In this document: positions 1 through 64,000 of the stretch, piece after piece | How the letters are laid out: each line of letters starts with the position of its first letter | Numbering within the stretch: position 1 is the stretch's first letter | Source: Chloranthus sessilifolius | Taxonomy: Eukaryota > Streptophyta > Magnoliopsida > Chloranthales > Chloranthaceae | Assembly (NCBI GenBank): GCA_021018995.1 | Contig: CM037585.1 | Span: forward strand, 129,018,791-129,082,790 | Length of the DNA: 64,000 nt | Reading direction: 5' to 3' | Notes under the pieces: model-generated | Databases searched by the model: none | The model's input: only the letters and a program-made list of their open reading frames with translations | What the model was told of the DNA's origin: nothing | Translations under genes and position numbers: made by a program

Positions 1-888
1 CTTTGGCCAGATTTCTTTGTGATGCATTGCATAACTAGTAGATCTAAAATGCATGAAATTTTTAATAATTTCAAGTCATGCTAGATTATATATAATCTGA
101 CTACAACAATAAAAAATCATGAGAGATGAAATTATTAGTGTAAAGAAATAATAATAAAAAGATATAGACGTGCATACTCACTATAATTTTTATCAGTAGG
201 GGTGATAGGGCCAATATTCTAGCCAGTTGGGCCCGAATACCTATTATACTATATCATGGGCAATCATCAGGTCCAACCAATTGAACGTTTTATGGTATTC
301 TATATAGAAGGGGAACTTGACTTTCATAGGTTGACATGAAAATGGTTTCCAATTCAAAATCCCTTCTAACCTAGGGTTCTAAAACTGGTTGAATGGCATA
401 GAGGTTTCAACTGGATGGACCTGAATATTGCCCTTATATTATTATAAATCATATAGTTTAACATTGTATTTTATACGTTTATAATATTCTAATATACAAC
501 ATCGCTTTGTAATATAAAATTTACATGTTACGTGAAGGGGGTTCTGCTTTATACAGCCAACCCCCTATCCCACTTCAGATGATGTGGGAAAGGGTGGCTA
601 ACTATAAAGCCCGCACATTTCACTTGTTAGTGATGTATGCAGATCTAACGACAGAGCTTGGGCTGGGAATCATTTTTATGGTCAGGTCTGGCCTTCCTAA
701 ACCCACTACGAGCTCAGGCCATGCTTAGGTTAGCTGAAAGCATTGGGGGGAACTTTTTTAGGACCTAGCCCAGCACTTATGCCAAAACATGGAGCCCTAA
801 CCCTATTTTTTAGGGTCAGATCAAGGCAGGTCCCGTTCCTTTTGACAAACCTACCTGGAAGGGCCTAGATGTTCCTAGCCACTCGTAC
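1..888. other. Non-coding, GGCC-rich dispersed repeat remnant
   Basis: No gene is recognised. Between about 195 and 860 the composition shifts to GGGCC/GGCCT-rich words (gggccaata, gggcccgaat, ctaggacctagcccag) like the GGGCC-type dispersed repeats further right in this window. The two ends (gtaggggtgat near 197; caaacctac near 845) are weakly inverted, so it may be a decayed MITE. If BRCA2 continues to the left, this lies in one of its introns or beyond a further exon that I could not see. Confidence 0.35.
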
Positions 889-1135
889 GACATGTTAATT
901 CTCGTAAAGAGATGCGCATTACATCTGTCAGTAAAACTTACCACAATATGACACATTACTCCACAGGAGGGACACTAACAACTCTGTCGATAAACCCTAT
1001 CCATGGTATGACACGTTAAACTCCTTAGACGGGATTAATACCTCTAATAAGAAATTCTACCAGGTACATAATACGTTAACTCCCTAAAAGGGAAATTAAT
1101 ACATCTGTCAGTACACCCTACGGACCATGACTTAA
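889..1135. repeat. Degenerate minisatellite, about 60-bp unit, four copies
   Basis: Four head-to-tail degenerate units of roughly 57-65 bp can be read. Each has a block like atgacacgttaactcc, then a G-rich word (agggac, acggga, aaggga), then attaatacatctgtcag, then taccctac. They begin near 889, 954, 1010 and 1069. The copies differ by many substitutions and small indels, so the array is old. No reading frame is shared between units. Confidence 0.6.
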
Positions 1136-3160
1136 GTAATTTCTGTAAATAAAATCCAAAATTTCAAGATCTAACCTTAAATAGTCATGACATATGAAAT
1201 GGCTATAGACTTAGTAATGACTTTAGTTATGTAATATCTATACAAAAAATTCAAATCAGTAATTAATCACAGGTCGATAACATTTCAGCGAAGAATGGAC
1301 CAGGTGGTAAATATTAATTTTGAGACTATTCATAGGGAATAATAGTCGAACCTATCCTAGAGATCTTAGTACTCCCTAATCCGAGCATCTAATCAAACAA
1401 CCTCCATTGTTTTCCTATGGATTCATTCGTGAGCTAACACATATCTATATGCTGATATTTTATATCAGATATTTTATTGATGGAAGAAGCACAGTCGGCA
1501 TCCACTTCATAAGGATCCAACGAGCTTGTCGTTGATAAATGAAGACTCCCTAAAATAAGCACATTTGTCTTTTATTTTTTATTAATTAAAGGCAGTCTAT
1601 GATGAACTTAATGGGTCATTCAAGTGATACCCAAAAGCCAAAAGTGTAGTGTCTCCCAAATGATAAAACTCTTCTATGCAAGGAAATATTTGATACAATA
1701 TGTATGTGGAAGAAATATATTTTTTTGCGCAAATTTGCAGTGTATAACCATGATTATGGATCATAATTTCAATATAACATGGTAATGAATGATAAACATT
1801 TTAATGTAAAACATGGTCTTTCATGATACCACTTCCTTTTTCTTTTCCTACCGTTACTATATCTATGGAATCCCTAGCCTCATAAATCATAATAGCACCC
1901 TCGTCTTCCTCTTCCCATCTCATACACACTCCCATGCTTATATTCCGTTCTACTTTTGTATTACAATAAAGGCTCCTTAAACTGTATTTTGATATCACCT
2001 AGCATTGCATGCAAAATTAAATGTTTTGCGTCATCTCAATGAAATGGTTTTAGTTGAAATACTTTATTTTCATGAATTTTTACCTTAATTGAACTAACTT
2101 TGATTTTATCATCGCGATGCACAATAGGAAAATGTTCTCATGTACTATCAACTTTTCTCACCATTCTCTGAAAATATATGAAAAGGGAAGAGGAAAAAAT
2201 AATGCAAGAGATTTAGGTTTGTTGGGACTTACAATGTTTATTGCCCTAGCTGCTAACAGAACTCTCACAGGATATAACAAAAACTCTTCCCTTGATGTGG
2301 AAACACATCGGAAGAGATGATTTTGGAATTTGATCAAAGACCGTAATTCTTACAATTTCTTCCTTGTAGGATTTAGAGTATTGGAAAAAAACAAATACTC
2401 AAATATTTCTATCCAAAGGGTTCATATCTAGCACCATAAACCAACATAGATTTAGTTTCAAATACATCTTGCCCGATATGAGCTTGTCTCATTTGAAATG
2501 ATAAATATCATCTAAATACTACCATGGGTGAAATGCATCAAGTAACCAATTTTTTTTACCATGACCACAGTTCTGCGAAATGCTGATTATGTATGTGTTT
2601 GTATTTATACTAGGTATATTTATGCATGAGTTGCTGATATGTATGTGCAATGGTGACCATTATGGTAAAAACCTTATGATTTGAGTTAAATCCCTCATTC
2701 AAATCTTGACTTTCTGATTCGATGGGAAAGAATATGTACTGGTCTTGGGCTGAGCTTTGAACTCATACAACTTGATTCTTTCTTCCCTTTTTCATAGTTA
2801 TTTGATGCCTTATAAATCCCAGATAAGAATCCTCTCCTCGCATTGAATCGTCTCATCCATGCCCATAACTAAAACATATCATCTAAAACTTATTGTTTTG
2901 GATGACACTTAAAACCATGACTGAGATCTCCAAACATGCCAGTTGCACATTAATTTTTTATTTTTCTATTGGTCAGATCAGTATTGTTTGTTTTCACACG
3001 GAAGTATTCTCCAGATTTTTCAAATTTTGGTTAATAACCCTTTCAATAAAGAAATACTTAATCCCTCTAAGCTAAAGCAAAACAATCTAGTGTGAGAAAA
3101 GAAAGACAAAGTATTCAAAAATCGTAACACAAAAGAAATGCAAAGGGATCAAGGATTCAC
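1136..3160. other. Non-coding, presumed BRCA2 intron 3
   Basis: I looked on the minus strand for the next BRCA2 exon (third BRC repeat, helical domain) and found none. Short ORFs here have no recognisable motif. The donor at 3160/3159 implies that transcription continues leftwards, so this stretch is most simply intron 3 of BRCA2. Confidence 0.5.
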
Positions 3161-3301
3161 CTTTATCGACATTATCATCCTCTCCAAGAACAGATGTTGC
3201 CTTTTTTATTGATGACGGCTTCACTGCCACAGGTTTTCCCAATCCAGTTCGAAACATAGAAGAGCTACTGCTGGTAGCCTCTTCTGGAAGCTTCAAAGAT
3301 C
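3161..3301 (-). CDS. BRCA2: BRCA2 exon 3, second BRC repeat
   Basis: This 141-nt exon has its acceptor (ttgcag) at 3305-3302 and a GTGAAT donor at 3160. It encodes SLKLPEEATSSSSSMFRTG and continues through GKPVAVKPSSIKKATSVLG. It has the same length, phase and donor hexamer as exon 2 and also starts with GSLKL and an EEA block, so it is best read as a duplicated copy of that exon. Confidence 0.87.
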
Positions 3302-6300
3302 CTGCAACCAAAAATGTAAAATTGTGAATTTTAAGTTTTATTATAATTTATAAACAAGAAAAATTAATAAATATGTAAAGTGTAATGTCATCCTATTCTC
3401 GTTACTGCTATGAATGATTGACATCCACCAAATGGGCAGGAGTTACTTAGTGGCCGTAGGAAGACTTGAGGCTCTGCATCAATCATGTATGATTATAAAC
3501 CAGAGAATTTCTTAAACTGTATATAATTTATTTTGCAGAATAAAACAATTGTTACATGGTTGTCTAATTATGAACAGTATTTATGTTGATCAGGGTGCAT
3601 TAATCATGGTGCTACTCTAAGAAAAGCAAACATTTATGAAATATATTTTATGCATATTTTGCGTTATAGTCAACACTGAAAATCTTGAAACCATTAGGCT
3701 TTGTTTAGTTACAGATGTTTCTTTTTAGATTGTATATAAGTAAAATACATGCAATGGGACAACTTGATCTGATTAAATAATTATTGCTAAGTTTCAAAAA
3801 ATTTGAAGACAAAGAAAAATGTTAAGATTAACACTAATTTTACTATAACGGAGAGTATAAGGACACAAAAAAGGGAAACTAAAGAATTGGCAAAGCAAAT
3901 GATCCCCAAGCCAAAGACATGCAAAAGGCATTCCCTCTCTCACAGTTTCTCTTGTAAAGGCACTACTTCATTTTTCGTATTTTCTTGATTAAACAAGATG
4001 TCTACTAATATAATAAGGTCATTTCATCAAGAATTGAACAAAGGGGACAAGGATCTATGAATTTTTCCAATCCATGCGATAATATCTCCGAAGTAATTGA
4101 TCCTTCAATAAATAAGGTACACATTGTTTCCGTTTCATTGTTGTGCATGATGCATTGACTCAAGAGTTGGACTTTTCTACTTACAACTCACAAGATTCAA
4201 TAAACTGAACACGAAGAGTCACCCAACCATACAGAAGAGTCACCCAACCATACTGTAAGGAGTAAGGACCCAGATTTATGTCCCCTTTTATTAGCCCTTG
4301 TTGGTAATTTCACTAATTTCAATTAGTACAACATTAAGTATATTTACTTGATATTTATTACTTTTTATGTTTGCTACCCTTCTTATATGACCTAAGACCT
4401 AAAAACTCATTTTAGTTGATGAGTTGGGGACTTGAGGATAGTGCTGGTACAGTCTTCAGTGTGGAAGGCTCATACATTTAGACTAGCCTCATAAAGGAAT
4501 TTCAGGGTATAATGGTGTTTCCTAGGGCATTTGTGTCTCATAGTGAAAATGAGATTTATTTGGAATTTCTCTAGAAGTAAGGGTATAATGTTATTTCATT
4601 AGGAATTAGGTTAAATTCCCTCTGGATGTCGGGAACCACTTTCTTTATAAGAAAAATTTCTTTTATGGTGTTTGAGGGAGGAGTCTTTAGAGAAAACCTT
4701 AAGCCTAGTTAGTTTATTATTATTACATAAATTAAATTTAGAGATATGGATGTATTAATTATAGACATACAAGAAGAGATCCTATGGCGCATGTTATTTG
4801 CAGATAACATAGTACTGATTTCTCAACAAGGGAGGAAATAAATTATAAGTTGGAATTATGGAGGAAGCTTTGGAGTCGAGGGTTTGAAAATTAGCAAAAC
4901 AAAAACGGAATACATAGAGTGCAAATTTAGTGAACATGATAGCCCAGAGGAGGATTTAGTTAAAATAAAATTTCATTTAGTGTCACATTGCGTAGATTTC
5001 GCTATTTAGGCTCTACTTAATAATCAGATAGTAGATTTGAAGAGGACGTCATAAATAGGATTAATATAAGTTGGATGAAATGGAGGCAAGCAAGTGGAGT
5101 ATTATGCCCTAAGAGTTCTACTTGGAATTGAAAGGACATTTTTATAATACGGCAGTTAGACTTGTATTATAAGGTGTGGAATTTTGGGCTACTAAAAAGC
5201 AACAAGAAGATAGAGTACATGTGGCTGAGATGAGTATGCTAATATTGACTATAATTGATCTACTGCAAACTATTACGAACTACATTCTTCTCACCTTTTA
5301 TATTCTACCATACCTCCATTGATCAGCTGTAATCCTCGCCTCTTTTTAATAGATAATTGATTTCCCTCTAATTCTTTCTCTATGTGGTAAAAATATTTGA
5401 GTTTTCAAACTATGGTTTCCATTGATGAGATTTAATTAAATGCAGATGATTGATTATGGATTAGTAATGATTTGGTACATGAGCTCTTTAATGGTACTTA
5501 GTAATGTTTTAAATTAAAGAAAATGCCCGGAAAATCTATAAGCTTGCTCAAGATCTTGTGAGTTCGTATGGGTTCACGAATGGAATTCGGACTTTAGCCT
5601 TGGTTGGGATTTGGGACCGTGACATATATACCTAATCAAAATTTGATCTCACCGCATTATTAATCAAGCCATATTGAATATAATTGTCAAATTGGGGTTT
5701 TAAATTTTGGAGAAAACAATATACTGAAAACGGGACTATACAAAACATATCATCGAAGCCAAACTTGTCTCGAGCAAAACATATGATATCCAAAAATAAG
5801 CCTATATCAGACTGTACCATCCAATAAAAGCCTATATGTGAAACATATCCATAATTTCCCATGCCCAAATAAATTATATGTCTTGGACATGACATATTAT
5901 AGGCGAGATTTAAATACATGGATTGAATGATTCAGGCATAGTTTACTCTAAGTGAATCTATTATCTGACTTATTGGGCATTTGCAGATTAACTTTATTAA
6001 GGGTCATGACAAGTAAATGCAAAAAAGAAAGCATATGCAAATTTACTTAAGCTAGTAAAAACAAAATCAACATAGGATTCCGTGAAAACCATAATTCCAG
6101 CAACCAGCATAGCCAAACAGATGCCTTAACGAACACAATAACGTATCGGTAGTTGACAAGTGGTATGGCACAATTCCAATTTCATGCATAGCCCATTTAT
6201 ATTCAGCATCGTGGTACAATTGTAATTCTCATATTCTCATGTCCTTTAGTCCTTAGTTGCATGACTTCAAAATAAGGGTTTTTTGCAAAACCCCCCTATG

Positions 6301-7372
6301 TTATGCTAAAATTGCATAAAACCCCCTAAGTTATGCCTATTTACATTGCACCCCCTACTTGTATGTTTCCTTTACAAATACCCCCCTACCGTTAAATGAC
6401 AGTTAACTAGGCATCATTTCATCAATTAAATGACGCATTTTCCCTTACTTAATATTATATACAAAATAGTCATTGTATTTTTCCCAACTTTGACCGCATT
6501 TGAACGATGGATGAGCATCGGATCCTCCCCAATTTTTTTGGGTGGAACATGATTGATCTCCATTAAGGAGACGTGTTACCCGATTTTCGATTTGGGCGTC
6601 CATGACGCTCACTTGACTCGTGGGTAGCACTAAAATGCTACCCCCGTTCGTACCATCCCGACCCTACCATCGTTACAAACCAACTAAGCATCAAGGACAC
6701 CCAAATTGAAAATCAAGTAACATGAAAACTTAGAGGGGATCAATCATGTTCCACCCAAAAAATTTGGGCAGGATCCGATGTTTATCCACCGTTTAAAATG
6801 TGGTCAAAGTTAGGGAAAATACAATGGTCATTTTGTATATAATATTAAGTAAGGGCAAATGTGTCATTTAATTGAAGAATTGACGCCTAGTTAACTGTCA
6901 TTTAACGGCAGGGGGGTCTTTGTAAAAGAAACATAAAAGTACAGGGTGCAGTGTAAATAGGCATAACTTAGGGGGTTTTATGCAATTTTAGCATAACTTA
7001 GGAGGGTATTTGCAAAAAACCCTCAAAATAATTGAATAGGGATTAGGAAACAACTCTCCTCACCAACTTGCTCCATTACGGAAACAGTCGAGACAATGGG
7101 CACGTTTGAATGACAGTAATCAATAGTATCTTACGTGTTAAGTCCCTTCTCACTTGTTGTTGACCGTGAGAGGGTGTTTGATAGCGCATTGCAAATGCAC
7201 GTTATCTTCCCTTTCGGCGACGCGATACAGAAAAGTGAGTACGAGGGCATACCCTCGTATGCCCTCGTTATTGATGCGTTTCGTCGGGCCTTAACTTCTC
7301 GAAAATTTAATCCATATCTCAAAAGCCACTACAAACCAAAAACCCCATGATATTTCAAACCCCACCTCTCAG

Positions 7373-7431
<59 letters not shown>

Positions 7432-9486
7432 CCGTTAATGGTGCCTTCTTCTTTGTTTGCTTTCTCTCTCCTTCAAACCATTCAATATTATAGTTCTAAC
7501 CATGGATCAAAATATCGTCCGATACCGATACGTATCGGTTTTGGACCTCACCGATACGATACAATGGGTTTTTATCATCAAAAAAAAAAATCAAATTATC
7601 GCTCAATGTATCATTCAGATTCGTCTCAGATTTCAATGTATCAGACGTGAATTATCGTCCGATAATTTCAAATTATCGGTTTTAATTTTTTTTTTTTTTT
7701 TGGGGAAAAAATCGGAGAGTATCGTTCGGAACCGATACGTATCGGTTTTGGGGCTGGACGATACGTATCAAAAAACGAGATTTTGATCCTTGGTTCTAAC
7801 AGCCTACCCATCTCTCCATCTCTGTCTATTAGATTCCTGTTTCCAAGCAAATCCAACAACGGCGAAGCTTGGAATTCGGTGTTGTGCCTAACAACGTATA
7901 CATCGATGGTGATGTGAAATGGAGGACTAGGGTTTCTTTCTTCCCCTCTTTTTTGAAGAAGAAAGGAAAAGACAATAGTACTCTCAAGGACGAGCTCCTG
8001 GAGGCGATCGCGCCATTCGATCGAGGTACCGAGGCAACGGACGAGGACCAAAAACAATTCGACCAGGTGAGTTTGATTTGAATTTGGATTGGGGTTTTTG
8101 GGTTCTGAAAAAACTACGCAAAGAGTCATCGTGCACGATGAACACTTACAATTGAGTTTTGATTAAGGGGGTGTTTTAATGGCCGTTGACCAAGTTGGTA
8201 GCTGCTATACTAGCTCTTATGTAAATGTATATTGGGATTAGGGTATCTATCGATTGAAACGAAAAGTTATGTTTGAGAAGATGAGTTTTCCGTACAAAAA
8301 ATATTTTCTTGTATTAGAATCTAATTAAAAATTAAATTGATAATAGAGCATTTCAAAGTTTGAGGCAAAGTAAGCTGGCTTCCTAAGGCAAATCTTCAAA
8401 TTAAGAAGGTTTATAGTATACTGAACAGGGTAAGGTCAATGCTGGTCAATGATTTCTAAGGAGGGCCTGATATGACATGGATGAGATCAATGCTGGAAGG
8501 TTTATATAGTATGCTAAACAGGGTAAGGTCAATGCTGGTCAATGGCCGATTTGGTTTGCTATCAAACAAGCATCTTACACGTTAACTCTCTAATACCATT
8601 ATAAATTTGCTCATTCAAACAACCTATTGAAAGTCAATAAAATGACCACATAGTGGTAATGCGGCTACAACACATAACGCGTTAGCACTCCTTAACACGT
8701 AGTTCGAATACAAACATTCAAACGTGCCCAATTATTCAACATAAGATTCCGTGAAAAGAAGACTTTTACAAACCTCAACACTGAACATTTATTACTTTGG
8801 CCCCGAACTTCACAAAAGTCTTAAATTCACATAATTCTGTGGAAAAAAGCATTTAGTACTTCATGAAAAGGGAGTAGGACTCCCAAATCCTATTAATCCG
8901 ATTGAATATTAAGTCACCAATTCACACTAGATCATTTATAATTTGTATTCAACAATAACAGCCTATCATAAACTGAGATAATCAATTAAAGAACAATCAG
9001 TTGCACTTAAATAACTAATGATGGGAGCTACATACACATCGGAGATCAAAACCAATAAATATTTTTTAAGAAAGAAATTCACCTCTCTCTGCAATCTCTC
9101 CTTCTCCAAGAACAGACAATGCTTTTAAAATCGATAATTTTTTAACCCCAACGGACTTTCCCGATCCAGTTTGGAACATCGGCCGGCTGTCACCACTAGC
9201 TTCTTCTATAAGCTTCAAAGATCCTGCAAAAAAGTAAAAAGAGCTTTAATAGATCAATTCATCGATCCATAGAGATGTAGATATAGAGAGAAAGAGAGAG
9301 ATTTCGATTAGGGTTACCTTGAAGCAATAAATCTCTTATCGAAGGGAGGCGAGTTTCAGGGGGAATTAGGGTTTCTTGATGTTGTTCTGATCTGCGGTCG
9401 AGATTTCCGCCGGAACTGCTCCACCGGAACTGTTTTCCGTCATCGGAAAAAATGTGCCACGTCGGTAATTCCGGCGTCGTCTGCAT
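3161..9486 (-). CDS. BRCA2: BRCA2 homologue, 5' part of gene (exons 1-3), runs off left edge
   Basis: Three minus-strand exons encode the N-terminus of a plant BRCA2, the mediator that loads RAD51 on single-stranded DNA in homologous recombination and meiosis. Exon 1 (9318-9486) has a start like that of Arabidopsis BRCA2: a TWHIFSDDGKQFRW motif, then LPSIRDLLLQG. Exons 2 (9083-9223) and 3 (3161-3301) each encode one BRC repeat, with cores MFQTGSGK and MFRTGLGK followed by SILKALSVLG and SIKKATSVLG. All junctions are phase 1 (CAA-G|GA) with GT donors and AG acceptors. Intron 1 is 94 bp and intron 2 is 5781 bp. About 150 residues are seen of a protein usually above 1100, so most of the gene lies outside the window. 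Seen: motifs, phases and splice sites. Known: BRC repeats bind RAD51. The FxxG core replaces the animal FxxA, as I recall for the first plant repeats. Confidence 0.88.
4738..5250 (+). pseudogene. RTE-type LINE reverse transcriptase fragment
   Basis: Conceptual translation on the plus strand, with frame changes, gives EILWRMLFADNIVLIS, then KISKTKTEYIECKFS, then WMKWRQASGVLCP, a KDIFI block, YKVWNFG and a KKQQEDR-like end. This order matches the palm-to-thumb and C-terminal part of plant RTE-clade LINE reverse transcriptases (usually MLFADDIVL). The catalytic second aspartate is an asparagine and several stops interrupt it, so it is dead. It lies in BRCA2 intron 2, antisense to the gene. Confidence 0.72.
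6276..7022. mobile_element. Mutator-type MITE with long TIRs and perfect 9-bp TSD
   Basis: The 747-bp element folds back over nearly its whole length. The left arm starts GGGTTTTTTGCAAAACCCCC and the right arm ends with its complement (tttgcaaaaaaccc), with arms of roughly 270 bp each. It is flanked by the identical 9-mer tcaaaataa at 6267-6275 and 7023-7031. Long TIRs with a 9-bp TSD point to the Mutator superfamily. It has no coding capacity and is therefore non-autonomous. It sits in BRCA2 intron 2. Confidence 0.85.
7375..7426 (+). repeat. (CT)n microsatellite
   Basis: About 26 uninterrupted CT dinucleotides lie just 5' of the fibrillin-like reading frame. Pyrimidine tracts like this are common in plant 5' leaders, so it may have come along with the captured gene piece. 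Confidence 0.9.
7438..8066 (+). pseudogene. Fibrillin-7-like (plastid lipid-associated protein) exon 1 fragment
   Basis: The 3' half (7890-8066) reads VKWRTRVSFFPSFLKKKGK, then LKDELLEAIAPFDRG, TEATDEDQKQFDQ and a GTGAG donor. This matches exon 1 of the plastid fibrillin FBN7/PAP family, plastoglobule-associated proteins. The 5' half, from an ATG at 7438 (MVPSSLFAFSLLQ), looks like a transit-peptide start. It is broken twice: a 300-bp MITE plus TSD inserts after 7500, and beyond it the ATG frame (SIRFLFPSKSNNGEAW) meets a stop and is out of register with the fibrillin frame. No exon 2 follows in the next kilobase. It lies antisense inside BRCA2 intron 2. It is an orphan exon, not a working gene. 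Confidence 0.72.
7501..7792. mobile_element. hAT-type MITE A (CAAGGATCAAAAT family), 8-bp TSD
   Basis: The termini are CATGGATCAAAATATCG at the left and ATTTTGATCCTTG at the right. The flanks are identical 8-mers, gttctaac, at 7493-7500 and 7793-7800, which is the hAT signature. The interior is built from short self-complementary words, including two perfect 14-bp palindromes CCGATACGTATCGG at 7525-7538 and 7732-7745, with A- and T-runs between. There is no coding capacity. It interrupts the fibrillin fragment. Confidence 0.85.
8730..9082. other. BRCA2 intron 2, 3' flank of TIR element
   Basis: AT-rich intronic sequence between the inverted-repeat element and BRCA2 exon 2 (in minus orientation, the donor-proximal part of intron 2). 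I see no coding or repeat signal. Confidence 0.5.
9083..9223 (-). CDS. BRCA2: BRCA2 exon 2, first BRC repeat
   Basis: The 141-nt exon has a ttgcag acceptor (9227-9224) and a GTGAAT donor at 9082. It encodes SLKLIEEASGDSRPMFQTG and continues GKSVGVKKLSILKALSVLGEGE. It is the same length and phase as exon 3. Confidence 0.88.
9318..9486 (-). CDS. BRCA2: BRCA2 exon 1 with start codon
   Basis: The ATG is at 9486 and the donor CAAG|GTAACC after 9318. It contributes 56 codons plus one base. The motifs TWHIFSDDGKQFRW and LPSIRDLLLQG align in order with the start of Arabidopsis BRCA2 (STWQLFPDS..FRW; PLPSMADLLLQG). The Arabidopsis protein starts a few residues before the TW motif, so this ATG gives a slightly longer N-terminus. 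Confidence 0.87.
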
Positions 9487-9630
9487 CTGAGCTAGGGTTT
9501 CAGTAAACGGAGTGGAGGAAAGCGGCGCAGAGTAGCAGAGTGAAGCGGAAGTTTCTTTCTAGTAGTTTATGAAGGCGGGAAAATTCGAATAAAAATGAAG
9601 CGACATCATGGGTCCGCTAAACAATAAAAG
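9487..9630 (-). promoter_or_regulatory. Presumed BRCA2 5' leader and proximal promoter
   Basis: The 144 bp between the BRCA2 ATG and the next fold-back element is the only unique sequence upstream of the gene. I see no clear TATA box. Two fold-back elements follow within 1.4 kb, so the upstream regulatory region is largely transposon-derived. Confidence 0.35.
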
Positions 9631-10084
9631 GCTATCTTGTACGCAGTGCGTAAGACGCACCGCTTTGGTTTCGTTGAAGCTTATGGTGACGCGGAGCACA
9701 AAAAGAGATTACCTACTTCCCGGACCCTGATAAAACGTTGATCGCTTCGGATCAGATGATGAAGATCTGTTTTCACATATTCCACAAAATAGATCTTGGG
9801 ATCATGGTTTATCTATCTGACGGTCAGTTTTTCATTCCCTATATCACAGATTCCCAAAAAATGAATCTTCAATCATATGACACACATCACACTCAAACGT
9901 TATTTTAAGGCCATCTTTGGGGGATTTTGAAGACATGGAATAAAAACGGACCATCTGATTGGTGCTAAATAATCTCAAGATCCATTTTGTTAAAGTCCGG
10001 GATGAAAATTGATCTACATCATCCGATACGAAGCACTCAAAAGTTTTCAAGGGGTTTGGGACGTGGGCACGAACAGAGGTACCC
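9631..10084. mobile_element. Fold-back MITE upstream of BRCA2
   Basis: Two arms are inverted copies. The left arm has gatcagatgatgaagatctg, then cacaaaatagatcttggg, then tctgacggtcagttttt. The right arm has the complement (ccgtttttattcc, atctcaagatccattttgt, gatctacatcatccgat). The right end, gaacagaggtaccc, is close to the GGGTACCTCT terminus of the element at 10601. No matching target-site duplication was found, so the ends are approximate. Confidence 0.6.
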
Positions 10085-10600
10085 TTTAATCGGTACCGAT
10101 GACATTGCTACATAGACCCACAATTTTACTTCCCTTGCACCCTTCTATCATATCCGATCAACCATCGCCCTAGGTGCCTCCTGTTGCAGGAAAATCGGCT
10201 CAAACTTTGTCAAAAATCATTTTTGGACAACCAATTGGACAATCAACCCATAGAGGTGGCATTTTCGTCCTTCAAATCAGTTGGGGGCAATGTAGCATCC
10301 ATCTAGAGGATTGGGTGTCACAGCAACCTGCCATGGTTGATCGAGCATCATCTAAAATGATGATTTTTAACTGTAGAAATTTGGGTCAAAGGTATAAAAT
10401 GTCAATGCAACATATTTCAGAGACAAGTCACAAACTTTGACCTCTGCAATCTGGATTGTATAGGGAAAAATAGTTTTCTTTTCCCTAAAAACCTAAGGCA
10501 CTAGTGGAACAATGTTGTGTAACTCTTCATCACGTGCCACATGACAAGTGATCTAGCACTCGAGGGCAACATGAAAAGGTAGAGTTCATGATTCTTTTTA
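10085..10600. other. Intergenic, no feature recognised
   Basis: This lies between two fold-back elements in the BRCA2-CLASSY interval. An 88-codon ORF at 10174 has no motif and I regard it as chance. Confidence 0.5.
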
Positions 10601-10882
10601 GGGTACCTCTATTCACACCTACAGAAATACTGAGGGCACCTACACTGAAAACCACTTCCTACTTTGAATCAAACGATGGAGATCATTTTTCATCCCCATC
10701 TTTCAGACAACGGATCTTGAGACCATGGGCGTACGATCAAACACTCACCTTTTGATTCAAGTGGTATACATTCCAAAAAGTGACCTGAAAATCACATGGC
10801 ATATATCACACCGAAACCTGGTTTTCAATGGTTTTCAGAATAGCTGCCCTCAGTAATTCGATAGGTGCGAATAGAGCTATCC
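10601..10882. mobile_element. 282-bp fold-back MITE with 9-bp TSD
   Basis: The left terminus GGGTACCTCTATTCACACC is inverted at the right end (ggtgcgaatagagctatcc). The flanks are identical 9-mers, ttcttttta, at 10592-10600 and 10883-10891. The 9-bp TSD suggests a Mutator-type element. It belongs to the same loose family as the fold-backs at 9631, 27339 and 59474, which share the phrases cacaaaatagatcttgagatcatg and aaaaaatgac. Confidence 0.72.
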
Positions 10883-10891
10883 TTCTTTTTA

Positions 10892-11147
10892 TTGATTGAA
10901 CATTTATATTATGTGGGTGTTCTTGTTCTAACTTTCATAATTCATTGTTGCAAGAAAGGTTTATCAACACCATAATTTTGGGTATCTGGCATAAAAACAC
11001 TTTTATACAGGATTATAAACTAGATGAGAACTTTTTTTTTGAACCAAAATGACTACAAAAAAAAAGGTTCCAGCCAAACAGGAGAGGCTCCATTAATTCT
11101 ATACATGCCAAGGAGCATGCATGTGTTATATACACTAAAAGCATAAG
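10892..11147 (-). promoter_or_regulatory. 3' flank of CLASSY gene
   Basis: This short AT-rich stretch downstream of the CLASSY stop codon at 11148 should contain the 3' UTR and poly(A) site. I cannot single out a convincing signal. Confidence 0.35.
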
Positions 11148-13100
11148 TCACTTGGGCAAAATGCAGCTCTTCTCAGAACCAATGGAAACCTCATTTTTCA
11201 TGATCTTATGAAATGCATTTGTTTGATCCTCTTTCACAATCTCCCTTAGGATGTCGTCATCGATGTCATCAACGTTCTTGTGAGCTGAACCCTCGATGCA
11301 CCCGTCGACAAATATCAAACTTGACATCCGCTCCTTCCACACCGACCTCCCATGCTTCTCCTCCTCGAAAGTCCCCTGCATCAACAGTTTGTACACATAA
11401 ACCACTCTCTTCTGACCAGGCCGGAACGCTCGAGCAATAGCTTGCTTTGTCCTTGACGGGTTCCACTCAGTATCCAATAGAACCACCCGCGAAGCTGCCG
11501 TCAAACTAATCCCTTCGGAACATGCCCTGATCGATGCTAGCAATACCCGAGAGTTCCCTCCATTTTCTTCAAACTTATCCATTACTCTTCCACGTTCAAA
11601 TAAGTCTTGCTCCCCGTGTAGCACCAATGTTTCTTCACCCCTCCGCCACCCGAAAACTATCTCAAATATTTTCACGAAGAGATCCATGGGGGGTATGTTA
11701 TGGAAGAAGACCAATACCTTCTCCCCTTCGGTGATGCATCGACTCACAAGGTCAACAACGAACTTCAACTTTGAACCCGTCTTCACATCAGATTCGTATT
11801 TATTGAGCTCCTTCAATTCATCTTCACTGAAGTATTTGCGTACGCAAGCAACCTTTGTTACCAACCAAGGATGTATCGATCCAACGGTGATCAGCAGCTC
11901 CAATTCAAGAGGGCAACTTTTCAGATTCATCGATCGGTGTAGCTTTGGGAGCACTTTTTGTTGAACATCAGTTGAGTTCATTAAGAGAGTATAGCTATGC
12001 AAACCAGGAAGTTTATCTGACTTTGGATCTTCGTGCACGTCTATAAACCCATTTGTAATCTTTCTTAGTACATCAAGTCCCCATTTCCTTTCCTCTTCTA
12101 TGCTAGAATTGATTTTTCTTCCTATTTTTTCAGTGAAAAGCTTTCTCGCAAAATTCTCTTGATTTCCCATGCTCATCCTTCTCCTTTGTTTTCCTTCGCC
12201 ACGGTAGGTGACTCTGGGGTCCAGTTCCCTCACCACCTCAGAAACAAATCTCGGTCGTGCCAAGCAAAGGGTGTTGAAGTATTCTCCGAGATTATTTTGG
12301 AATAGAGTACCAGAGAGCAAAATTCTCAATTCCGTTTTCACTTTCATCAATGCTGCCCTCGCTTTCGATATGGTGCTTCGGGGGTTGTGTCCTTCATCGA
12401 GGATTACAATTCCTGGGCTATTACGTAAGAGTCTTGCCATGTATCTCCTATATTTGCAGCTCAAATTTCCCCGTGTCATGTACCAAAATGATGTGTAACT
12501 CATAAGGAGGATACTAGGGCGTTTATGCCACTTGCAAAATTTCTCAAGGGAGTCCATGAGGTGCGTCACACTTTCATCTAGCCGGAGATTTACGGCAGAT
12601 TCATCACTCTTCTTACCAGCCTTTTCCTTCCTGTAGTCTCTACGAGAAAGGATCTGGTGAACCGGAACCGAGACCTCCCACTTTAAAATTTCCTTGCGCC
12701 AGGCATGGAGTGTGGTTGTTGGAGCCAGTATCAGTGGTCGTTGTCCCGGAAATAATCTCAAGTAGCTGACAAGAAACAAGATCACCGATAGAGTTTTTCC
12801 CGTTCCCGGAGAATGTGAGATTACGCAACCGCCCGTGTTCCCTGATACACTATCCATGTCTCTTGGGTTCAAAGACCCGGAAATGTTTCGCCAGAGAAAT
12901 TCGAAAGCTTTCTTTTGGTGGACATGTAGTTCCATTTTAAGTGGTGGTACTAGACTCCAAACGCTATCACACCCTCCCCATACGGAGCTGCACTTCGAAG
13001 AAATGGCATGGCTGAAAAGTTCGGAATCCAAATCACTATACTCCTTCAGTTCGTTTTTCTTACATTCCTCCTTGCTTCGGATCCAAACGGGGCTTTGAAC
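11148..13100 (-). CDS. CLASSY exon 5, SNF2 helicase core and stop
   Basis: The 1953-nt exon starts after an acceptor (tttatag) with VQSPVWIRSKEE and ends GSEKSCILPK plus TGA. It carries the entire ATPase: Walker A SPGTGKT, DEGHNPRS box, LSGT motif III, C-lobe LLASIRACSEGISLTAASRV and motif VI RAFRPGQKRVVYVYKL. The apparent start at 13031 is only a TTG inside the exon. The true reading frame is open to 13100. Confidence 0.93.
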   Translation of the reverse strand, partial: VQSPVWIRSKEECKKNELKEYSDLDSELFSHAISSKCSSVWGGCDSVWSLVPPLKMELHVHQKKAFEFLWRNISGSLNPRDMDSVSGNTGGCVISHSPGTGKTLSVILFLVSYLRLFPGQRPLILAPTTTLHAWRKEILKWEVSVPVHQILSRRDYRKEKAGKKSDESAVNLRLDESVTHLMDSLEKFCKWHKRPSILLMSYTSFWYMTRGNLSCKYRRYMARLLRNSPGIVILDEGHNPRSTISKARAALMKVKTELRILLSGTLFQNNLGEYFNTLCLARPRFVSEVVRELDPRVTYRGEGKQRRRMSMGNQENFARKLFTEKIGRKINSSIEEERKWGLDVLRKITNGFIDVHEDPKSDKLPGLHSYTLLMNSTDVQQKVLPKLHRSMNLKSCPLELELLITVGSIHPWLVTKVACVRKYFSEDELKELNKYESDVKTGSKLKFVVDLVSRCITEGEKVLVFFHNIPPMDLFVKIFEIVFGWRRGEETLVLHGEQDLFERGRVMDKFEENGGNSRVLLASIRACSEGISLTAASRVVLLDTEWNPSRTKQAIARAFRPGQKRVVYVYKLLMQGTFEEEKHGRSVWKERMSSLIFVDGCIEGSAHKNVDDIDDDILREIVKEDQTNAFHKIMKNEVSIGSEKSCILPK

Positions 13101-16100
13101 CTATAAAGTAAAATCATGCTAAAATTAGACAATGATCGAGCCATAGTAACGGATTTTGAATCAGAAAAAGTAGTTTCTTTTTTGGGTTGAAATCACTTAC
13201 AAAGGGTGGTGTCACGTATTTTATTTCGGTTCTCACGAAGTTGCATATTTGACATATAATCCCGATTTCTTCATCCAGTTTGTACTCATGTGGGCATGGT
13301 TCCCTTACACTGTCACTTGAACTATTTGCAGCCACATCGGAGAAATTTATGATTGATTCCTGAAAAAAATTTGATGTCACTGAAGCAGCAAACTGTACAT
13401 AATAGAAATAACCTCAAGCTCAATTGAAATGGAGTATCTGCCTTTCATGATATAAATGTTTAAATTGTTTTACTTTAAACTCTTTTTCACAAGGTCAGGC
13501 AGCAAGACCACTTCCATAATATAAGGTAATTTCAGTCCATCTTTGAAGATTAATTTCTTTATCATATTTAAAAGGATCCAACTCTCCTGACCATCATTTA
13601 AACAACGTACAACACGGTGTTTAAATGATCTTATACCATCAATGGTTTAAGATGTGGGTTATCCATACCGTCAAAGTCATAGATCCTAGTTGACGTGCAT
13701 CGGGCCCAAAAAAGTGTTTTAGGGAGATTTAAACCATCTGATTTGTGGACGATAATATCACCTGACATGTTTCTTTGGACTGAGACATGTTCCAATGATA
13801 AATTCCCGCTTGGACAATTTAGATTGATCACAATTGTGCACCCTATGGCACAATGATAAACCACACTTCAATGCTGTGAGATAAAAAGTCAAATTTAATG
13901 GTATAAGATCATTTAAACACCATTTTCGTGTTTAAATGTCAGTCAGGAGCCACTATCCCTATTTAAACGCTGCCACTATTGTTTTAGTGGGATTCAACAT
14001 GCCTAATTTTTTCATATATTTCTATTTACAGATTCACAAGCATACTCCCTTGTGACAAGAAGTGAGGAAACAATACACATGGCTAAGATGTGCAAGCTAA
14101 GTTGGATGTGTGACGTAACAAGAAAGTTACAATTAAGAATGAGTACATAAGTTGAGGGGTGACCATAGTAAAAATAAAAGAGAAAACTAAGAAGTGACGT
14201 TTGAATTGACACAAAGATTGGAGGTCGAACGAGTGGTGGCTGATCTAGAGGCAGAATTCTTTGGTGCTAGTGCTAAAGGTTTTGAAAAAGAACAAAATAG
14301 GGGGTCAAAGGTATGGAAAGAGATGCATACTCTGGCAGAGAGATTTCTTAAAGAAAGGAGAACGGGATAAATCACCTCCACAAGCAGATATCCGCAATGA
14401 AGACTTAAAGGACTACATTGTTCATATTAAGATATATTACAAGAGTGTAAGCCCCCTTTATATAGAAAATATAGGACAAAAGGTTACTCCTAAATGAGGT
14501 GATACTAAGCCCACTCCCTAACTAGACACATAGACAAACGACTTATATTATCTCCAACACTCCCCCTCAAGTTGGAGTATCCATAATATGGATGCCCAAC
14601 TTGCCAAAAAATACATAAAGGATACATGTTTATATCATTATCTCCTCCTAATTTGATAGGTTCACAACACAACAACATGATCCAACACCTTGCATCCAAG
14701 TGACAAAGAGCAATAGCAATGCTCTGCAAACACTTGCCCTCACTAACAACAATGATTTGGTGCAACACCTTGCACTAAAGTGGCCATGGAACCATCCCAT
14801 AGACCAAACAAATGACTAAACACTTGACCTATAACATGTTCTTGGCACAAGGACATAGGGAATTGAAGCAGTATAGTTTTATGGGTTTTCTCTCCACTAC
14901 TGATCTTACTCAAGCTGTCTCCGGCAATTACAGTAACTGAAGACAGGAAAAGGTCAAATCGTGGAAAAGATTAAGTGATTATGTCGGTCGGTCCTCTTCA
15001 CGTCGCAGTCTTCCATGAACCCCAGCCCCATACAACTCTAAAGGATAAATCACCTCCACAAGCATATATCCACAACCACAGGACTTACAAATCCATCAGC
15101 CACCATCCCTCCTCTTTTATTATTATTTTATTCTCTCTTTTTTTGTTTTTTTGAGTTACTACATGAGAACATGGCAGTATAGGACAGTAAAACAACACAA
15201 GATATGAGTACAACTCCTAGACATGAAATACAAGTCACTGTGACCCATAAAAATCAAGGTGCATCCCTGCATGTCAGTACACCAGCCATCACACTAACTA
15301 TATCCTTATACAATAAACTAAATCGACTTTCATGATATATCGTATCATACCATCCCAGCATCCACAGCTCGACCTCCATCATTCATCGTGTTCAACCATA
15401 AGATATCCCACGAGCAATAAGATGTAGTCTACTATTTTCGGCAGCAAAAAATCACAATAAGAGATCGGCAACACCCAAGGTTTCTGATATTTTACGGCAC
15501 AGATAAATGATTTCCAGATCTTCACACAAAAAACCTTCATGATTCCCTTTACAGAAATTCAAATCACATAAAACTTGGGTTTAGTAGAAATGAGAAAACC
15601 GATCAACCCTTTGTCGATCTCGCAGGTACTCTAACTTCACAAACATCAGTGTCACGGAATACTGATATTTGACGAAATCTATATGCATCATGAAAAACAT
15701 TTCAGACTCTATGATAGAGAATAAAAAATCAAAGGTGAAAAAATAAAAGTGCTCCTCAGAGGATTATGATCCAAATCTGATCCTTTTTGTTACCATCCAA
15801 GCTCAACCTTTGACTTGGGGCTGGCGTCAGCAACTTCCCTTTTTTTTCCTTTCTTTGTTTTTTATTTTTTTGATAGGTCCTTTCTTTGTTCTTCTTTTCT
15901 TCCATAGCTTACATGCAATAGCAGTCCACGGAAGCCAGTAACAACTCACAACTGTCGCCCTCTTCTCTCTTTTTCATATGTTTTTTTTCATGGCTGCCTA
16001 CAACATCAACCTCTTCTCTCTTCTTGTCTTCCTTCTTCATTACTGCTACAGCACATCATCTCCTATTTTTCTCCGTTCACATCTTCTTAGCATCTCCTCC

Positions 16101-19100
16101 TATTCCCCCTCTCAAACAAAATCCAAATAGATAGCGAGGGAAACAACACACATCCAAGACAAGGTAGGATGGCTGCAACTCAAGAAAAAATAAGGCTGCA
16201 ATAGCATAAAATGGGAACCCTAGAAAAAGGTAAAAGGAGAAAATATATTCGAAAACAAGAACTATGGAACAAAAATGGTTTCCGATTTCTGATGCACAAA
16301 TATCCTTCAATGTCATGATGTGCAGAGTATGCATAAGGGAAACCAACTCAAGATAACGTGAAGGACGCACGGGATCGACCACCTCTGATACCCTGTAGAA
16401 ATCTAGAACAAGAAATATAAAAGATAAATTTAATTTAAACTAAACCATTATTGGATAAAAGAATTGGAAGGAGAAAGATTGATGCCGAAGGAAGAGAAGA
16501 GAGATTAGTGAACACTTAAGGGACTCCATTATTGATATTAGATATCTTACAAGAGTGACATAAGTCCCCTTTATATAAAGGAGACATAGGACAAAAAGTT
16601 ACGCCTAAATGAGGTGGGACTAAATTAAAAAAATTAGGGCTAGGTTTAGGAGAGGAAGAAGGAGAAGAGCGAAGAGAGATGGAGAAAATTAGGGCTGCAT
16701 TCATAGCACACATCCCAGTGCATTAAGCCTTTACATCTAATCTATTACATCATGGATCTCGAGACTACAAAAACATAAAGAAATACCAGGTAAGTGTCTC
16801 CACTTACCCCACACATACCCAAAATAGCTACGGACACCCCTACTCGTAAAATTACATTTCTCTACACTAAATCCACACCTTAACTAGACACATGGACACA
16901 CAACTTATATTGTCTCCAACAAATACCATGCCCTCTTATCTAGACATTCATATCATGTGTTAGGTATGCGATGAAAAGTTATAAATCATAGCACTCACCG
17001 AAGTCAAGGTAATGTTAAATTCTCATTACAGGCCATGGTCAATTCCTATGCTCTTATAACATGAAATTGAATTCGTATTAGCACTACCAAATCCCGGATA
17101 GAATATTAAAAAAACTCCCACTGTTTATAACTACCCATAGTGCACCAAAGATGAAGTAATAAATGTACAAGTCAGGGAGAGAACTTCAAGGCATAAGGTT
17201 TCAAATATCTTTAATTAAAAAGAGGTCTAATACATTAAGTAATAAATGTACAATTGACCATAGATAAGGGAGAGAAAACTTCAAGAACTAAGGGCCTCAA
17301 ATATTATTCATTAAAGAGAGGTCTACATCAATGTGTACTGTAAAATACCCTTTGAAGGACACAAGATCTAACACATAGATTGTGCAATCAATATGGGTTT
17401 TACTACTTTCAATCTCTCATAAATTACAGGGTATGCCAGGCCAAAACCCATAAATAAAATATCATATTGAAAAGAACAAGCATGATGAAATTTCAGAAGA
17501 TCACCCACCTGCTTTTCTTTGAAGAAAGAAAGTGCACCCATTGCATTCTCCATCTCTTTCCACAAATCTTCATGCTCTAAACTTTCTACATGATCGTCAA
17601 TAGGTGGTGTCCAATTGAACACCAAGGGTACTTTTTCTGCTTGGATTGATTCCCACTGAGAAACTACAAGTGGTGGTTGTCTCTCAATCTCATACTCGAT
17701 ATTCTTCATGCTCCTTTCTATCATTTCCTTGCACACATATTCATTCAAAAAGTTCCTTATTCTCCTCCTCTTTGGCTTTGACGAAAAATAGCCTGTTTGA
17801 TGTGCACCTGAAGAAATTCCTCCTCGGCGTTTTTTATTGGAACCCTTCGGCATGAAGTTCCGTTTGGAGCATTTGGCGTCACAATTTCTTTTCCTCTTTG
17901 ACCCTAAAGAAAAATAGCTTGTGTGATGTGAACCCGAAGAGCTCCTTCCTCCTCGACATTCTTCATTGGAACCTTTCTGCTTCGTACGATCTTTTGAAAA
18001 TCTTTGCTGATACCCACTGATGTCTGCTACACCCGGGATTTCAGAAAAAGATTCCTTTTCTCTCCTCTCGGATCTTTTCTTTTTTGGTATTCCTGGAAGG
18101 CTGCTTTGACAATTGTGACTGATATGGCGAGACTGGGTTGAGTTTGGCACTTCCCGGGAAAGCGGATTAACCTTTATAGCAGGCAGGAGACTATTACAAT
18201 AGCTTGTCTCATTCCTCTTCTGATGACTATTATATGTACTTATAACCTTTGCACAATTCTTAGAAGGTTTATATTTATGTATGCTTTGATTAAATGAACC
18301 CGAATCAACTTCCAGCATGGTGGTACCCGAAATGTTGTCCCATTGAGCCATCTTTTCACCTTGAATCAGCTGCTTTTGACAGTCACTATTTATTGAAACG
18401 CTGCTATCAACCCAAATCAATAAGTCATCAGGATTGGCTAACAGAAACTCAGGTGTCGTTTCATGTTGTTTCCTGGGTTTAAGCCGGTAACTCTTCACAC
18501 TTGATGATCCATTAAAGCTGACAAAACGATCTGGTGGTAACTTTAGGCGTTTAGAGCGCCTTAACTGTATCAAAATATCTGATTCATTTTCCAGCAGATC
18601 ATATATCGAATCAACATCAATGACATCATCTGGGGAGATCATGGGTTCAGAAACCGCAGGGCTAAAGGTTCCAACCTTAGGTTGCATAATTCGGTTCTTC
18701 CTTTCGAAGGTTATGCAATTCATAATTTCAACTGAGCCGCCACATACATCTTTATTTCTATGATCGCTCTCTTCATTTTGCTCATCCTTAAGAATATGAT
18801 AAACAATCTCCTTTTGCACCATTTTTATATCGGTATCTATACCCTTTAAAATAGACAGAACAAGCAAATACGAAGCTTCATGTAAGATTGTGCCACTGAA
18901 CATACTTTTATGCGAGGAAGGGCAGTCTTCAGAAGCCCCCCAAGGGTTGATTCTATATTGTTGATTTTTCCTGCTCCTTTTTTGGAGGATGGCAATATTT
19001 TTAATTGTTACATCTTGGGTCCTGCTGCTAAGTATGCCTTGCTTTAGGCCAACTGGGTCTTGATTTTTGTAGACACTAACAGAAAACCGACAGGTGCACT

Positions 19101-20256
19101 GATACTCGTGAGGCTTTCTCTCAATCAAAATTATTTTTGCATCAAGCCATACCTACATAAGAAACAATTTCTGATGACCAAGTGGAAAATAATATTTCAA
19201 TCCAAAGTATGGCACATAGTAAGAAGGTTATGCAAGTTATATATGAAAAATGGGAGTGGATATTTTAAGAATGCTCGAAAAATTGGTGTTGAAGTAAATA
19301 GAACCCGCAGAAACATTTGGAAGAGCTACACAATTATAAGTAACCTTGGTTTAGTTCTTTTCAAACTTGCAACTTACAACAGCACTAAGAGGCCACAAAA
19401 TAAATTTGCAAAGCTATTAGAAGTTGTAAGACTTAGTATAAGGTACCTAAGCAAATGCCAGCAGCGGTACTCAGGGTCAATCTCAAACCAACTGCCTTGG
19501 CAAATGTGCTGATAATTTTGAGCACAAAATCAGTGAAAGGTCAAAGTGGACTACAGTATTTGTGTGCCCATAAACAGCAGTGCATTTCCCAAAGGCTTGA
19601 TCATTTGGACAAAAGGAGATTGACCCAACTGCCACCGCTGTCACTCGTGTCGGGTACCTAATACCAGCTCAAATTGTAACATTACCGGATGTAGATTTTC
19701 CCCTAGCGAAGTTGCAGCATTTGAATAGGCTGAAAGTACACATATATCAATACCAGGCCTTAAGAAGAAGTGGCAATCAGATTCTCTTGCTTTTCTTGAA
19801 CGTAGACGAATATTTCCAATAAGGACTTTCTCCTCTATTTCGGATCCAAGGTGTTCAACATGCACGGTCATACTTCCATTCTTGATTCTGACATAATCTA
19901 TGCCCCGCCATGAGCCATTATGAAATACCTCGAATGCTGCAATTCAATCCTAGAAATATGAGCACTTCCCAGTATTTAAATAGAAATCATAAGACACGGG
20001 ACTATGCAAAGTATCGTAAATATTTAGGAAACCATTTTTCGAAAGCATTGAAACTGAAATCCTCTCTCCCTCTCGCTCTCTTTCTCTCTCCCTCCCCCTC
20101 CTCTCCCTCCCTCCCTCCCTCTGACAGAGCTCTATTTGGCAACTCAACTGATTAACTGAGTTGAGACAATTGACAAAACCAAAAATGTGAATGATTCTAA
20201 TGCTTACAAAGTGCATCAATTGGATGGCCGGGCCGAAACAAATTTCTTTTCACCAT
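11148..20256 (-). CDS. CLASSY3/4-like SNF2 chromatin remodeller, complete five-exon gene
   Basis: Joining 20256-20208, 19936-19686, 19152-17509, 13359-13201 and 13100-11148 gives 1351 codons plus a stop. All junctions are GT/AG and in phase. The protein starts MVKRNLFRPGHPIDAL and continues FEVFHNGSWRGIDYVRI (residues 18-34), an N-terminal block typical of plant CLASSY proteins; RKARESDCHFFLRPGIDICV follows. Exon 3 is a long basic, low-complexity linker. The CPHEYKLDEEIGIICQIC zinc-like block comes just before the SNF2 core. Helicase motifs: GTGKT (about 800-804), DEGH (936-939), LSGTLFQNN (963-971), RAFRPGQ (1258-1264). The length is near Arabidopsis CLSY3 (about 1.4 kaa). Known: CLASSY proteins recruit Pol IV in RNA-directed DNA methylation and select target loci. 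An in-frame TGA three codons upstream of the ATG supports the start. I cannot tell CLSY3 from CLSY4. Confidence 0.9.
13201..13359 (-). CDS. CLASSY exon 4, Cys-rich block before SNF2 core
   Basis: The 159-nt exon has acceptor ttttttcag (13360) and donor GTAAGT (13200). It encodes ESIINFSDVAANSS, then CPHEYKLDEEIGIICQIC, then VRTEIKYVTPPF. The Cys/His arrangement (CPH, CQIC) is conserved in CLASSY proteins. Phase 0 on both sides. Confidence 0.9.
13573..13959. mobile_element. hAT-type fold-back MITE with 8-bp TSD in CLASSY intron 4
   Basis: The arms are inverted: the left arm has ctctcctgaccatcatttaaac, then gtgtttaaatgatcttatacc; the right arm has ggtataagatcatttaaacacc, then ttaaatgtcagtcaggag. 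The 8-mer tatttaaa lies at both ends (13565-13572 and 13960-13967). No coding capacity is seen. The target is AT-rich, so chance identity of the flanks is possible but unlikely with matching inverted ends. Confidence 0.75.
14038..14175 (+). pseudogene. Short RTE-LINE fragment
   Basis: The words cacatggctaagatgtgcaag, then ttggatgtgtgacgtaacaagaaag match the plant RTE C-terminal motif (VAEMRMLRWMCGHTRKDK) seen in fuller form at 22440. Only about 45 codons are present, and they are out of frame with stops. Confidence 0.5.
14395..14559 (-). repeat. 3' LTR (resolved part) of non-autonomous element
   Basis: The start at 14559 follows the polypurine tract at 14560-14571. Similarity to the 5' LTR is clear down to about 14395 and then fades. 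A phrase gataaatcacctccacaag at 14367 recurs at 15044 in the internal region, so the end has been rearranged. Confidence 0.6.
16394..16921 (-). repeat. 5' LTR of non-autonomous element
   Basis: 528 bp, with TG...CA ends in minus orientation and the tRNA-like primer site next to it at 16381-16393. A TATA-like box lies at about 16570 on the minus strand. Confidence 0.68.
17509..19152 (-). CDS. CLASSY exon 3, linker region
   Basis: The 1644-nt exon (548 codons) has acceptor tatgtag before GTATGG and donor CAG|GTGGGT. It begins VWLDAKIILIERKPHEYQC (family block), then a region of charged and Ser-rich sequence with three KRKR/KKRR-type basic patches (possible nuclear localisation signals), and ends LEHEDLWKEMENAMGALSF. 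The middle is poorly conserved in the family, so the exact protein length rests on splice phase rather than homology. Confidence 0.88.
19686..19936 (-). CDS. CLASSY exon 2, N-terminal conserved domain
   Basis: The 251-nt exon has a ttgcag acceptor and GTAATG donor. It encodes FEVFHNGSWRGIDYVRIKNG, then MTVHVEHLGSEIEEK, then RKARESDCHFFLRPGIDICV. The first base pair completes a codon split after exon 1. It continues in phase 0 into VWLDAKI. Confidence 0.88.
20050..20122 (+). repeat. Pyrimidine-rich (CT/CCT)n tract in CLASSY intron 1
   Basis: About 70 bp of CT/CCCT runs within the 271-bp intron 1 (19937-20207). On the minus-strand transcript it is a purine (GA)n run. Confidence 0.8.
20208..20256 (-). 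CDS. CLASSY exon 1 with start codon
   Basis: This 49-nt exon encodes MVKRNLFRPGHPIDAL plus one base, with donor GTAAGC at 20207. It is preceded in frame by TGA. The HPID phrase before PFEVF/SFEVF is a family feature, which makes this short exon credible. Confidence 0.8.
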
Positions 20257-22068
20257 CGTAGTTCAACAAGGCAGCTCGACTCCTTGAATGCTAAGTACTT
20301 CAATCAGCAGCCTGTGCATAACATTCCTAGAATCCACTGAAACAATATATTAAGGCTTAGGAATAAAAAAATAGCATCCAAAATATATGAAACTCATTAA
20401 ATATACAAACTTTTCAATCCTTCTAAGCAGGACAGAACATAGGTAAATGAAGAGATCCTCCTTTTATTAAGGTTACTTGACCATCAACCCATCCAATTAA
20501 CTTACGATTAGTTCATTTTAAAGGACTAAATCTTTAACATAAGTATACTCCTCACCAAAGAAAAATCAATTGCTGATAACACTTCCCTATTTTTGTTCTC
20601 GGGTTCACATATGTGGGCCCCTCATTTAGGAATGACGTCACTATGGCACCACGGTACCATTTGGGTGATCAAATTGTCTCCCATGGTTGTCAAACCTCCC
20701 AACTCTCAAGTTCTCCTCTTCCTATCTCCTATGGTGGTGACATGGCATGAGGGCACATCAAATTTGGTCTCCCACGTGTTGGGAAATTTCTTTTTCCTTG
20801 CACTTGAGGAATTCTTCACTCTCCAACCACTACTTTGTGGCATATTCATCCCTATGATATGGGTCCAAAAACCCAAAGGGGAATTGTTAGGTTCCCTTTC
20901 TCGCAAGATGGAATATTTTTCATTCTGTTACCTGTGCTAAAGTTTGAACCCAAAAGCCAACTTTGAGTGTCATAATTTTCTTGGGGTTGATCATTAGTTA
21001 CTAAAAGTGCCATGTTGCGAAACAGAGTATAGGGGCAGGAACAAAAACATAAACTAATAATAAGCCATTTTATGATATAAAGGTTCTAGTAATTGTAAAA
21101 TTTTGAGGTAGGAGCAACACCTTGAGTTCAAGATCCTTACGATTATAGGTTAATCATAAATGACAATTCTACCATTTTTTTCTACATTTTCAAGGTACCT
21201 CCTCAATTTTTTATTTTAAAAAATCAATAAAGGAAAAAAAAAAAAAAAGACAGTGAGACCATATTCACAGGACAAGCAATAGACACACCTGACCAATGAA
21301 CACATATAGACGCCAAAGCAAAAAAGGGTTCCAAATGACCCTTGACAGTGATAAGGCTTAAACCAACAAAACCCACAATCCAGCCTAGGGACAGTGATCA
21401 ATAAGGGATCCCAACCTACGGTCAGGGATCACTGAGGTAACTCTCATCATACTCCTGGATATGTTAGGTGAGGATTCTTTGCTTTTGGTTAATAAGAATC
21501 ACTATTTATGTTTCCAATAGAGCTCTCCTCTCCCTTTGAATAGGAGACTTCTCCTCTAATGGCTTTTTACGAGTATTTCTTTTATCAACTAGTTTCGAAT
21601 TTTCTATATACTTTTGATCATCTCTCTCATCCTAAGGCATGGAACCATCTGAATGGCCCCACCTTGTGGGTTGCTTGAACTCAATTTTGACGGCCACAAC
21701 AATGACAACAGTAGTTCGATTTGGGTTTGGTGGAGTGGGTTGGGGGAAGGGATGCTTTCTTATGCTTTTATTTTCCCTAAAGAGTACTATAGAAGCAATG
21801 ATAAGTGTACTGAGGCATTAGGTACATACAAAGGATTTCATTAGGACAATTTCAATCAAAGGTAGCACCTTGAACGCAATTCTCCATGTAAAAACGGAAT
21901 CTTCCCCTACTAGGTGTTCACTCCATCGTTTCAAGAAATTGATCAATATAGGAAACTAGTTTTGGTTTGGAGCATTACTCAAACTAAAAAAGATCAATAT
22001 AATGCTTTAAAACTTTCAAATTCTCATATAAAATGCAAGGATTTCATAGCATGGGATCAAATCCCACC
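20257..22068. other. No gene recognised; CLASSY upstream region at its start
   Basis: The first few hundred bases should hold the CLASSY promoter (minus strand). Reading frames at 20593 (115 codons) and 21639 have no recognisable domain and overlap simple sequence. A poly(A) run lies at 21235-21248. I see no clear TATA box to single out. Confidence 0.5.
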
Positions 22069-22076
22069 TTACTACT

Positions 22077-22323
22077 AATGGATCAAAATCTCGGATTTTC
22101 GACACATATCGTCCAGCCTCAAAACCGATACGTATCCGTATCGATTCTGGACGATACATTCCGGTATTTTTCCAAAAAAAAAATTAAAAAAATGATCATT
22201 TGAATGATAATTTGATTGTTTTTTAAGGGGGGCGATAAAAACCCAATTTATCGTATCGTCCAAGTCCAAAACCGATACGTATCGGACGATACGTATCGGT
22301 ATCGGACGATATTTTGATCCATG
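22077..22323. mobile_element. hAT-type MITE B (CAAGGATCAAAAT family)
   Basis: The ends AATGGATCAAAATCTCG and CGATATTTTGATCCATG are inverted. The flanks ttactact (22069-22076) and ttactatt (22324-22331) are an 8-bp TSD with one transition. The interior repeats the CCGATACGTATCGG type of palindrome several times, as in copy A, so A and B form one subfamily. Confidence 0.82.
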
Positions 22324-22334
22324 TTACTATTACA

Positions 22335-22785
22335 TTCTTACTACCCAATTATACAGTGTATATAATATAGTGATTAGACCTGCCATATTATATGGCACAG
22401 AATGTTAGGCTAAGAAAGAGCGACAAGAAGATAAAGCACATGTGACTAAGATGCGTATCCTAAGATAGATGTGTGGATTCACAAGAAAGGGTAAAGTTCC
22501 AAATGCATAAGAGGAAATTTGAGAGTGAGACCTATAAAGGAAAATAATTACAAATGTTGCTTGAGATGGTTTGAACATGTCCATCGGAGGCCAGAAACAG
22601 ATCATGTACGAAGGTTGAGATGCTTCAAGCACAATAAAGGAGGAGAGGAAGAGCAATGAAGACCTGGAGGAAAGTAGTGACGAGACATGAAGGATTGCAA
22701 AGTCATAGAGAGATTAGTGTTGATCATAAACGAATCGATAAATGGGATAAGGCTATGATGATGATGATGATGATGACAATGACTC
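22335..22785 (+). pseudogene. RTE-type LINE 3' end with (ATG)n tail
   Basis: Reads ARPAILYGTE, then KKERQEDKAHVTKMRILRWMCG, then a frame-broken C-terminus, and ends in a gatgatgatgatgatgatgatgac microsatellite at about 22757-22780. Ending in a short tandem repeat instead of poly(A) is characteristic of RTE-clade elements. It directly abuts MITE B. Confidence 0.72.
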
Positions 22786-23316
22786 AATTACATTGATTAC
22801 CACTTGATCAAAATAAATAAGCAAAAATCAAAATAAAAGAGGGAAAATAGTATAATGCATCATAATTTCATATTCCATGCTCCATGCTTTACCTTTTTAA
22901 TGAGACAAACCAATACACATGTGCATCAATTCACCTAAATCCAAGCAACGGGGACCTCTTGGTTGTGCCATAGCTATGGTATAAAACGCAGGCCACTAAC
23001 AGTATTGGGGAGTACGCACCGGTGGAGATTGATATAGTAAATGGGTTTATGAGCATCTCAGACATATACTGCCAAGATATTCATTATACCATTTATATCG
23101 AAACATACTGTTATATTTTGATGTTTCTTACCTACTTATTATATTTTTAAAAATAAAAATCAATGTACTGGTATACCGATTAATATTGGCCAGTATACAC
23201 AGCACATATAATGGTACAGGTTGTTCCTAATATCTACTGTAACTTTGGTCGTAGCCCAAAACATCCAACTTTGATGTTCTTAACCGCCTGATCAATCTCC
23301 TACTTAGATATGAGCA
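22786..23316. other. No feature recognised
   Basis: AT-rich sequence between the RTE tail and the LINE remnant. I saw nothing supportable here. Confidence 0.5.
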
Positions 23317-23649
23317 ACAATTAAGACGCGCTTGTGTTAGATATTATTCAAAATGGTGTTTGGCATCTTCCTGACGCTACTACATTGAGAATGCAACAAG
23401 TTTGGGATCTTATTCGGTCACATGAATTGCTTTTAATTCCTTTTAATGATGAAGTTGTTTGGTTGGCTAGTGCCTTTGCAAAATTTTCAATTAAATCGGC
23501 TTGGAACTCTATCAAAAACTCCAATACTAAAATTTGGTGGGATAAATTTATATGGAATAAATTGGCAATCCCTAGGCATAGTTTTATTGCTTGGATGGCC
23601 ATGAACGATAAACTCACTATTGAAAATCTCAATAAAAAAGGGTTGAACA

Positions 23650-23915
23650 TGTAGACATAAATAACCTAAAACCTAAAGAGGAGAAATGCCCATGTAAGGT
23701 TTATTAGAGAGAGAAGAGAAGAAGAGAAAGAGAGAGATAGAGAGAGTACAATAACACTAATGGACTACACTGCTTCTATTTAAGATAATCAAGTTACATG
23801 TGATGGCCCTTTATATAGAGGCAAACAAGACACTATTTTCATTTCAAACCAATGTGGGATTAATATATTGCCTACAACTCTAACACACACCATACTTAAT
23901 ATATTATCTCCAACA
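23650..23915 (-). repeat. LTR (3' in element orientation)
   Basis: 266 bp, TGTTGGAGATAATATAT ... TCTACA on the minus strand. It contains GCCTCTATATAAAGGGCC, a good TATA-type promoter block. Confidence 0.8.
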
Positions 23916-25355
23916 CTTCCCCTTAAGTTGACCATCAATGAGAATAATGCTCGAGTTGCCAATTACAAGGACTCTGAACCATCTCCCCCTAATATTAATA
24001 AGGCAAATAGAAGACCATAAGGTCGATAAAAAAATGCTACATATCACAGTAGCGACAAAGGCCATAAGGTCGATAAAAGGTTACATAACAGCAAAGGCCT
24101 TATAATCAAATATTAGGAGGGACAGCAGGTGTAAAAAAAGTGTGTCACATCATCACACACATACAAATATAAATTGGCAAATAAAAGAAATTGAGGGGGG
24201 GCGACACGGATCTCAGAGAAATGAACAACATCCAATCGCATGAGTGTGTGTCGGGAGATGTAGACATGAATTTTGAGGCAATAAACACAAATTTTCAAGT
24301 AACAATATCACGAATCTTCAACATTAATCTTGAGGCCTCAGCTTCATGGAATAGGCAGCATCACAAATTTTGATGCATCATCAACGGTGATTTTCACGTA
24401 GTTCAAAGTTGCACGGGTCACAAAGCACAATAATATGAATCTTAAGGCAACAATAGAAACAGTACACAACAATAAATAACTCAAGGCAACCCAAACAAAC
24501 ATTCTTTCAAACACCTATGATGCAGTTTTCAGCAACAACAACAACCCATAAAATAAATCCAGCAATATATTCCAAACTTTAGTCATCAACTCGAAGGGTA
24601 CAAGAGTCCACCTACCAGACATCACTTACTCAATCTCATGCTCAACAGAATAATAAAAATATATATAAAATATATCACACTTCACCACTGTATTGCAGAA
24701 ACTCTTACAATAGTAATGAATCACGAAGAAAATCTTCAAAACACCACTATAACGAGGGGTTGTCCATTTAGCTGACAAAGTATACAGCAGAAACCCCCAA
24801 TGTTCATACTCCAAACAACCTTAGAAACTGATTAATTCCAAGTGGGAAGCACAGAAAAATGGGCAGCAGATTCATCTTGGTCAACTTACCTCTTTCTTAT
24901 CTCTTCAATTTCCCCTTTTTAAAGACAATAAAAAAAGGGGCTTCCAGCTTGTTATAAATGTGGTGGACAAGACCAGTTTGATAAAATGTCTGAGAAAATA
25001 TGGTGCAAGAAGACCATGGGAAAGACATAAACAATAAAAAATGGCAGCAAGAGCAACAACTAGAAAGATTGGGTGTTGGAAAAAAACAATATATATAATT
25101 GCTTTTGAGAAGAGACTTTTTGTTGAAGCAGTGATCTTTGATGGAAAACAAAGACAATAAAAGAATATGACAGTGGAAACCACGCTGCTGAAAAATAAGA
25201 AAGTTGAAAGACAAAGACCAATACAAAGAGATGTAAGATTCTCGATTCTTAATGCACAAAAATTCGACGAAGCGACAAAGTGCAGAGCATATGTTAGACG
25301 GAACCCTAAAAATAATAAAATAAAAAACGGGTGGGCTCGACCGACTTTGATACCA

Positions 25356-25621
25356 TGTAGACATAAATAACCTAAAACCTAAAGAGGAGAAATATCCATT
25401 TAAGGTTTATTAGAGAGAGAAGAGATGAAGAGAAAGAGAGAGACAGAGAGAGCATAATAACACTAATGGACTACGTTGCTTCTATTTAAGATAATCAAGT
25501 TACATGTGATGGCCCTTTATATAGAGGCAAACAAGACACTATTTCCATTCCAAACCAATGTGGGATTAATATATTGCCTACAACTCTAACACACACCATA
25601 TTTAATGTATTATCTCCAACA
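25356..25621 (-). repeat. LTR (5' in element orientation)
   Basis: 266 bp, nearly identical to the copy at 23650 with a handful of substitutions and no length difference, so the insertion is comparatively young. Confidence 0.8.
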
Positions 25622-26441
25622 AAATATTGTTTCCAGATGTGCTTTATGTTGGAAAGAAGCTGAAGATAATAATCACCTATTCTTCAAATGCACATTCACT
25701 AGTTGGATTTGGTGTTCGACTAGAGCTAGAATCTAATGTAGTAAATCTAAGTTGAGTAATTCCCAAGAGGAGGTCGAGGAGCTTATGGAACGACACAAGG
25801 GAGACAACCTATTGAGTTGTTCTGCAAAGATTTTATTCTCTTCAGCTATATGGCACTGTTGGCAGGAACGAAATAGTAGGATCTTTGAAGGAACTTGCAC
25901 TCCCCAAAAATATTTACTCAGCAAAACTATGGAAGAGTTTCAATTAACACTTGATGAGGTTCAGTTCACCAAACAAATCAAATCCATTTCTGTGAAGTGG
26001 ATACGTCCTGCACTTGGGACGGCTGGTTTGATCCGGGACCATGATGGAGGATTTCTTGGTGGTCACTTCTATCCTTTTAACAAAGGAAATGTTATTTCAA
26101 GTGATCTTAATGCTATTTTACAGGGCATTCTATTGGCGATTGATTCGGGCTTCATGAGACTTCAAGTGGAGACAACTTTAGGAGTTGCTATACACTCTAT
26201 CAAGAATGAATTTCTGATCCCTTGGCAGCATTTGGGTTTGATCAAAGATATCATAGAATTATCTAAAGGCTTTCATCAAATCTCCTTTTCTCATATTGGT
26301 AAAGAATGCAACAAGTGTGCTGATTTCATTTTTGTTTTAGGCATAGATGCTAGCAATGTTAGATGGAATAGAGTAGATGCCCTTCCTCCTTCTTTTACCT
26401 CTCTCTTGAGAAATGACTCTATGATTTCTAATCAGTTGTAA

Positions 26442-27338
26442 TCTCTAATTTATTTTTTTAATATAAGGTGAGGCCCCATCAACCTCAAGGTGGCTTATAA
26501 AAAATAAAATAACAAGATATGAACAACAATTAGCAAAAAATAAATGATATGAGCAACAATCACCTAAGAATGTGCATTGATCTAAGGGTTCATGGTGAGA
26601 TTTTTTGTCAAGGGCCCATTCAAGAGATGCCCACAATGACCACAATGACCATGTGTACCAATGCGGCCCAATGAGCAGGCCATGCATGGGGCACAGTAAT
26701 GAAGAACAACATGCAATCATTCCTCCCAGAAAAGAAACATATATGAAATTCAAGTAAGGAGTTGTTAAACCAGCTGAGCACACCCTGCGTAAGTTAGCAG
26801 ATCGGGCTCCATGCATTCATTCTCAAAAGAACTACCATAAATAAAATTTATATATTGCATGAAAAATAACAAACAAGTAATCTAACGGTGAGAAATTTGA
26901 AACCCAAGATACATTACGAAAAAAATTCAAAAAAAAGGGTGGGCAAGCATTATAAGGCGTAATTTAGCATCGGTGAGGCCAAAAGATGGGAAGTGGGAAA
27001 GCCATGGGAAAATGATAAAAGCAGTGAAAATTCAGGCGACCCAGTTCATGAATTGAGAGGAAAATGTACCTGAGACCAGTTTTGATGAGTCTGATTCCGG
27101 CTAAAAAGTGTTTCTCTCTCTCTCTTCTTCTTATAGCATTCTTCAGGTTTGGTTACTCTCTTTTTTTTTTTTTTTTTTTTTTTTAGTTTCCCATTGCAGC
27201 TTTTTTATAAACTGTGCATGCATGGAGCCGCGAGCTCGACTACGGACTGCCTGACTGACTTTTGTATAGTACAGCACGCCCAAAAAAGGAAAGGGTTTTA
27301 CCATTGGCACACTAAAAAATCCAATATTCGTGAGAGTG
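26442..27338. other. No gene; poly(T) and AT-rich sequence
   Basis: A run of about 23 T lies at 27161-27184. ORFs at 26445 and 27143-27149 cross simple sequence and have no domain. Confidence 0.5.
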
Positions 27339-27890
27339 GCTATATTTGCGGGCATGCATTCTCTAATTCAGAACCGTTCCGACCCCTTGAAAATCATTGA
27401 TTTCATATGATTGAGGTCGTATCTTACCCTTATATTTCATATAATAAATTTTGAGATCATGGTACATCTATCAGGCAGTCAATTTTTTATTTCATGTGTC
27501 ACAAATTTCAAAAATTGACATTATCCATGTGTCACATATCCCCAAAAAATAATGGAAATAGGTCATGTTTCACCCTGACATTCCACACAATAGATCTTGA
27601 GATCATGACAATAGATCTTGAGATCATAGCACACTAATCATGCGATCAATTTTTTATTCATGTGTCATAGATCTCCAAAAAATGACATTATCCATGTGTC
27701 ACAGATCCCAAAAAATGACAAGAATAAAAAATTGATCGCCTGATAAGTGTGCTATGATCTCAAGATCTATTTTGTGAAAGATCGGGCTAAAACATGATCT
27801 ATATCATCAGATACGAAATAATCAATGGTTTTCAAGGGATATGCGACTTATGTGCTTTCAGAAAGTGCGTGGAAGATACCTTATTTGTTA
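27339..27890. mobile_element. Fold-back MITE, same loose family as 9631 and 59474
   Basis: The left arm (cccttgaaaatcattgatt, gaggtcgtatct, ttgagatcatg) is inverted at the right (atcagatacgaaataatcaatggttttcaaggg). The centre repeats tagatcttgagatcat and tccatgtgtcaca several times. Outer ends are approximate and no clear TSD was found. Confidence 0.58.
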
Positions 27891-28480
27891 GGGTACCTGC
27901 TCGCGCCTACTATGATACCCACTGACTAGTGGAAATCATACATAGATCCAATATTCGATATAATGGATCAGATGGTAAATTTTTTATTCCATTAGACAGA
28001 GATCTTAAAAAATGGCCCTAAAATCATGATAAGTTTTTTATTCCTCAAGACAGAGATCATAAAAAAGTGACCCTAAAATCACGTGGCACACATCACTTTC
28101 AAACATAATTTTAAGACTTCTTTTGATGATCTCACTTACATGGCACACATCACTTTCATAAAAAGTGGCCCTAAAATCACAAAAACTCAATCTCATTGTA
28201 ATTTCATAGTCTGGAGACTCACTTTGTGAAAGATAGGAGTGAAAAATGATCTCCATCTTATTTTAACCCGCCAATGGATTTGTCTGGGTTTTAGGCATAG
28301 GGTAGCTTTGAGTAAACCTGTAACTAGAGGCACACTAATATTAGACATCATTTAGAACATATGAGGGTCACTTGCAGTTGCATGTGCTATAATGGGTGGA
28401 GGGGGTAACAAGAAAGGATAAAATAAAGACAATTCATAAGAGTAAATTTTAAGTGAGACATACAAGGTAGCGCATATAAG
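27891..28480. repeat. Related fold-back fragment and unassigned DNA
   Basis: It begins agggtacctgctcgcgcct, like the termini at 9631 and 10601. It has internal repeats of ggcacacatcactttcaaac and aaaaagtgaccctaaaatcac. No partner end was found, so it is probably a truncated member of the same family. From 28310 nothing is recognised. Confidence 0.45.
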
Positions 28481-28483
28481 ATA

Positions 28484-29504
28484 GTATTGAAATTACATCG
28501 TAACTCAGTTGGAACCGCTTCAGCAAGTTCTTCGAATGACCAAAATTTCTGGAATGAATTGTGGGGCTCACGGTTACCTAACAAGGTTGAGATATTTGCT
28601 TTGAGAGCTTACCAAAATATTTTACCTGTTCGATCCGCTCTACATAAAAAAATGGGTTCTATATCCCTGGTTTGTGATTTGTGTTGTGATAAGATTGAAA
28701 ATACAACCCATTCTCTTCGTGATTGTCACATGGCCAACTATTGTTGGTTTCTATCTTCATTGGGTGCGCGTGGAACAATATAGCAACATCTGTCCTTTAA
28801 TGATTGGGCTATGGTGTTCTACCAAGAATATGAAAAATCACAATTAAATCATTTCTTCATTATAGTATGAGCAATCTAGAACAAAAGGAATTGAATTACT
28901 CATAGTGTTAAACCTCGGGACCCCCTAAATATCTCGTTAGAAGAGAAAAATTACCTAATGAAATTCTATTTGGCTAATGAGAAATCTCTGATCCCTACAT
29001 ATAATCACCCACCCTCTATTGGGAATTGGTCTCCGCCTCTGACTAATTTTTTAAAGTGAATTTTGATAGTGTGTGGTCCCCTTCCTCTAAGGCAATTAGA
29101 ATCGGCGTAATCATTCATGATCATGATAGACAAGTCATGGTGTCTATGACAAATAACTTAAAATACTTATCTTCAGCAGATCAATGTGAGGTTCAAGCTT
29201 TTCTCCACGCTACCTGGTTAGCCTATCAATGTCATAATGTCCTATTTGAAGGGAATTCGTTCCGCGTCATCAACGGCATTATGGATCAGCTAGATGATTC
29301 GGACCTCACGTTCGTTTTTTATGAAGATAATTGAGAGGCTTTGAATTTGTTTCCACTGAGAAGGTGATCTCATGTCAAACGGTCCGCAAATAGTGCAGTT
29401 GATGCTTTAACTAAGATTGGTTTAATCAAGGATTGTAATGAGATCTTGATGGAAGATGCTCCTCCTCAGATCTATGATATTATCATGTCAGATTTTATAC
29501 CTTA
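28484..29504 (+). pseudogene. LINE remnant, zf-RVT and RNase H domains
   Basis: A second L1-type 3' fragment. zf-RVT part: WNELWGSRLPNKVEIFALRA, then LVCDLCCDKIENTTH. RNase H part after frame changes: VNFDSVW, GVIIHDHDRQVM, CEVQAFLHATWLA, FEGNSFRVI (catalytic Asp of EGDS now Asn), then HVKRSANSAVDALTK. Stops and at least one 1-bp shift (near 29055) interrupt it. It is distinct in sequence from the copy at 23317. Confidence 0.7.
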
Positions 29505-29569
29505 ATGAAACTTCTAATTATGAGATTACCACTACCAAAATTGGGACAAAAAATCGCTAAAACCTTTGT

Positions 29570-29735
29570 AAATCGCAAGCTCAAGAGAACATGTTGGCGT
29601 TTTTGTTCTTCAAACACTTACGATATCGAAGCCAAGGCCGAGCAAGATAGATACATATGTAGTAACCATGCTAGATTTTTTTGTTCTTCAACTAATTATA
29701 ATATCGAAGCCAAAGCCGAGCAAGATAGATAAGTT
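29570..29735 (+). repeat. Tandem duplication of about 86 bp
   Basis: The phrase tcgaagccaaggccgagcaa followed by gatagata occurs at about 29627 and again, with one change, at about 29705. Each is preceded by ttttgttcttcaa. Two imperfect copies lie head to tail directly 3' of the LINE remnant. The open frame repeats IEAKAEQDR, but I see no reason to call it a gene. Confidence 0.65.
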
Positions 29736-30150
29736 AGTTTTTTTGCACTGCTAAAAAAATTACCATTCAAAACAATATATCTTTCATCTTGTAAATCAAA
29801 TTAAGATGCTTCCAAAATTAATTTTATAGAGGATAAAGAGGTCAAAGAATGTATATATTAATTTTTAAATGGGTCTAACTAATTGCAATTCAAAATTGAG
29901 TTGCTGTAAAAAATTATTCAAAATAAAGACTAGGTATTTGTCATGTTCAAACACCATCCAAGTCATCATATTTGAATGTCATAATCTAAAAATCTTTGGT
30001 GTAAAAGATTGGCATGAAACACAAAATATAATCATGCAAAACAAACAAGATATCTGTGTGTATGGCTAGATAGTAGGAGAACATGAAGCTATTTTTGGAG
30101 AGGTGGATGTCATATGAACACTCGTGTCTTTGATATTTTTTTTCTTGATG
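29736..30150. other. No feature recognised
   Basis: AT-rich intergenic DNA with chance ORFs only. Confidence 0.45.
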
Positions 30151-30318
30151 TTTAGGAGTCACTACAAAAATAATGTATTTCAGAGGTAATCAAAATTGTC
30201 GTTATTAACAAAACAACTGTCACTACTAATCTTATCGCTACTGAAACAACAAGATTTTTTGTTAATAGCAACAATTTTAGACGTCACTAATAATCTTAGT
30301 TTTTGTAGTGCTCCTAAT
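30151..30318. mobile_element. Small inverted-repeat element with CACTA-like ends
   Basis: TTTAGGAGTCACTACAAAAA at 30151 is inverted at the right (tttttgtagtgctcctaa). CACTACAAAAA is the usual plant CACTA/Spm terminus, but the inversion extends 7 bp outside it and no 3-bp TSD fits, so superfamily is uncertain. Direct repeats of gccactaataat lie just beyond (30335-30370). Confidence 0.5.
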
Positions 30319-30487
30319 AGCGGCAATTTTGGATGCCACTAATAATAATTTTAGATGCCACTAATAATTGTCTTTAGTGCCATGTTTCTTCTAGTATTTT
30401 GCAAGAGTGAAGATTAAAACTTGATGACATTTGAAATCCTTCAAATTTATAAGTCATATAAGTAGGAGAACCCATTGAAGCCAATCT

Positions 30488-30491
<4 letters not shown>

Positions 30492-30536
<45 letters not shown>
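30492..30536. repeat. (AT)n microsatellite
   Basis: About 22 uninterrupted AT dinucleotides. Confidence 0.95.
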
Positions 30537-30537
<1 letters not shown>

Positions 30538-30804
30538 CCATGAATTATTACATTTTCAACCACTATTTCGTCATATAAACTGAGTTATTGTGAGAATTGT
30601 ATCTCACGATATGCTTGGCCTATAAGACAATCATTGTTGAAGTCTTTCTATCAGATGACTTGGACATTATATCACCTTCTTGTGACCATTTTATGGAGTT
30701 TTAAACAAACTTAAATTTAATTCTACTTCGTTATTCAATGTTCTAACAATGTCTCACGTTTTGAATAGATGGATGAGAAAATTATTATATCCATATATGT
30801 AAAC

Positions 30805-31493
30805 TGTTATATATATTAGAATAGTAATATATATTTTTGTGTTTCAAAATTAAAGTTAAATTATTATTAATAATTCAATGACAAACTTGTAAAATAATTC
30901 AATGGCATACTTATAAATATTTACTCTCTAAAGTATTTTTTCAAAAGTGTCTTTTCAAATTTTGAATTTATCTTTTTACCGTTTGTTGAAAAGACACAAG
31001 TTTGGCGTCTCTTCACGGTGAAAAGACACAAATATTTTCAAAAGTATTTTTTCACCGTAAATCTGAAAAGACACAAATCTCCTCATGGTGAAAAAACACA
31101 ATCTTTCAAGATTATTTTTATTTGTTATCCGAAAATACACAAATCTCTTCACGGTGAAAAGACACAATCTTTCAAGATTACCTTTATAAATAGAGACCAG
31201 ATCCAGGTTAAAAGATACAACAGAAATAAGATATATTTCTCTTTTTTTCTTTCGTTCTTATTATTTGTGTATCAGAAAATCTGTGTGACAGGTTCTTTTT
31301 TTAGAAAGTGTAATCTAGAAAAGAATATACAGTTCTTGGCAAGACCGGGCTCTATAGTATCATGAAGGCAAATTCGTTGGGAACTCTATTGCATCTTCGT
31401 TTATCCAATGGAGTGAGAGTGTCTATTGTCCTTAAGACAACATAGTAAACTATGTGCCTCGGAGCCATTATCAATACCAAATTTTCATTAACA
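30805..31493 (+). repeat. 5' LTR of copia element
   Basis: It contains four imperfect copies of a unit ttcacggtgaaaagacacaa, itself partly palindromic (ttcaccgtaaa / ttcacggtgaa), upstream of the TATA box. This is a candidate reiterated promoter motif. Confidence 0.88.
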
Positions 31494-31517
31494 ATTTAAA
31501 GACAATATATCGTTCTA

Positions 31518-34500
31518 ATGGCTCAGAGTATAAAGTTCATGAATCAAGATCTCATCAAACTTGACCGATTTGACGGGTCAAATTTCAAAAGATGGCAGCA
31601 AAAAGTATAATTTATCTTGCGACAATTTAAAATTACTTACATCCTCACTACACCATATCCACCAGTTTCTGTAGCGAGAACAACGAAAAGTACGATTAGT
31701 GAAGGATCGAATGCTCGACTCAAATGACTGGAAGATGATCTAGATTATCGGGACCCCATCCTCAATGCATTAAGCGATATGTTGTTCAATACTTTCTGTA
31801 AGTGTACTACCTCCAAAGATTTATGAAATTTTTTGGAAAATAAGTACTTAACTGAAGATGCCGGAACAAAGGCCTTTTTAGTCTCTAAATATTTTGACTT
31901 CAAGCTTATTGAGGATAAATCTATTTCGAAACAAGTTCAAGAATTACAGTTTATCGTCACTGAGATGAAAGAAGAGAACATAAAACTTCCTGAAAGTTTT
32001 CAAGTGGGTGTCATTCTTGCGAAACTTTCATCTAGTTAGAAAGATTATCGAAAATCTATGACCCATAATAAAGATTTTCATACTCTAAATGAGATTTTTA
32101 AGGGTCTTAAGATTGAAGAAGAGGATAAAATTAGAGACAAGAAGGTTATTGTTTCAGAGCCTCCAAGGGCTCACTTTGTTGAATTGATATCTGAAGAGAA
32201 GAAGAAGGATAACAGATTTTCTACTAAAAAGAAATTTTTTAAAAAGAATTTTTAGAAGAACGGTCAGTCTAAGATGAATGAAAATAAAGGAGATTGTTAT
32301 GTCTGTGGAAAAAGGGGACACTTTGCAAGAGAGTGCAAATTTCGTAAAAAGTCGAAATCAGAATCTAACATGGTCGAAGATATAGTTATTGTAGTGGTAT
32401 CAGAAGTCAACATGGTTGAATCTAAAGGCCATTGGTGAGTCGACTCTGGTGCTACTCGACATATCTCTTTTGACAGGTCTGCCTTCAAGACTTACAAGCC
32501 TTAAGGAGAAGGGCAACAACTATACATAGGAAATTCTTCTACCACAGAGATTGCTGGAATCGAAATAGTGGAGTTAAAATTATCTTTGGGAAAAACTCTC
32601 TTGTTGAAGGATGTGCTCCATGCTCCACAAATTAGGAAAAATCTTATTTTTGCATGTCTCTTAGACAAAAATGGATTTAAATTAGTTTTTCATTCTGGGA
32701 AGATGATATTATCCAAGAATAATGTTTTCATTGAGAAGGGCTATATTGTGAACAATATGATCAAGTTGAATGTTATTAATGAAAATGATTCTTCTGCTTA
32801 TATTGTAAAATCTTTTGATTTATGGTATGCTAGATTATGGCGTACATATTAATTCTCAAGCGATGAAAAATATGATGAATTTAGAATTAGTTCCTAAATT
32901 TCTAAATATCAAAGATGAAAAATGTCAAATATGTGTGCAATCTAAAATAGTGAAAAAGTCACATAATAGTGTTGAAAGGAATACTACTATCTTATAATTA
33001 ATTCATTCTAATATTTGTGAATTAAATGGTGTGCTTACCAGAGGTGGTAAAAGATATTTTATAACATTTATTAATGATTATAGTAGATATTGTTATATAT
33101 ATTTACTTAGATATAAAGAATAAGCTTTTGAAGTATTTAAAACTTATAAAGCAGAAGTTGAAAATCAGTTAGAAAAGAAAATTAAAATATTTAGAAGTGA
33201 TAGAGGAGGAGAATATCTTTTTCATGAGTTCGATAACTTTTATGAATAATATGGGATAGTTCATGAAGTAACAGCCTCTAGGATACCACAATAAGACGGT
33301 GTAGCTGAACGTAAAAATAGAACTTTACTAGAGATGATTAACTCTATGATATTATATTTAGGCTTACCTATGAATTTATGGGGTGAAGCTATTATACTGC
33401 ATGTTATATTTTAAATAGAATATCATACTACGAGAATAATATGACTCCGCATGAGTTACGAAAGAATAGAAAACCTAACTTAAAATATTTAAGAGTATGG
33501 GGTTGCCTAGCCTATGTTAGAAAATCAGATGAAAAAATTAAAAAGTTAGGATATAAAACTTATAAGTGTGCATTTATTGGATATGCTCACAACAGTAAAG
33601 CATATCGCTTCTTAAATATAAAAGATAATGTTATATTAGAGTCTATAGAAGCACATTTTTATGAAAACCTACAACCTAAGGATAATGTTTCAGATTTTAG
33701 AAATTCTAACCAATTGGAAATAGAAGATGAAACTTGTTTTGATCAAGTCGAAGGAAAAAGACCAGTTGAAAATAATATAGAACAAAGACGCAGTAAAAGA
33801 ATTAGAAAAGATCCACATTATAATTTTGGATCAGATTTTTATACCTATGTTTTAGAAGCAGATCCTAAAACTTATAAGAAAGCTATAGCATCTTTAGATA
33901 GTATATTTTGGAATGAGGCAATGGATGATGAAATAAAATTTATTAAAACTAATTATACATGGGAGTTAATAAATTTGCTATCAGGTTCTAAGACTATAGG
34001 AAGTAAGTGGGTATTTAAGAAGAAACTTAAACTAGATGAAAGTTCAGATAAATTTAAAGCTAGATTAGTAGCCAAAGGGTTTAGACAAAAGAAAGGAGTA
34101 GACTATTTTGACGTTTTCTCTCCTGTTGCACGGAAAACATCTATTAGACTACTAATATCTTTAATATCTATATATAACTTATATATACATCAAATGGATA
34201 TAAAAATCACCTTCTTAAATGGAGATTTAAAAGAAGAAATATATATGGATCAACCTAAAGGATACATAAAACCAGAAAAAATACACACGGTATATAAACT
34301 AATGAAATCACTATATGGTTTAAAACAAGCACCAAAATAATGGCATGACAAATTTGATAAGAAAATAAAAGATTTTGACTTTAAACCAAATAAAACTGAT
34401 AGGTGCATATATAATAAATTTGTACAAAATAGAAAAGTTATTATATCATTATATGTAGACGATATGTTGATATTTAGTACACATATTGATTTAATATTAG

Positions 34501-35395
34501 AAACTAAAAAATATTTAAAATCAAATTTTGATATGAAAGATATGGGAGAAGCGGATGCTATTCTTGGAGTTAAAATAATAAGAGACGATAAATTATCTCT
34601 TTATCTCAAGAACATTATGTCGAAAAAGTTTTAAGAAAAGTTAATATGTTTGATTGTTCACCTTCTCCTATCCCAAGTGATCTAAATAAGAAATTAATAA
34701 GATATTCTAGTAGAGCAGAATCTCAATTAAAATATTCTAGAATCATTGGAAGTCTTATATATTTAATGAAGTGTACTAGACCCGATATAGCATTTATAGT
34801 GGGGGTATTGAGTAGATTCACTAGCAACCCAGGGTTAGAACATTGGGAAGCTATTCGTCGGGTATTAAGATACTTAAAAGGAACTATGAATTATAGTTTA
34901 CAATATATTGGTAAGCATGAACTCTTAGAGGGGTTTACTGGTGCTACTTGGATTTTTGACTCCTCTGATTCAAAATCCACAAGTGGGTGGCTTTTTACTT
35001 TGGCAGGAGGAGCAGTGTCGTGGGGATCCAGAAAATAAACATGTCTTTCTGACTCAAGTATGGAATCAGAATAAATAGCATTGTTTGCGGGAGTAAAAGA
35101 GGTCGAGTGGCTTCGAAGCTTTATAAGACAAATTTTTTTGATTTAACATACATATGTAATTAATATTTATTGTGATAATAAAGTTGTTTTACAAATTTCA
35201 GATAATAAAAATATAAAGGGAAATCAAGGCATATAGGCCTTCGATATAACATCATTCGACAGATGTTGAGTGATGGGATAATCGTGTTGGACTACATACC
35301 AACTTCTGAGATGCTTGCGGATCCGCTTACAAAAGTACTACCCAGAGATACAGTGTTAAAAATATCGAGAGGGATGGGCCTGAGACCAATATCTT
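31518..35395 (+). pseudogene. Copia gag-pol, broken by stops and frameshifts
   Basis: Start MAQSIKFMNQDLIKLDRFDG, SNFKRW (gag). Zinc knuckle CYVCGKRGHFARECK at about 32300. Protease VDSGATRHISF at 32437. Integrase region 32880-33460 (SDRGGEY, GVAERKNRTL). Reverse transcriptase 33880-34640 with ARLVAKGF, FSPVARKTSIR and the intact catalytic box YVDDM near 34458. RNase H tail SDSKSTSGWLF near 34970. At least ten stops interrupt it. Most are TAA/TAG/TGA where the family has Gln or Trp, that is, C-to-T or G-to-A changes. It is not functional. Confidence 0.88.
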
Positions 35396-35992
35396 TAAAG
35401 GCACAGTAGTTGAACCTCAACTTAGTCGAGTTGGAGAACTCAAATCCTAAGTTCAACGAGATAAGAAATTACTCTGTGATCCTTGAAAGTGCACAAAGGT
35501 ATGTTAGCTATTGGTCATCCCTATAGTGTTAAATTTTATGCACATCTCTTGTAGCGTGAGAGGGTGAGTTTAACTCTTAATGACTCTGTAGGCATTCATT
35601 TGCTGGGGTAAGAAAATAATTACAAGAGCACTCATGAGAAAATAGTTATAAGAGCACCCATGACAGATTCACCTATATGAGTATGGAAGTGAAGTCGTTT
35701 CAACAGAGATTCAGTCCTCTCTCTGAGATACTCATAAAATCAGGATTTTAGCACATGGCTGTAAAGCGCAGTCCTTATGTCACTAATGATTTAGGTCATA
35801 ATAAGTGTATATATAATTCCGATTTGTTAAACAGGTTTTAAGTTCAAAGATATAAGCTACTTAAAGTCCTTACAAACTTTGAGTTGTATGTACTAGTCAA
35901 AGGTTCAAACCGATCGGTACCTCTGATGATGCTTAGTATGATTGCTCTGATACATAATTTTTTAATTTTTTATTTTAAAATAAGTAGGAGAA

Positions 35993-36691
35993 TGTTATAT
36001 ATATTAGAATAGTAATATATATTTTTGTGTTTCAAAATTAAACTTAAATTATCATTAATAATTCAATGACAAACTTGTAAAATAATTCAATGGCATACTT
36101 ATAAATATTTACTCTCTAAAGTATTTTTTCAAAAGTGTCTTTTCAAATTTTGGATTTATCTTTTTACCGTTTGTTGAAAAGACATAAGTCTAGCGTCTCT
36201 TCACGATGAAAAGACACAGATCTTTTCAAAAGTGTTTTTTCATCGTAAATTTGAAAAGACACAAATTTCTTCATGGTGAAAAAATACAATCTTTCAAGAT
36301 TATCTCTATTTGTTATCCGAAAAGACACAAATCTCTTCAAATCTCTTCACGTTGAAAAGACACAATCTTTCAAGATTACCTTTATAAATAGAGACCAGAT
36401 CTAGGTTAAAAGATACAACAGAAATAAGATATATTTCTCTTTCTTTCTTTCATTCTTATCATTTGTGTATCAGAAAATCTGTGTGGTAGGTTATTTTTCT
36501 AGAAAGTGCAATCTAGAAAAGAATATACGGTTCTTGGCAAGACTGAGCTCTGTTGTATCCTGAAAGTAAATTCGCTGGAAACTCTATTGCATCTTCGTTT
36601 ATCCAACGGAGTGAGGGCTTCTATTGTCTTTATGATAGCGTAGTGAACTACGTGCCTCAGAGCCATTATCAATACCAAATTTTCATTAACA
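35993..36691 (+). repeat. 3' LTR of copia element
   Basis: It matches the 5' LTR along its whole length with scattered substitutions and a duplication of caaatctctt near 36329, indicating an insertion that is not recent. Confidence 0.88.
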
Positions 36692-36696
36692 TAAAC

Positions 36697-37284
36697 AAAA
36701 TCTAATAGATAGGTAACAGAAACTCATGGTGAAGAAAGTATTATTTTCTTCCTTTCAAACTCAATAACTTTTTTGTATTCTTTCATTTTTGGCTATGGCA
36801 AAGAACTATTTTTATATTTGGTAACATAACTCCTTGCCTTATTTGCTTTGACGAGGAGCTGTTTGAAGTGATAAAATTGATCTATGCATGTTCTATCCCA
36901 GAGCAGATCTTATTTGCTCTGACACAGAGCAAGCAAAAAGCAGCTTCTGCGCTTATAAGAGCTAACCCAAACACAATCTTAATTTTGGTTGTGGTTGTCT
37001 GTCGGTTGGCTGTGAAGGTTAATTACCTCCTGAGTTACTTTGCCGCAAGATTTGATCGTGGCTTCGGGCTTGACCAATAACTTTTCTTATTGGACCTCAG
37101 GCCACGAGTTTTGATTATGTTATCTTCTGGTTGCCGTCTTTTTTGGTTGCAGGCTTTTTGGTCGTGTGATAGTTGGACGCCACCATTTTTAGCCGCAACA
37201 TTCTCTGCTACATTTTTCAGCTGCAACTTTGGCTACAAAATTTTAGTCGCCAACAGTGGAGTAACAAGCAAAAATAAAATTTAG
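36697..37284. other. No gene recognised
   Basis: A short ORF at 36868 and others have no domain. The phrase ttgctctgacacagagcaagcaaa and similar short inverted words suggest a decayed MITE but no ends could be defined. Confidence 0.4.
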
Positions 37285-37575
37285 GAATGACTAAATACGA
37301 GAAAATGTCACTTGAGGTGATTTGGACATGTCTGTCACAAGTCAAACTCTCATTTAAATGATAGAGATACTACAAGCCTACAAGCACCAGAAAGTAGGAG
37401 AAGATGAAAACCAGTGAAGACCCAAATGGAAGCAACGAAAAGTAACATGTAGGCTTCTAGGATTACAGAATTACAAAGAGCTTAATGCTAATCAGAAATG
37501 AGTGGAGAAACAGGAATCACAAAGTTGACCCATAATATATAGATAAGATAAAGCTAGGATGATGATGATATTGAT
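37285..37575 (+). pseudogene. RTE-type LINE 3' tail
   Basis: Contains gtcacttgaggtgatttggacatgtc, then gaaaaccagtgaagaccc, a ggattacagaattacaaagag phrase and a gatgatgatattgat end. This is the same order as the RTE tail at 22540-22780 (tgcttgagatggtttgaacatgtc; aagacctggag; gatgatgatg). Confidence 0.62.
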
Positions 37576-38764
37576 CTATATTTTTTCTTAATATTCTATT
37601 TCTTTCTTATACCACATCTAAATTCCTACACATCTATTAGTATATATACATTTAATATCAATACTATTATTTAACTAAATAAATTTGCAAGGATAAACTA
37701 AGGACTCTCCTCCATAAAAAAAAATTAAGAAAAATACAAATTTAGAAGCCGGTTGGAGCCCAATTAAGGCCGTGCTAAGGCTCAACATGTAACATCCTGA
37801 AATTTTTGACTCTGAATAGTGTACTTCGAGAGGCATGCCCGATTTTGAATTGTATGCCTCGGTGTGCATGCCCGACTGGTCACGTACCCGACCTTGTGAA
37901 AGTAATTAATTAAGTTACTTTGGGTTAGGTATTAAGTGGAAAAGATTGATAAGAGAGTGTGTTAGTCATTAGATGATTTTAATATACACCAAGTTGTGGT
38001 CTATTGGCTCTGCTCCGAATCCGATTGGTAGATGGGTGGGGTGTGTAAGCCCTACACCGAATCAAAGATCATTTTGTTATGAGAAGACACCCTAAATAAG
38101 TACGCCCGTTTCACACGGAGGCTAGATCCTTGGATAACAGCTAACACCCAAAGGGGGCGTATGTGTTTTCTATGGGAACTAGTCCCATTGAATTAAAGAA
38201 AAGAAAATAGTTTCCTTTGGAAGCTAACACCCGATTTGCACTATTTTGGGGGTTTTGGGTTTTAGAGAGAGAAAAAAGGAAGAGAGAAAGAGGAAGGAGG
38301 AAATCTTGTGGATTTGTATACTCCGAGCTTTTTATTTACATGAAGAAGGTTTGTGAGATCGTGTAAGGGGAAGATCGCCGTCGATTTTGATGTTTGGTTA
38401 TGATTATATGATATTTGAAGCCGTTTGACCCTCTTCTTGCGAAGAGATCGTGGGTTTTGGATCCGTAAATCTTAGCATGAGTTTGTGTGAAGTGTGTGTG
38501 GAAGAAATGCCGTCGATTTCGTGGGCTTGGTTGTGATCGTGGAGCACGGAAATGATCGAGGTGGGTTTGGAAACCCTTTTTGTTTAACGAAGAAGATGAT
38601 CCGATCTACGAGTAGATCGCTGATTTGAAGAGGTAAATAACGTAATTCTTCAATGTATTTTAACTAAATATAGGTTACTTAGATGTGTGTAAAAGATTAG
38701 GATCAAAAGGGAATGAATTTTGATGTAAAAGATGGGTTTCAAGGTTTGAACCTGAGAAGTGCTC

Positions 38765-39450
38765 AGAAACTGTTAAAATCGATTAATCAATTTTGAAAAT
38801 TGATTAATCGATTTTTGACAGAAAAGAAATTCAAGAGGAACTTCACGAAATCGATTAATCGAAAAAAAATTGATCGATTTTGACTAGGCTTACTGACATT
38901 ATTATAGTATTTCGGCCATAACTTTTTTTTTCCAAACTCCGATTGATATAATTCTTATTGCGTTGGAAAGAGGACAGCAAGCCCTACAACTTTTATGAAT
39001 TGACAAACTTGTAAATCAACCGTTTTAAAAGTCAAAATTTAGTGATAAGTTTGGTCAAATTCTGATTTTTATCGAGAAACAAAACCGATTAATTTAGTAA
39101 AATCGATTAATCGATTTTTGAATTTCGATTAATCGAAATTGGGTCGATTAATCGACTGGACACAATCAGTGAGAAAAAATTTTGGCTGTTTAAAAATCGA
39201 TCAAATGATTTTGGAAAATTGATTAATCTATTTTGAAAATCGATTAGTCAATTTTGTCTGAGTTTGCCAGTACTGCTTTGGTATTTTGACTATAACATTT
39301 TGTTCCGAACTCCGATTGATGCAATTATTGAGGCATTAGAAAGATGACAAAAAGATCTACAACTTTTGTGATTTAATAATTTAGTAAATTTAAGTTTTTG
39401 AAGGTAAAAAATTTAGGAGAAAGTTATATCAAATTCTAAGTTGGCACGAA
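38765..39450 (+). repeat. Tandem duplication with CGATTAATCG palindrome clusters
   Basis: Two units of about 300-380 bp share the order: cluster of ATCGATTAATCGAT-type palindromes, then a block with agtatttcggccataac / ggtattttgactataac, then cgattgatataattcttattg / cgattgatgcaattattgagg, then ctacaacttttatgaattg / ctacaacttttgtgattta. At least eight CGATTAATC words occur. Confidence 0.7.
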
Positions 39451-39777
39451 CTTGCCCGTTCCGACTCGGTTTTGAGAAAACACTTAAATAGGTCTAAGTT
39501 ATTAGTGATTAGAATTGATCTTTGATGTATCATTTTATATTTGTGATGTAGATTAAGGGCGGATGACCATTGATAGGACCTTACTTGCTTCGAGGTTAAG
39601 GTAGGAGAAATTTAATATTTGATTACATTTTTGAAATTAATCCATAGATGGCTTGATTTAATCAAATGAAAATGATAAGTATGATTTGAAGTTTTGTTAT
39701 TTAAAATCAATGCTTGAATCTAATTAGACGTGTAGGGAAACTTCAACACAAACTTGCATGTTTAACTTTGATTTATA

Positions 39778-39866
39778 GTTTCTTTGAGGTATTTATATAA
39801 AAAAATGATAAGTTTCTTTGATGTGTTTAGATAAAAAATGATAAGTTTTCATGATGTATTTTGATG
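39778..39866 (+). repeat. Short 33-bp-period array
   Basis: tttctttgaggtatttatat and tttctttgatgtgtttagat, each followed by aaaaaatgataag, form two and a half copies with a period of 33-34 bp. Confidence 0.6.
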
Positions 39867-40107
39867 TAAGTTTGATAGTAATTTGAACTATAACTTAAAC
39901 TCTTTGCAAAATAGAAATTTGAAATTCTTGAGTCGAAAATGGTGAATTTTGAACTGTAAACTTAACCTATAATTTCTATTATGGTATTCGATTTTAAACT
40001 TGATTTTTAAAACCTTTGAACCAAGAATGTGAGCTTTGGACCGTGATTTAGAAAATGAACTAGAATGTGAACTCGGAATCGTTGTGTCTTGTAGATTTGT
40101 GAGAAGG

Positions 40108-40650
40108 TACACCCTTGGACCGCTGTGGTGGGATGTATGTACACCCTTGGACCGCTGTGGCGGGATTTATGTATGCCTTTAGACCGCTTTTATGGGATTT
40201 TACGTACTCTTTTGGACACTGTTGTGAGCCATGTACGCCTTTTGACCGCTTTTGCGGGATTTTACGTACTCCTCTGGATAATGTTGGGATTCATGTACGC
40301 CTTTGGACCGTTTTTACGGGATTTACGTACACCCTTAAACTTCGATGTAACCATGTATGGCTTTAGACCGCTTTTGCGAGATTTTACGTACTCCTTTGAA
40401 CCTTGTTGTGACTCGGTACACCCTTGGACTGCTGTGGCTGGATTCATGTGCACCTTTAGACCGCTTTTGCGGGATTTTACGTACTCTTCGGATGTTACTT
40501 CGTAAATCAAATGAGAAGTCATGAGATTAAGGTGGACTGCTATGGGCGGATTTGTGTATGTGAACCGCTATGGGCTGATTTTGTGTATGTGGACAGCTGT
40601 AGGCGGATTATGCTTGTCGTGGACCGCTATGGGCGGAGTATAAATACCAT
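40108..40650 (+). repeat. Minisatellite, 32-33 bp unit (accgct-tgcgggatt)
   Basis: About 14-16 units built on ctttggaccgcttttgcggg plus attttacgtac. Unit starts at 40108, 40140 and 40172 show a 32-bp period; later units are 33 bp or degenerate, and the last ones are shortened. Each unit carries an inverted pair ccgc...gcgg that could form a small hairpin. Two frames remain open through it only because the unit is repeated. Confidence 0.82.
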
Positions 40651-40668
40651 GTGGGCTGCTGGGGCCAA

Positions 40669-40935
40669 TTTGAAATCAGTTTTTATGTGATAAGCAAATG
40701 TTTTGAAATCAATTTTTATGTGAGAAGCAATTATTTTGAAATCAGTTTTGGATGATAAGGAAATCAGTTTTGAAACCAGTTTTGGTTTGTTAAAGAAATG
40801 TCTTTGAAATTTGTTTTGTGCAATAAGATAATGTTTTGGAAATCAGCTTAGTGCAACAAAAAATAAAATGAAAAGGTATTTAAAAATCAGTTTTGTTTGA
40901 TAAGAAAAGTACTTTGAAATTAGTTTCAGTTTTAA
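40669..40935 (+). repeat. Minisatellite, 33-bp unit (tttgaaatcagtttt)
   Basis: Eight units starting tttgaaatcag/aattag. The first three begin at 40669, 40702 and 40735, an exact 33-bp period. It directly follows the ccgct-type array although the unit sequence is unrelated. Confidence 0.8.
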
Positions 40936-41495
40936 ATATGAAAATATTTGATTTTGACATTGAATCTATGCTTCATTTGATAAGATGTAGATTTGTATTG
41001 AGTTTCCTCTACTAAGCTAGGATGTAGCTCACCCCCCGACTATACGTCACAGGTATAACGTTATTAGGATACCAGACTTGTAAATTGAGGACTTGAGGAG
41101 TGCTGAGATTTTCAGGATCGTAGATCGAGTGCCTTGTGGAGTTTGGTGAGTGTGGCTTGGTACAATGTGTTATTATATACTAGTTGTACACCACTGTTTG
41201 GTGATGTTGGTACATCATCGGTGGTCATTGTTAGTTATTTTAATATTTAATATTAGAATTAAAAATTTTATTTATGTTATGTTTTATACCAAGTATTCTG
41301 TATCAAGTTACGATCTACGATCTGATGGTCCGATTTTTCTGTTGGATTTACTTTTTTTAAATATATATATTGTTGGTTTTTGTGGAAACCGGAAAATCGG
41401 GCTGTGACACAGCATGTTCAAGTCCGATAGGGCATCAAACAAGGCCAGGGCCCAACTAAGCCTGCTTCAAGCCCAATGCTGACGGTCCTAGGTAG

Positions 41496-41711
41496 CAAGG
41501 ATCAAAATATCGGATAAAATTTCAATTTCAGGCATGACCGAAACCGAAAATTTGAACCAAAATTTCAGCTGAAAACTGATAATTTAGCCGAAATTTTGAT
41601 TCCCATACAAATTATGACTGAATTTTCGATCCAAATTGTCGTTTCGATGAGGACCGAAACTGATAATTTGGACCGAAATTTTAGTCATTTCGGCCGAAAT
41701 TTTAATCTTTG
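41496..41711. mobile_element. hAT-type MITE C (CAAGGATCAAAAT family), perfect 8-bp TSD
   Basis: Termini CAAGGATCAAAATATCGG and CCGAAATTTTAATCTTTG. Flanks ctaggtag identical at 41488-41495 and 41712-41719. The core is built from gaccgaaaccgaaaatttg-type words rather than CGATACGTATCG, so C and D form a second subfamily. Confidence 0.85.
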
Positions 41712-41719
41712 CTAGGTAG

Positions 41720-43604
41720 TATAATTTTTTGTACTAATTAACTGATAAAATATGATTATCTAGCTTATAAAACATTTGGTGTAGCAATCAAATTTGGTCA
41801 TAAGTTCAGCCTAGAACTTTAAGGGCTTCCGAAGTTTTTTCCACGGTCTTTATAATTTCGTAGGCAAGAGGCCATTTTTGTAGGAATTAGTGCCAAGTGA
41901 CTTAATACTCACGTCACTTTTTGGATGTGTGCTATTAGGATCATCATAGGTGCTGTCTCATAGGTGTATCATGTTCTAAATATCATTAGTAAAAAAAATT
42001 AGAACAAAAAAGATCTCCCTCATCTAAATGAAGGAAGCCAGATGTCATCTAAACTAATGGCTATCGTGTAAATCCATTGTATTTTTAATTTTAGATGGTC
42101 TTTGATCACTTTAAATAAGGCGATGGAAATCATCTTTTGATCCAATCTTTTGCAAAAACAAATCTTCAAATCATGGTCATCAAATCACACAGAACACATC
42201 GCCTAGATCTAGAATTATCCTCAATGGCTTGTGTAACCATAGATCGTTGATTTTGTATATCATTCCGTTAAAATAAATGATCTTGTTACACTTTCATTGT
42301 GGTTTTATCTAATGGTGGAAAACAACCCTAATCACTATCTCCATATCTGGTTCACTTATATGAGTTATATGCTACTTTTGGGCAAATCCTTTCAACAACT
42401 ACGAGATCCATTCGAGAAACACCAGTACTAGTTGAACGAATGAGACTCTCATATCTCATATTAGGAGGCTCATTACTTCAAATGAAATAAGAATAAAATA
42501 TTTAATTTTTTTTAGTAGGAATCTTGGGCGGTTCTCAAAAAAAAAAATTTTTTAAAAAAAGTGAAAAAAATTATCCCTAAAGTCAAGACTACCGGGAATT
42601 TATAAACCAATGCTTCTGTCATTGGATCATAGTTTACACTATAGCTTCCACGCCTCATAATTTCAACTGAAAAAAGGGCAACTCAAAGAAAAAGCAGTGA
42701 TTCAAATCAAGAATTCTCTGAAATCTTACATCAAAATAAAATTAAAAATTAAAAAAAGGTTAAAGATATCAAAGCAATAGTGATCAAATGACTTGTGCAA
42801 CGGTTCGTTTGATTGTTTGCAACCTCAATACACACGTTCTTTCCAATATATAACAGTTTGTAACAAAACAACACTACAATGTATTGGCAAATACAAAGAG
42901 GGAATGCGAAGAGAGCTTCATTGCTTTTAAATCATTTGAGATTGCTCTTAAGAAGAGAGAGGGCTGGACTTAATACATCGATGACGATTGTAAACAAATT
43001 TCTTAATAGCCGTGGAAGGACTTTTGGGGGAAAATTGTTTATCAGAAATTAATTTTTTTTACTTTTCTAAGAGTTTTATGATTTTTTAAATTTTATTTTA
43101 TTTTAATTAAAGGAGAAAAAATTATTAGCATATATAATTACTTGTAACCTAAAAAATGACCCAAGTACCAACAGCATCGGTGCTCAGGTTGAGACCTAAT
43201 ACCAACTCCTTTCTATGGCATTAGCACTGTACGATCGATGCGGTCATGGGCGAACAACATGCACATGGATCTTCATGCTCTTATGCCCCGTTCGAATAGC
43301 CAGAATGACAGGATTTTGAATTTTTTTACTTTTTCTAAGATTTTCTTGGGTTTGAGGAAATCTACTTTTTTACCTTTTGATGGGTGAAAGGGATTTTATT
43401 TTTCGTGCAAATTAATCAGAAAGACTAAGATCTTGTGTCTTTAGCTGTATACTCGTCTCTTAGAAGTACATAGGATATCGCCCTCTTGTTTCATTATTTA
43501 TTGAATTGCCATTATACACAAAATATTTATCGTGCCCCCTATTTTTTTTAATTAATAATTAATAATTTTCATATAATTAAGGGGCAAAAAAATGCGAAAA
43601 CTCA
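41720..43604. other. No gene recognised
   Basis: About 1.9 kb of AT-rich DNA with A-runs (42538, 42740) and no supportable ORF, RNA gene or repeat structure. Confidence 0.5.
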
Positions 43605-43818
43605 ACATTTCTGAACCGAAAAATAAAGACCGGAAATCAAACCGAAATAGATCCAAAACTAAAAAATAAAAACCGATTTTGGATCGGTTCGATTTCGGTT
43701 TTGAGTGCCGCAAACCGAAAACCGATTGGATAGGGGGAGTAAAACGAAACTAATCATAATATGGTGTTTTATCATACCGAAACTAATAACAATATAGGTT
43801 CCGAAAACCGAACTAAAA
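43605..43818. repeat. AACCGAAA-rich dispersed repeat
   Basis: Dense aaccgaaa/ttcggtt words on both strands, including ttggatcggttcgatttcgg, like the segment at 55545-55830. It is probably a decayed MITE of the aaccga type. Ends were not defined. Confidence 0.5.
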
Positions 43819-44218
43819 GTGAGAAAACCCAAAAAATCGAAAATCTTATTTTATAATGTACTCAAATTCCTGAAATCGGAAATTGTGGCCCTTCAAGAGA
43901 CAAAATCGACTAAGTGTGAGTCATCTAAGGTGTCCTCGGTCCTTTGGGGTAGTGATTGGGGTTGGGTTGCGAAGGATGTGATAGGTTCTAGAGGAGGTAT
44001 CTTAGTGGGATGGATAGAAAATGTTTGGCGTTGTATTCGTGGGTCGGAGAGCAAGTATGCGACCGCTATCATCCTATGCGATATTAGAGATAATAAGGAG
44101 TGGCTTTTGACAGCGGTATATGGTCCTACGGATCGAGATTTGGCAGACGAGTTCTAGGAAGATTTGGACTGGAATAGAAATAAGTGGAAAGGACTTTGGT
44201 GCCTGATGGGGACTTCAA

Positions 44219-44688
44219 TGATGGATCTATCGACCATCCAAATATTTGCCCTTGGATTTAGGCGCATGATCAATCAAAACAATAAATAAACAATCTATAA
44301 ATTGAAATATATGTGCGCACCTTGAGTGTGAGTCATGAAAGATGAGTTGTCGTTTTGATCTTCATCGATCTCCTCGCTTTTAATACCTCCTAGCACAATG
44401 GGGATGTTTTTGCTAATAAGGAGGGTTGAAGTGTGTCGAGCAATCGTTGGGATCAAGAATCCCTTATATTTATAGCTAATGAGTCATTTCTCATTAAAGA
44501 CTTAAATTACTAATTATATTATTATTGGAAATCACAATCATATCCTAACTAAAAGACTTAATTATTAATTGTTTATTCTCTTCAAATTTACTGATTTAGC
44601 AATTATTATATCACACTATTGATCTTACACCATTCACCGGTCAATGGATTGACCATAGTGACGGCCATCAAAATAGATTTTTCTAACA
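44219..44688 (-). repeat. 3' LTR of nested copia element
   Basis: 470 bp, highly similar to the 51067 copy; shared phrases include catccaaatatttgccctt and the ggcgcatgatcaatcaaaac block. Confidence 0.88.
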
Positions 44689-45257
44689 ATCTCCCACTTG
44701 GCCATACTATGTCAATAAACTCCGATTATCAAATGTTAGCTAACTTTCTTTGAATAACAAATCCAAATCAATCTCAATCAAAGTCTTTATAATCAGTCTG
44801 GTTCAGTGAGAATACTAACACAGAATCAATATAGTTCATGCATCATGTCATCGATAAAGGACTGTTCATTAATTACCGTATTAGAATTTATCACCGACAT
44901 AAATTCCAACTAGTATGATTTCGCATAAATTACAAGTTTACAAGCTGAATGGTGATTACATATAAACTCAATCTATTATTGGTCCTACTTTATTATCATA
45001 TATTGGCAACATATGTTCCAAAATTTTATTTGCATAAAAATAGAAAAATAAATAAATAATTTTTATTTTTGAATCAATTAAATAAATATATTCACTCTTA
45101 TACATGTACTCTCAATGACTATCAAAACTATCATTTAATCTCATGCGCGCAACGTGCTCCGAAAAGAGCTTGGGAGGTAAGCCTTTAGTGAGGGGGTCAA
45201 CCAGCATGAGTGTCGTACTAATCTTTTCAACATATACAATTTGATTCTGAACTTTCT

Positions 45258-48200
45258 ACCTTATAACAAGATATTTTGAACCTCTACTAATTTGTTGTTA
45301 TTAGAGATAACTATCACAACGGAATTGTCACATAAGATTGTCAGTGGCCCTAAAATATTATCAACAATTTGAAGCACTGAGATAAAATTCTTCAACCATA
45401 TCGCCTTACATGTTGCCTCAAAATATGCAATGAACTCTGCTTCCATAGTTGACGAAATAATCAATATTTGCTTAACGTTCTTCCAAGATATAGGTCCACC
45501 TGCAAGCATAAATATATAACCCGATGTGGACTTACGGGTGTCATGACACCCAACATAGTCGGCATCTGAATAACCAATAACTTCAAGGTTATTAGACTTT
45601 TTGTTCTTCAGCATGTGCCCTTTTGTCCCTTATAAATAGTGAAAAACCTTCTTGACTGTTTTTCAATGGTCCAAATTAAGATTACATTGATACCTACTAA
45701 GCATGCCAACTATATACGTTATGTCTAGACGAGGACAAACTTGTGCATATATAAGACTCTCAACTATCGATGCATAGGGAATTATCTCTATCTACTTTCT
45801 CTCTAAATTGATTATGGGACTCTGAAGTAGACTAAATTTATCACCCTTAATCACAGGGGCAACAATAGCGGAACACTTATGCATATTAAAATTTTTGAGA
45901 ACTTTATTAATATAAGCTCTTTGAGACAATCTCAATATGTCACAGACTTTTTCTCGATGAATATCAATTCCTATAACATAGGAAGTTTTACCAAGATCTT
46001 TTATAGTAAAACTTTTTGATAAAATTTTTTTTGTCTCATGCAATATGCTCAAATTACTATTCGCAAATAATATATTATCAACATACAAAACAAGGATGAT
46101 AAACTTGCTCCCACTGATTTTAAGATATATGCATTGATCCATAATATTTTCTTTAAAATCAAAGTTTGAATGATTTCGTAAAATTTTAAGTACTATTATC
46201 GAGATACCTGCTTTAAATCATATATAGACCTTTTGAGTCTATAAACTAAATGACTCTCCCCCTCAACCTGAAAACATTCAGGTTATATCATAAAGACATC
46301 TTCATACAAGTCACCATTCAGAAAAATAATTTTTATATCCATTTGATGCAATTCTAAGTCAAAAATGGGCTACTAATGCCATGACTATCCGGAAGGATTC
46401 CTTTCTAGAGATAGGGAAAAATATCTATTTATAGTTTATTCCCACATTTTGAGAGAACCATTTAGCGACTAACCTGACCTTGTATCTTTCTACATTAGCT
46501 TTGGAGTCTTACTTAGTTTTATATACTCATTTACAGCCTACAGGCCTAACTCCTTCAGGTAACTCGCAAAGATCTCAGACCGAGTTATGTTTTATTGATT
46601 ACAACTCATCCTTCATAGCTTCGAGTCATTGAGTGGATTTGTGGCTCTTTATATCTTGGTTAAAAGAAACATGATTTGTTTCCTTTGCAAAATTATACTC
46701 ACTCTCATTGAGGTAAACGATGTAGTCATCAGAAATGGCTAACTTCTTTGCTCTCTCTGGTTTACACAATGATTGACATTGGCGGTCACCATAGGAGCTA
46801 GAGTCTCCTCAATATGGGGTGCTGCAATAGGTATAGCCTCAGGTGCATGAACACATCTTGAATGGCTGGTGTTGGTATCACCTTTTCTTAGATAAAAGGG
46901 ATAAGAATTATAACTCAATTCTCCTCAAAAGTGATTTTCCTAGGCTCAACACTTCTACTTCTCACAGTCCTCAAAGAATTTCGCATATCTAGTCTAAACA
47001 ATCTAAGTATTATAAGTGGGGCAATAAAATATGTATCATTTTGACCTATTAGTGTAACCAACGAAATGACAACTTATAATTTTAGGATCTAATTTTCCTA
47101 ATTGTGGATTATACATCTTTGCTTCAGCTAAACAACCTCAAATATGTAAATATCCTAAAGTCGATTTTCTTTCTACCCATAGCTCATAAGGAATTTTGGA
47201 AACAACCTTACTAGGAACTCGATTCAGGATATACACCATTATTTTTAAGGCTTCTCCCCACAAGAATATAGGCAACTTAGAGTTGCACAACATACTTCTC
47301 ACCATATCCATAAGAGTACAATTTTGTCGCTTAGCTATACCGTTCTGTTCAAGTGTTCCCGACATAGCATATATTAAGCAACAATGTCATGCTCTTGTAG
47401 ATACAAGGTGAATGGTTCTAGATTACGACCTGTTTCAGAGTATCTTTCATAGTACTCTCCATATCTATCAGATCTTATAATTTTAATCTTCGAATTAAGT
47501 TGTAACTCAACTTTGACTTTATAGATTTTAAATATATCCAGAGCCTCAGACTTCTTATAAATGAGAAATATATAACCAAAACGAGAATAATTATCAGTAA
47601 AGGTAATAAAATACTTTTTGCCACTAATAGCAGGAGTTGGAAATGATTCACAAATATCAGTGTAGGCTACTTCCAGCAAACTCGTACTCTTGATAGCTCA
47701 TTTCTTATTAGTCTTCATGAGTTTTTCTTTAATGTAATCTACACAAGTATTGAAGTCAGAGAAATTGAGCTTATCAATTATATCATCTTTAATTAATCTC
47801 TTCATTCTATTTTTAGATATATGGCCTAAACGTTTATGTCATAAAATGGAAGAGTTATCGATTACTCATTTTCGTTTCTTACTAACTTTATCATCCACAT
47901 GCATAGAAAATAAAGATTGGGCATAATATGAATCCAAATTTAATTTATAAAGATTGCCCACTAGTGAGCCACCACCCACAATATCGAAATCAAATAATAA
48001 AGTAAAATTATTATGTTCAAATTTAAATTCAGAACCTAATAAATCCAATTTAAAATTTTATATAAGGTTTCTAGTGATACATGGAACATAAATAGTATCA
48101 ACTAAATCCAGAATGAAACCACTATCTAAAATAAGACGGAGAGTCCCAATTGTCTGCATGTTTGCTTCTACTCTATTTTCGAGTTTAATAGTTCATTCGC

Positions 48201-49160
48201 CTCTACTTAGTTTCCTGCTTGATCAAAATTCATGCATTGAATTACTTATGTGAATAGTTGCACTAGAATTTATCCACCAAGTATTGCGTGGAGCATCAAC
48301 AGAAAGTGATTCAAAACACACAGAGACTAGGTAATTACCTTTCTTAACTAGCCAATCTCTATATTTCTGATAATCCTTCTTGATATGTCCCTTCTTCTTA
48401 CAGAAGTGACACTTGACGCAAGAAGTAGACCCGCTAGCGTTTCCTTGTTTGGTTCTCGATGGAGAAGTTTTCATGTTCTTTCCTTTATATAATCATTTCT
48501 TTCTCTTAAAAGTTCTTTTTAATGGTCCAAGAGCGGCGTAATGAGCACTTTCAGGTTTTTCAACCCTAAACCTTTCTTCTTCTTAGACACAGTGAATGAT
48601 TAACTCGTTAATCTTCCATTTATCTTTCTGCGTGCTATAATTGATCTTGAACATGTCAAACTGTACAGGAAGAGAAGTCATGATGAAGTAAACAAGATAA
48701 CCCTCAGAAAAGTTCATATCCATTTCTTTTAATTGAATCATCAAGCCACTCATTCTCATAATGTGCTCCCATACGCCACTATGGCCATCATATTTCATGA
48801 TTCCCATTTTAATAATAAGACTACTGACAAGCATCTTAGAAGTCTCCTGAAATTATTCCTGAATGGCTTGCATGTATTCTTTTGCATTATGCGAGTCAGG
48901 AATACCTCCTCGGTTCGCATAAATAATGGAACTCCTTATGATCATTAGGCTCATACGATTTGATCTATCCCACTTTTCAAAATTTATATTGTTCACATCA
49001 AGATCCTCAGCTGAGGTGTCGACAGTGAGCGCCTTGGGTTTATCAAATCGTATAGCATATTCAAGATCCATTCAACCTAAAATAATTTGAACTTGCTCCT
49101 TCCATTTGTCATAGTTTGAGTCACTCAAAGATTTAAATCTATCAATCATAGTAGTAATAG
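45258..49160 (-). pseudogene. Copia gag-pol remnant (minus strand)
   Basis: Reading right to left. Gag: FKSLSDSNYDKWKEQVQIIL, then after a stop DLEYAIRFDKPKALTVD, and GGIPDSHNAKEYMQAIQE (49160-48580). Zinc knuckle CHFCKKKGHIKKDYQ near 48400, with its last Cys replaced by Tyr. Integrase: [38 protein letters not shown] (47680-47138). Reverse transcriptase tail with YVDNILFANS near 46080, where the second catalytic Asp is Asn. RNase H: SDADYVGCHDTRKSTSGY, SSTMEAEFIAYFEA (45614-45261). Several stops. It is inactive by both catalytic and knuckle changes. Confidence 0.87.
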
Positions 49161-51066
49161 AAGACGGATTCAATACTGTACAATAATTAAGGGTTTTATT
49201 ATGGCCACATACAATTATAGTAACTATTAATTTCACAAGGTTATATTTATAGTATTTGACACAAGTGTTAAATTATGTCAGAATATAATAAAGATTAAAA
49301 CCAATGTGGTTTTATTGAGAAATAATTTATATCATTATGATCTTCCGTTGGGTCGAGTAATAACACACGAGCCGCTTCCTCAATCTACATGAATGATTAT
49401 GGTACTAATTGTATCGTTATGGCCCTCTGTTGGGCCGATTCACAATATGTTAGCAGTACCGATACACAAAATAATTAATAGTAAAATACAACCATCACAC
49501 AACATTAAGTAATTCATCACTGTTGGGCAGAAGTAATCCCTTAAGTTGTAATGCCAACATTTACTACACAGTTTCACTAAATTTGTAATACGGTCTTTGA
49601 CAAAAATAAATCTCACTATGAAAACCACGGCACTTAGAAAGATCATCTGCGTTGGGCAGAAGAATCCTTCCAAGCCATGTCTTCTATTTGGGTTTATAAT
49701 ATTTTAGATGGTCACAAAAGTGGTTAAACAACAAAATAAATAAGTCACTCAAGATATGCAAGTGACCAAATCTAACTCGTATTGTGGGTAAGTGCCAAAA
49801 ATTAACAATAATCATGAGTAACATTATGTCGGTAATAGCCTTGGTACTAGAGCACAACCTCCAATAACCCTAATTAAAGGCACTCAAATTTATAATAATG
49901 ATCCAATTAAAATTTGTCAAAAGGACATCAAGTCATGAAAACATCACAACAAAGAGCTCCTTGTAAAAAATAGATCTAAAATATAGATCCGAAATATCCG
50001 AGAAAGTCAAAATTCATATATAATGTCCGAAAATCGGACCTATAAATAACCTAGAAATGACCCGAAAAGAATAATGAATAATATGAGTCACAATTGGGCC
50101 TTAAGGGCAAACGGATCGTGTCTAACGGGCCGAATTGGGTCATGAATCATGGGTCGGGAATGGACTGGACCGGCCCATGGGCTGGATCGGGTCATGACCC
50201 GAGTCCGATTATCGATCGGGCCAGGTCACAGACCGAGTTGGGTCTAGTGTTTATACGGATCCATAGGCCGGGTTGGGCATGTGGACTATACGAAAAATCG
50301 GGTCACGGGGCCCAATAGACCCATCGTGTAAGAAAAGGGAGACACAACAGAATGGTGTTTTAAAATTGTGATGCTTCAGAAGTCCTCTTCTTCTTCAATA
50401 AAAAAGAAAGAGACCTTAGACCTCTTTTATTTGTAGCTGCCATTAAATGAAGGCCATAAATATCACTTCACGTTTACGCTCAACTAGCCATGATTGATTT
50501 AACCCAATTTTGCTTGCTAAAGGCGTTGATATCTATAATGGTGTGCTTAGGGTAACGGAGTTATGAAGGCAAGCCATGCATGATAAACGACCATTACTAA
50601 AAGACCCAAAGGAACCAACACTACATCTAAGTATTTCTCCTCAATCAACGCACGTTAGCAGCTGATCCCTTTTGCTCTAGTTCTCCAACTTGAATTCTTA
50701 TATATATACATAATCAAGTTCAAAGATACAGTTCAACTAATCATGGCTAAAAAAAACTGAATCAACCAACCCTTGCATATTATTTTCAAATTATAACATT
50801 GATAATAGAAAACGAACATCAATCCATTGATTGTGGATAAAAAAAATAATTATAAGAAGAAGATACCAACTACGGCAAACGTAACCATAGATTCTTCTTC
50901 GCATGCCCACATTACGTTTCAATTCATATTTTCGAAAAAAAAATTGTACGTTTCATCAATAATACAGAGAACTATATTCTCTCTCTAGGTTTCAATATCA
51001 CACAAGATAAAACTCATGTATTAATGCTTTGACCGATCAAACATCAGTCATGGCTATGATACCAAT
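49161..51066 (-). other. 5' leader of copia element, with GGGTC-rich insert
   Basis: Non-coding stretch between the primer site and gag, unusually long at about 1.9 kb. From 50090 to 50330 base composition changes to GGGTC/GGCCC-rich words (gggtcatgacccgagtccg), like the repeats at 56860 and 58310, so a small element probably inserted here. Confidence 0.5.
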
Positions 51067-51538
51067 TGATGGATCTATCGATCCAGCCATCCAAATATTT
51101 GCCCTTGGGTCTAGGCGCATGATCAATCAAAACAACAAATAAACAACCCATAAATTAAAATATATGTGCACACTTTGAGTGTGAGCAATGAAAGATGAGT
51201 TTCCGCTTCGATCTTCAATGATCTCCTCGCTCTCAATACCTCCTAACACAATGAGGATGCTTTTACTAATAAGGAGGGTTGAAGTGTGTCGAGCAATCGT
51301 TGGGACCAAGAATCCCTTATATTTATAGCTAATGAGTCCTTTCCCATTAAGGACTTAAAATTAATTATATTGTGATTGAAATCACAATCATACCCTAACT
51401 AAAAGACTAAATTATTAGTTGCTTATCCTCTTCAAATTCACCGATTTAGCAACTATTATATCACAAGATTGATCATATGTCATTCACCGGTCAACGAATT
51501 CACCATAGTGGCTGCCACCAAAATAAAAACTTCTAACA
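51067..51538 (-). repeat. 5' LTR of nested copia element
   Basis: 472 bp; its right flank continues directly with LINE endonuclease sequence. Confidence 0.88.
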
Positions 51539-54500
51539 CTCAATGCTCTCCTTTCCCTGACGGAGAAGTCTAAAGTGGGGAGGTATTTGAGTTCCATGAG
51601 AAAGTCTAATGCGAGCTATTGGTTGTTCTAATAACAGGTGCCCTATTCACTTGGTCGAATAATTAGTAGTCGCCTTCTCTATGCAGAATCGATAGGTTCT
51701 TGTGTAATTATGAGTTTGATCGATTATATCCGAATTTAGCTTGCTCGGGTCATCTTCGATTGGCATCTAATCACATTCCTATCTCTCTGACGCTTGATGA
51801 CGATGACTGGGGCCCGCCTCCTTTTCGGTTCAAGAATACATAATTGAAGGTTCCTTTTTTTAATGATTTGGTTCTTGCTACTTGGCCGGATCTCCAAGTT
51901 CAGGGTACTGCTCAATTTAAGCTGGATTCTAAACTGCGGCTTCTTAAAAAGAAAATTCTCGTTTGGTGCAGAGAGATTTATGAGGATTTGGAGTCTACTT
52001 TGGGGATGTTGCGGGAGGAAATTAACACTCTAGACAGGGAGGAGGAAACTTGACCATTGTCAGTGGCTGAAGATTACAAAAGAAAAGAATTACAACAACT
52101 TCTCTCAGCTAAATTGGTCGAGGAAGAAATAAAATGGAAGCAACGGTCCAAGGAGAAATGGATCAGGGAGGGTGATTGAAATACTAAATATTTTCACCTC
52201 ATTGCTAATGCTAGAAGATGGGTGCATTCTATCAGAAATGTGGTGGTTAGTGGAGTTAGAGTGGATCAGAAGGAGGACATTGCTATGGCGATTACTAATT
52301 ATTATCGAGATTTGTATAAGGATGAAAGAATCTGCAAGCCTGCGCTTGATGGTTTGGACTTCTTGGGTATTTCTGCGAGTGATAGAGAGGAGGTTGAGAA
52401 GCCTTTCGTAGAAAATGAGGTCTTTTGTGTAGTCTCTAAAGCCAAAGGTGACAAGGCACCAGACCTCGATGGCTTCACCTTTGCTTTTTTTTTTTTGAAA
52501 AAATTATGGGAATCTCTGAGGTCTGAGGTGATGGAGGTGTTTCTGGAATTTTATAGTGATGTTATCAACAAAGGTGTAAACCCCACTTTCCTTACGTTAA
52601 TTCTGAAGATTCAAGGGGCTTCGGACATCAAAGATTTTCGTCTGATTAGTCTGATTGGAAGCGTTTATAAGATAGTAGCTAAGGTGCTAGCCAACAGGCT
52701 TAGGCATGTTTTAGGGAAGATCATCTCTCCAAATCAGGGTGCATTCATAAAAGCAAGAATGCCCACGATATGGCGGTTATCGCCCATGATGTGTGCACTC
52801 ACGCCATGTGATGAATTTACCCGATGTGGCTTGCAAAATGGACCTGGAGAAGGCTTATGACAGAGTAAATTGGTTCTTCCTCGATTACATGTTGGGTCGT
52901 ATGGGTTTTGGTGATCTTTGGAGGCATTGGATGTACTCCTACTACTCGTCCCCGACTTGTTCGGTGATGATAAATGGCAAACCTAACGGTTATTTCCGGA
53001 ATAGCAGGGGTCTAAGGAAAGGATACCCATTGTCCCCCTTCTTATTTAACATTGTTAGTGAAGGGCTATGCGGTATGTTGTGTAATGGGGCAAAGGAAGG
53101 TTAGTTCAAAGGATTCTAATTGGTGAAAAATGGTGAGAGGGTGACCCACCTGCAATTCGTAGATGACACCCTAATTTTCTGCGGGTGTAATGTCACACAG
53201 AGCTCACAAGTATATATAAAAAATATTCTGGTATGTTATGAGGAGGTTTTTGGGATGCGGGTAAATTTTCATAAATCTACCATCCACGAAATCAGGTGAC
53301 CCAAAATGAGCTAAAACTGTTGGTCGAGGGAACTGGCTTCAGGTGTGAGATGTTTCCTTCTCGCTACTTAGGTTTGCCGATGTGCTCAGGTATGCCTCGG
53401 AGACACCTTTGGGACTCTATTATTGATAGATCTAGTCGAAGACTCGCGTCTTGGAAGAGTAGGCTTCTATCCAAAGGGGGTAGATTGACCCTCATTAAAG
53501 CTTTTCTCTCAAACCAGGCGGTATTCAGTTTATCGATGTTTCGGTGTCCGAAAAGTGTGGTGGGTGCTTTGGAGAGGATCCAATGAGATTTCCTATGGTG
53601 TGGTGGTGCGGGCAGTCATAAAAACCACTTGATTAACTGGGAAACAACTTGTTTACCTCTGAAGGGGGAGCCTCAATATTAAACGAATTGCGGATATGAA
53701 TGATGCACTCCTAGCTAAATGGTGGTGGAAGCTGGGGGAGGCCAAGGAAGACTGGTGGGTTAAGTTGGTTGCCTCTAAGTACCGTATCACCTTTCAAGAT
53801 AATATGGTGCAGAGGACGAATGGTGGTAGTGGGTCGGGTTGGTGGTCTAGTATTTGTAAAGTGAAACCCAAATTCGATAGGCTCATCATTTGGAAGGTGG
53901 GCAACGGGGAGATGATCATTTTTTGGTTGGATAAGTGGGTAGATGTGAGGCCTCTTCATACTTTGTTTCCTCAACTTTTTTAGTTGACTAGAGGGAAAGA
54001 TTGTTGCATTAGTGAATTCTGGAATGGAAGTGGTGAAGGTAGAGCAAGTTTTTGGCAAATCCCATTTAGGCGGCGTTTGAAAGGTCCTGAGGAGCTCCTC
54101 CTCTCCGATCTGCTGAACTTGCTACCCGACAAGCCTCTAACTCCCGCTAAAAAAGTTGAAGTGGTCTGTCTTGGCGCAAGAAATGAGAGATTTTCAGTGG
54201 CTCACTGTTATAAGTTCTTCAATAGGACTCTTGTGTGTCAACAATAGATTGTTATGTGGAAATCTCCGATTCCGCCCAATGTGAAATTCTTCATATGATG
54301 TGCAGTATGAGAGAAAATTATCACCGTTGATAATCTTAGATCTAGGGGCATAATCATGGTGAGCTATTGTCCTTTCTGTAAAAGCGGTGAATTTGCCTTT
54401 CACCTCCTCATGTCTTGTAAGATAGCTTTCTATATTTGGACGGCGGTCATCAAGTGTTTTGGGGTTAGTTGGTGTCTTCTTGGTTTTATCAAGGAGGCTA

Positions 54501-54980
54501 TTGTGGGCTGGGGCTGTGGTTGCTTTTCCGACATTGGGAACTTTCTTTGGCAGGTAGCCCCCTAGTCACGTGGGAGCTCTGGAACGAGAGAAACCGGCGT
54601 ACCTTTACAAGAAAGGTCATGGGCTTCCATGCAATTGCAAAATCTATTTTACTTCTCAGAAGTAAATGGACTATTGCTGCCAACCTTTTAGAGGTGGAGA
54701 TGAGGCAGTTGTGGGGGTTGGGTCTCAAGAACTTGCTCGTTGAATTGTCAAAAATCATCAACTCGTAGGCTTGCGTCAGGCTTTGGCGTGTTTGTGCCTC
54801 TCTTTCTTTGCTCTGTTGTGTTGCAGGTCCGGTCGGCCATTTGGGTTCCCCTTGGTTGGGTCGGTAGTGATGACATTGCCGAAGCTCCCTCCTGTTGGCC
54901 AGCCGCGGCCCTTTGGGCTCCTTTTTGTCGTATTGTAGTTTGTTTTTTATTTTATTTTATTTACCTCTTCAAAAAAAAAA

Positions 54981-55405
54981 GTGTACATAAAATTTAATCA
55001 TTTTTTTTTAGTTACATAAAACTTAATGATAAGATAGTGTTTTATAATTTGCTTGCTAAAATCATATTTTAATAAGCAGGCCACCCAATGTCTCCATTTC
55101 CCTATGGATCTTTAATGTACAAAAAATCAGGTATTAATATGTACGACACGCTATCCGATGCACTACAGTCATTCAAACGATCATATTCCTTCCACTTAAC
55201 TAATCTTGTGAGAATGACTTAAAAACATAGGAAAACAATATTTATGAGAAAAGTTAGGAATATGAGTTGGCCAAAAATCTGCAGGATTCTAACTTATCAG
55301 GAAGTTGAGCTTTTTTTTATTGAAAATCTCATAATCACCCAAAGGAGGCCTTAAAGTCAATTCAAGATCGGCTCCTATATTGTCTGGTGCATGACTGGGT
55401 CAGAC
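54981..55405. other. No feature recognised
   Basis: AT-rich DNA between the LINE poly(A) and MITE D. Confidence 0.45.
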
Positions 55406-55480
55406 CAAGGATCAAAATTTCGGCCGAAATGACCGAAATTTCGGTTTCCGTCCCCTCCGAAACCGAAATTTTGATCCTTG
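55406..55480. mobile_element. hAT-type MITE D, 75 bp, perfect 8-bp TSD
   Basis: CAAGGATCAAAATTTCGG at the left and its inverted copy CCGAAATTTTGATCCTTG at the right; flanks ggtcagac identical at 55398-55405 and 55481-55488. The centre is only three short ccgaaatttcgg-type words. It is the smallest family member and may define the minimum that can be mobilised. Confidence 0.88.
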
Positions 55481-55544
55481 GGTCAGACACTCATACTAAC
55501 TCATTTTTGTTAAATGGTGAGGTATAGAATGCGTGTAGGGTTGA

Positions 55545-55830
55545 TTGAAAACGACACCGAACCAAATCAATTTGGTTTTGATTTTGGTCCCTAAAAGCCG
55601 AAAGGTGGTTTGGTAAAATAAAAAAATTAAATTAAATAAATGAAAAAAAAGCGAGAACCGAACAAAACAGACCAAAACGAAATAGGATCGATTGCGGTTT
55701 GAGGGGTTGAAAAAATCGGTTAACTGAAACCAAAATATTTCGATTAGAGTGCGATTTTACAAAAATCGAACTGAAAACTCTGGCAAGTTTTCGGTTCAGT
55801 TCGATACAGTTAACCGAATCTGCACCCGTA
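55545..55830. repeat. AACCGAAA-rich dispersed repeat
   Basis: Words gaaccgaac, ccaaaacgaaat, tcggttcagttcgata and a ctgcacccgta end resemble the segment at 43605. The left edge gtagggttgattg is loosely inverted to the right edge, as in plant MITEs with GGGTGCA ends. Confidence 0.5.
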
Positions 55831-56008
55831 GATAGAGCCTCTAAATAACTGTGTGCATTCTCAAGTCGGCAGGGCTGAGCTTTCGAGTTTGGGGAGCACA
55901 ATTCACTAATTCAGTGACAGCCCACCCGCCGAATAAAATCTCCTTTTATCATGTTGATAATCTAATAATGTCGGTGACCGGTGAGGAGTGAAGATGGGTT
56001 AAATGCCT

Positions 56009-56822
56009 TGAGCATTTAACACTTTTTCCAAAGGTTCTGAGGACTTTATGTCTCATCAAATTGCTTACCGTGAGTGTTCTCCGACCAATTTCTCAAGGCG
56101 ATTTTGAGATGGGAGGGGTGGAAAGGGTGGATTTAATCCCTTTCCATCTTTTTTTTTTTTATATTTTTAATAAATTGATTCTTTCGAGGTCGTCTTTTGC
56201 TTGGAGGTTTCCTTTCATTATTCTTTACTTATTTTTTCTTATTTTAGAGTTAGAATATAGGAGTTTTATTCTCTTTTCGGGGAGAAACTTCTTTTCCGAG
56301 GAGATTGTCTAGGCTTTTTTACAATCCATATTTGTTTCTGAAATGATTTTGGTCACGAATTTTATCGGCGTATTGATGACTTCGTTGTTGCGTAAATACA
56401 TACACTATATTTATGTCATGATGCATTGTTTAAAAGCTTCAATTGAAGCGATGTGTGAAGCTTTTGGTCAGTTGTTGCCTCCATTTTCAACGTGATGAGA
56501 GTTTTTGTAGATCGTGAGTTTGTCGATGGTGGTGACATCTCTTCGGGTGAATCTTCGATGGCAGTTATCGGCGAATGTTCAGGATGGTGGTGGATTCTCA
56601 AATTTTTACCTTATTTTGAAGGTCCCTAAATTTCGTGTCATTATTAGATGGGTCTTAAATGTCATTCAATGTATTTTAATGTTAGTTTTTATAATTACCA
56701 TTCTTTGGATTGTGGCCCTCTACTCTGTAACCGTCTATTTGAAATTACTTATTTTTCAGTTTGTAACCGTCCTCCATTTCTAAAGAAAAGGATAAAAGTT
56801 TCATCTCAAAAAAAAAAAAAAA
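56009..56822 (+). mobile_element. Polyadenylated retro-insertion (truncated LINE or retroposed RNA)
   Basis: It ends gataaaagtttcatctc plus about 18 A, a typical plant L1 3' end. The 8-mer aaatgcct occurs at 56001-56008 and again directly after the poly(A) at 56823-56830, consistent with a TSD. The body has no retroelement protein motif; ORFs at 56061 and 56514 are short. The left TSD and the first A of the right one merge with the A-run, so the ends are uncertain by a few bases. Confidence 0.6.
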
Positions 56823-56859
56823 AAATGCCTATCGTGAATCTGGCCACATGTAGAATTTG

Positions 56860-57009
56860 GGCTCAAATCTGGATTGGGTCAGGGTCTCCCAAGCCCGACC
56901 CGACCCGTTCCATGAAACCCTCAACCACCCAACCCGATAATTTTAGTAAAAACTCAGTCAGGTCATGTTCGGGTAAAGAAACCTAAATCCAAACCTTTTA
57001 ATAAATGGG
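56860..57009. repeat. CCCGACCC-rich repeat, left part, split by fold-back element
   Basis: Words cccgacccgacccg and aacccgataatttt, continued after the insertion at 58148 (cgatctgacgtaac, acccgatgcgcttacacccc). It is the same GGGTCGGGTT type found at 50090 and 58310. Continuity across 57010-58147 supports the excision model of that insertion. Confidence 0.5.
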
Positions 57010-57018
57010 TTGGCATTT

Positions 57019-58138
57019 GGGAAATTTACCTGACCGACCCTGTCATATGTACCTTTTACTGCAGAGACCCTATAGTTTCACCTTTACCCAAATTGACCAG
57101 CTGGAAGCCTAGCTGACCCTAAGAACAACAAAAAGTCCAAATTACCCCCTTTCTTTAATGCACAAAAACATCATCTTCTTCCTTATTTTAATCTGCTACA
57201 GTTTCTAAAAATCAGAGATGACAAAAGTGACGACGCCTTCTCCTTAATCCAATCTATTCTGATCTGTTATTTGGATCGACCAAGATACACCTTTATAAGG
57301 CGATATCGCATCTTTAAAAAAAAAAAAAAAAAAAAAATTTAAACAGTCGATGCGGACTCTTAACACAGTCGATGCCGACTCTTAAAATAGTCGATGTCAA
57401 CTGTGGAAACAGCCGACATCGACTATTTACATAGTCGGTGCTGAGTGTTTTAACAGTCGATGTCGACTATAAAATAAAATAAAATAAAATAAAAAATTTA
57501 TACAGTCGATGGCGACTGTAAAAAAATAAAAATAAAAATAAAAAATTTTACAGTCAGTATCGACTGTTTACACAATCGATGGCGACTTTTTTTTTTTTTT
57601 TTTTTTACAATCGGCATCGACTGTATAAAATTTTTTTTATTATTATTTTTTTTAATTTTTTTCTGATTCATCATTTACACAATCGATGGTATTTGTATAC
57701 GATGCATCATCATTGTAAATTTTTTTTTTTCATTCGACATCGACTGTGTTAAGAGTCGCTATCGACTATTTTAAGAGTCGGCATCGACTGTGTTAAGAGT
57801 CGGTATCGACTGTTTAAATTTTTTTTTTTTTTTTTTTTTTTTAAGTGGTGATATCGCCTTACAAAGGTATATCTAGATCGATCCAAATAACAGATCGGAA
57901 TAAATTGGATTGAGGAGAAGGTGTTGTCACCTTCGTCACCTCTAATTTTTAGAAACTATAGCAGATTACAATGAGGAAGAAGATGATGTTTTTGTGCGTT
58001 AAAGAAAATGAGTAATTTGGACTTTTTGCTATTCTTAGGGTCGGCTAGGCTTCCAGCTGGTCGATTTGGGTAAAGGTGAAACTATAGGGTCTCTGCAGTA
58101 AAAGGTACATTTGACAGGGTCGATAAGATAAATTTCCC
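57019..58138. mobile_element. Mutator-like fold-back element, 1.1 kb, 9-bp TSD
   Basis: Long inverted arms of about 310 bp: GGGAAATTTACCTGACCGAC at 57019 against its complement ending at 58138. Both arms carry ctgcagagaccctatagttt, cagctggaagcctagc and ggatcgaccaagatacacc-like blocks. Flanks ttggcattt (57010-57018) and ttgggattt (58139-58147) match at 8 of 9 bases. It has no coding capacity. The arms are separated by an A-run and T-run bounded core made of short palindromes. Confidence 0.82.
57340..57825. repeat. Array of AGTCGATGYCGACT near-palindromes
   Basis: At least fourteen copies of a 14-18 bp near-palindrome (acagtcgatgtcgactgt and variants), spaced about 22 bp in clusters at 57340-57475 and 57735-57820, sparser in between, with A/T-runs as spacers. 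The right cluster is the inverted form of the left. Variants keep the outer GTCG...CGAC pair while the middle bases vary. Confidence 0.8.
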
Positions 58139-58239
58139 TTGGGATTTTCAACTCGATCTGACGTAACATGTCAGAAAGCTGAACCCACACCCGACTTATG
58201 GCAGTCCGGATCGCTTGACTAAACCCGATGCGCTTACAC

Positions 58240-58870
58240 CCCTATTTATGGTTACATACGTCGCGCCTGTTGGGTTGTCACTGGGTGTTTGCAAATTGAT
58301 TAACACTGGTGCAAGCTCGGCCCATTTGTTGTGGCTGCAAATGGGCCGGACTAATTCGGGTCAACCCAATTACTTAAACCTTCAACTCAGGCCTGAACTG
58401 ACTCGATTAGCAACAACTCAAGTTGGGTCATCAAACCCAACCCTAACCCATTTAATAAACTGGTCAGGATTTCTAACCTGACTTGATCCCAATGGGTTCA
58501 AAATATGAAGTCTCGACCCATGGTTGGCTGGGTCACTTGATCAATTTGGCTCATCTGACCCTAGGGTCGTCAATACGTTGGGTCGAGCAATACTTAGTTA
58601 TGGCGGCCAAAAAAAAATAATAATAGCATATCCCCAAACTGACCTGACGAGTCAAGAATATATACCTAAAACCGACCAGAAAACCCAACCCAACCCGACG
58701 TTGGACCGTCGACTCAGTAAAACCCCCTTCTTAGTCGACCTGACCCGACCCAACCTGAAGGCTAGATAAGATACCCCATGCTTGGCTAGATAAGATACCC
58801 CATGCTTGTCATGTTTATGTGCCCGACATGGTATCGCGTCGACCCGAACAGTTTGCACCCCTATTTTATT
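58240..58870. repeat. GGGTC/CCCAACCC-rich dispersed repeats
   Basis: Words gggtcaacccaatt, aacccaacccaacccgac and ending cagtttgcacccctatttt, plus a direct repeat of gataccccatgcttg (58770 and 58794). This is a plant MITE-like composition without definable ends. Confidence 0.5.
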
Positions 58871-59473
58871 ATTAAGTTGGTATTCGATCAGATCCTAGCG
58901 AGCAGTGGAGGGGCAATCTACCTCCGTCAATCTGTTGATGTTTGACCATTTTGCACACCACCATCAGTCTTCAGCCAGGTACTTAATACAAGTTTTAGAA
59001 AGGAAGCTACAACTGGCACACAAGATTTGTACCATGGCACATCATCTAGAAAGAAAGATTTGATATTTTCTAGATCTGTGCCATATGGAACACCGTTTAA
59101 ATCCTTTGATTTGAAGGTCATGATGTAAAGATCAAGATCAAGATCAACATTAAGTGTGATCTCTATCATCCGATTTAATACAGTCAAAGGCCACCATCTG
59201 ATTCAATACTTATTCAATGGTTGAGTGAGACAAATCTGATGATAAAGATAATGCTTCATGCCAATCTTTGGCAAAAAGGATCTTTACATCATGACCTTGA
59301 AATCAAAGGGCTTAGATGGTGTTTCACACGGCACAAATCTAAAAATATCAAACCTTTCTTTTTGGGCAATGTGTCACATTACAAATCTCATGTGCAAGTA
59401 GTAGCTCCCATTTAGGGAGCATTATATCTTGATGGCCTATGCTGGGCTTGAACTTCAGGCTCAATTTACTAAA

Positions 59474-59887
59474 GGGTATCTCTAAACGCGCCCATGTGTT
59501 CTCTGAAAGTACCTACCTCGAAAACCTTTTAAAATCATTGATTGCGTCGGATCATATGATTGAGATCGTCTTTCACCGATGTATTCCACACAAAGGATCT
59601 TGAGGTCATGTTGCACCTATCAGACGGTCATTTTGTGATTACACATCTCACAAATCCCCAAAATATAGCTATAAAATCACGTTTGAGCGGGATATCTGCC
59701 GTTGCACACAATGGGCAGTTTTTGGTGATCTGTGAGATGTTGAATCAAAAACTGACTGTCTGATAGGCGAGACATTATCTTAAAATCTGTTGTGTGGAAG
59801 ATTCAAGTGAAACACGATCTTAATCATCAGATCTAAAGCAATCAGGGCGCTTTCAGAGAACGTGTGTGTGCGATCAGAGCTACGCCT
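59474..59887. mobile_element. Fold-back MITE, same loose family as 9631 and 27339
   Basis: The left arm agggtatctctaaacgcgcc, then gttctctgaaag, aaaatcattgattgcgtcgg and gatcttgaggtcatg; the right arm has the complements (acattatcttaaaatctg, cttaatcatcagatctaaagc, ctttcagagaacg, atcagagctacgcc). No TSD was found. Confidence 0.6.
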
Positions 59888-61550
59888 TGTTTGACAAAAC
59901 TCATGTAAAGATTTTTTATTTATTTTTATACTTTCCATGGGTTTGTAAAGAAAAAAGTTTCTTGGGAATTTTTTTTTTGAAAATCAAAATGGTTGTAAAT
60001 TTTTTTTTCCATTCGTTTGGCTGTAGAAATACTTAAAATTTTCTTATCCCCAAATTTTCACCAATTGGAATGTGATTCACCTTCTAATATCTATAAGATA
60101 TAACAATTTTGACAATCCTATTGACACTAACTAATGGTGAAACTCATCCATTATGGTAAAAATATAGATAATTGGTATAACTTTCATCAAAGCTCCTCTA
60201 TTATAATCCAATGGTATGATAGCTAATGAACAACATTTATAAACACCTAGATGGTGCTTGAATGATCTTACACTTTAAAAGTAGACATGTTCTTACACTA
60301 CTAAGTTGTGATTCACTATTGTACCATGTGACACATATTTGTAATTAATTTAAATTTTACTATTATACCATGTGACACATAATTGTAATTAATTTAAATT
60401 GTTCAAGTGAAATCTATCACTGAAACATGTCTTAGTCAAAAGATCATGACCAAAAGTGGCCATGAACCATCCGGTTAGTGAATTTTAATATTGGTCATGA
60501 ACCATCCAGTTAAACTGCTGATAACTATTTTACTATACATAAATTATCACCTCACAAGTGTACAAAGGATTTGTAGCACATGCAAGGGTATCAATATATC
60601 CTCAAGGAAATCTTTTGAAAACAATATGTTTATAAGCCTTTAGAAAGCAAGTTGGGTTTAGTTTTAAAACTAAATTGCTGAAAGTAAACTGATTTAATTG
60701 TAACTAATGCTGAAAAGTAGAGTTGTAAAAAACTAATAAGGAAAACAAGTTTAGGTTCTCTAATCGAAGATTCGTAATCATAATTAATTATCTCTTATTT
60801 CTTTGAATTATATAATTTCTTAAGGTGACGACTGCAACATAAAAAGAAGATAATATTAGTTTAAGGTATCAACGATGGCATAAAATTCTCTAGCAATAAT
60901 CTCGTTAATGAAACTAAGGCAACAATGATAATATAGTTGGGTGATGAAAGTCTAAAAATTTTAAACTTTAGGCGACAACGAAAATATAGAATTTAGAATT
61001 ATAGAAATTCTAGAATTCTTTTAAAACTCATAGACAAGTTTTAAAACTCATATTCATTAACTAATTACAATTTGAATTCAAAAGAATAAGAAACAACTAA
61101 CTATTCATACTTATTTTTGATATAATGGGTTCTCATACTTTAGAAGACTCAACCACACATCTCCAAAATGACTTCAATTAATTGACAAGAATTTACAGAA
61201 AATATAATTGAAACTTGAAACAAAATTCTAAAACTCTCTATTTCTTCTTCTATCTTCTACCGTCTACCAATCCGTGTATATCTACCTCCTTCAAATGATA
61301 GCCAAAACCTCTTATTTATAGATTCACAAGAGTCTAAATTACATTCTAATTTACGGTCATAAAAATCATATTGTAAACTCTCTATTTCTTCAATTAAAGA
61401 GTTATACTAAAAGCTATAACTCATTAACAACTAAGTCTTTACTTTAATTCTTCTTTGTGCTTGCTTGTTTGAACTCAAATGAAAGGTGGAAAGGGCTTAG
61501 ATGAGGTTGAGCTTAGACTACGTTAAACTAGAAGTGAAGGGGTTGCAATG
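59888..61550. other. No gene; small tandem duplications, likely old LTR-element debris
   Basis: A 44-bp direct repeat of accatgtgacacata and taattaatttaaatt at 60323 and 60367, and catgaaccatcc twice (60463, 60498). From 60530 phrases such as cacctcacaagtgtacaaagg and ttaggttctctaatcgaag resemble the non-coding region of plant gypsy elements, but this is recall rather than alignment. I see no coding sequence. Confidence 0.4.
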
Positions 61551-61857
61551 GTGGGTTTGGATTTTAGTTCTAAGGGTTGGATGTAGGAGAGCTCGAGGTT
61601 GAAGATGAGGGCTCTAATGGAGTTTGAGAGGAGGAAGAAGATGAAGCTAGAGAGGATGAATTTTGAATTTTGCTTGGGCTTGATGTCACGGGGTTGCACT
61701 TCTGCAACTTGATCCGTCTGACACCTAACACCCGTGCTAGGTCACCTTCACTTCGATACCAAGTCATGGGCATCCTTGACGCTTTCAACCCGCGCGGTGC
61801 TTCGCTACCGCATGCAACGAAGCCAACCCATCTACACATCAGCTCTGATACCACCCG

Positions 61858-63545
61858 CCTAGAGGACGGAAACTCCCCCAACATGGTTACCTCTGCTTCA
61901 CGGCCTACCATCTAACTGTACCGTGCCCCTTACGACATGCTCGTTTGCACCACTGCGCGAAACTTGGCCTGCTCAAGCTTCACCCTATGCACTACACTAG
62001 TACCTCGCTTCGCAACAGTCTTGGCATGCAGCTCCCCATACCATCATGTCATGCTCACATACCGAACCAATCCCATAGCCTTGTGCTTCGCGCTCGCGTG
62101 CTCAACTGAGTCCCACACAACCGGCCTTCGTGTGCGTTTCGAATTACTAGCACCCTTTCATCATTGGCCCATATGCTGTCGTGCTCAACTGAGTCCCACG
62201 CAGCGTTGATATTCTTCCCGCGAGGTTGCCCAGCCGTATGCACCGCGACGCGTAATCCGGAGCCATACATCAACCTCCCTTGGGTGTCACACGACATCGC
62301 TGCGTCGATGTCCTAGGCCCACCCTTTCAGGCCTAGGAGACACTTGCGCCCCCTTTGGCAACGCAAGGCCCCGTGTGGGTGGAAAGCAGTCTTTACCAAC
62401 TCTCCCACATAGAAGGGTAAAACAGTCACTTAGCCAAAATGGCCTCAAACCCCTTGGTTCGACATACCGCAACGCCTCCTGCATCGCTAGCCCACCTTGA
62501 CTGTGTCGCGTCCGTGTCGCGATCGCGTCACTCCCGCGTCTTCCCCCCATGCGGCCGTGTCGCGTCCCCGCAGCGCGACCACGTCACAAGGCCCTCTTCG
62601 CCCCCATGTCGCGTGCCCTCCTGACACTACATATCGTACCCCAAGCACTATGCTGCAAGCTCGAGTATTGGCCCCGTCACAATGAGCTTTAAGCCCTTTT
62701 GGGAGACAAGCTTGACAAGTGTCTAGCTTGCTCTCCTAACTCCACTTACTCTCTCTCTTCCCTTTCTTTCTATTATAGGCATGGGAAAGTGGGGCCGACA
62801 AGGGCTCACTCTCCACCACACTTTTGGTCTCCATCTTGGCTTTCTATGCCTTTGGGGCCCTCAACTTGTGTGAGTGGCCACATTTCTATAGATCTTGTGG
62901 TTGCATGGAGTTACCTTGATCTATCACCTTATATTTCCCCAAGGTGAGATCAATGGTTATAGATGTGGTCCAAGTTGGCCCACTAGATCAATGGCTACAA
63001 TTTGTTAGAAAAAGTATTTCTTTTAATTTCTAATTTAGAACTTAGGGAATTATTTTACAATGCCCCTTAGAGTTCTCCTCTATTTACCACAATTGTCATT
63101 GCCCCATGCTAAGTTCATATACTTAAGAAAGTGTGTGTTCTTTTTATTCCCTTGGATCTTGAGGTCCAAGTTTGACTTTGTTTATTGATTACCACTTTGA
63201 TGATCGTCAAAATCCACACCATTGATGATAATCTTCACATCATCACCCTGGCTCAGTCCTAATTTTGGTCAAACCTCAGGTCAAGATCAATCACAAGTCA
63301 TTTCGGGCCTCCAATGATTGGTTTAATATGGTGGGTGTGTGGCTCATTAAATTGTAACCACACGCATCTATTTAATTGGGTGTCCTATGGGTGTCATTAG
63401 GAATATCTTCTTCCCTTCAGGCTGTAGGTGGGTGCTCAATATTTTTGGGACAACCAGACCTTAGGCTGTCACCTGGTGTAGTTAGGTTTCATCGAGTCTT
63501 AGTTAACTGGTTGACTGACACCGATTTTGAGGGGTGGGTATTACA
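61858..63545 (-). repeat. Candidate gypsy-type LTR with primer-binding-like site
   Basis: On the minus strand TGTAATACCCACCCC at 63545 looks like the start of a gypsy LTR. At 61845-61857 a TGGTATCAGAGCT (complement of initiator tRNA-Met) sits where the LTR would end, though the expected CA terminus is missing. The 1.69 kb between is non-coding and contains a GC-rich block (62300-62700). If real, the internal region would start leftwards of 61845, but no gag is seen there, so the element is truncated. The short ORFs at 61937, 62287 and 62439-62497 come from the GC-rich block and lack domains. Confidence 0.4.
62290..62680. other. GC-rich island
   Basis: About 390 bp with many CG dinucleotides (cgtgtcgcgatcgcgtcactcc; gcggccgtgtcgcg), in sharp contrast with the surrounding AT-rich DNA. 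Retained CpG in a repeat suggests either a young insert or little methylation. No gene is supported. Confidence 0.55.
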
Positions 63546-64000
63546 ACGATGCCATAAACGGTGATCTTATCACCCCTGAGCTTTAAATATGATAGATAAA
63601 GTTGAGGATTTAGTTAAATGATAAGTCAATGAATAAGATACGACACTCGACCTATAAGTATTCGTCCTGGTAGGGTTCCTTTCATGATCACGTGAAATTC
63701 GAAATATAGGCATTTATGTACGGATGCAACGCCTCTGTGGGAGTATGGGCTGCTATACGGAGTACATCCAGGTTGCTACGAAACTCGTCCCTCGAAAAAT
63801 GTGATTTAATGAAGCTTATTTTATTATAACTCACTCTAAATTCTGGTTGTACAAAAATGAAAAAATATATATATGTAAGATCAGATACGAATATAATAAG
63901 ATATTATTGTGTACGCTAACATAGGATTATGAATTTACGTCTGTACGTATTGTATCTTACGTAGCCACCGTAAGGATTCTAACGTCTACAGTCGATACGA
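63546..64000. other. No feature recognised
   Basis: AT-rich end of the window without supportable ORF or repeat. Confidence 0.45.

Follow-up and report, generated by a model that had tools for sequence, protein, structure and literature searches.

hAT-derived MITEs of plants are non-coding, have TIRs, are flanked by 8-bp target site duplications (TSDs), occur in thousands of copies and have ends in common with a coding element. VANDALs are Mutator-like. In those of Arabidopsis, according to a paper on VANDAL/VANC, a short motif is much repeated in non-coding sequence of the transposable element, and versions of the motif changed together among related elements (PMC5735166). Published work on hAT elements places the length needed at each end at about 220 bp for Hermes, 200/150 bp for Tol2, about 100 bp for Tag1 and at least 200 bp for Ac; the same work gives nTnnnnAn as the TSD pattern of Hermes and describes binding of quasi-palindromic subterminal repeats by its BED domain (PMC10368747). 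Herves, also a hAT, has a subterminal binding motif (PMC3143072). The Paramecium IESs are transposon-derived, and their lengths have a period of about 10 bp, with peaks at 45-46 and 65-66 bp, which has been read as a DNA-loop constraint (PMC3464196). A ciliate MITE/IES paper may offer another precedent (PMC9942856).

The family described here is like Hermes and the hATs in its nTnnnnAn 8-bp TSDs and 17-bp TIRs, in short repeats that are gathered near the ends as quasi-palindromic pairs and, in the CGATA class only, in DUF659 and hAT dimerisation domains. Unlike Hermes, Tol2, Tag1 and Ac, it has TSD-flanked units that reach a total, present-day length of 36 bp. The features of hAT-derived plant MITEs are also found here, the ends of a coding element being those of the CGATA class. 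However, almost all of the body is made up of the words, two different word sets go with nearly the same TIR and there is a possible ladder of helix-step lengths, which sets the family apart from plant hAT MITEs generally. As in the VANDALs, a short motif is repeated many times within non-coding sequence and its versions differ between related elements, but the VANDAL motifs are tandem and not self-complementary, and VANDALs have an anti-silencing protein. The likeness to the Paramecium IESs is that of short transposon-derived units with an apparent length periodicity of about 10 bp. The IESs are excised by a domesticated transposase of PiggyBac type and their excision is selected for, whereas the elements here are hATs without a known need for excision; the apparent period, from about 100 lengths, is nearer to 10.5 bp than that of the IESs.

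A high-copy hAT-type MITE family

The window, i.e., the whole stretch of 64,000 nucleotides analysed from Chloranthus sessilifolius, contains four repeats, putatively non-coding, that belong to a large cut-and-paste transposon family. All four lie where the sequence-only reading had placed them, with the lengths it gave, and the 8-bp TSDs that it reported are present at each copy (three perfect, one with 7/8 matches).

Features of the family in the window, and a coding element elsewhere in the genome
Feature	Position	Strand	Length	Description
Copy 1	7501-7792	+	292 bp	CGATA-word (A) class
Left TSD of copy 1	7493-7500	.		GTTCTAAC; repeat at 7793-7800, perfect
Copy 2	22077-22323	-	247 bp	CGATA-word class; orientation opposite to that of copy 1
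Left TSD of copy 2	22069-22076	.		TTACTACT; right TTACTATT at 22324-22331, 7/8 match
Copy 3	41496-41711	-	216 bp	CGAAA-word (B) class
Left TSD of copy 3	41488-41495	.		CTAGGTAG; repeat at 41712-41719, perfect
Copy 4	55406-55480	+	75 bp	CGAAA-word class
Left TSD of copy 4	55398-55405	.		GGTCAGAC; repeat at 55481-55488, perfect
CGATA coding element	C1:1274938-1281974		7,037 bp	TSD ATCCTATT, 8/8

The four copies had been said to share their ends. This is so within limits: all eight ends match CAAGGATCAAAATWTCG at 0-3 mismatches, but only three of them exactly. Shuffles of the window gave a mean of 0.78 such matches and a maximum of five. Copies 1 and 2 have four ends between them, three of which start with CATGG or AATGG. 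Copy 3 ranks among the longer CGAAA copies in an alignment of 40 copies. A cluster of CGAAA words at 43595-43838 of the window showed, by eye, no ends of the hAT MITE family.

In the 2.17-Gb genome the 17-bp end has 8,826 exact copies, and its reversed control has none; a two-end estimate puts the copy number at about 12,000. Among 43 exact-end elements in 40 sampled regions, 36 can be paired with a second end and show an 8-bp TSD with at most two mismatches (23 perfect, nine with one mismatch and four with two). Random nearby 8-mer pairs reach this level in 122 of 15,120 cases, which somewhat understates chance, because the pairing script preferred partners with matching TSDs. The 36 copies span 84-494 bp. 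The nTnnnnAn target preference is seen in the 23 perfect TSDs, 14 of which have T at position 2 and 14 of which have A at position 7 (binomial 0.003 and 0.004, respectively, against base composition). These elements are short, putatively non-coding, bounded by TIRs and present in high copy number, as MITEs are, and the genome end counts and the 36 paired TSDs uphold their earlier assignment to a hAT-type MITE family with 8-bp TSDs.

A search of Rfam at the gathering threshold gave no matches. Two matches in a viral collection, each to one end only and within what appears by eye to be phage-like coding sequence, were taken as chance, and the best match among solved structures (E 0.032) was not relevant.

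Interior words and the origin of the shorter copies

The two classes are distinguished by their word sets, CCGATAcgTATCGG in the CGATA class and CCGAAATTTCGG in the CGAAA class. The latter word had been assigned to two copies of the window. It is exact only in copy 4, and copy 3 carries TTTCGGCCGAAA and TTTCAGCTGAAA instead. That self-complementary words abound in the interiors was correctly noticed from the letters, and the single-strand folds are strong relative to dinucleotide shuffles (z of -8.9 for copy 1, -6.9 for copy 4 and -6.0 for copy 3).

The family looks scrambled, yet it is largely collinear in the CGAAA class. In a cross-validated test, each CGAAA body was set against 20 block shuffles of itself (12-bp blocks), and 33 of 37 outscored every one of them while four did not; for three of the 37 the forward score is no better than the reversed one. 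The interiors had been described as differing, a description that copies 1 and 2 contradict: these align end to end in opposite orientation, with 197 of 221 ungapped columns identical and 97 gap columns. In copy 2, at 22273-22299, a 14-bp word is duplicated in tandem. Homology between the bodies of the two classes is weak, with 25.7 and 12.8 bits for copies 1 and 2 (none of 200 shuffles was that high) and a non-significant 4.0 bits against the B bodies for the 494-bp CGATA copy, L042.

The sequence-only reading had proposed that an autonomous hAT with the same termini be sought, and a coding element that is a candidate for this role was found for the CGATA class only. This 7,037-bp element matches DUF659 at E 1.9e-55, and a second coding copy matches Dimer_Tnp_hAT at E 1.4e-12; a BED match (PF02892) at E 0.011 has 16.2 bits, below the Pfam cut-off of 20.6, and PF05699 was scored at 150 places. 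In the 7,037-bp element the CGATA words are subterminal repeats, with 5.8 half-words per 100 bp over the leftmost 330 bp, 2.4 over the rightmost 330 bp and 0.2 in between. The expectation that the core words would not simply be the subterminal repeats of an autonomous parent therefore fails for this class. Near its 3' end the element also has an inverted duplication of a different kind. The left end of copy 1 aligns to the left ends of the coding elements, and both ends of L042 match the parent (scores of 189 at the left and 151 at the right, against shuffle maxima of 30 and 29). The parent lacks about 167 bp that lie centrally in L042, so L042 is not simply two parent ends joined together; most of this stretch has its match in L030, a further CGATA copy, for which no far end could be located.

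A coding parent of the CGAAA class was not found among the three coding elements that were read, in which every end found is CGATA-rich (the right end of one, L052, was not located). Copies 3 and 4 score 19-37 against the ends of the CGATA elements, near the shuffle level (means 17-22, maxima 26-39). We suggest that the two word sets beneath a nearly identical TIR represent two lineages, probably with different transposases, of which the CGATA one alone has been found. The self-complementary words may, by analogy with Hermes and other hATs, be paired subterminal sites for an N-terminal BED-like domain of the transposase. As such sites, they would be retained near the ends in inverted pairs, and the sequence between them would be free to be lost.

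The small copies bear on how this variety of lengths arose. A single deletion from one of 36 longer copies accounts for 28 of 48 copies of 60-93 bp, with a limit of 20% interior mismatch that block-shuffled interiors pass in 0.2% of cases; the other 20 fall outside the limit. For copy 4 the best single-deletion fit is L015, with seven mismatches and a junction at positions 32-39. Junction microhomology averages 3.1, against 1.5 expected (34 usable of 52). The earlier proposal was that the terminal TCGG word had been duplicated inversely, perhaps by template switching, so that elements grew or shrank in this way rather than by deletion. The strong folding, the word duplication in copy 2 and, in its different kind, the inverted duplication in the coding element would fit such a process. 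It is contradicted by the collinearity of most CGAAA bodies and of copies 1 and 2, by the CGATA words already in place in the coding element and by the one-deletion derivatives; on these grounds we rejected it, and we regard it as very improbable. The family is instead very probably a high-copy swarm of hAT-superfamily MITEs, largely collinear, in which the short copies are internal deletions and the words are putative transposase sites.

Very small copies and their apparent length steps

The remark that a 75-bp copy is very small for a hAT unit proved apt, as there are many very small copies: 164 were counted below 125 bp (5 + 54 + 105), the smallest with exact ends being 36 bp. All five copies of at most 64 bp (36-60 bp) have an 8-bp TSD, two of them perfect and three with one mismatch.

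The lengths of these copies appear to be stepped. From 36 to 93 bp, pooled, the strongest period is 10.5-10.75 bp (R 0.44, n=52), and peaks at 99, 109 and 120 bp were predicted from the lengths below 95 bp before the data for 95-124 bp were obtained. Among the 50 of 105 matches listed in that band, 36 of 47 lengths lie within 2 bp of the predicted peaks, against 40% expected; at the preset period and phase the same listed matches give a mean cosine of 0.55 (u 5.3), which none of 20,000 ramp samples equalled. These statistics ignore shared ancestry. Pooled, the lengths give R of 0.495 at 10.5, 0.10 at 12, 0.04 at 12.4 and 0.21 at 6.2, and nine lump centres, picked post hoc, give 0.76 at 10.5. 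At greater lengths the phase is weak or absent (0.29 for 125-154 bp, n=11; -0.03 for 155-184 bp, n=15; -0.25 for 185-260 bp, n=13).

One explanation is that helical phasing of short transposition substrates sets steps of about 10.5 bp. The agreement with the predicted peaks, the pooled period, the lump centres, the fading of the phase with length and the TSDs at units of 36-60 bp all favour it, and we consider it possible, at somewhat below an even chance. In its specific form, a unit with a total length between 36 and about 124 bp, well below the published hAT end requirements considered here, would transpose only with both ends in helical register, giving lengths of about 36 + 10.5n bp, a proposal that we hold tentatively. 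Synapsis of such short units would be made possible by the dense self-complementary words, which would act as pairs of transposase sites and pack or bend the DNA. Against phasing, the 65-94 bp band alone peaks at 12.0 (R 0.459), above 10.5 (0.422), the 60-bp copy is off phase, and the best period below 95 bp is about 11, with p 0.079, when each of 20 interior clusters contributes a single length.

Deletion between repeated words, together with shared ancestry, is a serious rival. Here the tiny copies would arise in place after insertion, one of the two repeated words could sit inside the TIR, and the steps would follow from the spacing of the words and from the success of a few lineages; we give this about an even chance. 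It is consistent with the derivation of tiny copies from longer ones by one deletion, with the junction microhomology and with interiors that recur at 66 and 77-79 bp. A model of word-to-word deletion correlates at 0.39-0.40 with the detrended length histogram, against 0.53 for a cosine; with 8-10 bp repeats it reproduces the phase at 95-124 bp (mean cosine 0.41-0.49) and at 36-64 bp (0.63-0.86). However, the model is nearly phaseless between 65 and 94 bp, where its mean cosine is -0.14 to 0.07 and the observed one is 0.42, in a band that itself helped to fix the phase. Half-words are spaced with peaks at 5-7, 12-13, 18-19, 24-25, 31 and 37 bp, a step of about 6.2 bp, at which the length data have little power.

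That the shortest copies are mostly stepped by about one helix turn may be new. The partly available literature yielded no report of tiny or phased hAT MITEs; within the same limits, the exact sequence words of the family gave one match, in an enset diversity paper, and five words gave none.

Significance for hAT elements

If the steps do represent helical phasing, these copies would form a natural substrate series from which the minimum length of a hAT and the way its ends synapse could be read, and the published minimal ends of 100-220 bp would be no general limit. The precedent for phased lengths would be the ciliate IESs. Even without phasing, word-rich ends and internal deletion together yield a swarm that looks scrambled and is largely collinear.

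The family and its extent in the genome

The feature is an ordinary hAT MITE family with word-rich ends. The four elements in the window lie where the sequence-only reading had placed them, each with an 8-bp target site duplication (TSD) that is perfect in three cases and matches at 7/8 in one. Their inverted ends fit the 17-mer proposed there at 0-3 mismatches, but copies 1 and 2 open with CATGG or AATGG at three of their four ends; CCGAAATTTCGG is exact in copy 4 and in no other window copy. Copies 1 and 2 had been said to have differing interiors, yet they are not different in kind. Once orientation is matched they align end to end, with 197 of 221 ungapped columns identical and 97 gap columns, and their local alignment scores 113 (200 shuffles reach 37 at most).

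The genome holding the window (2.17 Gb, 32 contigs), whose genes suggest an angiosperm, contains 4,430 forward and 4,396 reverse occurrences of the exact 17-bp end; the reversed control gave 0. Pairing of the first 100 exact-end places among the matches listed gave 82 elements, 18 of them with both ends exact, and the two-end estimate is ~12,000 elements genome-wide, which under-counts those whose ends depart from the pattern. The 40 sampled regions represent 43 of the 82. Thirty-six of these pair with an 8-bp TSD at two or fewer mismatches (84 to 494 bp long) and seven do not. One of the seven is the end of a 7,037-bp coding element. By eye, L044 keeps a perfect TSD while its left terminal repeat is missing, and in L037 the TSD lies two bases off a truncated end; the remaining four, L019, L030, L045 and L047, appear truncated or gave no clear pairing.

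Elements and repeats discussed (window positions unless a contig, C, or a sampled region, L, is named)
Location	Feature	Remarks
7501-7792	Copy 1	292 bp, CGATA class
22077-22323	Copy 2	247 bp, CGATA class
41496-41711	Copy 3	216 bp, CGAAA class
55406-55480	Copy 4	75 bp, CGAAA class
57019-58138	Mutator-like MITE candidate	325-bp arms at 90%; TTGGCATTT/TTGGGATTT, seen by eye, may be a 9-bp duplication; self-complementary words, AGTCGATGTCGACT, make up the interior too
38775-39256	Array of a third kind of self-complementary words	AAAATCGATTAATCGATTTT
6276-7021	Inverted-repeat element	229-bp arms, 89% complementary
40107-40637	Tandem arrays	29-122 bp units, around GTACGCCTTTAGACCGC
C1:1274938-1281974	Coding element	ATCCTATT at both flanks; owns the lone end in L021
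C3:22817094-22821448	Four identical 78-bp copies	Spaced 1.05-2.15 kb; probably local segmental duplications carrying the MITE
C4:25946052-26042747	Four 120-bp copies inside 100 kb	Matched by length alone; probably as for C3
L021 1393-2263	Coding element's 3' region, partly duplicated and inverted	Three pieces, 95-99%; 58-bp centre
L044 ~2860-3017	Copy with perfect 8-bp TSD	Left terminal repeat missing (by eye); begins at internal core GGGATTGAAA, TIR-like, perhaps a cryptic end
L048 2348-2973 (-)	Fragments of a divergent hAT transposase	Share 43-51% identity with the CGATA-class transposase; beside a CGAAA-class MITE
L053 540-1440, 2456 on	Left end in both orientations	As though inverted; L053 also hosts a nested CGATA-word MITE, TSD TGTGTCGC on each side

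Body plan, word classes and the coding element

The body plan was aligned in 36 sampled and four window copies. In the CGAAA class, named by its half-word, the order is the 17-bp inverted end (TIR), GACCGAAATTTCGGTC in some copies, a hairpin round TATCGGTTTCGGTCCCCACCGAAACGATA, GGGACCGAAATTTCGGTC, the core TTTGTATGGGATTGAAA, a second hairpin GGTTTCGGTCATGCCCGAAACC and the TIR. Two-fold cross-validation was applied to 37 bodies of this class, with the outer 18 bp stripped and 20 shuffles each; 33 outscore all 20 of their own block shuffles, 36 outscore all 20 dinucleotide shuffles, and the forward score beats the reversed in 34. Scrambled or template-switched bodies would fail this cross-validation.

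The CGATA and CGAAA half-words are nearly mutually exclusive. The CGATA share of the two is at least 93% in three of the 40 copies (1, 2 and L042); it does not exceed 33% in 35, and the remaining two have 50%. Against the CGAAA-class profile, copies 1 and 2 give weak matches of 25.7 and 12.8 bits, scores reached by 0 of 200 shuffles, and L042 gives none. The two classes may therefore be anciently related, their words having been altered in concert. Compared by words alone, this switch is like that of VANC target motifs in Arabidopsis, as described in PMC5735166.

A piece of the protein encoded by the C1 element matches DUF659 (E 1.9e-55). A second coding copy, L053, is 94% identical in this piece; it further carries a hAT dimerisation domain at E 1.4e-12, and its BED finger scores below threshold. 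The 330-bp ends of the C1 element hold 19 and 8 CGATA half-words and zero CGAAA, and the inner 6,377 bp has 0.2 CGATA per 100 bp. L042 (494 bp) matches the left end over ~186 bp (score 189; shuffle maximum 30) and the right over ~140 bp (outer part 151; shuffle maximum 29). Thus, the CGATA words are subterminal repeats of the coding element, which the sequence-only reading had itself named as an outcome that would refute its proposal that the family grew or shrank by inverted duplication of a terminal TCGG word.

The middle of L042 (~167 bp) is absent from the C1 element and mostly fits L030, another CGATA copy. Its best alignment to the Mutator-like candidate is weak (45; shuffle maximum 36), and ACAATCGATGGCGA words like those of that candidate were seen by eye in L042 and L030.

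A protein search that scored 150 of 7,468 first-look candidates gave at least 151 matches, with 84-100% identity among the matches listed. Three coding elements were read; every locatable end was CGATA-rich, and a coding parent for the CGAAA class was not found among them. The fragments in L048 are a possible lead to this parent.

Shortening and the length ladder

According to PMC10368747, BED domains of the Hermes transposase bind short subterminal repeats, the first two forming a quasi-palindrome with cooperative binding. By analogy, the self-complementary words are best read as putative paired transposase sites. Copies are shortened by internal deletion. Among the matches listed, 34 of 52 copies below 95 bp can be made up, within 15% mismatch, of the head plus tail of a single longer copy (36 were compared), with a mean junction microhomology of 3.1 (1.5 expected). 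For those of at least 60 bp, 28 of 48 fall within a 20% interior limit, compared with 0.2% of 6-bp block-shuffled versions. This fit and the collinear bodies leave an origin by inverted duplication or template switching unsupported.

Five exact-ended elements lie between 34 and 64 bp (36, 45, 47, 47 and 60 bp), and all have 8-bp TSDs, of which two are perfect and the other three have a single mismatch each; the smallest consists of two abutting 18-bp ends. The hATs that PMC10368747 names require ~100-220 bp per end, so these units either moved regardless or were shortened in place.

The genome has 54 elements of 65-94 bp and 105 of 95-124 bp, with 50 of each among the matches listed. Removing three of four identical local duplicates from the shorter band left 47, with nine at 65-67 bp and 19 at 77-80 bp. 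For this band alone, the period that fitted best of those tried was 12.0 bp, with R 0.459 as against 0.422 at 10.5 bp; with the five smaller elements included it was 10.5-10.75 bp (R 0.44). Helical phasing, in which short units move only if both ends are in helical register and lengths step by ~10.5 bp, is a possible but somewhat doubtful explanation of this ladder. Before the 95-124 bp data, peaks were fixed at 99, 109 and 120 bp for helical phasing and at 90, 102 and 114 bp for a 12-bp word step. With three of four equal-length C4 neighbours removed (judged by length, not sequence), 36 of 47 fall no more than 2 bp from a helical peak (mean cosine 0.55, u 5.3), where a rising ramp expects 40%, although this band was counted by length and may include copies of shared ancestry. 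The long sample shows weak phase at 125-154 bp (0.29; n=11, small) and none above (small numbers), as expected if longer DNA is flexible enough.

When copies below 95 bp are clustered by interior, however, the 20 clusters give a best period of ~11 at p 0.079. Word-mediated deletion could also produce length steps: simulated deletions between repeated 8-10 bp words give a phase of 0.41-0.49 at 95-124 bp and 0.63-0.86 at 36-64 bp, but none at 65-94 bp (-0.04 to -0.14). The word model correlates with the observed histogram at ~0.40, against 0.53 for a 10.5-bp cosine.

A similar ladder is described for Paramecium IESs (PMC3464196), where it is taken to reflect DNA loops formed within the excision complex. 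The length ladder of the smallest members is the part of this family worth following.
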